From NCBI GenBank assembly GCA_947179485.1, contig OX359246.1, positions 22,134,001-22,198,000 on the forward strand: a stretch of 64,000 bases of DNA. The letters run 5' to 3'. Both the position numbers and the translations under genes were made by a program. Numbering within the stretch: position 1 is the first letter of the stretch; every line of letters begins with the position of its first letter. Below, piece by piece: positions 1-64,000 of this stretch. The notes below the pieces were generated by a model. That model ran no database searches, was not told the origin of the DNA, and worked only from the letters and a program-made list of their open reading frames with translations. The stretch comes from Allacma fusca (taxonomy: Eukaryota > Arthropoda > Collembola > Symphypleona > Sminthuridae).

Positions 1-1040
1 AATTTTAAAAATGATAACAGCTTCGTTTTGAACAAAAACATTTTCTTATTTTTATCATTGGAATTTTCAAAAGTTCCCGGCGAAACCCCATTTGTGGAAT
101 ACGTTGGAAAAATATGCTGAAAAAAGGTGCACTATTGTAATATTTTGCAAAAATGCTTACCTTGTTCAGCTCCAAAGACACTGCTGCTAGCTTGGAGGAT
201 GAGAAGGATGAGAAGGGACTTTGATGTGATGGTTCCTATCATCTTGGAGGATAATTGCATCAACATTTTGTGGGGCTAGTGGGAAATTTGTGGGTCTATA
301 TCTAAATGAATATAGGCCTTGGGAAAAAAGCTTCTTCCGCTTTGTTACTCCAAAAAAGAGTAATTACAAGCGACACTTGACTCAGGTCCACATTTATCCC
401 AAGAAAAGAAGCAGGTTACAGAAGCACGACACATTAAGATTATTTCAATCCTTGCGAAATGAAATCACTTGGAATCCCTCTTGCCAAAAGACTTTTTTTA
501 TTCCTCCTCTCCAATCTTTTATTTCCCTTCCCGAAGGTCCGCTCTCCTGTCAAAGGGATGATTCTAAAGGTTTAATCCTTCCAATCACTCAACTTGTTCT
601 TCTCTGCCGAGAGGTCCTGAAAAACAAAAGAGAGACATAAGAGGGTGTCGATTAGTCAAGTGTATGTGTTCAATGTGTGTGTCTCCACTTGAAATTCCCA
701 TTGAGATCTTTTTGCACCGGGGGACACACTCACATGTGTATGTGTGTATGTGCGTGTGTGTCTGTCCAAATGTTATACTTGGAAATACATACATATAAGG
801 TCTATTCCATTCATATGTGAATTTACACATACACACACATTACTCAAAGTACGACACTTGAGTCGAAATTCTTTCTCTGTGGCTTGGGATTCAACTCAAT
901 GTTAAACCTACGAATTTTCATTACGTATCTGTTCCCAGTTTTTATTTCCACTTGACACAAGGCCAGGGGCTTCGGATGACTCCCAATTTCCCACACACTC
1001 TCAACTTTCATTACTTTTCGGATTTTGGCATCGAACCTCC
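1..1040. other. Gene-free stretch with a zinc-finger-like scrap and TG-rich microsatellite
   Basis: No intact gene is seen. The stretch holds an open frame at 290-640 whose early part looks like a decayed C2H2 finger (separate entry). It also holds a TG/CA-rich tract around 727-765 and 826-838 that explains the opposite-strand open frame there. The rest is AT-rich and shows no repeat I can define. Confidence 0.6.
290..640 (+). pseudogene. Possible decayed C2H2 zinc-finger fragment
   Basis: This 116-codon frame contains KSNYKRHLTQVH at residues 23-34 (nt 356-391). That resembles the recognition helix and paired histidines of a C2H2 finger. The expected upstream CxxC pair is missing: the residues in that position are SFFRFVTP. 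The rest of the frame has no recognisable domain. If the resemblance is real, this is a worn fragment of a zinc-finger gene; chance similarity is a fair alternative. It has company, because similar scraps occur near 26.5, 31.5 and 35.5 kb. Confidence 0.2.
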
Positions 1041-1078
1041 TACAGTGCTATCTCTTTATGGACACAGCCCTGAAATCT
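1041..1078 (+). repeat. TA-CAGT family terminus, left-facing end
   Basis: The end reads TACAGTGCTATCTCTTTATG followed by GACACAGCCCTGAAAT. It matches the end at 61573 (TACAGTCCAATCCCTTTATA, then ACAGTCTTCAAAAT) over about 35 positions. It opens about 140 bp before the 33-bp array at 1175-1430. I did not find a clear matching right end beyond that array. Confidence 0.5.
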
Positions 1079-1174
1079 TGTCATTTTCTGACAATAAAAT
1101 TTTTTTTACATTGCACAAAATATTCAAGATTTTGTTTTTGAAAATTCCAGATTATTATTACTGAAATTTACATT

Positions 1175-1430
1175 GGTACTGCAGGGCCTTATTTCTAGAA
1201 TTTTATTAGCAATGCAGGGCCTTATTTCTGGAATTTTATTAGCAATGCGGTGCCTTATTTCTAAAATTTTATTAGCAATGCAGGGCCTTATTTCTAGAAT
1301 TTTATTAGCAATGCAGGACCTTATTTCTAGAATTTTATTAGCAAAGCAGAGCCTTATTGCTAAAATCCGCATTGGCAATGCAGTACCGTATCCCTAATTT
1401 TAGCATAAGCAACGCAGGGCCTTACAGCTA
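1175..1430. repeat. Minisatellite, about 33-bp unit
   Basis: There are roughly seven imperfect copies of a unit containing GCAGGGCCTTATTTCTAGAA and then TTTTATTAGCAAT. Because 33 is a multiple of three, both strands stay open (74 and 84 codons) and translate as short peptide repeats (for example GLISRILLAMQ); these are not genes. Copies decay toward the 3' end, where AATGCAGTACCGTATCCC replaces the core. Confidence 0.9.
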
Positions 1431-1929
1431 GACCTCCCATCCTAAAAATCTGTGTACATATGTTCCTACACTTTTAATTCCGTCCGCTCACGCTCTAAAA
1501 CAAAAGCCAGGGAAAATAATGAAAGCTCTTGAAGAGAAAAGTGCATATGTGAGATTTCAAGTGCAGGGGCTTGTGATGTGTGTTGAGTTGAGTTCCAAAA
1601 AAAAAAGAGAAGAGCCTGTTCACACAAAAGTGAAAACCTACATTATTTCCCATTTCATGGCGTTCCACTTGTGGAATGAGAGTTGTTGAGAGTAATCACA
1701 CTTGGCTCTGTACTTTCGAGTAAGTACACAAAAATAAAAGCAATTCTTCCCTCTCTCTTGCCATTTATCTCCTCCTCAAAGGGGGAAAACAAACGGACAA
1801 TTAAAACACTTGAAACAAGTTCCTCTCAAGTGCTCAGGGTGTTGACAATTCCTCAACAATTCCCGCCTTTCAAGCTTATTAAAACAATCAACCAAAATAA
1901 CTGTACATTTAACCAGCAAATGTACATAC
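1431..1929. other. Gene-free AT-rich stretch
   Basis: Nothing coding is recognisable. A 93-codon frame at 1683-1964 has no domain and runs into the repeat terminus at 1930. Short A tracts occur near 1600. Confidence 0.5.
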
Positions 1930-1968
1930 TACAGTCACCCCTTTGTATTACGAATTGCCCTTAAACCT
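1930..1968 (+). repeat. TA-CAGT family terminus before the 2-kb array
   Basis: TACAGTCACCCCTTTGTATT followed by ACGAATTGCCCTTAAACC fits the dispersed terminus: the CAGTC start, a TTA(T)-rich centre and a CCCTTAAA tail. It stands about 70 bp before the 26-bp minisatellite. A weak opposite-facing partner (TAATGTTATTACGCAGAGTC) lies at about 2571-2590 just past the array. Confidence 0.45.
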
Positions 1969-2035
1969 CAAAAATTTTATTTACACTAAATCTTCTTACA
2001 CACAAAAATAACACAATGCAATTCACATTGAATTA

Positions 2036-2505
2036 TTTGCCAAAACTTTCCTTGAAATATTTGCCCAAAAGTTACCATTAAAATGTTTCCCCAAAAGTTA
2101 CCATTAAAATGTTTCCCCAAAAGTTACCATTAAAATGTTTCCCCAAAAGTTACCATTAAAATGTTTCCCCAAAAGTTACCATTAAATTCTTTCCCCAAAA
2201 GTTACCATTGCGATTTTTCCCCAAAAGTTACCATTGCAATTTTTCCCCAAAAGTTACATTAAAATTTTTCCCCAAAAGTTACCATTACATTTTTTCCCCA
2301 AAAGTTACCAATGCAATTTTTCCCCAAAAGTTACATAAAAATTTTTCCTCAAAAGTTACCATTGCAATTTTTCTCCAAAAGTTACCATTGCATTTTTTCC
2401 CCAAAAGTTACCATTGCAATTTTTCCCCAAAAGTTACCATTGAATTAAACAGTCCAAAAATTACCATTGAATTAAACGGCCCAAAAATTAGCATCCTATC
2501 AAATT
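2036..2505. repeat. Minisatellite, 26-bp unit with TTACCATT core
   Basis: The array has about eighteen copies built on CCCCAAAAGTTACCATTAAA plus ATGTTT. The first five or six copies (2066-2190) are nearly identical. Later ones switch to TTGCAATTTTT spacers, so there are at least two unit subtypes in blocks. The last copies (2450-2510) change to CCAAAAATTACCATTG. The unit shares TTACCATT with the arrays at 3.9-4.3, 8.9-9.5 and 56.35 kb. Confidence 0.92.
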
Positions 2506-3805
2506 GAATAAAAATTATCATTGCATCAAACGGCAGTAAATTTGTCCTACAAATTTTCATCTCCCTCCCAATAATGTTATTACGCAGAGTCATTAGGCCT
2601 CCTCATCCTTGCTAATCTAAATGGTCCCTGAAATTCTCAATCTTATCCGACCTTCTCATATGTACATATGTATATGCACAGAGCCCTAAGAAATAATATT
2701 ATACTAATCAGCTTGACGAAACCAGGTTATTTTTTATGAATTTTTCCTCAGGTACACACACACACACACACAAACTATACACACTAAACCCTCCACTTGC
2801 CCCCTACCACGTCTCCACACAATGAAGGGCACAAAGTCAGAAAAATAAGTGCATTTGCATACGAGCATATACGAGCTGAAGACTAAGCCCTAGTGGCTAA
2901 TCTCTGTAATGGACAGGGAGCAGGACCCAAAACAACACTAAACCAGAACAAGATTATAAAATGTGGTTTAATAACTCTCCCAAACAACTCTTCCTCAGAT
3001 GCCGTCTGTTGGCAAAACATTTGTTATAAATATGTCCCTATACACAAGAACTCATATCAAGTCCTATTTAATTCAAGGTATAGGCTCGCAATCCACTCTT
3101 ATATGTACCAGCTAATTGTAAGATCCTCTGGGATCATCTGCCTCCATATAAAAAATAAAGAGAGCGCGCACAAAACACAATATCTTCTTCATTCATTTTT
3201 TTAAGGGAATGATACCCATTTTTCTAATTGAATTTTTTCTTTTATTTTCTGGAGCGTGGATTTTTTTTATGTAACATTTGACAGTCTTTGTGGAATGTCT
3301 AATGGTCAATATCTACGTCTGTCTCCAGGATTTTGAGTGACGGAAATGTTACTCAGAGGAAATATTTTCTTTTAATCCCTTCACGTACATGATCTTTGAG
3401 GAGGTTCTACGACTGTAATGTAGATTGTAGTTAAGGAGTTCTGGAGGGATTTGGAGGATTTGAGGGACGAGGGGCGATTTTGTAATGGGGAAGGACTGTA
3501 GACCATTATATGAGGTATTGTCTGCGTTTGAGTGCTACTGTGAGGAGTGAGGGTATTAAGTAGCACTTGTAATGTAATGTATGAGGGTATCGGATTCCAT
3601 TACAACATTCATAAAAATCCTTTCAAGATATTAAGTTTATCTTGTATATTAAAGTAGTAGTGGCTCTTCAACTGATGCCAGTCCCATTCCCATAATTATT
3701 AAGATTGCGTCATATGAGATGACTGCACAGTCTGGACGCACACACTGTCACTGACAATGTATCGTTTTATGGGCGAAGTCTCGAATTACGCTTGGGTTGT
3801 GATAG
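2506..3805. other. Gene-free stretch
   Basis: The stretch contains a (CA)n tract (2754-2772) and an unremarkable 103-codon frame (2893-3204) without recognisable domains. Two sites near 3395-3420 and 3485-3495 (complement of TACAGTCGTAGAACCTCC and of CTACAGTC) resemble the dispersed terminus. No gene is supported. Confidence 0.5.
2754..2772. repeat. (CA)n microsatellite
   Basis: An uninterrupted run of about nine AC dinucleotides. Confidence 0.9.
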
Positions 3806-4457
3806 CACAGTCGGGTCAATTTATAACAGCACTCGCGATGTACATAGTTTTATAGATTTTGGTGAAATTAACGTTGGGGTAATGTGGGAAATTGTAATTG
3901 GGGACTGGTAAAACGTTACCGCTGTGGTAGATGGTAACATTTTGCCATTTTTGCAAATGATTCAATGATTGGGGTAAATTGTAAAGAATTACCATTGCAA
4001 TAAACGGTAAAAAGTTACCATTGCAATAAACGGTAAAACGTTACCATTGGGTTAAATGGTAAAAATTTACCATTGTGGCAAATAGCAGAAATTTACCGTT
4101 TTGGCAAATGGTAAAAATTCACCATTGTGGCAAGTGGTAAAACTTTACCATTGTGGCAAATGGTAAAAATTTACCATTGTGGCAAATGATTCAAATTTAC
4201 CAATGTGGCAAATGGCAGAAATTTACCATTGTGTCAAATGGTAAAAATTTATTATTGTGGCAAATGATAGAAATTTACCATTGTAGCAAATGGCAAAAAT
4301 TTACCATTGTGGCAAAAGTCAAAATGTTACCACTACTGTAACTGTACTAACACAATGTTTCCTAGCGAAACCAAATTTTCCCAATATTTTCCCCCAAAAT
4401 AAAAACAAACCATCCGCTGCATACAAAAGGGATCCTCCATAGCAAGCTCCGACTGTA
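3806..4457. mobile_element. MITE-like element enclosing a 26-bp minisatellite
   Basis: The left end (3808-3840) reads CAGTCGGGTCAATTTATAAC and then AGCACTCGCGATG. The right end, on the complement from 4457 inward, reads TACAGTCGGAGCTTGCTATG and then GAGGATCCCTTTTG. Both begin with CAGTCGG and place a TATAAC/TATGGA block at the same distance. The space between is almost wholly the tandem array at 3860-4335. A TA is visible at the right end (4456-4457); the left flank is CA. This is one of the clearest cases of family ends bracketing an array. Confidence 0.5.
3860..4335. repeat. Minisatellite, 26-bp unit, partly palindromic
   Basis: About seventeen copies of GGTAAAAATTTACCATTGTG plus GCAAAT. 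Each unit contains a near-palindrome, GGTAAA-A/T-TTTACC, so single strands could fold back. Early copies (3880-4070) carry other spacers such as CAATAAACGGTAAAACG. It lies inside the inverted ends at 3806 and 4457. Confidence 0.93.
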
Positions 4458-6018
4458 CACCTCACGCACCCTGAGAATTTCAGAATTATCCCAGCCCCTG
4501 CGCCAGTAGCACCAGTTGTTGTTATTGCTCTATAATAACCTGCATAATGGAGCAACTGCTGTGTGTACGCATTTTTTTCCATATATAATTTGTTACTCTG
4601 TCCGTCCCTGTGCTCCCAATGCTAAAATCATTTAGTTTCCCCACACACACACAAAAAAAACCAAATAAATTGAAAAAAAAAGTCCCTATATCCACTCACA
4701 TTCTCATAACAGCTCTACACCTCAATTCCATTATTACATATTCAAATTCTTGGGTAACATTCCAGAGCCTAATGATAACTTATGAGATAATTAGCCACGT
4801 TTTCCCGCCCCAAAAGGAATTCTCTCCCGAGCCTTGGGAAGCATTCCTTGGAGCCAAGAGCTCTCCTAATTTGCACCTTTTCTCTCAAATCCAATGCAAA
4901 TCCATCAACTGCTCTCAGTCCAATGCTCAAACCTGCTCTGGTTCAGACACAAATCTAATCCCTATATTTTAAATCTTTTTTTTTCCCCATATTTTTTAAA
5001 TACTATTTTCTCCCCCATATTTTAACCACTACAATTTCTGATTCCAACACCTGAAATGCCCCTATGTCTCAAATACCTTTAGAAAAATAGCCCCTATTTC
5101 CACGTTATAATTGATAGTACACTCAAAGTAGAAAAACATTTTTACACTAAAATCTCTCCGTCTGAAAAAAAAAATCCAATAATCTCAAATCTTCCTCGAA
5201 AACCAGTTTTGGGATCCGTAGGATTGAATTGAAATGATTTTGCACGAAAAAGGTGTTTGTATTTATCTCCTCTTATCTCTCTCATCTCTTTCTTTTGTCT
5301 CCCTTGGAAATCGCTACAATAATTGAGCGTGTAAATCCTACGCTGGGCAAGGAACCATCCTGAAATATTTTCAACAAAAGCCCACAATTCTCACGTAAAC
5401 TTTGTGGATTTATCCAAAGAGGAAGATCCCACAGCGTAGGTTTCCTTATCTAATCATCCACAATTGTAGGGAAGAATCCTCTGGAATCAGAGCCAATAAA
5501 TTTCCCTTTTATCAACCTCAATGCCCAAATATGTGAGAGTGGTCAGAAGGCTTCTCAAAGATTTCATACGCAAGGCTTGTACACATAATAAGAATAGGTA
5601 AAAAAAAAATTCTATGGAAAAAAGTTGAAAAGATTTTACATATAAATTCCCTATCTCCATAAATTCCTATAATAAGGAATATATAAACACTTGATTTTCT
5701 GCATACACAAGATTTCAACTTACTTTTGCTCATTTGGGCTTTCGAGATAATAAATTTTTCCCTGATAATTTTTCTCTCTACTTTGAGATCCCAAGATGTA
5801 ACAGTTTTGCCACACTGGAGTTTTGAGAGCCAAAAAAGAAAGAAAGCATGAAAGAGCTCAGAAATAAATTCTCAAGTTTTGTTCGAAAATTTATGGAAAT
5901 GCTCGTAAGAAAAATAAACCAGAATGTTATCGTATACTGGAGCTGTGTCCATTGGCAAGGAGCAGATTGTAAGATTTTTAAAAACAAATACAGGCTTTTA
6001 GCGTCTCAGGAAATTAAT
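4458..6018. other. Gene-free stretch
   Basis: AT-rich DNA with short T and A tracts. The 120-codon frame at 4610-4972 shows no domain, and no signal for an exon is convincing. Confidence 0.5.
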
Positions 6019-6137
6019 TTTTCTCACATTGCCCCATTTAGTAAAATAAGAATTTTTAAAGCTGTTTGATTACATTTAATTTAAATTAACTTGTGAATTT
6101 GGGGGAATTGAGGGCTTTGTTTTAACACTGGACTGTA
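6019..6137 (-). repeat. TA-CAGT family, right-hand arm
   Basis: On the complement, 6137 inward reads TACAGTCCAGTGTTAAAACA and then AAGCCCTCAATTCCCC. About 110 bp from the end comes TTTTCTCACATTGCCCCATT (6019-6038). The same subterminal phrase sits about 90-95 bp from the ends at 38597 and 61573. This shared spacing supports a real arm of the family. No left arm was identified. Confidence 0.45.
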
Positions 6138-6580
6138 TTACTTAGGATTTTAGGCTGGGCGGGTGATAAGGCTGAGAAAGTTTTTGAATATTTATTGTTG
6201 TAGCGTACAGTTCTTCTGAATATACTGGGTCCATGTAGGAACTCCGTAGAAATTAAGCCCTCAGACTTAGACTCTTGATTGTGTCTGTAATAATTCCTTT
6301 CTATAGGGAAATTCATTATTATCTCGTGAGTACAGTATAGAATCTTATTCAGAGATAAGTCTGTCCTTTGGACATGAGAGTTTCAGAGTGCTGGGTGAAT
6401 TAGGGAATTTAAGGAATTTCGAGTTGGGCTGGAGTCATACGTTGTGAGGGGTTTTACATAATAACTGGTAGGATTGGATTTAATTTGGAGATTCTTATGG
6501 TGAGAGATAGGGGAATCCTGTAGGACTAGGAAGTTTAGGGTTTAAAGTGTGAAGGAGGATGGTAACTTTGGGGTAATTAC
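6138..6580. other. Gene-free stretch; weak terminus at 6331
   Basis: Nothing coding. TACAGTATAGAATCTTATTC at 6331 could be a degenerate left terminus for the following array, but it shares only the first six bases strongly. Confidence 0.35.
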
Positions 6581-6589
6581 TTTTGGGAC

Positions 6590-7380
6590 AAGAAATAGCA
6601 CTGTTTTTTAGCACCATGTTTTTAGCGCCATGCTCTTTAGTACAGTTTTTAGCAGCACCTTCTTTAGTACCATGTTTTTTGGCGCCATGTTTTCTAGCAC
6701 CATGTTTTCTAACCCCACGTTCTTTAGCACATGTTTTTAGCACCATGTTCTTTAGTACCATGCTTTTTGGCGCCATGATTTTACCACCATGCTTTCTAGC
6801 CCCACGTTCTTTAGCACATGTTTTTAGCACCACGTTCTTTAGTACCATGTTTTTTGGCGCCATGTTTTCTAGCACCATGTTTTCTAGCCCCACGTTCTTT
6901 AGCACATGTTTTTAGCACCACGTTCTTTAGTACCATGTTTTTTGGCTCCATGTTTTTTTACCACCATGTTTTCTAGCCCCACGTTCTTTAGCACATGTTT
7001 TTAGCACCACGTTCTTTAGTACCATGTTTTTTGGCTCCATGTTTTTTTACCACCATGTTTTCTAGCCCCACGTTCTTTAGCACATGTTTTTAGCACCACG
7101 TTCTTTAGTACCATGTTTTTTGGCTCCATGTTTTTACCACCATGTTTTCTAGCCCCAGGTTCTTTAGCACATGTTTTTAGCACCACGTTCTTTAGTACCA
7201 TGTTTTTTGGCGCCACGTTCTTTAGCACATGTTTTTATCATCATGTTCTTCAGTACCATGTTCTTCAGTACCATGTTTTTTGGCGCCCTGTTTTCTAGCA
7301 CCATGATTTTTAGCTTCATGTTTTTAACACCACGATTTTTGGCGCCATGTTTTCTAGCACCATGTTTTTCAAAAACGTTT
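6590..7380. repeat. Higher-order minisatellite (about 88-bp unit of shorter subunits)
   Basis: The subunits are variants of TTTAGCACCATGTTC. From about 6796 they are organised in a higher-order unit starting CTAGCCCCACGTTCTTTAGC, with copies at about 6796, 6884, 6973, 7062 and 7149 (steps of 87-89 bp). The outer parts have irregular subunits. Several long frames on both strands (up to 136 codons, rich in CFLAP or KNMVLKN) are products of the repeat and not genes. Confidence 0.93.
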
Positions 7381-7384
7381 CTAC

Positions 7385-8160
7385 AAAACAAATTCTGAAA
7401 TTTCTAAATCCCTCCAGATTTCATCCCAGCCCAACAAAATTCCACCTACAATTTTCCTACTCCCTTAGGAACCTACTCTCATAAAAAGACCCAGCTCTGC
7501 ACATCCAAACACTCTGCCCCAGACACAATGGCGCATAAATCAAGGAAGGAACAATAATATCACACTATCGAAAGTTATCCCCCCAAAGTAAAAATTACTA
7601 CAGGATTTGTGCCGGAGAGGCTGCGAAAATCCATTACATTTCCCAAGACTTTGCCAACCCATTTATCCCTTGTTACATTTATTTTTATTTTTTTTATACG
7701 TAAGGAGCGTATCTGTATAATACTAATCGTGAGGTAAGATTCAAATTACATTAAAAATTCTCAAGTCTGCACATACATATGAGAAATGTCCCATTGAAAG
7801 CTGTAACTCCTGGAGCTATTAGCAATCAAGGAGGACTAGCGTAATGGAAAAAGAATGGGAGAGAATCAGAAAGAGAGAGAATCAGAGAGAGAGAGAGAGA
7901 AATAAAAAATTGAAACCTTCTCAACACTGCTAATAATCATCGTACACAGATAATAGTGAATGGACTCGCACAGATGTGATAGATAAGGCATTGTGCTCTC
8001 AGGTATAGGTTATCATCCTCTTCCAATCACGAACAATAAGATTTTTCTCTCTCTCGAAAAAAAGGAGAAAAAAAATTCTGAAACGCTAGTCATTCCAAGG
8101 GAGAGATTTTGTGAATATAAGAAAAAATCTGAATATTATTGGAGAGATTTTTAGCCTTCC
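7385..8160. other. Gene-free stretch
   Basis: AT-rich; contains a GA tract (7884-7902). No gene, exon or structured RNA was recognised. Confidence 0.5.
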
Positions 8161-8162
8161 AG

Positions 8163-8203
8163 GAGGATTTTAAGGGGATGATTTATAACTAGGGCTGACT
8201 GTA
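8163..8203 (-). repeat. TA-CAGT family terminus
   Basis: On the complement the end reads TACAGTCAGCCCTAGTTATA, then AATCATCCCCTTAAAATCC. This matches the dispersed terminus well in all three blocks: CAGTC, TTATAA and CCCCTTAAAAT. Confidence 0.6.
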
Positions 8204-8761
8204 TTTACAAAACATTGTGGTTAAAAAACCAGATCAATACGTGGAAAGAGAGGGAGAGATTCCCTATTATCAACAACGGCGGGTATCTCAAGGGTGAGGA
8301 TCTGCTATGGCTCTGGGTATGTACATATAATTATAGACACTGTAGGTTGGGAAGATCTCGTATAAAGGAAGAGTGAGGAAGATCCAGAGACAATGGATCT
8401 TGAGGAACCTCTCCATTTCCAGGATCAATGAGAGTATCTTGGGGTATAGGGCCCAGGACTGAGAGATAAATCAATAGCTTATATATGTGCTAATAGGGAA
8501 GTATGAAACCTGGGAAAAGTTCCATAAATAAGAATGAGAGACTCTTAAATGAGTTTGTAGCCAGGTTTCGGGGTATAAATTTCAAGATTTTTTTTTTTTT
8601 AATCTCCATTGTCGAATATTTCCCTATTCTTTCCCTGTTTAGCGAGAGCCTGTCCTTATAGTGAATTGAGTCAGACAGGCTGAGGAGGCTGAGAGGTAGA
8701 GTCAGTATTGAGGGCTGAAGTCATAGCTGGGATGTGCTGAGGTTGGGGAGGTTGGGATGGG
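8204..8761. other. Gene-free stretch
   Basis: No coding signal. The sequence is G-rich on the plus strand near 8680-8820, without a definable repeat. Confidence 0.45.
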
Positions 8762-8800
8762 TACAGTCCGAGATGGTTGTAAGGAAGGATGTAAGGTGGG
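8762..8800 (+). repeat. TA-CAGT family terminus before the 9-kb array
   Basis: TACAGTCCGAGATGGTTGTA followed by AGGAAGGATG. The first eight bases and the TTGTAA block fit the family; the tail does not. It lies about 65 bp before the 27-bp array. Confidence 0.35.
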
Positions 8801-8829
8801 GAGGATATGGTACAATTTTAATTATAGTG

Positions 8830-9480
8830 TGGTAAATGGGGGAAATTAACATTGGGGTAAATTCGGGGGGGAATTACAAGTATGGTAACTGAGAGACAAA
8901 TTACCATTATGGGAACTCCCGGGTAAGAATTTGCCATTGTGGTAACTGGGCGAAGTTACTATGAAAGTAAATGGTAACAAAATTACCATTAGGGTGAATG
9001 GTATCAAAGCTACCATTAGTGTAACTGCGGTAACAAAATTACCATTAAGGTAACTAATAACAAAAATACCATGAAAGTAATTTGTATTAAAGTTACCACT
9101 AAAGTAACTACTGGTAACAAAATTACCATTAAAGTAGCTGGTAACAAAATCACCATTAAAGTAAATTGTAGCAAAATTACAGTTAAAGTAGCTGGTAACA
9201 AAATTACCATTAAAGTAGCTTGTAGCAAAATTACCGTTAAAGTTACTGGTAACAAAGTTACCATCGAATTAACTGGTAACAAAACTACCGTTATGGTAAA
9301 TGGTAACATTATTACCATTAAAGTAACTGGTAACAAAATTACCGTGAAAGTAAATGGTAACAAAATTACCATTAAAGTAAATGGTAACAAAATTACCATT
9401 AAAGTAAATGGTAACAAAATTACCATGAAAGTAAATGGTAACAAAGTTACCATTAAAATAACTGGTAAAAAAAATAACGT
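8830..9480. repeat. Minisatellite, 27-bp unit with GGTAAC...TTACC palindrome
   Basis: About twenty-four copies of GGTAACAAAATTACCATTAA plus AGTAAAT. GGTAAC and (A)TTACC are inverted to each other inside each unit. Because 27 is a multiple of three, two frames stay open for 145 and 165 codons, the longest in the window. They translate as simple peptide repeats such as GNKITIKV and have no independent support as genes. The best copies are 9340-9440; the flanks are more decayed. Confidence 0.94.
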
Positions 9481-11237
9481 AGTGACAAAAGCACCAAAAT
9501 TAACACTGTGTCAAACGGAGAGTTACAAAAACAATACATTTTCCTACTCCCATTCCCTTCAATGTTAAAATTAATGTCCCTTCCCAAACCACCTATTTTT
9601 TAGCCATCACTACTGGACTCCCAGCCCGAGTCCACTCAACAAACCCAGGCTCAAAAGCCAAGTCCCAGGACATCTGATTGGGAGGGCTAATGATAAGCAA
9701 ACATTAAATAGTTATTCATATTCGCTCCATAAAAAATGGAAGCGAAAGGCACTTTATGAATATTCAAACCTTCCATTGGCTCCCTACCACTATTTAAATA
9801 AAAACATTTCCGACTCACAACAATATCCATTTGAATTTGAGAAATCGTCCTCCACACAACACACTCACTCCGACACAACTAACACAAAGATTGTCATTCC
9901 AAGAGCTCACAATGCCCCATAGAATTCCCAATTACATGATGACAGATTACCCTCAGGTGATCCGAGTCCCTTCAAAACAAATAAATTCCACACTCTCTCC
10001 GGATTTAAAGGTTCCAAGCTTTATACAGCAACCTCCTTAAAAATAATTCTAAAAATTTCCTACAAATTTCAAAACTCCCGCCCCCCCCCCCGAATACGAT
10101 TTTAAACTCCCAATTACTCTTCGACAGAAATTGATTGTACAGATAAAAAAAAATACAATTAAACTCACTCTCTCACTCTTTCCACTCCTCAATTTATTTT
10201 TTATTTTCTCAAATGATGCAATCCCAGACTTGACAATTGGCTCAGGAATGGGATGCGTGATGACGGCGGATCCTCAGGAAAAAAATCCAGAGTGGAAATT
10301 AAGAATTGAGAGGGATTTTTGCTCCCAATGAGGATACATTCCGAGGCTGGGCTTTACACACCGTACATATAAATAGCCTGTAAATGAGACCACTCTCAAG
10401 TGTACAAACAATGAGAATAATTCCCACGGACACCAATCAATAATAATGAACACAGACGCACAAATAGAATCACACTCTGTGTGTCTACAGAACACACTGA
10501 GGATGTAATAATTATTGCAGGAGCACACCAGATCTTCAATTTTGAAATGTTCCTTTTCAATCCAAATTTTTCTGAACAAATTTTTCCGAACAAATTTTTC
10601 CAAGACAGTTTTTTTTTCTTGTAAATAAAAAAATTCCTAGAGCTTTTAAATGACAATTTTCCTGCCCCCAAAAAACACATACAACGACCCAGTGCACAGT
10701 AAGAACAAATCCCTGGATAATTTGGAAGCTAAAAAAATCCAAGTCCTACTCCACGCATATAAAAGGTCTGATTAAAGTGTGAACTGTAAGTTTTGTTAGG
10801 GATTGTCGGAAGGCTTGTGTTTTTGAGACTTGTTTTATTTTTCTCTCCTCACACTCTTTCTCTGTCTCACTGTCCGCAACAACACTGACACACACACTCA
10901 AACACACACAATCACATACACACGCACACACACTCACTAGGACAATTAGTGTCCTGTGGAAAGTCAATAAATTGCAGTTTTTTCCTCTCCCTCTCTTAAC
11001 TTTTTCAATGTCCTTTGACCAACACTATTTTTTTTGAGAGAGAAATGTTCAGCTCCAGAAGGTGTTTCAAGCCGATTGTTACTTCTGGCTCTGAAACAAA
11101 CCCTTTGGACCCAGTCCGGTTTCTGAACCCTGGCACTCCACAGAGAAGATTCAGGTGAGAGATGATGAGGATCTGATAAAAATCAAAAAAGGGTCCATGC
11201 CGAGTGACAGTGTTTAAAGCTCAATTCTTTTCCACCA

Positions 11238-11239
<2 letters not shown>
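9481..11239. other. Gene-free stretch
   Basis: Several overlapping 60-109 codon frames (9687-10742) show no domain or consistent reading frame. A run of C occurs at 10080-10091, and CA-rich sequence at 10885-10935 explains the Cys/Val-rich frame there. Confidence 0.5.

Positions 11240-11268
<29 letters not shown>
11240..11268. repeat. (CT)n microsatellite
   Basis: An uninterrupted run of about fourteen CT dinucleotides. Confidence 0.95.
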
Positions 11269-11274
<6 letters not shown>

Positions 11275-13600
11275 ACAGAATTTAAGGCTGGGATTTTAAC
11301 TCTGAGCTGTTCCTAATACAGAGCCATGGGCTTGAATTTTTCTTATACACTTCCAATCAATTCCTTAAGATACGTTCTATAACACAAGTTTTAAAAATCT
11401 GGATGCTTTCTTTTAAAAAATCCCGCTTTAGAAATTTTGTTCCAGGATTTTATCCCTCGGATTCTCACTTTAACGGCAAAAGTATCCTCCAAGGATTTAG
11501 TTTTGTAAAAACAAATTTATCTTTACAAATTTTGTCTCACAAATTTCTCGGATTTTGTTTTGTAATTTTGTCCCACAAAAATCTCGTATTTTGTTAAAAG
11601 TTTTGGGGAAATGTTTTTAGATTCTCTCCGCGTAAAACATAAATCTGTAACTTTTTCCTCAAATCTTGACTCAACAAATTTTTGACACTGGATTCGTCCT
11701 CTGAATTGTATCCTGAAAGATGAAAAATAGGACACTGCTGAGAATATCACCAGAAGAAAAGTCCTCTTTAAAAATCTCACTTGGAAACATATCCTTGAAA
11801 TTTTAACATTTCAAAAATTTTGTAAAATTCTTTCACTGATTGAAGAAAATGTTTTTGTTTTGGACCAGACCGAAATATAAGATTGCTGTTAGGATCCCTG
11901 AGAAAAAAGGGAACAAAAGTATATTTTTTTCTTCTCTGACTCTATGGGAATAAAATTGTGAGAGAGAGCAGCACAGACGTGAACTGGTCAGGTCTCAAAT
12001 GGAAACTGAGCAGTGGTTCCTGAGTCAAGTCTCGACTCTTCTCGTGTACTCACCCACAGTCGTTCGTTCACTCACTCAGTCTCCGCACACTCGCTGTATA
12101 GAGTGAGTCTGTCCCTGTTGGGCTCTATAGGTATAAGATAGGCTACATATAAAGTGCTTGGTAGTATAGGGTGAGTTTTGTTGGAGTGTGTTTTGCCTTT
12201 CCTTTAGAACTGTCAGGCAGGGAGCCTGTTTAGACTACATGTATATACTTTTGTAGCCACTAGGAATATGTACAGTGGTAGAGAGGCTGGAGGTGAAAAA
12301 AGTGCTCGGAGCACCTGTTTCAAGAATTCCAGCTCTCTGGCTCTGGCTCTATTCTTTTTCCTAGCCAATGCTTATTCTAGCGGCTCCTCGTCTTCTCCCC
12401 AGGACTCTCTCTCTCTCTCCCCAGCACTTTTCAAGGGACAGGCAGAAAATACACATCTCTAAAATTTTATACACAAATGTACATACGTGATGTCCAAAAG
12501 TATACACTAAAACCCTTAAATTTAAAATACGCTTAAAATTGCATCTCAGGACGGAGAATCCAAAAGATTTACCACAAATTTTATTCTGTCACATTTTATT
12601 TTTTCCCTAACAAAAACTGAAGTTAATACCAAGCCCTGGAGAAATTCCACGTAGCGAGAAAAAAACGTGTTTTTTTCCGAAAATTTAAATCCTGGGATAT
12701 CTATTTGAACCAATTTCAAGGATTTTAAGGGCAATCTGTCAAATTCCCACTAATAATGGTAAATATACGGCGGAAGCTTTACTTCAGAGCGATTTCCCTC
12801 GGACAATAGGCTCCTTTTCGAAGGGATCACCAGCAACACCTTTTTTTCTCATGTGTTTGGAAAAAATCCGTAATTTATCCAGAATTTTCCATAAAACGTA
12901 CATATGTAATTATATGTGCAAGGATACCCTAGAATCTCTAAGGCTTTGAATATCTCTAAAAGCTCGGAGCCCTCACAATGCTCAGAGGGCCAAACAATAG
13001 TTACAAAGTGTTTCTACGGGTTTTAAAATCTCATAGTTCCTCAATGTGCAGAGTATCAATGCATTTCCTCAAGAGTGACAAAATCACTTGGCTTTAAGAT
13101 CCAGAAAAAGGGAAGGAAATGAATGGGGGTGAAGAATTCCATTGAGGATTGACTCAGCAAAGCTGGGATATTTTCCTGAAGGAAAAGTCACCAAAATGGT
13201 CAAAAATAGCTCATTTACTATTGTGACTTGGGAAATTGAGGATTTTTTGAGTTTTTTTTATGCAGCAGAGAGGAATGAAGGGGAAAAAAGTGAAAAATAA
13301 AAAGGGAAATGACTCTGAATTGAACAATTATTAGGAAAAATACTAAAATTTTCCGGTGGCCAGACACATCCGGAATTTTTGGTGTTTGGTAAATTTTTTT
13401 TTTCCACAGGTTTTTATAGCATTTGTACCTTCAAAATATATTTTTTTAGATTCCCACTAAGAACAATTTTTTATGTGTGTGGTTTACAAAAGGGATCGTA
13501 ACATTTCAAAGGGGAATTTTTCTATTTATGTGTAGCTCTGATTTTTTGAATAAAGAGAGGTGTTTGTGGCGCTAATTTCAAATTTAAGGGAATAAAAAAA
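11269..13600. other. Gene-free stretch
   Basis: AT-rich; open frames here are short (60-85 codons) and show no domain. Pyrimidine-rich sequence at 12398-12422 explains the Ser/Leu-rich frame there. No exon, RNA gene or clear repeat was found. Confidence 0.5.
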
Positions 13601-13602
13601 AT

Positions 13603-13967
13603 TTGTTAAATGGAGGAAATGTCATTGGATTTTCTGGAGCTATTTTTTTTTGTAAAGAAGGGAGAGATGCGCTACGAGGAGGGATGACTGTAGATGAAGT
13701 TATAGAGGAAGAGTCAGATCCGACACTGCCTAATATGATGAGATTGGAGTTTGCGGAGCGCCCTCGAGGAATGCGTGACGGAGAGCGTTTTTGTCCGGGG
13801 ACAATAGATTTATCGTGACTCAGGCAAAATCTCTCACCACAACCATCACTGGGTCTCTTCTTCATCTTCCTCGTCTTCCTCTGCTCCTTAAACCCCATTG
13901 GTCTTCTGGGTCTTTCTTGCTCGTCAGGCACAACAACAACAACAATTCCAAAATTCAATCCCATCAA
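13603..13967. other. Coding-like, less AT-rich patch open on both strands
   Basis: This patch is visibly richer in G and C than its surroundings. On the plus strand it encodes 71 codons with an acidic run (MTVDEVIEEESDPTLPNMMR at residues 28-47). On the minus strand it encodes 127 codons that are basic and Ser/Arg/Pro-rich. GTGAG-type donor-like sites occur on the minus strand (complement near 13828 and 14012). I recognise no family. The complement of 13680-13697 also reads TACAGTCATCCCTCC, so part of it may belong to the dispersed terminus family. A short exon, a repeat fragment or chance are all possible. Confidence 0.2.
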
Positions 13968-14719
13968 TTTATATGTAACTTTTGGGGTCCAAGGAAGACG
14001 AGGATTTTCTCACCTGGGATTCTTACCATTGCAGGTATATATGATTGTATGTATGTACATACGTAGGTATTTTAGCCTTGTACGGCCAGAGTGAGTGTAA
14101 CATTGTGGGTTCAAGCAAATATTTTCGCTACCTTAAAGTCACAGCTCTCACAGTTTCCCTAATCCAATTTTGAGAGTACAAAGGCTTGAGCGCTTTGTAC
14201 AGTCAATCATGTTTGATGTTGATGCGATTCTCAAGAATCAATCTGAAATCAATCCATTTGGATCCGTAGTGCTTCCGAAGGCTTGTGTCAATTTTTTAGA
14301 AATAATTTTTAAGGAAATTCCAAGGGCTTGAGAGAAATTTTTTTGTAATACTGTAGAGCTCAGGCTGGGAAAATAAATAAAATTTTGGTAAATTTGCCCG
14401 TAATTTTTCTTAGGATTTTTTGGTTTTTTAAATTTTTACAGGGATAATTACTTGTTATTGGATATTTGGGGTCTTATTGGGTTTGCACAAAAAAAATTAG
14501 GTAGAAGAATTAGGAAGCCCAGGTATGTTGAGAGAGGAGTGAAGTTGGAGAGTAAAGTATTGACGGAATGACATTTATGGGAAACTGGTTATGGGTGATA
14601 TTTCCTATAAAATTTCAATCAGAGGTAGGTTTTTGAAAAGCGTTTTTCCCGAGTGGTCGTGCCTCGGCTAATGAAACCTGTGTGTTTGGAGATGTTTGGG
14701 AGTCCGGGTGTGTGTTTTG
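13968..14719. other. Gene-free stretch
   Basis: Contains GTATGTATGTACATACGTAG near 14047, one of the window's recurrent palindromic motifs. No gene was found. Confidence 0.45.
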
Positions 14720-14734
14720 TGAGTGTGTGTGTGT

Positions 14735-14769
<35 letters not shown>
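14720..14769. repeat. (TG)n microsatellite
   Basis: A long TG run with two GA interruptions. It accounts for the His/Thr-rich minus-strand frames at 14615-14846. Confidence 0.95.
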
Positions 14770-15129
14770 ATTGGAAAAGTCCAGAATTTGTTTGCTTTGT
14801 AGACACAATGGGATGTTGGGAGTCGTAGCTTACTCGTCTTGCTCAAGGAATGTCTAAATAGTCCATAAATACAAAATTGTCTGAATATTTACTCACGACT
14901 TGGCTCTTCTCAATGATACACAAAAACTAAGGAACAATAGCTCCACGAACATTTATGAATTTCAATTCTACCTTCCTATTATTCAATGTAGGATCAGAAT
15001 CTTGGGAGCCCGAGATTACAATGCTATTTAAATTCCGTGTATAAATTCAGTTCTGGGAATGTCCATTTGTGTCTGTGGTGCATATTTAAAATTGTGTGGG
15101 TTCTATTTGTGCAGCATGGTGGACACCGT

Positions 15130-15960
15130 TTGAGTGTAACGTGGTGCTTATGCTGGAACTTTAATATTGAGGAGATTTTATAGCTTTAAAATGTTGTGCA
15201 GCTTATATTTTTAAACTGATGCGTGCATTACACCTTTGATACATCTTTAATATAGTGCACACCCAATATGTTTAAAATTGTGCATACCTTGTATCTTTGA
15301 GATGGCGATCTGGTACACAACCTGCATGTTTAAAATTGTGCACACTTTGTATCTTTAAGATGGTGCTCTGGTGCACACCTTATATCTCTGACATGGTGCT
15401 GTGGTGCACAATTTTTATCTCTGACATGGTGCTCTGGTGCACAATTTTTATCTCTGACATGGTGCTCTGGTGCACACCTTATATCTCTGACGTGGTGCTC
15501 TGGTGCACACCTTATATCTCTGACGTGGTGCTCTGGTGCACACCTTATATCTCTGACGTGGTGCTCTGGTGCACACCTTTTATGTTTAAAATTGTACGCA
15601 CCTTGTATCTTTAATATGATGATGTGGTGCACAACCTGGACGTTTAAAATTGTACATACCTTTTATTTTTAATATTGTGCTCTGGTGCGCACCTTATATC
15701 CCTAACATGGTGATCTGGTGCACAACTTTTATGTTTAAAATTGTGCACACCCTATATCTTTACCATGGTGCACACCCAATTTGTTTAAATCCATGCACAC
15801 TTAATATCTTCAATATGTTGCCGACATTGTATTTTGAACATAGTACACTCACTATGTTTAAAATTGTGCACACCTTAACACTCTTTAACATATTGCACAC
15901 TTCCTATGTTTAACCTGGCAAACGCTCCATATGTTTAAAATTGTGCACACTTTACATCTT
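15130..15960. repeat. Minisatellite, 33-bp core unit with GTGCAC palindrome
   Basis: In the core (15355-15575) the unit is GACATGGTGCTCTGGTGCAC plus CTTATATCTCT, in about seven good copies. The flanks carry shorter, more diverged units of the form TTTAAAATTGTGCACACC. Every good unit holds a GTGCAC palindrome. The 33-bp period keeps both strands open for about 100 codons. These frames are repeat artefacts. Confidence 0.93.
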
Positions 15961-16099
15961 TATCATTCGGTCCGCCTGATATGTTAAACAGCGTCCACAC
16001 CATATAAGTGTAACATAGTGCATTCCCTGTATATTTTGCATTGTGCACCCCCCATATCTTTATCAACCTACTTACCTCAAATGTGTAACACTGTTCAAA

Positions 16100-16151
16100 A
16101 CAAAAATTCTGTCCCTTCCAAGGGATGCACCTCCAACAGAGCTGCACTGTA
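16100..16151 (-). repeat. TA-CAGT family terminus after the 15-kb array
   Basis: From 16151 inward the complement reads TACAGTGCAGCTCTGTTGGA, then GGTGCATCCCTTGGAAGGG. The start and the CCCTT block fit the family; the central TATAAC block is changed. It faces back toward the 33-bp array. A weak left partner (TTCAGTTCTGGGAATG) sits near 15046. Confidence 0.4.
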
Positions 16152-18082
16152 CAAGCATGAAAGCCCAGCCAGAGTTGAGTTCTCATAAATTCTGACATAT
16201 TGCATTACGTTGCACTATTACAAAAACATACTCCTCCAATAATATGCTCCTCACATGACTCCCTTTCTTCCTCTGTTTTCTTGTCACACTCAAAAATCAA
16301 CTCATCTCCAGACCTATTTCAGTCCTCAAGTGTGTTTTGTAACATTTTTTCCAGCTCCTCCATTCTCTATGTATCAGTCCCCTTAAATTTTTTCCTCAAC
16401 TGGAATATACATATGTCCAGAAATCATGTATCATATAAGAAACCCCAAGTTTTATTTTGGGAATAAAAGTCCACCAATTTATATTCCATGTAAGAGTGTC
16501 CCTACACAATACCAACATTTAACATAATATCCCATGCATTACATTCCAAATTTTTTTCCCCACACGTAATATGTATATTTACATAATGCAAAAGGACATG
16601 TAGATATAAATAAGACTAAAAATATTATTTGTATTTCACGCCTTTTCCCCACCAGTAAAAAAAAAAAAAAAAAAAAAATCTGTGAGTGCATATAATCTTA
16701 TGTCCTCGTCACGACCAAGTCATCTCCATGTGTGAGTTTAAAAAGAGGACTTTTGAAACTACAATGCTCTCCAAGAAATCCTGCTTTTTGTGTGTACGAG
16801 TTTTGTCCGCATTATTCCCCTGATTCTTCAACACTAGTCGTGCATGCATTCATTCACAGGATTTATGACAGTGGGATTTCTCACTCTGGGACTGTGTCTT
16901 GTTCCACAAATATTTGACAATTGTTCCTCAACATTTGACAGTCCACAGTCAGGCCCCTACAGTGTACTCTTATTGTAACAGCCATGTGTCTGTAGACATT
17001 TTTTGATTAATTATCATTAGGGCAATATCACTTCAAAATATAGGTCAATTCCGAATCAAAGCCTCACAGGAAAAATCCCAGCCAATGTAATATGTATACA
17101 CAGTACATAAATATCCCTACAATAGCAATTATGACTATGATTATTCCTTCTATTAACAGATTAAATGTCGGGAGTTATTGTGAGCCAGCACGGAAGGTAC
17201 AAATTACTAAATTAAATTTTTCAAAAAACAGGTTACGCGTGATAGTCCTGCGTTAATCCTTTTGGATGATTCAAGCCTTATCAGGAGCCAATGGGCTCTC
17301 ACCATACAAGTCCTTTACATATATTGCCCTCTTATACGGAATGTACAGCAGAAATTTTATAGCACAGACCCCCTTGGGAAGGATATTGTCCAGGGATAAG
17401 ATAATTGTCTCACCTTGCCCCAATTGCCATAAAATTACCTTCTATCCTTGGGGAAAAGTTACCCTTGAACCAATGCATTTCTCTGGACTTTAGAGAGCCC
17501 CTTTTATAACAAGAGCCCACTCTATGAGAAAGCATAGGCTAATTTCCTGTGCTCCTCTGAACAAGATAATACTCCCAGATAGGATTTTCATGACGTATTA
17601 TAAAAATAATAACATCCATTGAAGGAAATAAAAATGCTAATTGTAGAGTAGAACAATTTATCCTCTACTCTTCCCTATGAGTTTGAATTACTCTCCCAGT
17701 GGAGTAAGTACAGTCAGGTTTTAATAATATTTCCATACATTTGTAATTGTGAAAGGAGGTATTTGAAGTACATTATATCAAGAGAACATTGTCTTACAAG
17801 AGATAGGGCACTATAGTGGGAGCTACTACCCTCAGTCAGTCATAAACCTTTTGGAGCAAAACGTGTATAGGGCATGAAAAAGCGTTGAGGGTAAAAATGT
17901 ATGCACTGGGATTGGAGGACGTATATTCATATGCATATGCATATGTGTAGAAATATTACGTAAAAAATAATATTTTCTTGTTGAGTTTAAATCCAGTTTT
18001 TTCCTTCGGACTCACTCAGGGCTCCACATCAAAGTGGATTATTCAAGATTTTGAAAACATTGTTATGTCTACTCATCCCCTG
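16152..18082. other. Gene-free stretch
   Basis: Contains a poly-A run (16657-16678) and two terminus-like fragments (near 16946 and TACAGTCAGGTTTTAATAAT at 17709). CATATGCATATGCATATG occurs near 17930. No gene is supported; the frames at 16200-17493 show no domain. Confidence 0.45.
16657..16678. repeat. Poly-A run
   Basis: Twenty-two A in a row, not preceded by anything I can recognise as a SINE or LINE 3' end. Confidence 0.9.
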
Positions 18083-18104
18083 CTCTCTCTCTCTCTCTCT
18101 CTCT
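18083..18104. repeat. (CT)n microsatellite
   Basis: A run of CT dinucleotides inside a short meaningless frame. Confidence 0.9.
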
Positions 18105-18671
18105 ATCTCTGCTCCTGTAATAATTACAATCATTACTAGGCACTCATCATCCAATGAACGCCTCACACTTCCCTCTGTAACTTTCTCGATGAGGTTTTAC
18201 ATCGGTCTTAATTTTTTCCTAAAGGGCCTCAGCCTTATAATATGTAGGATTAGAGAGAATCTTATAATTTATAAGGAAAGGAAAATGCACACGCACAATA
18301 ACACAAAAAAAAAACAAATGAACACGCAGCCTTCAATGAATTTCTAAGATCAATGTTTTTTGTTCAAATCAAATGAATTTGTGTATGAATTAAAAGCTCC
18401 ATTAATTACCAAAACATTTTTTCTCTGAGCTATAGTAAAGCAATTGTGTTAGAATTATTAAAGTTTTTTCTCAGGGATTTAAAACGTGGAAAAATGTTTA
18501 GAAAGGAGTAATTTGCGTTTGATTTCCGGGGACATTTTTATGTAAATTTTTAATAGATTCTCAATAAATGAAATCCATTTGATCAATGCCTCATTCAATA
18601 CAGTAGTAACAGCAATAATTATTACGTGAGTCTTTCCTCAGGGGAAATTTCTCTAGAAGAGTTTTTGCTCT
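18105..18671. other. Gene-free stretch
   Basis: AT-rich, no repeat or gene recognised. Confidence 0.45.
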
Positions 18672-18875
18672 TTGAGGGATACAATAATTTTTTATAAGGT
18701 CGGAATCTCCTTTGGTAGTTCCAATTTCCTATGCAATAATGGAAATTGTGAAGAATTAATTTACTGGAATATACATGGACTCAGCAGCAATGCTACGATG
18801 AAAATAAGAATTATTAAACAGCATGACCCGGACATATTTGATTCTCAGAAACTTGGACAAAAGATAACATTATAA
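18672..18875 (+). pseudogene. Fragment like the N-terminus of a non-LTR retrotransposon endonuclease
   Basis: Residues 30-60 (nt 18759-18851) read IYWNIHGLSSNATM and later IRIIKQHDPDIFDSQK. This fits the opening of APE-type endonuclease domains of LINE elements: a W-N-I-x-G-L motif, then about 15-20 residues later a hydrophobic stretch, H, P-D-I and a Q. Usually a glutamate follows that glutamine (QE); here it is lysine, so the catalytic residue appears lost. A stop follows eleven codons later and no reverse transcriptase sequence is visible downstream. I read it as a small dead relic; chance similarity cannot be excluded. Confidence 0.35.
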
Positions 18876-20460
18876 CCGAAAATCTCCGAAAAACTCTTTG
18901 AATAAACTTGCAATTGGCAGAAGCTAAAAGACAGAAACGCAGAGATAAATTATGAAGCTCCTGAACCTTTAAATTTGTGTTACAAAAAAAAATGTTCCAG
19001 CGAATACAAGAATTGTCCATAAAAATAAGTTCCTTAAAATTTGGCTATTGAGACCCTGCTCTTGGATTTGCCTCGTAATTAGAATCACATTGATGGGAGA
19101 TACTTGGCGGGAAATTTAAATTCTTCGGACTTTGTAGTCCCTGGGAATTTGTTATAATGAGTCTGCGTATTTAGGGAAACGCTTGGGACAAAAAGGGGCC
19201 AAAGAGGGAGGAGGAGGACCTTAAGCCCAGAAAGTAGGGTTAATGTTAAAACACATGTACTTCAGCAGGGAATTTGTGTAGTACGAGTTTACAATGGTCA
19301 TCCCGCACACACACTAACATCGTCCAGAAGGAACTGAACTCATATCTTCCGACTCCTTCTAATTCCTATAGTAAAGCATTGGGATAATTACATATGTACC
19401 TTAGAAAAATACACCCTCCCTCAAAACAACGCTCCACTGTATGTACAATTATGAAAATTCTTACGACACAGTCCAAATTTAAAGGCAGGATTTAAAGAAA
19501 CTAAGATATCCTGGGCTTACTCATATGCATAAGATTTCTGGGACGAGGAGCAAACGCCAAGAATGAAGGAGCCAAAAAGAACAAACGAAATCGAGTTTTT
19601 GTTCGCGGGAGCTCTCTCTCTAAATTTTTTTTTCCTCTCTCTCTCTCTCCCTCTCACTCTCTCTCTCACTCACATTTACAGAGAACCTTAAACTCATCTC
19701 TCCGGCTGTCCAAGTAGAACCTGACGGTAATAGTTACGATGTGACTGGAGATACGGAGCAGGGAAAAAATTAAGGCTCCTCCGTGCATATAGGACAGCCT
19801 CCTTAAACTCCCATTTATACAGTAGAAGATTTTTATATTAAAAATCCAAAATACATGAAGGATCTCTCACACATGAGTTTACGTATACTTACATGTACGT
19901 ACATATAGGTAAACTACAACTCCCTCCTTCCTACACAGGTAGTAGAACGGAGCGGAGCCTTAATCTGTCTAAGATGGAAATTTAATTTTGGGTGTGCTAC
20001 CAGAATAATTTCCTTTCCTTGAAATCCGCTCCTGGGCATTAGCCCTATGTATATATACATAGGAGGTAATTACATACGTTACAATATGTACATACATACT
20101 TATGTCATTACATAAGGACCCCAGCATCCTGTCCATAGGAGCCCAGCCCTGTATGCGATTACACAATTCCGTTATTTTCGGTATAGTTTTGCTGGAGCAA
20201 GATTTACCATAATAATTCCCTCCAAATAGTTACCTATAAGATAATATGTACATATATAAATTACATGACAATTCCCACAAGGTATGAATACATACCTGGG
20301 TAATGTTACAGAGCCCAGTCCTTTACTGAACCATAGACTCACTAGAAGTCTTAAGCTCATTAAAATCCTTGGGCTCGGAGTTAATTCCTTGCTAATGGTA
20401 ATCGTAATGGTGAAGGTGATGTAATAATTCTTTACAGTTAAATTTCACTCTCTCTGTATT
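18876..20460. other. Gene-free stretch
   Basis: AT-rich with CT-rich tracts at 19636-19670 and recurrent ATGTACGTACATATAGG-like motifs at 19890-19910 and 20080-20100. No gene was found. Confidence 0.45.
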
Positions 20461-20489
20461 ACACACACACTCTCTCTCTCTCTCTCTCT
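20461..20489. repeat. (AC)n-(TC)n compound microsatellite
   Basis: Ten bases of AC repeat followed directly by about nine TC dinucleotides. Confidence 0.9.
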
Positions 20490-23400
20490 ACCCATAATAA
20501 ATATATAGACAGTCCCAACATTAACATACATGGGCTCATCAAATAGAGCCAGAGTCACGTCAATTTAAAACTTTGGCCGTAACGGATGCGTCCGTCCTTA
20601 TCTGCATAATTGTACTAATTTTCGAGGACGGCCAGGATAATTAGAAATTCAGGGGTTCCCGGGGTTATTACATTGTCCCAGCTCCTTTGAGTAAATCAAA
20701 ATTAGGTTAGCATCCCCATCCGACGTTCACACTGTAATATAATTACTATCGTTCTATTTTGTATAAACTCAAGTGTAAACGTTCCTTATAGGATTTTAAT
20801 CATTTGGGGCACTCTGAGAATTTTCTTCAGGAATAAACAAATGTAATTAAATAATTCTTATGTCATATCCCAAGGTTTTATAAGTTCCTATATTAACGCA
20901 TTGAATCCCTGAGCTCTCTGTAGGGGCAGTGTGAGACACTATTGATAAATAAATAGTATAGAAAAAATTAGGCAAATAAATTAAATGACATAATTATTGA
21001 GGGGAAAAATTACTGTACGGGAAAAAAAGTATTGTTATTAATTCAAGCTTGAAAACCTCTAACAGGGAACAATTATTACATTTGCAGGGCAAAGACCATA
21101 AGTTAACATTTCAATTGAGACTTGACAGTTCCCCGTCACTGAGTTTGTTTCTAGTAAGTTTTGTTGTGGAGGGAGTTTTGTATATGCAGGGTTATATATA
21201 TGAGAGACTTATATGTAAGAAAATACAGTCCTATTATAACATCCCAATTGAGCAGGAAAACAACAACAGTTGAGGAAAGTTTCAAGTCACGAGTTTTCAC
21301 GTTGACCTGTACATTACTGGTGGAAGCAGAGAGAGAGAGAGGGAAAAAAAATAAGAAAAAAAGTTGATGAAAATGTGTTACTACTCTTGAACCATTACAA
21401 GTCCCATTTGTCCCTTCGTGTATACATAGGGACATTGTATATATGTACCTTTTGTATATATAAAAAAAATTCTATAAATTAAGCTATATGGGAATCCTTG
21501 TACAAACAATGGAGAAAAAAATCTGTGAAACTATACGGATAGGAGATTCTGCAAAAAGAAACAAGGATCTTCAATTATCCCAAGTATTTACTTAAGTTGT
21601 GGGCAAGGAGCCAAAAGGTTGAGAGGAGTCCCAATATCCCAGCAAATAGTACAGTCCAAATGGGAGGGCTCGGAATCAGAGGGAAAGAGGAGAAATCAAA
21701 TTGAAATTGCTATAAAGAGTGAGCATTAATCTCAGCGTTAGTAAATGCTATTATAGTGTCCTCTCAGCCCATAACTTGACTTTTAACACAAACAATTTTA
21801 ATTCCCTTGCAAAAACTCTAACATTGTCCCCATAAAATACTATTTTTCTCACAATGCCCCAATGCAGCCGTAGGATTTTATAATTCCTTTTATTTCCCAA
21901 GAAATTTTTTCCATAAATACTTGCAAGGTTTGTAAATTTGTCCGGAACTTCTGGAAATACTTTTTAAAATTTTCAAAATAAGTGTACCAAATTTTTGTGG
22001 GTTGAGAAAAATTGTAGAAACTTTTGATGTGAGAAAAATTGAAATTTTTGATTTAATTACCATGAGTTTAATTATTTAACTGTATGTACTCATGTGCTAG
22101 CTTATGGGCCAGGAATGAATTTTGCAGGGTTTGTGTTTATTTGCATATATGTACAGAATCTTCTATACAGTGTTTATATGAGAATTTTACCACGCTAGGG
22201 AAATAATGTTTGCTGAGGAAATAAATTGTGCGATTCTTGACAGACTCTTCTCCTCCTCATCCTTCAGGTCGTCCTCCTCTCTTGTTGTCTCTCTCTCTCT
22301 TTTTCTACAACCACAGTAGAGATCCAAGGCTCTCTTGAGAAACTAGAAAAAGCCTGAGCATCAATATCTATTGAATAAATCGATACAAATCGTGACAGAA
22401 ATTGTTAACCAGTCGGTTTGGGAGAATGAATGGAACTCATCGTCCCAACGAGAGAGAAGACATCCTTTGGCAACACAATTACTCTCGAAGTATGGAGAGC
22501 CCTCCAAATGCAATAATCATAATAATAAAACAATTGCATTTTTCCCCACAGAATATCTCTAGAGTCTTTTCCAAATGTAAATTCCAAAGTATTTCCCTTC
22601 CTCTTTAAAGATTCAATTTTTTCCTACCCTTTTAGTGCAGAGACACCAGGGCTCTTCTTCTCCACAGAAGATCAGAAGAGAAGACAAAAAAAAAATCCTC
22701 AATTATTATAACAAGGAGTCAAGAACCGCCGGCGTGGTTTTATCTCTGGATTTTTCTTTGAATTCCCACAATAAAAATTATCATTTGGATACACACACAA
22801 ACAGTGGTACAGTCCCCTTTGCTTTCTGTACAAGGACACTTTTAATTTTTCACAAGGTTCCCCTTACGATTTAAACCCCCCTCTCCTCCCTTCCCGCAAA
22901 AATTACAGATCAATCCCCTCTTAAAAAGTCCTTGCTTTTTATACATACAAAAACTTCAGGAAATATTAAAACTCACTCCAGTTGATACTGTGCAATTTTA
23001 ACAAAGGGGTTTTTCTAGGGATGACATAATTTTGACATGGGTAATAAAACCAGTAGTTTTTTAAACAATTTTTTTAAAAAAGCAAGAATTAACAGGGGAC
23101 ATTCTGAGGGAACAATTTTGGTATTTACTGTAGGACAGGAATTTCAGGATATGAGACAAGAAATTTCTACACTCCTGCGGACTTTGACAGTAAAATCCTG
23201 GGATGTATTGCGAGATTGAAAAGAATCAATATGAGATAACAACAGGGTCGTAAATTATGAAAACAAAAGAGGATTCTCATTTAAATTTTGTAATGGCACC
23301 GGGCCTGTCCTATACGTTGGGCTCAAAACTGTGGAGGACGTGGATGCTTATGAGTGTAATTACATATGGAAAAATTTACATATTTTTTTTGTATGTATGT

Positions 23401-23790
23401 ATCTACATATGTATAATTATTGGTTGTATGTGTGCATGTGGAGGGTTGAGGTAATTAAGGAATTCAATGTAGGAAATTAAATTTGAAGGAGTATGGAATT
23501 GAGGTAGTGTTTCGTAATGTATTGGGAAGTTGTGGGGTTGTTTTCGTAGGTAGTAAAATATTTTGTAAATATTCTAGGGGTATTTATATAGGGATTTTTA
23601 GGGAGTGTGTAAGATATAGTGTGGAGGTTATAGATAGACTGGACTTGAGAAAAAGAGGGGAAGGAGAAAACCAATACCGAAAAGTAATTTCTGTTTATTC
23701 CATCAACTTTAACTACATGACTCGGCCCATTCCGCAAGTAATAATTCCTGATAAAAAACATTGAAACTTATACGGAAACGTAATCTTTAA
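20490..23790. other. Gene-free stretch with scattered terminus fragments
   Basis: No gene is supported. TACAGTCCAAATGGGAGGGC (near 21650) and TACAGTCCCCTTTGCTTTCT (near 22806) resemble the dispersed terminus. TTTTTCTCACAATGCCCCAA (21844-21863) is the family's subterminal phrase. A 93-codon and a 94-codon frame overlap on opposite strands at 23477-23764 without recognisable content. Confidence 0.45.
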
Positions 23791-23796
23791 AGGGAG

Positions 23797-23833
23797 GGAG
23801 AGAGAGAGAGAGAAGAGCTACGTGGGTTGAGTG

Positions 23834-23874
<41 letters not shown>

Positions 23875-23907
23875 GTGTAGTGTGTGTGTGTTTGTGTGTG
23901 TGTTTGT
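23797..23907. repeat. (GA)n and (TG)n microsatellites
   Basis: A GA run (23798-23813) is followed by a TG run (23837-23872) and a less pure TG tract to about 23907. Together they produce the Thr/His-rich minus-strand frame. Confidence 0.93.
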
Positions 23908-24382
23908 GCTAGATAGGAAACAGTAAGGATTTTTGGGTTGGTACATACACAAACTAAACCATTCTGCGAGGTAGTAGTGTGTAAGGGAATGAAAACAAAA
24001 AATTAATCGGAGATTCAATACAGGTTTCCCACAGCAGTCAGTCGGACATGGAAAGGTCAATTATTTCCAATGAGACAGTAGTAGGCAGGAACCAAATTAT
24101 TATTCCGTCACTGATGCTCGTACACACTTGGGTTTGTATAGGGGTGTAGGGTAGTCCTATGTAGTCCTAGGGATATGTATATTGACTGCCAAAACCCCAG
24201 TCATAACCACAGAGAGAGAGAGAGAGAATCATCAGTACATCGTCCTCTTGGAGTATTGTCAGACCCTTGGATCTCAGCCTTTTTTTTCTGATCATTTTCC
24301 CCCAACTCATCTTCAAACCCAAACATAAACAAAAGGAGATGATTCGAGGAGGAAACCCAAATTCTTATTTTCCCTCAGGGGA

Positions 24383-25017
24383 TACAGTAAAAATGTGATG
24401 AGTGACATTACCAATAAAATCAATTGTTTTTAGGGGGAACTTCTTCAAAAGATTTTTAGGGCTCTTGTAAAATTTGTCCTTAAATTTTCAAAGGTCATGT
24501 AAAATTTCGACTACAATTCGAACGCTTGGAAAATGTAGCCTAAATTTTGATGGTTTGTAAAACTTTACCTGCGTTTTGAAGATTTGTAAACGTTTGGCTA
24601 ATTTCTGAAGGCTCGGGAAATTTTGCGAACATTTTAAAGGGAATTGTAAAAATTGCCCTTAATTGTTAAAGGGAATTGCAGAATTTTCCCTTAAATTTTA
24701 AAGACTTCTGCCCCAAAATTTTACTCTTTGCCTCTAAATTTCCAAAGTTAGTGTAAACGTTTCCCTAAATTTTGAGTGGAAATTTTAAAGGCTAGATTGT
24801 CCCTAAATTTTCCAAACTATTGTAAGATTTTCCTTAAATTTTCAAGTTTCGGATAATTTTCTCCAAAAATTTCAAAAAACAGCTGTGCTCCTTCAAAGTC
24901 AGACCTATTGCAACCTGTTCCCTGAAATGTCAATACAATGATTTGACTTCGGACCCAGCCAGAAAGAACCCAACGGAAACAGCAAACTATAAGATTTGAG
25001 CCCATTAGTTGACTGTA
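24383..25017. mobile_element. Possible MITE-like element enclosing a degenerate array
   Basis: The left end at 24383 reads TACAGTAAAAATGTGATGAG. The right end, complement from 25017, reads TACAGTCAACTAATGGGCTC. Both carry the TA-CAGT start facing inward, but similarity beyond it is low, so the pairing is tentative. The middle (24440-24860) is a worn tandem array. Confidence 0.25.
24440..24860. repeat. Degenerate tandem array, unit about 30 bp
   Basis: Repeated variants of AAATTTTCCCTTAAATTTT with GG-GAATTGTAAAA or AAGG-TTTGTAAAA spacers. Units are much diverged but the alternation of TTGTAAAA and CCTTAAATTTT recurs about every 30-60 bp. It shares the CCCTTAAATTTT core with the arrays at 30.7-31.2 and 40.4-40.95 kb. 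Confidence 0.7.
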
Positions 25018-26284
25018 TATTTAAGACCCGAAACCGCTGACAATTTAGAATGTAATTTTTATTACACCTTCACATTCACCTGCCACCTGACTGTGCACTG
25101 CCCGTTAAAAACAGGGATACAGAGAAGTCAGTTCCCAGAAATAATTTCGGAATTTTCAATACTACAGTAATGACAGAGCAGGCCCCAACAGGAGTAACCA
25201 CACATTGGGGCCCAAATACAAGCTAAAACAAAGTCACTGGATAGTTAAATAACTATTATTACGTAAGCAGACATCCTCATAAACATTTCCTTTGGTCTCT
25301 CACTAAAGTGCCATTACCTCAACCGTCTTCCCGACGAGTGTATCTATGCATACGTATTTTGGACCCTACAAATTTACTTGTTCTTTGTACAGAAGGATAT
25401 CTTTATGTGCTCCAGCACTTGTACTTATTACAGAGGCAGTAATGTCCGTTTTTTTCCCATTCGGGTTGTTCGATTCGGTTGTCGGCACTATTTGGGTGTC
25501 ATTGTTGTGGTCATGTGCAGGTTGTGTTTTCGTCCCTGGATGATAGTACATACATAGCTTCTATAGATAAATACAGACGTACGTATAATTATTACAGCCA
25601 AGCGGAAAGAAGAGCCAGGGACGTTCGGAGGAGTCAAACTGAGAGAAAACGGTTCCAAAAACCAATCTAATCTTAAATAAAGGGGGAGGGGAAAATTCAT
25701 GTAGACAGATTACATCCATCAGACGCTCTCTCCGTTGTCTTCCCGACCAGAACCACGGAATTGTATTATCCTCCTGCCCGTGGCTATTTTATCCCTCCAC
25801 TCTTCCATGGTAACTATAGCCTCCATTTCCTTCAAATCCTCCCGACAACACTCACGTTAAACCCTGTGAGATAGGTCTGGTTTTTTACGCTAAGAATGCC
25901 CTAACTCCAGCCCAAACTCCCATAGTTTTATGTACTGTAACGAATATTTTATTCTTATTTCTCAACATCAAATTCAAAGAGTACCAGATTCTATAGCAAA
26001 AATTTCCTGTAGATATCTGTAAGGTATCTAAATTGTTCCAAATAATCCAAACATACAGATTCACATCCATACGACCTCCATAAAATTACGTTTTCAATTA
26101 GCAGCCACAACTGAAGCAGCATATTAAAAACCTTAATGTTTATAGTTTTGAGAAAAGTGAATTTAGTAAATTCATCAAAAATCGCTATATACAGTTTAAG
26201 CATGTGATGTGTTTGCTCAGGGTACGAAAATTTCGTTAAGACTTCAAGCTACTTCTTATTCAAAAATTGTAATAAATTTCTCAA
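25018..26284. other. Gene-free stretch
   Basis: Short overlapping frames on both strands around 25346-25700 show no domains. No repeat is clear. Confidence 0.45.
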
Positions 26285-26485
26285 GTGCAAACGCAGAGAC
26301 CAACTCCTGTGAATCACAGGAGACATAACTGTAATAAAGCAAAGACAGTTATTGCAAGGTCTCAGACAAGGGAACTTTACTCATTGAAAACAAAGTCTGG
26401 AAGAGTATTTAAACCCAAGAGTAATTGCCCCTTCGACTGGACTCGACTCACGTGTTTCCACGAAGGAACTGTAGAAATAGCATAG
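26285..26485 (+). pseudogene. Short peptide resembling the C-terminal end of a gypsy-type polyprotein
   Basis: Residues 36-44 (nt 26390-26416) read TKSGRVFKP. Short T-R/K-S-G-R-x-x-K-P motifs are common near the C-terminal end of Ty3/gypsy-type pol proteins. The frame ends 23 codons later. Nothing upstream looks like integrase, protease or reverse transcriptase, and no long terminal repeat was seen. If it is a relic, only the last tens of codons survive. The motif is short, so chance is a serious alternative. Confidence 0.18.
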
Positions 26486-26499
26486 AGAGTTACCCTCCG

Positions 26500-26610
26500 T
26501 AGCCATAGAGCAGTTCGCACATACACTTTGCCCATTACAGATCTAATGGGACTTTTCCCCAGTAAACACGTCCATGTACATCTGACAAACTTCGAGGCCC
26601 GCATCTCCCA
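26500..26610 (-). pseudogene. Possible zinc-finger-like scrap
   Basis: On the complement near 26569-26545 one frame reads FTGEKSH, which resembles the TGEKP linker between C2H2 fingers. It is followed after a stop by ICNGQSVCANC. Cysteines are present but not in clean C2H2 spacing. This is weak evidence, noted because similar scraps exist at 31.5 and 35.5 kb. Confidence 0.12.
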
Positions 26611-26993
26611 TTACAATGTATGTACATACTGTAATTATATACATATGTAATTACATCTGCACTCTTGTCCCTCGCAGGATCTTCCCAGACCCTCACACAA
26701 GTACTTTCTATGTGCAGGCTGCTTTGTACAGTGCCAGGATGCTAAAATCTCATCCCTGTTTGATGCTCTGTTTTCTTAAAAATTTGTCAAAAATATTTGG
26801 CAATAAAAATGAAATGATAGTGGGCTCTGTTAATTTTGCAATCCTTGGGAGGAACATTAATTGAAGATTGTGTACCTCTCCGAGTGGATTGTATAAAGGG
26901 AGTGGGCTGTAGTTACTCCGTAGTGTATCAGGCTGCATAAAATGCGCATATCCAAAAAACTCATCAGGGCTGACGAGCATGAGGACGTTGGGA

Positions 26994-27028
26994 TAGAGAG
27001 AGAGAGAGAGGGAGAGAGAGAGAGGAAA
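26994..27028. repeat. (GA)n microsatellite
   Basis: An imperfect GA run. On the complement it yields the Ser/Leu-rich frame at 26857-27054. Confidence 0.92.
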
Positions 27029-27807
27029 AGAGAGACAGAGTAATGTAAATACATGGGCTATGAAGCCTTCTCGGAAAGTTTTAAAGGATTCTTTACGAGA
27101 GGATTGTTCAGTTTTAAAGGGTGTATTACACCACCAAAGGGGGCCATATATCCTGGAACAATCTTGTTGTGCAATATGAGCATCTTCTTAAGGAATTCTC
27201 CTAACCATGATGATCTCCGATGTTTCCCAGACTCTGTGTTTTTCCCCACACAGCCCATGCATTTTGAGGCTCTGAGGAGAAACGGAGCGAAGAAGGGAAA
27301 ATTATAGTGCGGGAATTCTCTAACACACAGGACAGAGCTCAAAGATTCTACACTACATACAAATAGGTCCTATCTTCTAGTATAGGCTTCAAACTCATTG
27401 TAGATAGTCATAGTAGAGTGTGATATACACAGAGAGAGAGGGTAGTGAAGAGCCCTTCTTTTTACGAGCTTCACTAAATTGGCTGGTGATTTCGAATTTC
27501 CATCCAACTGGGTCTCCCTTGGCATGGCACTATACCTCGGAAGGAGAAACAAGGAAAATAATTCTCCTCCGTACTGCATAGTTCTGGAGTCCTGTACTTT
27601 CGTATATGCATATGCCTATCTTCTGACTCCACCAAAAAACTCCAGAAGTCTTCAACTTTTTCCCAATTCATCTGTCAAAGGGAAGGAGAGCAGGAAGGAG
27701 GAGGTTTTTAAGGCTTTCGGATATGTGTCGAGCATTGAGGAGCGTCCATGTCGAAACTCACTCCAGAAGTCTTCCCCACTCCAGACCTCCTTCCTCTCTG
27801 GAGTGCT
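27029..27807. other. Gene-free stretch with a 134-codon frame of unknown meaning
   Basis: The plus-strand frame 27479-27883 is long for this window outside arrays, but it has no domain, starts without context and runs through the family terminus at 27808. I do not call it a gene. Confidence 0.4.
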
Positions 27808-27845
27808 TACAGTCAAGGCCCGTTATAAAAACCTCTCTGAGAACT
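27808..27845 (+). repeat. TA-CAGT family terminus
   Basis: TACAGTCAAGGCCCGTTATA followed by AAAACCTCTCTGAGAAC: the CAGTC start and the GTTATAA block are spaced as in the other copies. Confidence 0.5.
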
Positions 27846-30340
27846 TCTTCACAATCATCCCAATTTTTCATAAATGGGTTTAAATCCTTAAATTTCCACA
27901 CTGTTTACAACTGACCTGGGATAAAACTTCCTTTACATTGATTTTGCTACATACATATTTTTCCCAATACAAAACATACCCCAGAATGTACCACAAACGT
28001 AGATTACAAAAATTACTTGTAAACTTTTAGCATAAAATCAGCACAATCTTCCTTTTCCCTTTGAACTCATTTGTAAATTTTTTTTTCCCTGAACAAATAT
28101 AATAATACAAATACTATCGAAACTTCCGCTTCCTCCCTCATCGCCCAATCTGCATCTCCCCAGTTACATCCTGCCTCCTGAGAACTTCGCAAAATTAAGG
28201 CTCCGGCTATCACAGCTCAAGCTACACACATTCCTATGAATCATATAGGTCTGTGGTTGGCAAAGCCCAGTTTTTTCCCGTAATTTGTATTAATCCCATT
28301 TGAAAGTTACAAATGACTTTTAAATCATATAATCACCTCATGTGTTGTACTTATTAAAGCGATGATTGCCTTTCTTAAATATCTCACCGTTATTTCCCCC
28401 TCAGGTTCTACCCAAGCTCTTTTACAATATTTACCTTAATTTTTTAAAACATCCATTTCCTTTTTTTCCCGCCACCCGCAAGAATTGATCCCGAACTTAA
28501 GGAACGCTCGGGTAAATTCTGAAATAACGTCTGTTCAAAGTCTGTAAATAGTTTCCGGTAAAACTTCCGAACAAAATAGCGTTCCGACAATTTTCCCCAA
28601 TTTTAATAAATCGAAATTTTCAAACGGAATTGTTCACACCTTGTTTTTGACGTGTTTGAGACGTTTTCTTACAGGAAGAGATAAAATCTTCAAAAGATTG
28701 CCTATAACTGGTCAATTTTTCCTGGGGCTTTCAAGTATCCGGGGAGGAAATGGGTCCTATACATTTTACTATAATTATTACTTATTTTTATTATTTTTGT
28801 TTTGTTTTTTATTTCTACACAATTGAATACCCTGACTTGTGTTGTGGATATTGGGAGTTGTCGTGCGGGAGGATTTGCGTGTGGGGATGATCAGCACTGG
28901 TGTGTAAAAAGTGTATGGTGTGTGTGTGTGTTGTGAAAAGAAAACCCACACTCTCACACATTATCCCGGACCCATTTGACAACAAATGGTAATAATTCTT
29001 TGACATAACAGGAAGTGCCAGTGTTACTTATACATTGGGCTTTTTTTCTTTTTAGAGGGGCTTGAGGCTCTTTTCTTCTCCCACACGATATACATAGCAC
29101 ATAACAAACAGAGGCTATGTACATATGTCCCTACAAATTGTACTCCTTGAGTATATTTTCAGACACATTTTTAGGCTCTGAAGGATTTCCTTTAGAAATA
29201 TAGCACTACGGATTTTTTCTATTTATCTGCATATGTACATATGTATGTACGTACTGTATGAGGATACCCAGCGTATTTCCCATTCCCTTTCTTACAATTA
29301 GTACTGAGGAAGAATAGGGGAACACACACAACCTTAACTCAGCTCCAGAGATACATGTGGGTAAGGAGCATTGAATAAAATGCAGGGATTGGAATGCGTC
29401 CTTTTTCCCTACGTTGAGTGAAAGAAACCTTTGGAGAGTTTTACGTTCAACGAACAGTTGTTAGTAATTTCTCATTCATTTCAATTTTTTCTCCTCCTCT
29501 TCCTCTTTTTAATCCTCCTCCTCCTCCTCTCAAATTTCTAATAGGAATTCCATACAAATTGCCAGGCCTGAGATATAGTTTTTAAAATTTATTAATAATT
29601 AGTAAAAATAAAAGAATTTATTTTATTTTTATTTTGCCAGAGTAAGTACAGTGTATGTATTTTTATGCGTGTAAGGATATGTGTAAGGGTTAAAAAAGAA
29701 AGGACAGGAATAAAAGTCATATCATTGGGAATGAACAATTATTTGCCGGAGATTATCTCAGCCCAACATCCACTCATTCCATTAACTCCCGCTGACTCCC
29801 TGCCAAGGAATGGGCCCCAGACCTCGATGTATTTTATGGATGTACATAACAAATATGAAAAAGTCATCCTGTTAATAACAAACAAGCCGTAAGAAAAGAG
29901 AGAGAGAGAGAAAAAAAAAAGAATGAAGAGTCAAGAAGGAATATAGCCAGAGGAGATTCTCTTCCTCATGTGGACTTGTATCTACCTGTGGATGCATGCA
30001 TGTATGTACATATGTACATGTGGATACTCATTCGGGGCCATAAAGATGAAGTCACAAGTCACTCGGACGGTGGAAGAATTAATTTGAGCCCCACAATCCC
30101 ACCAGTGGGCTAAAAGGAGTCGGGAAAGTGTGCAGAATGGAAGAGGAATGGTCCTTATCATAAATGTATTTGAATACAATACAAACTAAATATAAGAGTT
30201 GCTCTTTGAAGTTGAGAATTCTCGTGCAAAATGCGGCAGTTCAAGTTTGAGTAATGAAATTGGACGGTGCTGTATAGTTCTTTGGGAAATGTAGAGTGTT
30301 GAGTAAATATTAGGCTTATGGAAGAATTATGTTGAGAGAG
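27846..30340. other. Gene-free stretch
   Basis: AT-rich DNA with a TG-rich tract at 28917-28932, a GA run at 29898-29910, (CTC)n-like sequence at 29493-29530, and CATATGTACATATG-type palindromes at 29229-29252 and 29995-30020. No gene or RNA was recognised. Confidence 0.45.
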
Positions 30341-30379
30341 GATTTGAACAGGGGGTGGTTATAGTGAGAGGGGACTGTG
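30341..30379 (-). repeat. TA-CAGT family terminus
   Basis: The complement reads CCACAGTCCCCTCTCACTAT, then AACCACCCCCTGTTCAAATC. It aligns with the family through CACAGTC, CTATAACCA and CCCCCT, although the outermost TA is CC here. Confidence 0.5.
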
Positions 30380-30558
30380 GATTGTAATTCCCTTGAACGC
30401 GACTTGCATTCTAAACAGTTACAGATTTTATTCCTGACCAGAAATAAATGTTTGATATTTGATTGAAATTATTGTGTGGAGCTGTTGCCAATATGGTGTC
30501 TATGTAGGAGCTGAGCAGGGATTTGTGTGGAGGTACATATGTACATTTGATGGTTTTG

Positions 30559-31363
30559 TACAGTTGGTTGTTGATGGGATGGAGACTTTCAAAAGGGATT
30601 TGTTTCCTTGGGAAATTGTTTGAAGAGATTCCTGCTTCAAAACAATTTTAAATTTTGGGAAGTTTGGATTTTTGAGTAATTTCTAATTTTAAGGGTAAAT
30701 TTAAACTACATTTAAGGGTAAATATAAGGGTGGTAACTATACCGCAAATTTAAGGGCAAATTTAAGGTAAATTTAGGGTGGTAAATTTACCGCAGATTTA
30801 AAAGGGCAAATTTAAGGGCAAATTTAAGGGCAAACTTAAGGGTAAATTTAAGGGCAAATTTAAGGGCAAATTTAAGGGTAAATTTAAGGGTAAACTTAGG
30901 GTAAATTTAAGGGTAAATTTAAGGTTAAATTTAAGGTAAATTTAGGGTGGTAAATTTACCGCAAATTTAAAAGGGCAAATTTAAGGGCAAACTTAAGGGC
31001 AAATTTAAGGGCAAATTTAAGGGTAAATTTAAGGGTAAACTTAGGGTAAATTTAAGTGTAAATTTAAGGGCAAATTTAAGAGTAAATTTAAGGTAAATTT
31101 AAGAGTAAATTTATGGTAAATCTATGGTAAATTTAAAGTAAATCTATGGTAAATTTAAAGTAAATTTATGGTAAATTTATGGTAAATTTATGGGTAATTT
31201 TAAAGTTAATTTAATGGTTAATTTAATGGTAATTTTAAAGTTAATTTAATGGTTAATTTAATGGTAACTTTAAGGGCAACTTTAATAATGATTCTGGGGC
31301 TTTTTAAACACCAGATAGTAGTAACAATTTTTAGGTTGGATGTTATAAAATGGAGTCATTGTA
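30559..31363. mobile_element. MITE-like element enclosing a 12-bp minisatellite
   Basis: The left end reads TACAGTTGGTTGTTGATGGG at 30559. The right end, complement from 31363, reads TACAATGACTCCATTTTATA then ACATCCAACC, which keeps the family's TTATAACA block. TA flanks both ends. The left arm is diverged, so the pairing rests on the orientation, the TA and the right arm. The array occupies about two thirds of the interior. Confidence 0.4.
30690..31280. repeat. Minisatellite, 12-bp unit with an approximately 170-bp higher-order repeat
   Basis: The unit is GGGTAAATTTAA / GGGCAAATTTAA. A block opening with GGTGGTAAATTTACCGCA recurs at about 30777 and 30947 (170 bp apart), with a related, changed copy at 30729. 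GGTAAATTTACC in that block is a perfect palindrome. The tail (31090-31280) degrades to AAATTTATGGT and AATTTAATGGTT. Read on the complement, the core is TTTGCCCTTAAATTT, as in the 40.5-kb array. Confidence 0.92.
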
Positions 31364-32216
31364 TACGGTTCGTATTACCTCAAGAAAAATGTCCGCTCAC
31401 AAATTAGAGCCATCGGAGGATGCACCTTTTTTTGCAAAGAAAATGCAAATCTTGTGAATTTTCTACACTGCCCATATTTTTCCCCCGTATGTATTCCTAC
31501 TTGCTCAAATATGTACTCACCAGTAATTCCTCGACGGTATGCTCCTACCTGGATGGAACTGCACACATGAAAATGTTTATTGTAAGTATATACGTATGGG
31601 AAATCCCATTAACTTAAAAATTATGGACGGGAGTAGCAAACTTTAAAGGAATAAATCGAAGACTAAGGTGAGGCTTTGATTCAACCCTTTTCGACGTTTG
31701 ACCGACGCATAGAAAAACGAGTACACACTCTAATAGTACAATGTCCATACGTATATACAAATCATATTACAAGGAATTGACAATATATTTTATTTGTTTT
31801 CCCTCCGGGCGGAAGTACGACCAAAAAGTAATAACTTGAATGGAGTAAAGAGCTCGTGAATGGAAATATTTTTCCTCCTCTCCGTCCTCCATTAAATATT
31901 ATTTTAACTGTTTTATTTCCCACTATAGTAGTCGGGCGGTTTATTAGTATTCCTAAAACGTCCAAGTCCTGAATTTCCACGGAATGTACCGGTTAATTTA
32001 AGGCCCAATACGCGCACGGAGCCCAATCCAAAACAGATACAATTCTTTATTTGCAGGGGAAAAACTTGGTGAATAGCATTTTTAATTCTTATTTCAAGTC
32101 ATGCACATTACGAATTTATTATTGGATTGGGACGAGCCCAATTTTAATTCTTCAGGCAAATACGCTCCATATTAGAATAAATTAGTCTTCTCTGGGTTTA
32201 CAAGTTTAGATACGTT
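31364..32216. other. Gene-free stretch apart from a zinc-finger-like scrap
   Basis: Apart from the minus-strand relic at 31375-31566 there is no coding or repeat signal. A 72-codon minus-strand frame at 31762-31980 shows no domain. Confidence 0.45.
31375..31566 (-). pseudogene. Decayed C2H2 zinc-finger fragment
   Basis: Residues 25-49 read GIHTGEKYGQC and then RKFTRFAFSLQKKVH. H-T-G-E-K is the conserved linker between C2H2 fingers. It is followed by a Cys, aromatic residues, a Ser-Leu pair and a His, in roughly the order of a finger. The second Cys and the final His are absent. The preceding residues (YRRGITGEYIF) could be another worn linker. I regard it as a pseudogenic scrap. Confidence 0.3.
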
Positions 32217-32240
32217 TACAGTATTCTTTGAGAATTTTTC
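32217..32240 (+). repeat. Weak TA-CAGT terminus before the 32-kb array
   Basis: TACAGTATTCTTTGAGAATT faces the array 65 bp downstream. Only the first six bases match strongly, so this may be chance. Confidence 0.2.
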
Positions 32241-32284
32241 TGCAGGAAGGTAATTACATTATTTCTAAATTTGCTATTTAAGCA

Positions 32285-32550
32285 ATGTTAATTTCGTCTC
32301 CCATAACCCCAGTGTTATTTGGTCTCCCATTCCCCCAGTGTTAATTGTCTCTCAAATTCCCCCAATTTTAATTGTATCTCAAATTTCCCCAATTTTAATT
32401 GTGTCTCACATTCCCCCAATTTTAATTGTATCTCAAATTTCCCCAATTTTAATTGTGTCTCACATTTCCCCAATTTTAATTGTATCTCAAATTTCCCCAA
32501 TTTTAATTGTGTCTCAAATTCCCCCAATTTTAATTGTGTCTCACTTCCCC
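32285..32550. repeat. Minisatellite, 27-bp unit
   Basis: About nine copies of TCTCAAATTTCCCCAATTTT plus AATTGTA. Copies alternate between TCTCAAATTT...GTA and TCTCACATTC...GTG forms, giving a 54-bp double unit in the middle. The 27-bp period explains the 70-112 codon frames on both strands. Confidence 0.94.
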
Positions 32551-32663
32551 AAAACGAATTTTTGTTCCCTAAACTTCCTCATCATATCATTACAACACTA
32601 AAATTTTGGCTACTTTCGGAACTCCTCTTTCAAAGACAGCTCACTTCCCGCCCATAATTTGCT

Positions 32664-32695
<32 letters not shown>

Positions 32696-33020
32696 CACCT
32701 AAAGCACACAATGCAAGGTAAAATTCCCTATCAAAAAAAGGATCCCAGCTGAGAACCAGGGAAGATTCGGCATCCCAACCCAAATAGACACTTCCTAATA
32801 TAAACATTGTTATCCTCATTGGGGTCCTCCTTTCTAAAATAGTTTCCTCATTCCATGTGTATTCAGTCCATGGTGGAGACTAACTCTATAAAATACCCCT
32901 GTCAAAAAACATTCTCTCTCAAATAAAAATTGTTATTTTCAAAAATTACCCTTCCTCAAAAATTTTCCCCAAATTTAATTTTTCTCAAAAAATGTATTCA
33001 ATGAAATTCCTTAATTCCTG
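32551..33020. other. Gene-free stretch with a CA microsatellite
   Basis: Holds the (AC)n run at 32663-32697. Otherwise AT-rich and featureless. Confidence 0.5.
32663..32697. repeat. (AC)n microsatellite
   Basis: About seventeen AC dinucleotides with one GC interruption. Confidence 0.95.
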
Positions 33021-33061
33021 GTTATTTTCCAAGGGTGCTGTTCTATCAAGGGCGCTCTGTA
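33021..33061 (-). repeat. TA-CAGT family terminus
   Basis: The complement from 33061 reads TACAGAGCGCCCTTGATAGA, then ACAGCACCCTTGGAAAAT. It matches the family in TACAG, ATAGAACAGC and CCCTTGAAAAT. Confidence 0.5.
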
Positions 33062-34230
33062 AAACCAGCAGATTTGGTTGGTTCCATCTTGAGATGCTGA
33101 AATCGTGATGGCTCTTACACAAACCCATAAAGTGTCATTCCCAAATCAAATCACTGATGACCTCTTGAGATGATCTTTGTGAATCTACATCTTTTAATAT
33201 ATCGACCAGGTTCAAATCTACAGTTGGTTCAATCACACTCACACACACACACAAAAATCTATATTGCTTCTTTACAATTGTAACTGTATTTTTTACACGC
33301 TCGGGATCCAAATCTTCCTAACACATTGTGCAGATGAACTACTGCCACAAAAACTGCCCCTCAAAAATTCCAACCGCACTGCCGGATATTGGGCTCAAAA
33401 TTTTCTACAGTTGACTATTTTCATAAAGGCATCCTCCGCCCCTAAAATTTTATGCCAACTAAAATCCCATTAAAATTTCAAAGCAAAGAAACCTTAAAAT
33501 TTCTTTAAAATTTTTAAAGGCAAAAATTTGAAAAAATTTTGTAATTTTTTGAAAAACATTTTTGGTCTTGTATAATATGAGCGTACTGTATATGGTTTGC
33601 ATTCATGCAACAAATTTTTGCTCTGATTTCTTAAGTGTTGGCTTCAAATTTGACAGTTGATTTTTTAAACGGAGGATTTTGTGGAGAGTTTTATAAAAAA
33701 ATGCCCTCAAAATTTAAACCCTTTTTTATGCTTATGCCTAACATTGGGAATATTCTGAGGGATATGGATTTTAATACATGTGTGGTAAAGGCATTATGGT
33801 AAGCAGAGGCTGTGCATACGATAAATACGCTAACGGGACTGCTCTCAAGTTTCTAATCGAGCCCATCAAAAAATCACAATGCTTTTGTATATCTGCGTGT
33901 ATGCAGTCAAATGGTTTTTTTTGTATGGGCTTTTGTCCCTTTGTACGTATTAACTATCCTTGTGGTTTTCTGTGCACTTGCTTCCAGTCTCCGATCTCTG
34001 AGTGACTCAGTCACTCACTCATTCCTGTCTATGTAGATGTTGGAGCCACGCACACACACACACACAAGTGTTTCGTAATAAGTTTTTGATCCCATACACC
34101 CGGTCAGATGAGAGGGACTGATGCTTGTTTTCAGTAGTCCTATTGTTGTCACGTATGCAAATTAAAATGCATGTAGTGCAAGGAAATTTACAAGGAACAA
34201 CTTGAGTAATAAATTTTTGTGGATGAAAGG
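33062..34230. other. Gene-free stretch
   Basis: Contains a CA run (34051-34067) and a Cys-rich 75-codon frame at 33778-34005 (MCGKGIMVSRGCAYDK at its start) that I cannot assign. No gene is supported. Confidence 0.4.
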
Positions 34231-35060
34231 TCCCCCTAAATGTTTCCCTTTGCCCTGTGTAACTCTCTAAAATTCATATTTTCTTTAAAAAAAAAATTCA
34301 AAACCCTGAAAACAAATTACAGGATTTTAGCGTTATTTTACCCTTTTTTTGACCCAGGTCAAGATTCCAGGTCACATTACTAGGGGTCAAGTAAAAATAT
34401 TTGAATATGTTTTAAAACAAAAAGCACTTTAGAGGGATAATGTGACACTTTTTTAAATTCTAAAAAACATAACTTTTTTATTTTGTTGATGCATTTGACC
34501 CCTGTGACCTCAGGTCATTCAATTTGACATAAAGTTGACCTTAAATTCACATTTTTAAGTACCACAAAATTGGGAAAATACACTTTTTTGTAAAGAATTT
34601 AGTTGTTAATTCATACAATTAGGACAATTGCAAAGGCATTTATACATTTGACCCCTGTGACCTCAAGTAACTGAATGTGACCTTTAGATCAATCGTAAAT
34701 TCTTATTTAAATGCAGAACATCGTTAAAGGGCCCTGTGCGACATGTGCTTAAAATTTGTATAGTTGCAAAGGATTTTGAAAATTTGACCCCATGACCTTG
34801 AGTAGTTAAATTTGACCTTTAGGTCAATGGTAAAATTTACGAATTTGCTCAATATTAGGAAAACTTGTTGTGGAAAAATTCCCTATAAAGAATTTAGCTT
34901 AGTTTAATTTACAATTAAAAAATTCTAAAGGATTTAGACATTTGACCCGCCCCGCCCTGTGACCTTTAAAACTGACCTGAGGTCAATAAAGTTAAATTAC
35001 GAAAAATAGCAAAAAGAATTTTCTACAAACTGGGGGAATCGAAATTTTTAAAAAGATAGG
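34230..35060. repeat. Copy of the GACC/AGGTCA fold-back family
   Basis: One left-oriented piece (TTGACCCAGGTCAAGATTCC, about 34349-34395) is followed by four right-oriented pieces at about 34494, 34648, 34783 and 34941. Each begins near CATTTGACCCCTGTGACC and contains paired TGACCT / AGGTCA sequences, at steps of 135-160 bp. It ends with CTACAAACTGGGGGAATC (35026-35043), as does the better copy at 60.7 kb. Palindromes TGACCTCAGGTCA (34505-34517) and TGACCTGAGGTCA (34973-34985) are visible. No coding content. Confidence 0.7.
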
Positions 35061-36210
35061 GGGCTTTGAATGGTAACGATCACCCCGAATGAAGTTATGT
35101 GGAGATTTGTTCCTTGGGCTGCTGTAATAATTTCCCCTGCATTTGTACCTATACAAAATTTGCTCTATAGCCCTATTGTACTCCTCTGCTACAGATTCCA
35201 CCCTATACGGACATATATAGTAGGTCAAGCCATGTGTGTTTTCCTAATCTGGGGTTAAGATCAGGAAGAAGGTGAACATTGACAGGAGTCAATTGGCAGG
35301 AGAATTTGTTTGAAAAATTCATTAGGATTAGTAGCCATACAGACAGAGAGAGAGATCAAGGGACAAAGATATGCACGCTCACTATACACACGTCCTACAT
35401 GGAACAATCTATACTCAATTTGATGCGGAATCCCACCAGTGGAACATGTTCTGTAACACCATTCAAGTCGTTACTCACGAGGGAAAAAAGACTTGGACTC
35501 TGGGGAATCTCTTGTTAAAAATTATGGGACGCTCCCAAGTCTCAGCTTCTTATCACATGCGAAAACATTTGTAGACAATTTAAAGACACACGCACTTTCC
35601 TTCGCCCATAATCCCAATAAAATTCTCCTCACAAAATTTACTCGAGCAATTTTGATAACAAAAAGAGCATTGACTCTTCAAAAAATACGAATTTCTCGCA
35701 TTACCCCAATTTTAAAGCTCATTTTCCCCTAAATTTCCACCTGCCCCAAATATTTGTCATCAAATCTGCGGGCACATCCTGAAAAATGAATCAACTCTGA
35801 GTAATACCAAAGTGTGAAAAAGGATGATTCATTTCAAAGGAAGAGGTAATCGCCGAGATTAGGTAATTTGCATCGGAAGGAAATTCGATTAGGAACTCAA
35901 ATATTGGTTCCGGCCTGATTGTTAGATTTCCGAAGCTTTGGGGCAAACTGGGACTAAGTGGAAAAATAAATAAGAGGAAGGAAGGGCGTTTTTGTCCGCC
36001 CTCAACAATCACTCATCAACTCTCGAGGAATGACCGCAAATGTCATTCGTCATCGATTAACCCTTTTGAAGAATAATCTACAGTGCCTTCGATGAATGCA
36101 AGATCCTCTGAAAGAGAATTGAATTTTGAGATTGAATTTTGTTCGAGTAGTTTCTAAATGTAAAATTTTACTGATTGGGGCAAACTGAGAAAATTTGTAA
36201 AAAAAAGGGT
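35061..36210. other. Gene-free stretch apart from a zinc-finger-like scrap
   Basis: Apart from 35371-35574, no signal. A GA-rich tract at 35343-35354 is short. Confidence 0.45.
35371..35574 (+). pseudogene. Decayed C2H2 zinc-finger fragment
   Basis: Residues 35-66 run THEGKKTWTLGNLLLK then IMGRSQVSASYHMRKH. This is the layout of an inter-finger linker (H-x-G-K/E-K), a finger whose two cysteines have become leucines (TLGNLL where C-x-x-C would stand), and an intact helix end H-M-R-K-H. A stop follows one codon later. It is the most finger-like of the four scraps, but broken. Frames around it do not continue the domain. Confidence 0.35.
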
Positions 36211-36255
36211 TGCAGTCAAGAGGGTCCGTTATAGAGGGATCCGACTCGATGTGAA
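36211..36255 (+). repeat. TA-CAGT family terminus
   Basis: GCAGTCAAGAGGGTCCGTTA followed by TAGAGGGATCCGACTCG. It carries CAGTC, GTTATAG and a GGATCC shared with the copies ending at 4457 and 57993. Confidence 0.5.
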
Positions 36256-37166
36256 ATGTTAGTGATTTTCCGATTTAAGGTATGTATTCACATGGGCAGG
36301 GATGAGAGTCATTAAAAGTAAGGAGTGAATGTCTTAATCTTAAGACGCTAAAAGACATTAAGATTTTCTTCACCTTCCTCACATTCCTTCAGCATGCTCC
36401 GGATGATGACATGGGAAAGTGCAAGTTACCTTTGGGCGTGTTGCCTTATAGCAGACTCAGTATTAAAGGCTAGAGGCTAGGCCATATGTATATACATATA
36501 GACATCATTGGGACATATATGCTCGAAAAGCATGCAGAATCTCCCATTCATAGAAATCCTTGTCCCTCGTGTCCCGCGTCCTGACATTTCAATGGTAAAA
36601 TGTCAAATTTCAAATGTTTCAAGGCTAGCTTCGTATCTTCTTGAACTCATTTCTGAGATTTACACCTGTCTTTGCGTCTGAGGCCAGAAACTTTAATTAT
36701 TACTGCCGGACCTCGCTAAATGTTTCTATATGGAACAAAATTAACTTGCTCCTTTATTATTTTAATCTCCTTATCCTAAAATTGACTTGAATATTTGAGC
36801 CAAGCTTACATTGAATTTTGAGGACTTGTCAAGTTCATTTGCAAATTTGTTCTTTTGTTACCATGAAAAAAAAAATCCTATGATTTTATTAAATGCTAAA
36901 ATGCATTTGTCAATTTTGGACTAAGTTCTATTTTGGAGTATTTAAAATTCAAGCAAAGCGCTATCTTTACAAATTCTGGATTCAGATAATGAATTACGTC
37001 AGAAAAAAATTTTTTACAGTGAGAATTTATATACGAGAGCTGACCAGACGCAAAAACTTAATTGACTTGGTCATCTCAGCCTTGTATTTCTGAGGAGGGC
37101 TGACTCAAGCTGTAATTACCTCCAGGTTTTTGCTCCTATCCACATACATCAATTTACTCGTAGTCG
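36256..37166. other. Gene-free stretch
   Basis: AT-rich. TGCCGGACCTCGCTAAATG near 36704 resembles the family's CGAACCTCGCTATAAC block. No gene. Confidence 0.4.
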
Positions 37167-37206
37167 TACAGTCCTGCTTAGTTATAACAGCAACTCAAAA
37201 ATTCCC
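37167..37206 (+). repeat. TA-CAGT family terminus
   Basis: TACAGTCCTGCTTAGTTATA followed by ACAGCAACTCAAAAATTCCC. It is a good match: TA-CAGTC, GTTATAACAGC and an AAAAATT tail. Confidence 0.6.
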
Positions 37207-38329
37207 AGATGAATTAAGATAAGAGCAAGAGAAATTTTTTAAAATAGTGTCCGATGCATCGAGAGTGCACTCGAGCCAGGTACCTCTCAAGCACTCAAGC
37301 AGTACCTTAAATTAAATAAGGAATTACAGCAGGATTTCTATCTCCAGATTTTTTCTCTCCCCCCAAATCCTTCTGCTCCTGTACTTATGTAAAATCCACA
37401 TCCCTAATTTCCAAGGATTTCAATTTTTAGACCAATATATGTACCTGGTCCAGCTGCTACAATGTTATATTTCAGGGAGTAGGACGGAGAATTCAAAAAA
37501 TTTAAATTACTTCGATTAAATCCGTAACACTCTACAGTCTGGACTCGAATCAATTTTTTTTTGCATCGGAAAAAAATCTCTCCTGGAATTTTTAGACGAC
37601 TCATACTTCAGAAGGGAAAACGTGACTGGTCCATTAGTACAGTATGTATGTACTTTGTATAATTTTTTTACATCCAAAAATTTATTCCCTTTTTTTCCGC
37701 AGCCCTGGTTCTACTCTGAGTCAGGGAATTTGCTATTTAAATCCTAATTATTTGTGAGGACACGTAGTTTTTAATGTATGATAAAGTATGTATACACAAG
37801 GATTCAAAATCCCTAACTCATGCGGGTATTAGTCATTTTATTAGGAAGGCCGGGTAATGAGTCATAATTGATTTTACATGTTGCGTAATGGGAATGTAAA
37901 AATTTTTTCAGGGTTACATTTTTACAATGTAAATTTAACGGGTGGTTGTAAAAATAATATTTCGGGCTTTGCATTCAAATTTTTGTTTTGTTTTTTTTTT
38001 TTGAAGGAGCAACGTAAACTGCAGGAGCAACAGCACCCTTTACAAAACCCACACTAAAAGCCTCAAGTAGGAAATAAATCAAATTTTCCCAATTCAAAAA
38101 ATCCTTCAATTAAAAGGCGGAGTCCATGTTACAGACATACCCCAGTGGTTTCCAAATATTAAATAAAAATGCATTTTGGCAAAGGATCCCTGAGCATTAG
38201 GATTTTTATATATGGTAACTGTATGGACAGGCTATATACACTCATTCCCCGCTCCCTCTTTACATTGGCCAAGGATTGGTCCATATATAATGACACTGCC
38301 TCAAGGAATAACAATTAACAAGAAAATTT
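37207..38329. other. Gene-free stretch
   Basis: Another TACAGTCTGGACTCGAATC lies at 37532-37550. No gene or array is present. Confidence 0.4.
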
Positions 38330-38597
38330 TACTGTCGACTCGATTTGTAAGCGCAACCCTTAAAATCCAGAAATTGCGCAAAGGATTTCAAGCTTTGTTT
38401 TTTAATCACAATGTATTTTTGGGGTAAGGTGAGAATTTTACAAAAATTTGCCCCTAAATTACCCCGTTTAACATTAATATTTTCTCCTGCAGGGAAAAAG
38501 TCTCACACTGCCCCATTTACCCCAAAATTTTCGGGGAAACCTTGAAATTTGGATTTTATTATTTTAGGGAGGTTGTTATAGCAAAATTAAACTGTTC
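38330..38597. mobile_element. Near full-length copy of the TA-CAGT MITE-like family
   Basis: The left end reads TACTGTCGACTCGATTTGTA, then AGCGCAACCCTTAAAATCC. The right end, on the complement, reads ACAGTTTAATTTTGCTATAA, then CAACCTCCCTAAAATAAT. Both arms carry a subterminal phrase about 90 bp in: TTTTGGGGTAAGGTGAGAAT on the left (38416-38435) and TCTCACACTGCCCCATTTAC on the right. The phrases are inverted to each other. The layout matches the element at 61573. There is no coding capacity, so movement would need a transposase from elsewhere. Confidence 0.55.
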
Positions 38598-39602
38598 AAC
38601 GCAGTTATATAGACATAATAGGATCCCCCAACACAGCCCCAATTCTTTGGGATCCAGCCAAATCTTTTCAATTGCCTGAGAAAAAAACAAGTTAAGAAGT
38701 TAAAAGAAGGGAAAAAAAGAAGAGGGAAAAAAATTGGGAGAAAAAGACGCAACTTTTTTTTTTACACTCGAACTTTTCTCTCCCTATATCCAATTTATAC
38801 TTGAACTCCTCAAGCCTGGATCTTCATTAAGTAAATTCCACTTTAACTTATTGTTCATTTCTGGAACGACCCGCGGACATTTTTTCCTTTCAACATTTCC
38901 TGAATTTGCTTTCCGTATCCACCTAACAAATTTCCCCACCACAAATACACTGTACTTAATGCTAAAATTTTTTTATTTGAAGGATGCTCTTCTTAAAATA
39001 TGGGCCTCCTTAAATTTTTTTTTGCAGAAAAAATTGTGTGGTATTTTTTTATCATGCACGTATTTAAGGGGCATTTTTAAAGGGAATGACTTATTTGCGT
39101 CTTTTGCCCTTAATTTTGTGTCCAGGGGATTTTAATGTGAAGTGTGTAAAATTTTTTGAGTTGTTCAAAAATGTTTAAATTTTCAGAAAAAAAAATTTTG
39201 AGGTAGATTTGAAAAATTGCTAGATTTAGATTGAGCGAGATCTGAAATTGCTCTGTGGCATATGTGCTATTATATTACGTACTGGGAGATTTTGTGATAT
39301 CCATAAATCCCACTCCTTACACTCCAGACCCATTACATGTCATTTGAGCTAATGTTCAATATATGATCCGAGATGTGGAGGGAGAACAATAGCAAATGGC
39401 TTTTTCCATGATGCATGACTCCCTTCAACCAAGGAAAATAACGATTTACTATTACCCACACGTTCCTCAATCCTCAAGCTTTTTTTCTATCAAATTTTGT
39501 TTACCCCAAAAACCCCATGTAAAAATCTACTTTCCAATCCCTATGGATTCCATTTAAAAGAAAAGAAAAACCCCTTGGGAAAAATGCGGAACATTAGACA
39601 CG
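38598..39602. other. Gene-free stretch with a 133-codon frame of unknown meaning
   Basis: The frame at 38734-39135 is Phe/Leu-rich, arises from T-rich DNA and shows no domain. I do not call it a gene. Confidence 0.4.
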
Positions 39603-39640
39603 AGCGTCGAACCTCGCTATAACAGTCAGTGCTAAAATTT
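39603..39640 (+). repeat. TA-CAGT family terminus (outermost bases changed)
   Basis: GCGTCGAACCTCGCTATAAC followed by AGTCAGTGCTAAAATTTTG. The GTCGAACCTCGCTATAACAG core is the clearest example of the family's central block, but the expected TACA is replaced by GAGC. It may be the left partner of the end at 41364 around the 40.5-kb array. Confidence 0.5.
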
Positions 39641-40435
39641 TGTCACAAAAATATTTTACCCCAATGTTCTTTTATTGTGCGGACGATAAGGAAAATTTTT
39701 TATTCAAAATTTGATGGAGAGAAAATTTATTGGAAGTTTTTAAACAGTTGGAATAAAAAATAGGGTCGGAGAACATTTATTTGGAGTTTCGTATTTTTTT
39801 GTATGAGGGGGGATTCATTTAAATGTGTGACATTTTGAGGGCTCCTAAATTTTGTGAATTTATTCCAGGGAGGAAAAATGGTTGTCATAAAAAATTAAAT
39901 CGGAGGGAGATGTCAAAATTCCTTATCCCGGGGAGCTGGAGCAATTAGTCCGAGAAAATTGGGAGAAGTGAAATGTAATTTAAATGCATATTTTACTTGC
40001 ATTTATATGTGAATTTGGGGCTTGGTTAAATAGGGCGGGAGAGGACTGAGAGGAAATTCCGAGACAAGAGAAGGAGGGGTTTCTCAATTCTGCTTTAAGT
40101 GAAGACTCATTTTTTTTCGGGAGGAAATTCGCATAATTCCTTTTGAGCTTCCGCCGTGTCACACACATTTCCTATTATTTCTTCATCTTTTATCTTTCTC
40201 TCATTTCTTTTTTTTTCATCTGCATCATTTTCCAACTCACACGCAAAAAATATATGTACGAAGTGCAATAAATTTTTCCCAGAGAGATCATTTTCGTGGA
40301 AACCATTTTGAAAATTCTAAATTGAGGGCAGTTGTCAAAATTTTGAGGGCGAAAAATGATATAAATTTTACAATTTTTTGCGTCAATTTGTATTAAAAAT
40401 TACAGAACAAATTTTGTTCAAAAATTTTACGATTT
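39641..40435. other. Gene-free stretch
   Basis: AT-rich with scattered AAAATTTTG motifs that foreshadow the next array. No gene. Confidence 0.45.
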
Positions 40436-40950
40436 TTAGGAGGGGGAGAGAAATTTGCCCTTAAAATTTGAGCCGCATAAAACAAAATTTTGCCCTTAAA
40501 ATTTGAGCCGCATAAAACAAAATTTTGCCCTTAAAATTTGAACCGCATAAAACAAATTTTGCCCTTAAAATTTGAGCCACATAAAACAAAAATTTGCCCT
40601 TAAAATTTGAGCCACATAAAACGAAAATTTGCCCTTAAAATTTGAGCCACATGAAATAAAATTTTGCTCTTAAAATTTAAGCTACAGGAAATAAAATTTT
40701 GCCCTTACAATTTGAGCCACAGGATATAAAATTTTGCCATTAAAATTTGAGCAAACAGAAATAAAATTTTGCCCTTACAATTTGAGCAAACAGAAATAAA
40801 ATTTTGCCTTTAAAATTTGAGCGAACAGAAACAAAATTTTGCATTTAAAATTTGTGACCGAGGAAATAAATTTTGCCCTTAAAATTTGTGACTGAGGAAA
40901 TAAAATTTTGCCCTTAAAATTTGTGACGCATGAAATAAAATTTTAAGGGT
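40436..40950. repeat. Minisatellite, 34-35-bp unit with TTTGCCCTTAAAATTT core
   Basis: About fifteen copies of AAAATTTTGCCCTTAAAATT plus TGAGCCACATAAAAC. Spacers change in blocks: GCCGCATAAAAC, then GCCACAT, then GCAAACAGAAAT, then GTGACTGAGGAAAT. This suggests successive local expansions. Confidence 0.94.
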
Positions 40951-41319
40951 TTCCTGCTTCCCGGAAAATTTCTGTTAGAAAATAAAGTCGGAAATAAAAA
41001 CGGAGGGAATAAAAAGTTGAAGAAAGTTTTCTGAGGAAAATTTTCTCGGACAGGAAAAAAGGGTTGAGGGATCTGAGAAGTTGTAAAAATATTTTTTTAA
41101 TTTTAAGCAACACAGTCATAAAGACGCGTATAATTAGAAACTTGGAGCGGGGGTTTAATGGCGAGGGAATAGAAAACTATTGTCATCACTATGAAATTAA
41201 ATGGGAATTTCTTCCGTTAAATTAAAATCCTCCTTTCCATGCCAGGGAATGCTGGAAAAGGGAAACATCATTAGGGAAATATACAGATACTGTCCGCAAT
41301 GGGAGCAATTTACAGGGAG
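40951..41319. other. Gene-free stretch
   Basis: No feature between the array and the terminus at 41364. Confidence 0.45.
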
Positions 41320-41364
41320 CGTGTTTTGATGATAGGGGCTCCGTTGTAGGGAGATTTGACTGTA
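41320..41364 (-). repeat. TA-CAGT family terminus after the 40.5-kb array
   Basis: The complement from 41364 reads TACAGTCAAATCTCCCTACA, then ACGGAGCCCCTATCATCAAA. It matches in TA-CAGTC, CCTACAACGG and CCCC. It faces back toward the array. Confidence 0.55.
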
Positions 41365-41920
41365 GTTTAAAATTAGTACGGCAATATGACTTTTGGAGGA
41401 AGATCAAGGAGCCTATAGACTGAGGTAATGCAATGTGTGAGTGTGAAAGGGAGACTCATGCTATGAGAATTATTTCCCGTCCGTATCAAATTCTGAATAT
41501 AATGGAAATTCAGAGGAGATGTGAACGCAGACTGGAACCATCACTGTTAATGAGCCCTTGACTAATTAAACATGTTCAAGGCTCTGTCTCTCTCTCTCTC
41601 TCTGTTTCTCAGTCAGTGGAGGAGTTTCCTTCGAGACATTTTCTATTGTATGGTTTTATATTGTAGACGGTGTAGGTTTTACAGTGCCATTCTTGTGTAT
41701 GTCATATGCTGATTTCAAAGAATAAAGGAATCTTACTTTTTATTGGGTCCAGAGTCTCGGTCCAGAAATCTGCAATAAAAACAATGGTAGTTTAATTTCA
41801 GCTATAAGAATGTGATGATACTACAAATTTTAAGGGATGAGTCACTTTTTTAAATGGGTTTGGAATGTTGAAATATTGAGAATTTATATCATTTTAGTCG
41901 AAATGAGAAAAAAATTAATT
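41365..41920. other. Gene-free stretch
   Basis: Has a CT run (41585-41603). No gene. Confidence 0.45.
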
Positions 41921-42660
41921 TCCCAAAATTAATGAAAATTTCAAAATTTTGATACAGGGCAATCGTGGAAATTCCGGAAAACCTGGGAAAATTTGATGAT
42001 TTATTAACGTTAGTAAATTTGGTAACATTTTGTAAAATTTGCAAATATTTAGAAATTTGCCATTTAGTGAAATTTGCCCAAATTTAGTAAAATTTGCAAA
42101 CATTTAGTGAAATTTGCAAACATTTAGTGAAATTTGCAAACATTTAGTGAAATTTGCAAACATCTAGTGAAATTTGCCAAAATTCAATGAAATTTGCAAA
42201 ACTAATAAATTTTGCCCTCATTTAGTCAAATTTATTAAAATTTAATGAACTTTACCAAAATTTTACAATTTTCGGGAAAATTTTCCGAAATGTGAAGCTT
42301 GCTCAAATATAATTTAATATTCGCCAAAATTTAGTAAAGTTTGACAAACTTTTGCGAAATTGGTCAAGTTATGCCAAAATGAGTGATTTGGCCTACATGT
42401 AGTGAAAATTGACAACATTTAGAAAAATCTGGCAAATTTTAGTGAATTTGGTGAACATTTTGGGAAATTCGCCAAAGTTTGTTTAATTGGCCAAAATTTT
42501 GCCAAATTAAGCCAAAATGTATAGGCAAATTCGCAAAAATATAGGGAATTCGTTAAATTTTCCAATATTCTGAAATATTCGTCAAAATCTTGTAAATTCG
42601 CCAAAATTTGGAAATATTTCCCAAAATTTAACAAATTTCCGTAATATTTACAGAAATGTT
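41921..42660. repeat. Minisatellite, 20-bp unit
   Basis: Best copies at 42080-42180 read AAATTTGCAAACATTTAGTG, five nearly identical in a row. On both sides the array decays to AAATTTGCCAAAATTTAGT-like units that stay recognisable to about 42640. Confidence 0.9.
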
Positions 42661-42824
42661 TAAAATTTTCTAAAATATACTTCTCTAAATTTCAGGAAAC
42701 CGTATTAAATTTTGCATTTTGTTCAAACTCTAAAACTATTTAACCAACAATTAAATATAAAACACATTCTCCCAAAAGCCTTTATTACTCCAAATTTCTA
42801 TGAGATTACGCAACACAGCTCTTA

Positions 42825-42855
42825 GGGATTCCCTCATAACAAAATTCGACTTTGG
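42825..42855 (-). repeat. TA-CAGT family terminus after the 42-kb array
   Basis: The complement reads AAAGTCGAATTTTGTTATGA, then GGGAATCCC. AGTCGAA, GTTATGA and GGGA(A)TCCC match the copies ending at 4457 and 36211. The outermost bases are AA in place of CA. Confidence 0.45.
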
Positions 42856-43640
42856 CCCAACTCATCACAATGATTACTTTATCACCGGAGCATTTATACG
42901 CAAACCCATAGCAAGAGTTTTGCATATGAAAATTGCATATCCATAAATCAAGGGCTTTAAATAGCGTACGAGGGTTTTTAAGCCCACATTTAATCTCTAG
43001 TTCCATAACAACTGGGCGCGAGTAAGCTCAAAAGAATTTTAAAACTGGTTCCTGTCAAATAATTTCATGGAGCTCAATGAGCTTCGCATAGAACCATTCA
43101 TAATTCAAAAGTGTCCATCTTCAATTGCAAAGACAAAGGTTAAGAGAGAGAGAGAGAGAGCCAAGAGCAATATTTTTTCTCCACATTAATTCTCCCTAGA
43201 AAAAAATCCACCTTATTGTCCGCTTGTACAATGCGAAAAAAAAATTCTGCCCACGATTGTATTTTTCCTTTCAATATTATAATTTCCCATTGGTCTTCCT
43301 TTGAGTGCAAAGTCTTTGGAATGGTTTGGAGCCATTTGTTCCTTTAAAATAAAGGGCTTCGTTGAGCAAATTACTTGTGTCCATTTTTCTACTTTATTAT
43401 TTACCTTTTGCAATATTATTTGCTCATAATGTAATCAAATGGGAAAAAAAGTCTCGGAAGAAAACCACAGGGGGTGAAGCTCAGTTCGGGAGTTTTCATT
43501 CCACTCAAAAGCAATGCCCGGAGGAATTCTCATAAATACGTTCTAGACGAGCCTTAAAAGGGAATTTTGTCAAGATCCATCTTTAAAGTAGCCTCAAAAT
43601 ATAACAACCCTCTTTTTAATATTTTCCCCAAAAACGCGAG
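42856..43640. other. Gene-free stretch
   Basis: Holds a short GA run at 43144-43160 and frames without domains. Confidence 0.45.
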
Positions 43641-44010
43641 TCAAATTTACGCAAAAAAAATTGTTTTTTTTCACCCCAATTAAACTTTTCTCCAGCAAAA
43701 ATCACTTTTCAAAATTTTGGCTCTTCATTCCATATTTTCTGGAAAAATTTGCCCAAAATTTTCATAAAAATTTGCCCCATTTACCCAGGTCAATATTTGA
43801 CCCCACAAGTGTCGCCAAAACCTTTTTAATACCAAAAATTTTGCTTCCCCAAAAATGTTTTCTTATTTTCGCAGAAAATTTATCTGGCCGAAATTTTTTT
43901 ATCTGGACGTTTTGGACCCCCAAATATGAACCCAGGTTAATGATTTAACTTCACAAAATTGTCTGCAGAATTTCCTGACAAAATGGGGGAATCAAATATT
44001 AAAACGTCCT
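43641..44010. repeat. Partial copy of the GACC/AGGTCA fold-back family
   Basis: TTTACCCAGGTCAATATTTG then ACCCCACAAG (43778-43807) matches the left arm at 60195-60222. The tail TGCAGAATTTCCTGACAAAA then TGGGGGAATC (43964-43994) matches the right-arm end at 60730-60752. The two are in opposite orientation, as in the reference copy, with about 160 bp of unrelated sequence between them. Confidence 0.5.
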
Positions 44011-45330
44011 TGCACAAATGGTCAGGTACAGCGTACCAAAATACAGGAATTGGACAACAATCCCATATTTTTTCAAAAACCCAATTATTTTTAACCCCCC
44101 ACGAGTGCGCCAATTGAAAAACATTTGCTAATTGAAAAGGCAAACTGTGCAGAGGAACCTTTACAGACACATAATTCTTTCAATGAATGAAATTCAAGGA
44201 AAATATCTCCCCCCAGGAATTAAATAGAAAGTGAAAATCTTTATCAATAATCCATCCCAATAATAAGCATTTTCATCAATAAAAGGGCCTCAAGCATTGA
44301 AATTCCTCCAAGGGATCCCATCCATTACATTATGTCACATTACCCCAATTATTCCTTGCAAAGAAATCCTTGGAAATAATTTCCCTCAAAAGCGCCCATA
44401 CTTTTGCAGCTCCTCTAATAATTTACGAAGAAAGTTATAAGGATTGGAGATTTTACCAGATAATTACATTCAAGATCTTGCCCCATTCATTTATCACAGG
44501 GGATGCGAGAGAGACAGAGAGATGAACAAATTTATTAAACAAATACGGGACAGGTGTATTTGAACGTGATTATAATTATATGTGTTCTTACGTGTCCATA
44601 TATGAGTCCCTATAGACGAGTTTATATAAATTACAATAATTTCCGCAGTTTTTTTTTCACTTTTTAAAAAATCTCTTATCTATATGGGAAGATTAATTTT
44701 TCCTCTTATAACTGCTTCATAGCAGCTGCTATAAGGAGGCTGGTCTCTGCAATTATAAAAGCCATTGTGCTCTTATACTTATTGTTATGAGTCAATGCAT
44801 TACACTGGGCATTAAAAATTTAGTGGTAGGATATGTGTAAGAAAAGTGCGTGCATATGGAAAACATTAGGAACGACTTCGTGCACTTTCATATTTGATTT
44901 TTTGATCCTCGCCCCCAAAGCCTTAGGTAAACAATGGGAGAGAGAATTAATATTATTATCAGGAGTCATTGGATGCAATTTCCTTGACGTCTCAAATGTG
45001 CAGGGGCAGGCTTTATCTGTCATTAAAAAATCCTCAATGGGTTTCTAGCATGTTTTAACAGATTATAATAATATGAGAGGGACGGGGAAATTAGATCCTG
45101 CAAACTTGACGTATTAACCTAGTTTCATTTTTCGTACATGTGTTTCTACTGGGCAGAGAGAGAGAGAGAGAAAAAAAAAATTCGAGGGAAAAAAAACTAT
45201 TCTCAATATTTTATTGCCAGATTGGAACATTTAATGGGGGCTGTGGATTTTTTTAATGTGGCGTGTATATAGGGGTGAAAATATTTTCAGAGACATTGGT
45301 ATTTACAGTGGGAATTTTATTTAGGTTTGA
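44011..45330. other. Gene-free stretch
   Basis: AT-rich; GA and A runs at 45154-45180. No gene or array is clear. Confidence 0.45.
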
Positions 45331-46560
45331 TACAATGTAATTTTTGCCCGTATTTGATAATTACATTTTAATTTTTTTTTTTGAGTATTTGACAAACTGC
45401 AAAGTTTGCCAAATTTTTATTTAATTTCAGTGTTCAACTATGTATATTTTTTAATATGTATTTTTCCTTGGATTTGATACATTTGGATTTTTTTTTTGTA
45501 TTTGACAAAATGCTTATTTTTACCCATATTTGACTCAGTTTTAAATTTTATTATCTTGACAAAACAAATTGATCATGTTCAACTGCGCTTGAGTTTTTTA
45601 ATGTATTTTTATGCATTTTTTGCCCACAATTGATAAAACAATGTTTGCCCATATTTAACGAAACATTTTTGCCCTTATTTGTCAAAAATCATTTTTTGCC
45701 TTAATAAAAAAGGGACAGGAGTAATTTTAGCCAATAAATTGATTCATTTTGAATTTTTGAATGCATTTTTATGCAGTTTTTGCCCATATTTGACAAAACA
45801 ATTTTTGCCCTTATTTGTCAAAATTAGATTTTTGCCATAATAAAAAAGGGACAATAGTAATTTTAGCCAATAAATTGGTTCAATTTGAATTTGTTACGGA
45901 ATTTGACAAAACGCAAGCATTTACACACAGTTAATTTGATTTTAATTATTTATCACATTAACGTTTTACGCCCTGCATCTGGCAAAATGCAGTTTTTGAT
46001 TATCTTTGAATCAATTCGAATGTTTTCCCCTTATTTGAAGGAGTTTTAATTTTCAGCGATATTTTGAAACTTGTTACTTTTGCTCAATATTTGAACAAAC
46101 ACAAATTTTGGTATAGTTGGCAAAATCAAAAATTTTCCTATATTCGAAAATACTTCAATCTTACACAGATTTTTACACATATTTGATCAAGTGCGATTTT
46201 TGCCCATATTTGATCCAATGCAAGTTTTGCCCATATTAGATCAAATGCAATTTTTGCCCATAATAGATCAAATGCAATTTTTGCCCATATTTGATCAAGT
46301 GCAATTTTTGTCCATATTTGTCGAAATGCAATTTTTGCCCATATTTGACTAAATGCAATTTTCACCCATATTTGACAAAATCAAAAAGTTGCCGGCATAT
46401 CTGAGTGAATTTGCACGTTCAACCGCATTGGAAATATTGAAAGTTTCCCCGCCATTGACATAATTCCAATTTTTGCTTATCAAATACAGCGCAAATTTCC
46501 CCCAGAGTTTACACAATTCGTTATTTCCCGTTTAAAACAATGCAACATTCTCAAAGACTA
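45331..46560. repeat. Long degenerate tandem array with TTTTTGCCCATATTTGA core
   Basis: The best block (46175-46380) has about seven copies of TGCAATTTTTGCCCATATTT plus GATCAAA (27 bp). The block at 45671-45900 contains two copies of a unit of about 136 bp (starts at 45671 and 45807) that includes AATAAAAAAGGGACA and TTTTAGCCAATAAATTG. The rest is strongly diverged. No matching family ends were found. Confidence 0.85.
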
Positions 46561-47490
46561 AATGTAATTTTCCCTTTATAAACAAATAAAAATCCTCCAA
46601 TTTCCTCCAAAACACCCCAACTGTGCATACATACTTCTGCTCCAAACCCACCGCCACAGCACACACTAACCCCCACAACATTCCCAAGGGTTACGGAAAA
46701 GGTCAAGAAAAATCAACAAAGTATCACGTTCCCCCTCCCCCAAAAGCATCCCAATTTGCGGACTAAATTACAAGCAAATACACCCAGCCCCATTTAGCAC
46801 GAATGGAAGTCACATTTAAAAAGTAAAATTTACGGGCTGATAATCAGAAATAAATTTCACACCTGAGAGAGCTCAAGCCTTCCCTCCACTTAAAAATCCA
46901 GACACGTTCTCAATTACGATTGTGTTTGTGTACGGATGCTTGATAATTTCGCAAGTGAAACCAAAAGTGACCCAGAGCTAAAAATTAGTGGATGAGTCAG
47001 AAAACGTGGGATCGTTTTTCTCCTATTATTTTTGTACATGTGCTTCATAGCCCATATGTACATATATATATATATATACATTTCTCTCATTCATAGATCT
47101 TCATATAGGGGCAGAGTGTACATATCTACATTTGTAATGCAGAGAAAATTATTTTTTTTAGTTCTCTCAATTTCAAAACGCGACAAGCCAGTTTAACTTC
47201 CCTGAGGACAGGGTCGTTAGGCTTGTGAGATCAAATTTTGAGATTTTTTATCAACAGTAATAATCACTGCGGTAATGCTTTTGCAAGGATTTTTTTTTAA
47301 TTGGGGCTCTTTACTCTAAATATTATGAGGGCTCAGACCTTAATTTTTAATTTATTTCCTTATGTAGATATAAAATACAAGAAAACAAAAAAGGTGGTAA
47401 AAATTCTGATGCAAATTTTGGCGGAAATGTTTTCATATAATTACTGCAAATACTAAAACATGCATAAACTGTATATAGCGATTTCTGGGT
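46561..47490. other. Gene-free stretch
   Basis: AT-rich; a TATATATATATATATACAT tract lies at 47062-47080 beside CATATGTACATA. No gene. Confidence 0.45.
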
Positions 47491-47492
47491 TT

Positions 47493-48072
47493 TTAGTGAT
47501 TCCAAAAAATTAAATTTTTGTGGCGCCCTCTGGAGGGAATTTTTGGGAATCTCCATAGGGGCTTGTGTATATTCCACCCGAATGTACAAATGAGTTCCTG
47601 GATGAAGACAAACGTGTTGTAAAAAATTTGGATGGGATAAAAGCTGAGGAGAAGATCTTCAATGCACTTCCAGGCTTTAGCATTATTTGTATTTTCCTCT
47701 GCCTGGGAAAGATTTCGGAGGGGAAGGACTTCCTCCGTTTCTTCCCTTTGCAAGGCTCGTGTTGGATTTGAGAGATTTCTCCAGAGACCCATATTTTCAT
47801 AGAGCTTGTTATACAAGTGCTCATCTTCCTCCAGGCATCCCCACAATACAGATCCTATACACGCTATTTCTTTCCTCTCGAATTTCTGTTGTTCTTCTGG
47901 GTTTATTCATTCTGCCCCCTTTAAAGGAAAATTCATCACAAAATTCTAACTTTCTGTGGGAAAGATTCTTTCCCTGGACGTTTTCACAGGCAAATCTCAT
48001 TCGGGAAGGGTAATTACGATTACTGGGGAAAATTAGTGAAAATGTTGGAGAAAATCTCAATTTTTTATGCAA
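47493..48072 (-). other. Coding-like patch, open in several frames
   Basis: Five overlapping frames of 68-117 codons cover this patch on both strands. The minus-strand frame 47846-47493 is the most protein-like, rich in Glu/Leu/Asn (for example CLEEDEHLYNKLYENMGLWR at residues 4-23). I recognise no family. No strong acceptor or donor could be pinned down. TACAGATCCTATACACGCTA at 47846 on the plus strand also hints at the dispersed terminus. An exon is possible but unsupported. Confidence 0.15.
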
Positions 48073-48550
48073 AATTTTGGAGAAAGAACCCCCAGTTTCC
48101 CTAAAATAATTGGATAAATTGTTCCAATTTGTTTAGGCAAAATTTTAGTGAAAGGTGTCCCAATTTTTTAGGAAACATTTTGGAGATAGAGCCCCAACGT
48201 TTTATGGAAAATTTTGAGGAAAGAGTCCCAATTTTTGTAGGAAAACGTTTTAGGAAGTAACCCCAATTTTTGTAGGGAAACTTTTGGGAAAAGAGCTCCA
48301 AGTTTTTAGGAAAAATTTTGGGAAAAGAGCCCCAATTTTTTAAGGTAGCGTTTTGGAGAAAGAGCTCTATTTTATGGAATATTTTGGGGAAATAACTGCA
48401 ATTTTTGTAAGGAAAAATTTGAGCAAAGAGCCCCAATTTTTGTTGGGAAAATTTTGGAGACAGAGCCTCATTTTTTAGGGAAAATTTTGGAGAAAGAGCC
48501 CCAATTTTTTAGGAAACATTTTTGGGAAAAAGACGCATTTTTTAGGGAAA
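48040..48550. repeat. Minisatellite, unit about 34 bp
   Basis: About fourteen copies of GGAAAATTTTGGAGAAAGAG plus CCCCAATTTTTTA, with length variation of a few bases between copies. The CCCCAATTTT core is shared with the 32.4-kb array. Confidence 0.9.
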
Positions 48551-48631
48551 ATTTAGGAAACTTGCAAGCATTGAATTGAAAGAAACACAAGAATTAATAC
48601 AAGAAGAGATAATTTGAGGGAATTTGTATTG

Positions 48632-48663
48632 GAGGGGGTCCCTCCACCTGGGAGTCCACTGTA
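48632..48663 (-). repeat. TA-CAGT family terminus after the 48-kb array
   Basis: The complement from 48663 reads TACAGTGGACTCCCAGGTGG, then AGGGACCCCCTCC. It keeps TA-CAGT, GACTCC and the CCCCCT tail; the TATAAC block is replaced. Confidence 0.45.
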
Positions 48664-49840
48664 TAATTAGCATTCCATCCACACATTTCCCGAACCCTTT
48701 TGCTAAAGAGCCCCACGTGAAAAAAAAATGACGTTAGGATGAGGAAGACAGGAGCGAACAAGTTACGTGCATAAAATCAATGGTTGACTAAATAGATTGA
48801 GAAAACCAGGGCTCTTGACGTTTTGTAATTTAATTACTCAGCCCAGAAAATCCAAATCAATTTGCATTTAGATTGGGTCCTGACAATGACTCAAGCCTAA
48901 GCCCCCACCTTCACCATTGCACAAGCTCAGGATTTTTCCACACACATCTGGTTAGCCCATAACCGCCTGAACGGAACGAGTAATCCTGTTTACGTAAGGC
49001 TGTCAAAAGTCTTGAGTAATTATGACCTTGCCCTTAGATATTGCAAGTGTATTATTCCCCCTATTTCAATATTGACCAGGGTCCCAAAGCTCAATACAAT
49101 ATTTTGACGCCAATGATTTACATATTATAGGATTATTGAGCCAAGGATTTACAAGTTATTAAAATTTGACTGGAAAATAATAATTAAAATCCTACAAACA
49201 AAAATCCTTTGCTTTCAAAATGTGTCAAACGGGGCAAAAAGGGCAATGGTCGAAAAAATAAATTAAGATAAAATTTGCACATTTTACGTTCCTATAGTTT
49301 GTTTTTTGTCAAGATAAAAATTATAAGGGAATTTTACTTAAAAAAATTCCTTACCCCCAAAGACGTTACTATTATTATAAAAGATTATGGAAAAATTTGC
49401 AATGGGGTGAGATACGCATAAATAAAAAAAATAAGGGGAATCGAGTATTAAAACAAGATATTGTTGGGAGGTTGGGAATAATAAAAGAGAGAGAAAAGAG
49501 CAATGAGTTTAAAAATGGTACAAGTTATTGAACCGGAATATCAAGCTTTGGTTTGTGTGCACAAAGAAAATTGCAATGATTAAGAATGGGAAAATGGAAG
49601 AGGAGTGAGACCTCCTGGGATGGACGAATATTGGAAAATATTTCTTGTAATATTATCTCCTTTTGACTTTCATATGGTTTGGCAATCTCTTCATAATTTT
49701 CATCTCTCTCTCTCTCTCTGTATCTCTTTGTGCGTCTCACGCCTCTTCACAAGACAAAAGAGTCAATGGTCAGAGAGTAAAGTAATGGGGATTAAGAGCA
49801 TTATTGGAGTTGGTTTGATTCCTTGTGTACAAATTACATT
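48664..49840. other. Gene-free stretch
   Basis: Holds a CT run (49704-49719). The frame at 49605-49916 passes through it and has no domain. Confidence 0.45.
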
Positions 49841-49849
49841 GGAGGAAAT

Positions 49850-50795
49850 TTACGCTGGAGTCAAGACTTCAGGAATTAAAGTTGGAGTAAAATTTAGAAA
49901 AATAACGTTTGTGTAAAATATTCAAAAACTAACGTTTGTTAAAATTTAGAAAAACTAACATTTGAGTAAATTCTCTAGAAACTAACGTTGGGTTAAAATC
50001 TGGGAAAATTTATTTCGGGGGGCAAAATTCTAGAAAATTTACGTTGAGGAAACATTTTAAGAAAATAAGGTTGGAGTAAAATCTGGGAAAATTTATTTTA
50101 GGGCAAAATTCCAGAATATTAACGTTGAGGAAATATTTTCAGAAATTCAGGTTGGAGTAAAAGAGGGGATAATTAATTTTGGGGCAAAATTCCATAATAT
50201 GAACGTTGAAGAAAAATTTTCAGAAATTAAGTTTGGAGTAAAATTTGGGAAAATTTATTTTGGGACAAAATTCCAGAAAATTAACGTTAAGGAAATATAT
50301 TCAGAAATTAACGTTGGAGTAAAATTTAGAGAAATTAACGTTGGGATTAAATTTGGGAAAATGTATTTTGGAGCAAAATTCTTAAAAATTGAAGTTAAGG
50401 CAAAATTTTCAGAAATTAAGATTGGGGTAAACTCCTCAAAAACTAACGTTGGAGTAAAACCATCAGAAATTAACGTTGAAGTAAAATCTTGAAAAACTAA
50501 CATTGGGGTAAATTCTGGAAAAATTAACGTTAAGGTAAAATCTGAAAACAATTAATTTGGGATAAAATCTGGAAAATTAACTTTAGGGAAAAATCTTGAG
50601 AAATGAAGTCTGGAGTAAAATCTTCGGAAATAAAAGTTGAGTTAAAATCTTGAAAAACTAAGGTTGGAGTAAAATCAGGAAAAGTCAATGTTAACGTAAA
50701 ATGTCCAGGAACTAGCGTTGATAAAAAATATAGAAAAATTAAATTTGGGGTAAAATCTGGAAAATTAACGGATTGGAGTAAAATCTAAAAAAAAA
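49850..50795. repeat. Minisatellite, unit about 27-30 bp
   Basis: About thirty degenerate copies of the type TTGGAGTAAAATCTGGAAAA plus TTAACG. Units vary by a few bases. The in-frame part at 50199-50551 gives 97-98 codon frames on both strands (peptides such as FSEIKVGVK), which are repeat artefacts. Confidence 0.9.
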
Positions 50796-51347
50796 TCATT
50801 ACAACAAACAAGGAATTTCCACTAAAAATCCACATTCGTCGGTCACTTTGTCCCTTCACAGGTATCAGCGTCTGTTACATGTGAATTCCCATGTAAACTC
50901 ACACTTACACAAATCAAACAAAAATACAAACTCCACACAATAGCAATAAATCTTCCCCCAATTCAAACATTCTTCCGTCCTCACATAATCCTAATATACA
51001 AAACATAACCATTTTTCTAATCTCTTCCCAAAGACGCCCAGCCCTCTCACCGTCCGCCAGACAAAAAGCACCAGCAAGCCCTCGGAGAGTAAATAAACTA
51101 AATATTTTAAGACCCACATGTCCCCACAGGAGAAAAAAACCCAAAAGTCATAATTTCAAAATCACCCACTAAAAACCCATACCTATTTTTTCCCATGTTT
51201 TTTTTTACATTTGAAAGCAGACACCCAAAAATTTTACACTCTCGGAAACAAAATCATTAAAAAAAGGGGAGACCCCCTGCAGTCACAAGGGCTCAAAAGG
51301 GTCAGGTTCAAAACTTATGCAATTTCTCAAAACAAATAAAACTCCAG
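50796..51347. other. Gene-free stretch
   Basis: No gene; frames of up to 76 codons have no domain. Confidence 0.45.
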
Positions 51348-51441
51348 CAGTCAATTCTTACTACAAACGACTCCACTATTGAAAAACAATTCATTATTAC
51401 CAAAACCAAAAGGAATGCTGTCATAGCAAAAATTCACTGTA
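51348..51441. mobile_element. Short derivative of the TA-CAGT MITE-like family
   Basis: The left end reads CAGTCAATTCTTACTACAAA, then CGACTCC. The right end, complement from 51441, reads TACAGTGAATTTTTGCTATG, then ACAGCATTCC. The arms align in CAGT, AATT and CTA and face inward about 94 bp apart. The right arm closely resembles the right arm at 38597. Confidence 0.45.
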
Positions 51442-51700
51442 CAAAAGGGGAATCTATCATTTGTTTTAAAATTGAAGGGTTGAAAAAATTTGAGGAGTTG
51501 ACAGGGGCATTCCCAGATCCCTATTTTATAAATAAGAAAATTCCGGAGATCCTCAACATGATTACCTTTTAAGGGCAGTTTTAAAGACTCGGTTTTTATT
51601 GGAGGATTTTTTTTGTTAAGGATGGTCAGGTCTGACAAAATTGAACAAGAGCAATGACTCTTATTGAATCCTCGGAATAAATCAAGTTTCCTTTAAATTC
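51442..51700. other. Gene-free stretch
   Basis: AT-rich DNA that leads into the next array without a sharp boundary. Confidence 0.4.
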
Positions 51701-51704
51701 TCTT

Positions 51705-52150
51705 TGGAAAATAAAATTTTACGATAAAAATTGGGAAAATCTTTTTTTTTTCTAAATTGGGTAAAAATTGTTGGGAAATTTTGTTTTTCAAAATTGGGCA
51801 GTAAATATTGGGAAATTTTTGTTTTCAAAATTGGGAGATAAATATTGAAAAACTATTTTTTTTAAATTGGACGGTAAATATTAGGAAATTTTGTTTTTCA
51901 AAATTGGGCGGTAAATATTGGGAAATTTTGTTTTTCAAAATTAGGCTGTAAATATTGGGAAAACTTTGCCTTCAAAATTGGGCGATAAATATTGGGAAAC
52001 GTTTTTTTTAAATTGGGGGGTAAATATTGGGAAATTTTTTGTTTCAAAATTGGACGATAAATATTGCAAAATGTTTTGCTTCAAAATTGGGCGCCAAATA
52101 TTGGAAAAATTTTTGTTTCAAAATTGGGCGATAAATATTTTGAAATTTTT
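51705..52150. repeat. Minisatellite, 36-37-bp unit
   Basis: About twelve copies of AAATTGGGCGGTAAATATTG plus GGAAATTTTGTTTTTC. The array ends 15-35 bp before the family terminus at 52186. Confidence 0.93.
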
Positions 52151-52186
52151 TTTCAAGGGGTTCCATCATAAACAGCGTCGACTGTA
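52151..52186 (-). repeat. TA-CAGT family terminus after the 52-kb array
   Basis: The complement from 52186 reads TACAGTCGACGCTGTTTATG, then ATGGAACCCCTTGAAA. All three family blocks are present, and it abuts the array. Confidence 0.6.
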
Positions 52187-52794
52187 AATGTCAGAGCCCC
52201 TGGAATTATGACGAGTCCAAATGAAAGAGCAAGTTGAGAGTTGGAAGAGATCTGGAGGGGGTCAGAAATGATGATGAATTTTTCCAAAGCCAGTGCCCAC
52301 ACCCAATCTCTGCCTAGACTCAGATGCTCATCTTCTCATTTGCATTATTCTAATCAGCACTAATGAGTTGAGGGAATTCTTTGGAAAAAAAATCCTTTGT
52401 ATTAATTCATTTATTTAATTTTTTTTGCAAGTATCTATGTATATTGTAATATAGGGATGAACCTCAAGTCTAAAGATTTTTTACAAATATTGAATCACAT
52501 TCTAAAAACAGTTCACTTTTGTATCAAACCCTGGGTAATAATTATTCCGATGCATTTCTTCTCTTTGGAGCTGAAAAAATTTCAGGCGCACCTTTTCTTC
52601 TTATTCCTTTAAAGGCATTTAATTTTTACAGTGGGTTCTATTTTCGAGAGCAACTCTTGAGAAAATGTTTTTCAGAAATGGAAAATTTGTTTTAAAATTC
52701 TAGTTTTTTTGTTAAATTTTTTTTAAGAATTTCCTTTTTTTTTGTAAATATTTCTTTGGAAAAAAATGTGGGAAAAATTTTGTAAGTTTTGGAA
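52187..52794. other. Gene-free stretch
   Basis: T-rich, no gene. Confidence 0.45.
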
Positions 52795-52831
52795 TTTTAA
52801 GGGGGTGTTATAGACATGAGAATTTTCTGTA
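52795..52831 (-). repeat. TA-CAGT family terminus
   Basis: The complement from 52831 reads TACAGAAAATTCTCATGTCT, then ATAACACCCCCTTAAAATTCC. It gives one of the best copies of the CTATAACACCCCCTTAAAATT block. Confidence 0.6.
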
Positions 52832-53322
52832 GAAGAGAGGATCCGTTTTGAGATCAGCACTTGGGAGATGAGAGAAAAATTTCTCCTTATTTGTCAGTAA
52901 CCTTTGGAGGATTTGTTCTTGCGTTTTTAAATGATTGGAGTAACTGGTATATTTTTTTGGTTTTAAATTTATTGGAATGAGGGAGACTTGGACGTATTTA
53001 AATAAGTTTATTCATAGGAGGGTTGTTGTAGAAGTGTAATTAAAATCCTAAGTTACTTTCGGTGTAAGGTAATGGGTGGTTGAGGGAAAAATTGGAAAGG
53101 AGAGGGACCAATTCATTTGAATAATAATTTCCGCATAATGCAAAGTAACTCCGTTGAGAAAACCTGACCTGACTTGTTCCTAAATGGTTTCCAAATGAAT
53201 TTAATTACGGGGCCTAAACTGTGAAGAGTCAGTGGGAGATTGCACTTTGGGCCTCAGGGGGAGTCATGTGCAAACAAATTAGAAAACTAATGAAATATTT
53301 ATGGGGTCTAGAAATATCTGAG
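52832..53322. other. Gene-free stretch with a further partial terminus
   Basis: The complement of 53012-53038 (TACACTTCTACAACAACCCT, then CCTATGA) resembles the family block. No gene. Confidence 0.4.
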
Positions 53323-53342
53323 TACAGTCAAGTGGGGTTCTT
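53323..53342 (+). repeat. TA-CAGT family terminus before the 54-kb array
   Basis: TACAGTCAAGTGGGGTTCTT faces the following array. Only TA-CAGTCAAG is a firm match. Confidence 0.3.
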
Positions 53343-53434
53343 GGAAGAGAAGATGATTCAGTTAAGTTTAAATTGTATTATGAATTCGTTTTCAATGCTC
53401 AAAAGTGTTGGGGATTTTGAGGGACAATTTTGAA

Positions 53435-54265
53435 CGTAATTTTCAGAAAACAATTTACCCATTTGAATTGAATTTTGCCCACAATTTTTAAGCCAAATTT
53501 TATTTATAATTTTTTGGCAAAACATTGTCCAGACTTTTCAGAAAAACGCTCGCACAATTTTCAGATAATATTTTGCCCACAATTTTTAAGTAAAATTTTG
53601 CTCAGTTTTCAGGAAATAATTTGCCCAGAAATTTTGGGCCGATTTTTATTCATGATTTTTAGGCAAATATTTACCATTATTTTCATAAAATGTTTTACCT
53701 TTTCGGATCAAATGTTACCCACAATTTTCAGAAATAGTTTGCACATCCTTTTGAGATAAAATTTTGCCCATAATTTTGAGCTTAGCTTTTCTCCACAACT
53801 TTGAAATGAAATGTTCCTCACATTTTATGCTCCGATTTTTTTACACGAATTTTTAAATAAAATCTTCACAATTTTGCGATTAACTTTTGCCCAAAATTTT
53901 GAGGTAAAATTTTGAGGTAGACTTTTGCCCATAATTTTGAGGTAAAATTTTGAGGTAGACTTTTGCCCATAATTTTGAGGTAAAATTTTGAGGTAGACTT
54001 TTGCCCATAATTTTGAGGTAAAATTTTGAGGTAGACTTTTGCCCATAATTTTGAGGTAAACATTTGCCCATAATTTTGAGGTAAACTTTTGCCCATAATT
54101 TTGAGATAAAATTTTGAGGTGAAATTTTTGAAACAATATTGAAGTAAACTTTTCTTCACAATTTTGAAATAAAATTTTCTTCACAATGTTGAGATAAAGT
54201 CTTTTTCCGCAATTTTGAAATATAATTTTTTTCACAATTTTGTGATACAGTTTTGCCCACATTTT
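53435..54265. repeat. Minisatellite, 38-bp core unit with TTTTGCCCATAATTTTGAGG
   Basis: The core (53885-54120) has copies starting at 53885, 53923, 53961 and 53999, each holding TTTTGCCCATAATTTTGAGG and then TAAAATTTTGAGGTAGAC. Because 38 is not a multiple of three, the minus-strand 154-codon frame shows peptides that cycle through three readings (KLWAKVYLK, NYGQKSTSK, KIMGKSLPQ). That is a signature of a repeat and not of selection. Flanking copies (53460-53780, 54120-54260) are diverged. Confidence 0.93.
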
Positions 54266-54289
54266 TCGGAAATGTAAACTAAACTCCAA

Positions 54290-54717
54290 GCTGGTGCCAA
54301 TCTAAAAACAAGCAGAAATTAAATTGTATTCTTACCCCTGCAAAAATTAAGCTTGAACCAGGAATTTGACGGCTTCAAGGAAATATCTGAAAGAAAACCA
54401 AAAAATGCGTTAGGATTTGCAGAAAAATCTTCCCTACATTTGCCAATTATTTCCTATCTATCTGTTGCGTCATGTTATTAAATTAAACCTTGCTTTTGGC
54501 AACACGAGGAAAACAAGGATTTCCGGAAATAAATTAAATTATCAGATTTTTATATTTCCCCGCTATTTTCCCTCTCGCTTAGGACCAGGGCTGACAAAAC
54601 TCTGTTTTTACCCAAAAGGCAACAGTAAATTTTTACCTGACAGAGAAATAAGTCCAAACCCTAATAAAATTTTCATAGGTTAGGCACACACACTGCAGGA
54701 GACAATTTCTTCAGGGA
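54290..54717. other. Gene-free stretch
   Basis: No feature recognised. Confidence 0.45.
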
Positions 54718-54905
54718 TGCAGTAAATGTTTGTTATAACAGAGTCCCTTGAAAATGATCCTTTTTGAATAGAACAGTTTTTTAAAATATTTGCCAATATT
54801 CATATTTGAAATAATGTAAAATTAGGGGTAAATTTTGACCCTTAATTTTTGTGTCGATGAATTACGAGTGAATTTTGAAGGGGGCTGTTATAAAGGGAGT
54901 GTGTA
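54718..54905. mobile_element. Short two-armed copy of the TA-CAGT MITE-like family
   Basis: The left arm reads CAGTAAATGTTTGTTATAAC, then AGAGTCCCTTGAAAATG. The right arm, complement from 54905, reads TACACACTCCCTTTATAACA, then GCCCCCTTCAAAATTC. The arms align well over about 30 positions around TTATAACA and CCCTT(C/G)AAAAT. At 188 bp with no coding capacity this looks like a complete small inverted-repeat element. Confidence 0.6.
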
Positions 54906-55530
54906 AGAATTTATGGCAGGGAAAATGACTATTCCCACCGGAGGAGCTTGGGATGAGGAAAGTCAGAAATTTCCTCGATAGATTTTCATTACAAGGACAA
55001 GTTCGTAACGGGGATTTTGCGGAGTAGAAAAACTAACGACTTTTTCTGGCTATGGAAAGTTCCATATATTTCCCCTTTATATGGTCATTCTCATTAATGT
55101 GCCAGTCTATAATATTCCACAATAATAAGCTCGCGTCTTCTTCTTCTTTTTTTTTGTATTTATACGTGAGTTGTATACAGAGCAAAAATGAAGACAACAA
55201 ACTATATGGGAAGGCTTTTGAGACATTTTTTCCCTTCTGGAAACTCTCGTCCTTTCCCCTTCCTTTTCCTTACGAGCATTTCCCTATAATGTGTGAGTGT
55301 ATACAGATATTGTTACATAAATAGACTCAACTTTACCAATTTCCCTTTCGTTCTTTTGCTTTTAATACCTCGGGAAAAAAAGAAAGGGAGGGGAGAGAAA
55401 GCATGGGAAAGGATATCTTCATAATTTTATCCCATTCTTTTTCTATGGCTTCCGAGCGTCTTCCTTTTTTTATTAATCCAGTTACTTTTCCGGGGTGCTT
55501 ATTTATGAAAGCAATTGTGTGGGCTGAGAA
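54906..55530. other. Gene-free stretch
   Basis: Frames of 88-90 codons have no domain. No gene. Confidence 0.45.
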
Positions 55531-55639
55531 TACAGTGAATTTACTTTGAACTGGGAAGTGTGTAAAAAGGGGTAAGTTTTTTGGGCACAATTTGGACAAA
55601 ATGTTTCAAAGTTAGTATAAAATGTGACAAATTGTAGAA

Positions 55640-56310
55640 AATTGACTGAAAATCAGGAATGAAGGAAATTGTTCAAAAACTGCCTAGGAAATTGTCGATC
55701 AAATTGCATTGTTGGAAATTGTCGAAAAATAAGAATTGTCAAAAATTGTCAAAAATCGTCGCAAATCGTCGAAAATCGTCGAAAATCGTCGAAAATTGTC
55801 GTAGATTATCTAAAAATGTCAACAACCGACAAAAATTGTCAAAAGTCGACAAAAATCGTCGAAAATCGTCCAAAATTGTCGAAAATTATCTAAACTTGAC
55901 ATAAATCGACAAAAATCGTCCAAAATTATCGAAAATTATCTAAACTTGACATAAATCGACAAAAATCGTCCAAAATTGTCGAAATTTATTGAAAAACAAA
56001 AATTATGAAAGATTATCGCAAAATAAAAGTTTTAGCAACTTGAACTGACCTAAATATTTGGTTTGTGGAATATTGTCGAAAAACACGGATTCTGGAAAAT
56101 TGTCAAAAAAATAACATTTTAAGAAATTGTCAAACAATAGAAATAGCCAAAATTTCCAGTCCTGTCAAATTGTAAAAGATTTAATCAAAAGTAACAATTG
56201 CAAGAAATCGTTTAAAAAAACCGTTGTTCGAAATCGCCAAAAAATTTAGACGTAGACAAATTATAGCAAATTGTCAGAAATTGCAGGAAATTGTCTAAAA
56301 CTTAACATTG
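55640..56310. repeat. Minisatellite, 10-bp unit with a 50-bp higher-order repeat
   Basis: The basic unit is AAAATCGTCG / AAAATTGTCG; the cleanest run is 55750-55800. At 55870-55969 a 50-bp block containing AAATTATCTAAACTTGACAT is present twice in tandem, differing at a couple of bases. Beyond 56000 the units are diverged, keeping AAATTGTC. Confidence 0.93.
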
Positions 56311-56314
56311 CTGG

Positions 56315-56450
56315 GAGCGGTTTAAGAGTTACCACTTGGTTAAAAAGTCGAATATGTACCACTTGCGTAAATTGTGAACAAATTACCGTTGTGGTAAATC
56401 ATGTACCAGATACCATTGTTGTAAATTGGTAAAAAATTCTGAGAAACAGT
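56315..56450. repeat. Relic of a TTACCATTG-type array
   Basis: Four or five worn units such as AAATTACCGTTGTGGTAAAT and GATACCATTGTTGTAAATTG. They resemble the 26-bp array at 3.9-4.3 kb and lie inside the same bracketing ends as the 10-bp array. Confidence 0.6.
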
Positions 56451-56506
56451 TTCCATTGCATAAGCTATTTTGAACAGGACTACACTTTAAAACACAGTTC
56501 ACTGTA

Positions 56507-57837
56507 CGCACACACAATGCCTAGAAAATCCAAAAGTCCATGTGTTTGTAGTTGCGGGGAAACAACTACCAGTAAATTTCCAGTTCAAAGAGTGCTTTCC
56601 CCTGATTATCCCCAATTTCAAAAGAGAATGGTGAAAACTTGGTGGAGTCTCCCAACTAATTGAATTTGAGGATTTTGCATTTTTCTCCCCTGTCTGTACT
56701 CCTCGCCGGAGATTATTCCCAACAAATTTGCTAATCAGTATTGACTGGCTTTGGATACAGTAATCTATTTAAATGGCAATAAGTTTCCTCCCAGTAAATA
56801 CACACACTCACTACATACGTCCGTGTTCCAGAAAATAGGAAAACTTTCCTCACTCAAATTATATGGGCTAAGCTCCGAGGATGAAAAAAAAGTTGCTAAT
56901 ACTTTCATCCCAGCGTTGAGCACATGTACAGTCAACGCTCGCCCAAGCACCAGCTCCTACAAAAATAACCCCTAACAATTTTACTCCAGAAACACCCGGT
57001 ACATTTTCCCAGAAAATCTTAAACAGCGTTCGTCCCAAAGTCTGCAATTGTTTCCCCCACAAAAACGCTCCTCTTAACAGGAACGCCCGTCTACCGAACA
57101 CTCACTGTAAAAAAGTACGAAACAAATTTTTTCCAATAAGGATTACACTTATTTGGTGAAACCATAAAAACACCAGTCTTTCAGGGAGAGCTTCAGACAA
57201 AACTTTTCCTTCTGACGTCAAAATTGTAGGAGGTAAAATTCAAATGACACTTTAGCTTGAGACCGGATACGTGCAGCTTCAAGTATGTAACCCTAAGACA
57301 TGCTTGCAGTTAAGGGAAGGAGCGCGCGGAATTTAAAAATCTGCACAACTGTACAAGCTGCTGATGCATTTTACGAACGCTCCTTCGTCTTTTAACGATA
57401 CTGTCCGATAGATCTTGGACTAAATTTTATAAATAAGCTAATATGTACTTCAGAGAACTGTAATTGCGAAATGCAAAGATAGATGGTGAGATTTGGTAAG
57501 GTAATAATACAAAAATAGCGTTGGTCATAAAATGGTTAGAGTTAACAAGTGGAATACCCAAGGAAAGGATTTTAATCGCATGGTAATAGTTCATTAAACA
57601 AATGTAACATGGTGTTTCTGCCAATGAACGTTCTGAGAGCCTATGGTAAAAATACTAGCGTCTCTTGCAACAGTAGAGGATTTTATGCGTTACAAATTAA
57701 CTTCAGACTTCCTCAGCACGCAATTACCACAAGGCATTGAGATTGGCAGAAGCACTGAAAACTTTAAATCTTGTTCCGTAACGGAGCATTTTTAAGGTTC
57801 GAATCCATTGGAGGGAAACTTAGCCTGATCAGATGAA
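56507..57837. other. Gene-free stretch
   Basis: TACAGTCAACGCTCGCCC occurs at 56937 and GTTCCGTAACGGAGCATTTT at 57774, both like fragments of the dispersed family. No gene is supported. Confidence 0.4.
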
Positions 57838-57993
57838 TACAGTGTACGAAGCTTGTGGAGAGCAGAATAAAATATGTTTTCACGACTGGGGCAAATTGAG
57901 ATGTAACCCTATAATTTTGATAATGGCGTATAGTAAATTCTATAACAAAAACGTTTGGGTTTTTTTTAAGGATCCTGTTACAAGGAGAGTGTA
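57838..57993. mobile_element. Possible short copy of the TA-CAGT MITE-like family
   Basis: The right arm, complement from 57993, reads TACACTCTCCTTGTAACAGG, then ATCCTTAAAAA. It is close to the right arm at 54905. The left end TACAGTGTACGAAGCTTGTG matches only loosely. The 74- and 123-codon frames across this locus are open by chance on both strands and show no domain. Confidence 0.3.
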
Positions 57994-58515
57994 CCTTTTC
58001 GAAAGAACATCTCTGCAATACAAGTTTCACATTAGAAAGGGCTGGAGGGAAAGTTGAGACCGTCGGGTCCAGATATGAAATTAAAACTGGGCTCGTACTA
58101 CCATGCACACCTTTTGCGTAATGTATCAGGCCCACTGGGGAATATTAGATAAGGGAAGAATTTACGGAGCTGTAATTTAAAGTAACTGTAATTTAGCCAG
58201 GGGTTCTGAGGGCCTACAAATTACATGGAAATACATCCCTCCCAGAAGTTCCAGCTTTCGAGGGAATCTCCAAGATTTTCCGAAGAGGTAAATAAAAGTA
58301 TTTAATCCTGATAGGGGTTACTGTAATTTGACCCAAGGATTTTACTATAATTTTGATAACTGTAAATTTAAATGCTTTTGGCTCCTGGAGACAATTTACA
58401 TGCAAAAAAGGGATCCGGAGATAAAATATCCCAAATTGCGCCCACTTACCTCAAAAACATTCTACAAAAATACGTAAAAATTATTTAACCCCCCGAAATA
58501 AATTTAACAAAATAT
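57994..58515. other. Gene-free stretch
   Basis: No feature recognised. Confidence 0.45.
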
Positions 58516-58990
58516 TTGATTCCCCCAGAATTTAAAACCCTTTATTCCATATTTTCTAAAATTTGATTTATCGACCTAGGTCAAATTTTACGGTCACAGG
58601 GTCAAAGACAAGAATCAAAGTACATGCTTTTTCATTAACACCTTATATTTCTTTTTTTTTTAATTCCCACGCAACGCCTTTGCAATCAAATATGTGGACG
58701 CAGAATTGTACGAAATTTGCCGGGCTTTCCATCGAGCTATTTAAAGTATCTGTGCGTTAAAAATTATGGGCTTGAGGGCTATTTAAAGTTAAAATAATTA
58801 CATTTATTTCTTTAGAACTGAAAGTTTACAAAATTTGATAAACGTTTTTTCAAATTTTTTCTTGCCCAAATTTTTGGTGGGAAAAATATTTTAAAACCAT
58901 GACTTAGTAGAAAAACTTTCAGGTATTTTTTTGTGCCCAATGTCAGGTGTCTGGGTCAAAAATTGCGTCAGAACTGGTACAAAATGTGAC
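58516..58990. repeat. Partial copy of the GACC/AGGTCA fold-back family
   Basis: The left arm TTTGATTCCCCCAG (58517-58530) and, further in, TCGACCTAGGTCAAATTTTA then CGGTCACAGGGTCAAAG (58571-58607) follow the same order as the arm at 60137-60230. CGACCTAGGTCA holds a GACCTAGGTC palindrome. A worn counterpart (CTGGGTCAAAAATTGCGTCA near 58951) may mark the other side. Confidence 0.5.
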
Positions 58991-60136
58991 GCCAGATTTT
59001 AAATACAGTATAAAATGTTGTTAATTTTTGTGCTATTTAAAATGCTTTTAGTGTAACGAGGTGCTCTTTGCATTGAAAATATCTCCGCATCAGACTCATT
59101 TCAATAAATCTCAATGATGCACGAAACAAACAAGTTATTTTCCTGACAATTTCCCGCACAGTCGAACAATATACGTCTTGAAAGTTGTAAAGTGCCAGAA
59201 TTGTTCTAGAGGAATTGAGAGTGCGAAAAAAAATTATTCAAGTGTGCATACTAAGTAGGTGCGTGCATATAGAATATCTGCATAGTTCCACACAGTAGCA
59301 ATTATTTCAGATAGAGACTTGAGCTTTGCATTGTAAAAAAGTCATAAAATGATCTTCATCATATTTACTCTTGGGTTATGGCTGTATTACAATCGGGAGC
59401 GGAATCAATGTCAATTGAAACTTGTTTTTCTTCTGCAATTGCACTATCGATCAAAAGTTGTTCTTTTTCCCATATATTTTTTTACACGTGAATTTACATA
59501 TGTATATTATTTAAATACGTATATACAATATTACGGTTGTATAAAATACGGGCAAAACGCAGCGGTACAATTCAAGGGGGACTGTGTGTAAAATCCTCAG
59601 TGATATTTCCCCTCATGTTATTTTCCGTTTTTTTCTAATGTGCTTACAAATGGAGGTTTTAATGTATAACTATACCCAACACCGTAATTATGATTTCCTT
59701 GGCTCTCAAACTACTTTTCCTTATCGAGTGGCTCAAGTCACATATGTTTAGTGGGGAATGCTCGCACGCGGCCTCAAAGGCCCCTGCATAGCTATCAAAT
59801 CATGTTTTCCTCAGCAATGAACACATTTCTCTGGTCATTATGTCCGGAACGAGGGGATAATAATTATTGGAAGGGGAAAAAAGTGGAGCCGCGGCATAGG
59901 AATAAGAACTTGAACAATTCAATATCAATCTGATAGTCCGAGGCATTCCCATATAAAGAGTCAAGTTCTTGGCCAATCTCTCTATTGAGACCAAGCTGGG
60001 TGAGTACACAGGGTGGATCAAAAAATTGCATGTAAAAATCATAGGAATTTTAAGGGGGATTTAAAGAAACTGTCTCAGAATGCCCCAAAATATTAGTTTC
60101 GACAGTTTTCCCAATAAAGGACAATGTTTTGAAATT
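58991..60136. other. Gene-free stretch
   Basis: CAGTCGAACAATATACG (59160) and the complement of 59565-59590 (TACACACAGTCCCCCTTGAA) resemble family ends. No gene. Confidence 0.4.
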
Positions 60137-60759
60137 TTGATTCCCCCAGTTTGTAGGAAATTTTGTGGGGATATTTTCTGAAATTTGTTTTCCTGAACTG
60201 GGTCAATATTTGGGGTCACAGGGGTCAAAACACGGACGTGAAATTGGGTTGCTTTTAACTGTTATTTTGTATTGCTGGAAGTTTCCATAACTTGGCGTCA
60301 CATTCCTGGCCCTTGACGCCACAATTTTAGACTGGAGCTTATGAAATAAAATTTGGGGGATTCTCCACAAAATTTGCTGCAAACCAGGTTGAAATATTGA
60401 ATTGAAAATGTATTTGCATGGTAGTAAGAAAATGATTTGGTTAAATTTTAATTCCGAGATACATATTCGACTTTGGTCCAGTGTTTTGACCCTTGTGACC
60501 TGAAATATTGACCTAGGTCACTGAACTAAATTTCAGAGAATTTGCAGCAAAATTTGCTACTAGCCGGGTCGAAAAAATTGAATTTAAAATATCGTTCTGT
60601 GGGAATACAAAAATGTTAAATCAATTGCTATTGATTATTTAAAAAATTAAAATGTTTTTACTCTTTTGACCCCTGTGACCCCAAATATTGACCCAGCTGA
60701 CCCAAACAAATTTTAAAAAATCCCCCGCAAAATTTCCTACAAACTGGGGGAATCCAAAA
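60137..60759. mobile_element. Fold-back element with about 95-bp inverted arms
   Basis: The left arm (60137-60230) and the complement of the right arm (60664-60759) are nearly the same sequence. Both run TTGATTCCCCCAGTTTGTAG (GG for TG at the start on the right), then GAAATTTTG(T/C)GGGG, then AACTGGGTCAATATTTGGGG on the left or AGCTGGGTCAATATTTGGGG on the right, then TCACAGGGGTCAAAA. Between them, right-oriented partial copies recur near 60311 and 60489, about 178 bp apart and about 178 bp from the right arm. The interior copy has the perfect palindrome TGACCTAGGTCA (60509-60520). There is no coding capacity. Related copies lie at 34.2, 43.7 and 58.5 kb. Confidence 0.8.
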
Positions 60760-61406
60760 CATTCCACTAGAGAACAAACAGAGGACAAATATTCCAACAC
60801 ACTCCGTACCTAAACACAAGCTTGACTTACGAGGGCAGGGATGCGCTTTGAAAGTGCAATTCCCAAGAGCGGCATGGACTGTTGCAATGACTCCCAAGAA
60901 TTTTATGATTTTATGCATGCCCATTGAATGACCAGTAAAAAAATAAACATGAACTACTTGTCTGGTAAGGTAACCTCTCTAGAAATTTTTACGAGCCCAA
61001 TTAATTAAAGTCATAAAATTACAGCTGACGACTTACAAGACGAATATATTAATTTGTAATTGTAAGGGAAAATAATAATAATAATATTAACACATTCCTT
61101 AAACAGATTTGAACCTCTAGTCAAACAGACTGTGGTAGGGTCAAAATGTGTGAACTAGAATTTCCTCTAGAGCTCGCAAACTCACTTGCTCTGAATTTTT
61201 CAACTTAGAATTTAATTGGGAATAAATATATACACACACAACTTACAGACCTTTTAACTCATCCCATAATCCAAATCAAGTTTGAAAGCTTTTCAAGTTT
61301 TGTTACATACACACATGCATAGATACATATGTACATGTAAAAGTATACTTATAAAAAAAATTGTATTAAAATCATGTATTACCATTATCCCTCAACTTTT
61401 TTCCTC
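60760..61406. other. Gene-free stretch
   Basis: AT-rich; ACATATGTACATGTAAAAG motif at 61326-61344. No gene. Confidence 0.45.
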
Positions 61407-61435
61407 TCTCTCTTCTCTCTCTCTCTCTCTCTCTC
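61407..61435. repeat. (CT)n microsatellite
   Basis: CT-rich run with one TT interruption. Confidence 0.9.
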
Positions 61436-61572
61436 AACTGTCAGAGATTACAGAGGAGATGGGATTAGCTGGGACGAGTTGTGACTTCAAAGCCAGTCAG
61501 TCAACTGAGGACTACAAAGGAATAGTAATAACTAGAGCATGTCGCAATTTAAGGGCTTGCAATCTCCTCAAA

Positions 61573-61865
61573 TACAGTCCAATCCCTTTATAACAGTCTT
61601 CAAAATCCCCCCTAAATTCCCTTTAAAATCTCGTATTTGAAGGCCTAAAATTAGCAAAATTTTTAAATGGGGCACTGTGAGAAAAAAAAGTCTGTCTCAA
61701 TGTACCCCAAATCTCCTCACATTTTTTAAAGTAATTGAAACCCCCTTTGAAAATAATTTTCTCACAATGCCCCATTTACTCTGAAATGAATTCCAAGCCT
61801 TGTGACAGGCATTTTTTTTAACTAATTATTTGTTTTTAGAGAGGCGAATGTTCAAACGAAGGCCT
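61573..61865. mobile_element. Near full-length copy of the TA-CAGT MITE-like family
   Basis: The left arm reads TACAGTCCAATCCCTTTATA, then ACAGTCTTCAAAATCCCCCC. About 93 bp in lies AATGGGGCACTGTGAGAAAA (61666-61685). Its inverted partner TTTTCTCACAATGCCCCATT is at 61757-61776. The right terminus is worn (GAGGCGAATGTTCAAACGAA, about 61842-61861) and its border is approximate. Arm layout and spacing agree with 38330-38597. Confidence 0.5.
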
Positions 61866-64000
61866 TTGCCTATTTTTGAAAGGGAAATTTCCCGGACTTT
61901 CCCTCACGCACCTCTCAAACTGTGAGCATAAAGGAAAGGGAATAGAAATGACTTGGTCAATAAAAGGTTTGGCTCATTTGCTCTATTTTGTATTCCAGGG
62001 CTGAGGTCCGTAATCAACAGTTATTAATCAATAAATGTCCCTGTAATAATTTTAGGAGCATGAATTTATATAAGAATTATGCACATCATAGGATTTTATT
62101 TCCCTCACTCTCGCCTTCTAATTACAAGTATCTATATTTATAAGCATTTATTTTTCTTGAGTCCAGATTTTACAGATAAAGTCCAGGCTATGAAAATATT
62201 GTCGTGGGAAAAGGACCGAGGGAGATTTGTATCTGTCATTTGACGTTTGCCTTATCTGATGGGAACTCCTCCAACAAATTACTCTATGAATTTCAATTAT
62301 TACTTTCCTCTCCTCCTCCTCCTAATTTTAGCATGTCTTATATATGCATAAAGTGCTCTGGAAGAAATTTCATACACTAAAGTCAATTTGGGGCAAGCTG
62401 AGATTTCTTTGCAAAATATTAATTCCAATCCAGGAATTTTATTGCTAGAATAATTCTTTTTACACAAATAAATCTCGGAATATTTTGCAAAGTAAAAAAA
62501 AATTTTCCAGAGATTTAAAATTATTTCCCGCCTCTCCCTCCCCCCTCTCAACCCCTGAGGAAATATTAAAAGCTCAAAAAAAATTGAACTCATCAGAGCG
62601 GAAGTTGAGAGTTGGAAATTAAATTTTTTTCTGGGGCTCCTCCTGTAAAGTTATGAAGATTTTTTTTTCTCGCTCATTTTTATAAAGAAAATTGTACGGA
62701 GCTTTCTATTGAGGAGCCTAATTTTCATTAGATTTTTTTCCCCTGGCCCTATAATTATGACTATTGCCGTGGAATGGGAAGAGCAAGAGCTGGAGTTGGA
62801 GAAAGTGATTACGTTCAGATTTTAATTTCCCGGATGTTTAAAAAATATCCGGATAGAATTTACAGTTTTTATTTTCCACACATGCCAGGATTTTATGTAC
62901 GATATAAAGGCCATTGGCTTGTATACGTTTACAGGGGAAATTTCTCTACCGGAAAATAATTCCTCTTAAAAGCTCCGAGTCAAATATGGAAACAAAAGTG
63001 AGGAAAAAAGCAACGTTTGACTTATGCTCAAGAAAAGGGACTTTTCGTACGTTCACAAAAAAAATGCTCAGCGAAGCGAATCCAATATTCTCGGATTTTT
63101 TCCCTCCGAATTTATACACAAAATATCCTTTTTTATCTTCCCTCTTTTCTCAGTGAGCCGGGCTACCAGTGCACTGTGATTATCAAAGCATCCCATAAAA
63201 TTCTCCTCCTCCAAAAAAACAATGTCTTTATTCCCCCGTAAAATTTTTAGAATTGAGAAACAACCCTGTCCAGATTTTCTGACAAGGGAATAAAAACTTC
63301 CATAAAGGGCAGACTTCAATCAGAAAATATTTTACGCTGTAAATAAATTTGTACAATAAAATTTGGAAGGATAATTTCTCCAATTTATTTTCAACGGAAT
63401 AAAAATCTATGGAAAAAAAATAATGGGGACAATTTAATGAGGAAATCCCATAAAATTTTTATAGACAAGTTTTCTTTTTTCTTTTGTATTTTTTAGTATC
63501 ACCCTAAAATTGACAATGTCTGTCTGAAAGACTTTTTTTAATAAATTTGACTCAATTTTTTTGGGGTAAAATCTAAAAATTTACGTTCCGTTAAATCCCA
63601 GGGAAAATTTCCCATGAATCTGAGACAAAAAAAAATTCTCTGTGACTCTTGACCCTTGTGAATTTTTAAAATTCCGCGGGAGTCCCGTCCGTGTGGAGAT
63701 GCTGTAAATTTTTAAGGGTGTAAATAAATTAGGGGTTTGGAGTGGAAGCTCTCAAAATTATTTGGACATGCCCATGTACATATGGAATCTCAGCTCTGGT
63801 AATTAAACAGCCCTGAGTGTAAATAAGTGTCCGTTACTTCAAACAATTTCAAGGGGGACTGAGCAGGAAGGGTTTATTTCCAGGACGGTTTCACACACAC
63901 ACACACGCGGCACTTCCATCGTAGACTCATTTCCGATGAAATTTTTCCTGGAAATTTTTCTCCTTAAAAAACGAAAATTTGTCGGACACTCTCCTCTCAA
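61866..64000. other. Gene-free stretch to the window end
   Basis: Several overlapping 60-97 codon frames (62300-63319) show no domain. AGGGGGACTG near 63851 echoes the family end at 59572. A CA run lies at 63892-63906. No gene or array was found. Confidence 0.45.

Follow-up and report, generated by a model that had tools for sequence, protein, structure and literature searches.

Candidate pogo/Tigger-type MITEs as carriers of minisatellite arrays in the springtail Allacma fusca

Some of the tandem arrays in a stretch of 64,000 nucleotides from chromosome 2 of the springtail Allacma fusca (the window) were probably taken to new sites by one transposon family, which may also be the birthplace of other arrays. 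The explanation in which we place good, though not full, confidence is that old non-autonomous copies of a pogo/Tigger-type element enclose these arrays, that one array lineage spread with the element and that local growth followed. According to this model, old copies of a pogo/Tigger-type DNA transposon, unable to move on their own, would be numerous in the window, and minisatellites would form the interior of some of the longer copies, lying within the elements and not adjoining them. An array lineage built on a partly palindromic 26-27-bp unit, ACCATTGTGGTAAATGGTA, would have resided inside the element before the element spread, as homologous arrays are flanked by the same ends in unrelated locations. 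Once inserted, arrays would expand and homogenize locally through slippage or unequal exchange, which would account for units being most alike within a locus and for an array core that is more regular than its edges. The arrays at 15 and 48 kb, with few or no relatives, were probably born in situ from element sequence. Mobilization in trans by a transposase with CENP-B_N, HTH_Tnp_Tc5 and DDE_1 domains is suggested by the similar ends of the elements that encode it.

Sixteen arrays in the window were scored for ends with an external profile of 25 ends, all from outside the window; this profile is not independent of the window, because 20 of its seeds were first chosen by a window-derived matrix and one (L018) by a mixture model. 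Both ends were found at four arrays, one end at six, and weak or no ends at six. The preliminary description had regarded the window's arrays as mobile-element interiors, which thus holds for the first group, is plausible for the second and is unsupported for the third. The three end pairs that it had put forward with most weight all score at least 9. The first of these elements (3806..4457; left end 3806 on the plus strand, right end 4457 on the minus strand; 652 bp; end scores 15.5 and 23.9) holds a 26-bp array of the TTTACCATTGTGGCAAATGGTAAAAA type, with a lag-26 identity of 0.66-0.90 through the interior and 0.28-0.46 close to the ends. The second (30559..31363; 9.1 and 11.4) contains a 12-bp unit array at 30684-31285, and the third (55531..56506; 10.8 and 14.0) a 10/20-bp array on the left and ACCATTG-type 27-bp units on the right. 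A pair proposed more weakly at 24383-25017 was not recovered, with scores of -1.3 and -8.9. At 48 kb, where at least one end had been expected, both are present (47906..48663; a weak left end, 8.9, and 20.1) around an array of 34-35-bp units at 48062-48560; beyond itself, this array has only two weak matches in the genome, both at a single site on C10.

One nearby end each, as had also been claimed, was confirmed for the arrays at 1.2, 2.1, 15, 40.5, 42 and 52 kb. On the plus strand, a left end at 1041 (19.9; partner end not found) precedes a 33-bp array at 1180-1366 (1041..1366), and a left end at 1930 (15.4; partner not found by profile) precedes a 26-bp array at 2026-2510 (1930..2510). On the minus strand, inward ends are located at 16151 (18.3), next to a 25/33/58-bp array at 15154-16092 (15154..16151); at 41364 (29.5), 420 bp off a 35-bp array at 40454-40944 (40454..41364); at 42854 (19.6), 180 bp beyond a 20-bp array at 42006-42674 (42006..42854); and at 52186, which is reached by a 37/74-bp array at 51709-52153 (51709..52186) and has the top score (32.5) among the listed window matches of the external profile. 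A genome search with the array at 15154-16092 returned no match besides itself, while the 40.5-kb array has six weaker matches elsewhere (66-71% identical); of four relatives of the latter, one has an inward end and one an outward end. At 8.9 kb, a left end at 8762 (6.9, plus strand) stays below threshold in front of an ACCATT-type 27-bp array at 8842-9520 (8762..9520), beside which an outward-facing end (10.7) lies at 8741. The end assigned to the 53.5-kb array fell away, as TACAGT at 53323 scores -5.7 and 54905 is part of a separate 188-bp element. The array at 32286 (32.3 kb) has a single weak end (8.5), and the external profile detects no end within 450 bp of the arrays at 6602, 46087, 49834 and 53420. 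The view that array sequences differ between loci stands in part only: homology links three units, those at 3968, 8956 and 56367 (z 5.9-8.7), the one at 8956, in the 8842-9520 array, with z 6.5 to 3968 and z 8.7 to 56367.

Eight independent loci elsewhere in the genome were picked solely via their homology to the 3806-4457 array, and the same ends surround the array at four of them. Within 260 bp, six profile ends face inward and none outward, with at least one end at four of the eight loci; both profile ends occur at two, or at four if an exact TACAGT is counted as partner. No profile end lies within 260 bp at L041, L044, L048 and L049; L041 has an outward match (9.1) at 266 bp, and outward-facing exact TACAGT words are found at L045:866 and L049:1279. 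The joined flanks of nine elements (11 candidates scored) match only their own two flanks in the genome (18 matches), and these elements are therefore not segmental duplications. No empty site was seen with the same joined flanks in this one assembly. Given four relatives with the same ends, and unique flanks, the 3806-4457 array probably travelled as element content. Genome-wide, TACAGT faces the RYYATTGNGGYAAA motif at a distance of 41-101 bp in 27 cases (reversed control, 5) and faces away from it in nine (reversed control, 7). The earlier idea that a non-autonomous transposon transports arrays or gives rise to them is supported by these four relatives and by the resemblance of the ends to those of pogo-type transposase elements.

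There is a considerable chance, if one short of even, that elements move without arrays and that arrays grow in situ from a short element seed, their homology reflecting the shared seed. This reading has element identity and local growth in common with the favoured one, and the probabilities assigned to the two are not exclusive. It is in line with the short element at 36079..36249 (171 bp; ends 14.5 and 21.9; end-to-end similarity p 0.20), which bears one ACCATT-type unit at 36174 (unit score 9.9), a possible array seed, and with the unit motif found 41-101 bp inside several end-like sequences elsewhere (first 80 bases viewed). Units are closest to units of the same locus in 154 of 184 cases, with a mean within-locus distance of 0.01 at L047, and the 15- and 48-kb arrays have no or hardly any relatives; local growth has therefore also occurred. 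However, the eight relatives have homologous units of nearly constant length (25-27 bp, with 51 at L041 equal to 2 x 25.5), so that growth in situ alone would require many independent expansions with one and the same unit length. It can be tentatively suggested that one pogo-type MITE family serves as an array nursery. Each copy, once inserted, would be able to convert its AT-rich interior into a minisatellite of its own, so that the same ends come to enclose a number of unrelated unit types, and some array-bearing copies would later have re-transposed.

It is unlikely that the arrays are independent satellites next to which the elements simply prefer to insert, the DNA there being AT-rich, TA-rich, open or unselected. 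Arrays and ends are indeed both abundant in the window (0.594 profile ends per kb at threshold 12, vs 0.044 in sampled loci), and the six arrays with weak or no ends would fit such a preference. It predicts, however, outward ends between inward end and array, whereas the profile ends close to arrays were inward only, 8:0 and 6:0 (threshold 12), and homologous arrays lie between such ends at several loci with unrelated flanks. Within 150 bp of the 16 window arrays, the external profile gave 12 inward and 2 outward ends at threshold 8, 10 and 2 at threshold 10, 8 and 0 at threshold 12, and 7 and 0 at threshold 15 (rotation P 0.0002 throughout). A profile built from ends more than 700 bp off arrays and from other loci gave 11 inward and 2 outward ends within 300 bp (rotation P for inward minus outward, 0.0004). 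The anticipated inward enrichment near arrays was thus found in the window; at sampled loci, an inward end accompanies 1 of 11 arrays, and weakly (9.8; satellite locus L026 excluded), so that bracketing of arrays by ends is no genome-wide rule.

Foldback-type elements with tandem repeats in long inverted termini, like Tetris and Galileo of Drosophila, are a very improbable source. The arrays of L044 and L048, both without a profile end within 260 bp, do consist of two oppositely oriented halves, whereas the units detected in the 3806-4457 element and at L042, L045, L046 and L047 all point the same way and form one block in the middle, with a terminal signal of about 31-35 bp on either side. 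Helitrons have TC...CTRR ends and insert between A and T; the TA-CAGT ends argue for a class other than Helitrons with central tandem repeats.

The elements start with TA-CAGT, and the consensus of their terminal signals outside the window is TACAGTGnACTCTCnnTATAAGAGAnCCCCT. In the TA, T is present in 31 and A in 34 of 37 ends, a conservation that arises partly by construction, most seeds having been picked via TACAGT; upstream of the TA there is no conservation. The TA is found at right ends 4457, 56506, 31363, L042:1994 and L047:1962 and is missing at L045:806 and L046:2058. When 17 end pairs were compared with random TACAGT-anchored pieces (cut-off p 0.05), end-to-end similarity was significant in five: L042 (p 0.001), 54718-54905, 16958-17524 (p 0.03) and the transposase elements L029 and L032. 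The other 12, including L045, L046, L047, 3806-4457 (p 0.43), 30559-31363 (p 0.53) and 55531-56506 (p 0.07), are no more alike than the random pieces and qualify as ends solely through their position and their resemblance to the family.

Short paired-end elements, mostly about 170-205 bp long, are also common in the window (11 inward pairs vs 2 outward). Those without an array are located at 52627..52831 (205 bp; ends 22.2 and 9.5; end-to-end similarity p 0.24), 56927..57109 (183 bp; 13.2 and 17.8; p 0.98), 33406..33590 (185 bp; 13.6 and 12.9; p 0.85), 30175..30379 (205 bp; 13.2 and 22.4), 38330..38596 (267 bp; 17.9 and 16.5; p 0.06) and 54718..54905 (188 bp; left end 20.7; p 0.008), the profile placing the right end of the last at 54908, with 54905 itself scoring -7.9. 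Genome-wide, one strict pattern counts 324 short (171-201 bp) inward paired-end elements vs 0 in the reversed control. Coding capacity was not noticed in the window's element copies.

The word TACAGT occurs 85 times in the window, vs 22.6 expected, a number matched by none of 100 shuffles. Within 400 bp of window arrays, exact copies face inward 16 times and outward three times, and near arrays in 20 sampled 10-kb loci eight and four times. TACAGT and its reverse complement have identical base composition in this comparison. Among 54 same-composition hexamers with at least 15 matches, TACAGT has the largest inward-minus-outward difference (17), with TGCAAT a near runner-up (16). That decayed TACAGT-like words lie near arrays by accident is extremely improbable: low scores occur among the ends, and the two partners of a pair are mostly unlike each other, but the rotation tests, the hexamer and outward controls and the excess of paired elements (324 vs 0) disfavour chance for the whole set, and less so for single weak ends.

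The preliminary description had called the family unknown; pogo/Tigger-type can stand instead, as the ends resemble those of transposase-bearing pogo elements. CAGT ends are usual for Tigger. Twelve transposase loci were fetched, and at two (L029, L032) a matching TACAGT end pair surrounds the gene. The window profile matches ends in five of the 12 (E 0.003-0.007). These five matches represent nearly one same end, and L029 is not included. Conversely, a transposase-end profile detects only two window ends at E <0.1, 51441 (E 0.001) and 41364 (E 0.03); this profile is blurred, as it includes four inner TACAGT stretches mistaken for ends. HTH_Tnp_Tc5 and DDE_1 are found in the L029 and L033 pieces and CENP-B_N in L029 alone of the two, at 21.1, just below the cut-off of 21.2; the genome has at least 160 DDE_1 matches. 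No array unit copies scoring at least 5 were detected in the 12 transposase loci. Overall, the preliminary observation largely holds, and the window elements are best read as pogo-type MITEs that contain tandem repeats, a kind already known.

Like pogo/Tigger elements of the IS630-Tc1-mariner group and their MITEs, the springtail elements share a TA target and short ends, occur in hundreds of short copies and have similar-ended relatives with a CENP-B_N, HTH_Tnp_Tc5 and DDE_1 transposase; unlike these, some non-autonomous copies hold minisatellites. The placement with pogo is made by ends and domains. Most pogo families have ends of at most 40 bp and TA duplications (PMC7386202). Also listed in the literature are MITEs with hitchhiking tandem repeats in Xenopus (lineage-specific repeats), lepidopterans ((GTCY)n) and bivalves, including oyster (pearl-type; cited in PMC9659126 and PMC6947457), in which, as in the springtail, a small non-autonomous DNA element is tied to a tandem repeat. 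The springtail case differs in its units of 10-37 bp that vary among copies of one end family, in arrays that occupy much of the element, and in its host. A MITE of P. gingivalis is summarized as having a minisatellite inside (PMC4596501), a likeness by description, not by ends, and in a bacterial host. The Drosophila foldback elements Tetris and Galileo carry internal tandem repeats able to seed satellites, those of Galileo being described as holding extra transposase binding sites (PMC4079207, PMC3573991); their repeats lie in long inverted termini, whereas the springtail elements have one central block. The array-bearing springtail elements are a fresh case of a phenomenon known from other organisms, and no earlier description of a springtail MITE family with minisatellites appears among the matches listed, as judged by open-access titles and abstract openings.

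These elements tie the origin and spread of minisatellites to a bounded unit. With its limits given by the transposon ends, an array at one locus becomes comparable to those at others as copies of a single ancestor, and transport can be told apart from growth that followed insertion. The springtail genome gains a transposable element family (324 short copies by the strict pattern), and its annotation should take into account that tandem arrays and MITEs are not always separate things. If the family does act as a nursery, a large part of the minisatellites in this chromosome region would trace back to a single transposon family.

Sixteen arrays of the window were surveyed individually for the TA-CAGT terminal signals of the pogo/Tigger-type non-autonomous family, using a profile of 25 ends from outside the window (consensus TACAGTGnACTCTCnnTATAAGAGAnCCCCT) at a threshold of 8 and a distance of up to 450 bp. 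Four arrays were found between two inward-facing ends and form elements, at 3806/4457, 30559/31363, 47906/48663 and 55531/56506. Three of these had been described as bracketed in the preliminary description; for the 48-kb array it had noted a nearby end, and both are present. The weak bracketing that it had proposed for 24383-25017 fails. Single ends were located at 1041, 1930, 16151, 41364, 42854 and 52186, as had been expected of the neighboring arrays, and array 51709-52153 shows an additional left hit at 51346, paired with 51441 as a 96-bp pair. Two further arrays had been credited with ends: at 53420 no end was found, as at arrays 6602, 46087 and 49834, whereas 32286 has a weak one (8.5), and at 8842 there is only a sub-threshold inward end (8762, score 6.9) together with an outward hit at 8741. 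Other outward hits within 450 bp of arrays lie at 3500, 16473, 30379, 51441 and 52171. In the stretch 6495-7369, a minus-strand open frame of 136 codons overlaps array 6602-7369 (15/89-bp), which lacks any transposon end up to 450 bp away.

The orientation of the ends was assessed with several profiles. The external profile is not independent of the window, as 20 of its 25 ends were first found with a window-derived matrix and one (L018) stems from a mixture model; four are the ends of two transposase loci, L029 and L032. Within 150 bp of arrays, it yielded 12 inward and 2 outward hits at threshold 8, 10 and 2 at threshold 10, 8 and 0 at threshold 12, and 7 and 0 at threshold 15 (P 0.0002 at each). 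The proposed enrichment of ends near arrays was recovered as an inward excess in the window but not in the sampled 10-kb loci of the genome, where only 1 of 11 arrays carried an inward end (9.8) and none of the 11 an outward end within 300 bp. Taken together with the array survey, this indicates that the pattern is real but local. At threshold 12, the window had 0.594 hits per kb; the sampled loci, 180 kb once L018 (training) and L026 (satellite) were left out, had 0.044. A second profile, built from 14 sequences comprising ends more than 700 bp from arrays and ends of other loci, gave 49 hits versus about 8 expected. Up to 300 bp from arrays, inward hits outnumbered outward ones by 11 to 2 (rotation P of the difference 0.0004), and up to 500 bp by 15 to 8 (P 0.03). 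Against the rich background of the window itself, the best inward ends still stood out (Fisher P 0.0003), unlike outward ends (0.80), with a profile trained on window ends. Array edges were set by hand for the Fisher, external-profile and array-by-array counts, and the exact-word count below, based instead on 18 arrays merged from Tandem Repeats Finder output, agrees with them.

The exact word TACAGT occurs 85 times in the window versus 22.6 expected. Within 400 bp of the 18 merged arrays, 16 copies face inward and 3 outward; around arrays in 20 sampled loci the corresponding counts are 8 and 4. Base composition is not the cause of this asymmetry, because TACAGT and its reverse complement share the same composition. 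A mixture model of 219 TACAGT sites returned a class of approximately TACAGTSnAnTCTnnTTATAAnRGMnnCCCT, the best of 60 starts being the one from a consensus typed in after inspection of the ends. Among 37 aligned window ends, positions 1-33 are conserved, partly because of how the ends were chosen, nothing is conserved 5' of the TA, and conservation fades beyond about 35 bp. When TACAGT was compared column by column with near-miss hexamers, a satellite among the controls obscured the outcome, and L026 (C12:36000001-36010000), 10 kb filled by a 13-bp satellite, was excluded from subsequent profile counts. An Rfam scan of the window gave no matches at gathering scores. In 12 of 17 pairs, an element's two ends were not significantly alike, so that a family profile was needed in place of direct comparison; two of the five pairs with significant similarity are transposase elements. 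The elements are old, or their ends diverged separately.

Relatives of the 26-bp array at 3806-4457 were collected without regard to ends. The query (3790-4470) produced 63 genome matches, all of which, apart from the window's own, fall within its array part. Of ten loci fetched, one proved to be the window and two overlapped each other, so that eight independent loci remain. With a profile built from ends of the window and of transposase elements (threshold 12), 6 inward and 0 outward ends were found within 260 bp of these arrays; four of the eight loci have at least one end and two have both. If an exact TACAGT counts as partner, L042, L045, L046 and L047 have ends to the left and right of the array; the order in these four is terminal signal, degenerate stretch, array, and the same mirrored. 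The remaining loci (L041, L044, L048, and L049) carry no profile end within 260 bp. There are also counter-examples: an exact TACAGT points away from the array at both L045:866 and L049:1279, and in L041 a weak hit 266 bp away is likewise outward. L044 (C8:27331920-27333056) and L048 (C10:8533995-8535516) share one 25-bp unit type in two oppositely oriented halves; their main rows are 84-99% regular (Tandem Repeats Finder), and these arrays are satellite-like outgrowths of the unit. When the joined flanks of nine elements were searched in the genome, all 18 matches were their own flanks and no empty site was seen; since joined flanks match only themselves, the loci are not duplicates of one segment.

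Beyond the window, the evidence for the wider claim comes from 20 sampled loci, 12 independent loci with array relatives, and pattern counts. TACAGT facing the motif RYYATTGNGGYAAA at 41-101 bp was met 27 times genome-wide (reversed control 5), including four array-internal cases, one C1 place (43.66-43.71 Mb) three times and L045 twice. The outward form was met 9 times (reversed control 7), one of them array-internal, with the sequence displayed for five of the nine. After removal of array-internal and repeated places, about 20 inward and 8 outward matches remain. Weak matches elsewhere number six for the 40.5-kb array and 17 for the 53.4-kb array; among the four independent relatives of the 40.5-kb array, one has an inward and one an outward end. 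Arrays lie between ends, and a single array type is found again, likewise enclosed by ends, at unrelated places.

For 154 of 184 units, the nearest unit belongs to their own locus. Mean unit distance is 0.01-0.21 within a locus (the 3806-4457 element and eight other loci) and 0.20-0.35 from one of these nine loci to another. Arrays are regular in the core and worn at the edges. We propose that the array, or at least several units, would have spread with the element via cut-and-paste in trans and been re-amplified in place within each copy. The single unit within the short element 36079-36249 may be a seed. For other copies, the private array at 15 kb and the nearly private one at 48 kb suggest birth in situ. 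Hairpins were ruled out as a general explanation, as only 2 of 11 units tested pass z -2: 9363-9416 (z -4.4) and L045 (z -2.4).

A pattern describing elements of 171-201 bp whose ends face inward matches 324 genome places versus 0 for the reversed control. In the window, end pairs spanning 80-320 bp number 11 in inward orientation, of which two overlap, versus 2 in outward orientation. Among the places listed, which are the first ones and lie on C1, four at C1:36975439, 36979399, 36983359 and 36987319 are spaced exactly 3960 bp apart, probably a large tandem repeat that engulfed a single element copy. DDE_1 (PF03184) has at least 160 genome matches. Matching TACAGT end pairs surround the gene in 2 of 12 transposase loci (L029, L032); the window profile matches ends in five (L031, L032, L033, L036, and L039), all nearly one same end, and does not match those of L029. 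Pieces of L029 and L033 carry HTH_Tnp_Tc5 and DDE_1, with CENP-B_N just below cut-off in L029, which is taken as pogo/Tigger architecture. Ends of pogo elements are given in one account as mostly 40 bp or less, with TA duplications (PMC7386202). A profile of transposase ends was discarded as a search tool: it recovered no more than two window ends with E below 0.1 and contained four inner TACAGT stretches mistaken for ends. The unmatched L029, the one kind of end in five loci, the outward words and hits and the seeded mixture-model start weaken single links.

The window maps to C8:22134001-22198000, on chromosome 2 of the 392.7-Mb genome. Together with C8:22.2-22.3 Mb it stands out as a hot spot of old elements in this region. 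Ends in the window are about 4- to 40-fold denser than in sampled loci, the factor varying with the threshold, and the 100 kb to its right contain six places with array relatives. Long diverged inverted repeats cluster at 58541-60759 (arms 43-96 nt, 71-88% complementary).

Tandem repeats borne by MITEs appear in individual accounts for frogs, moths and bivalves (PMC9659126, PMC6947457) and for bacteria (PMC4596501), and arrays are mentioned inside Drosophila foldback elements (PMC4079207). The case of Allacma fusca extends MITE-borne tandem repeats to Collembola, and compared with known MITEs of this kind the springtail family stands out for having several unit types under one end family.
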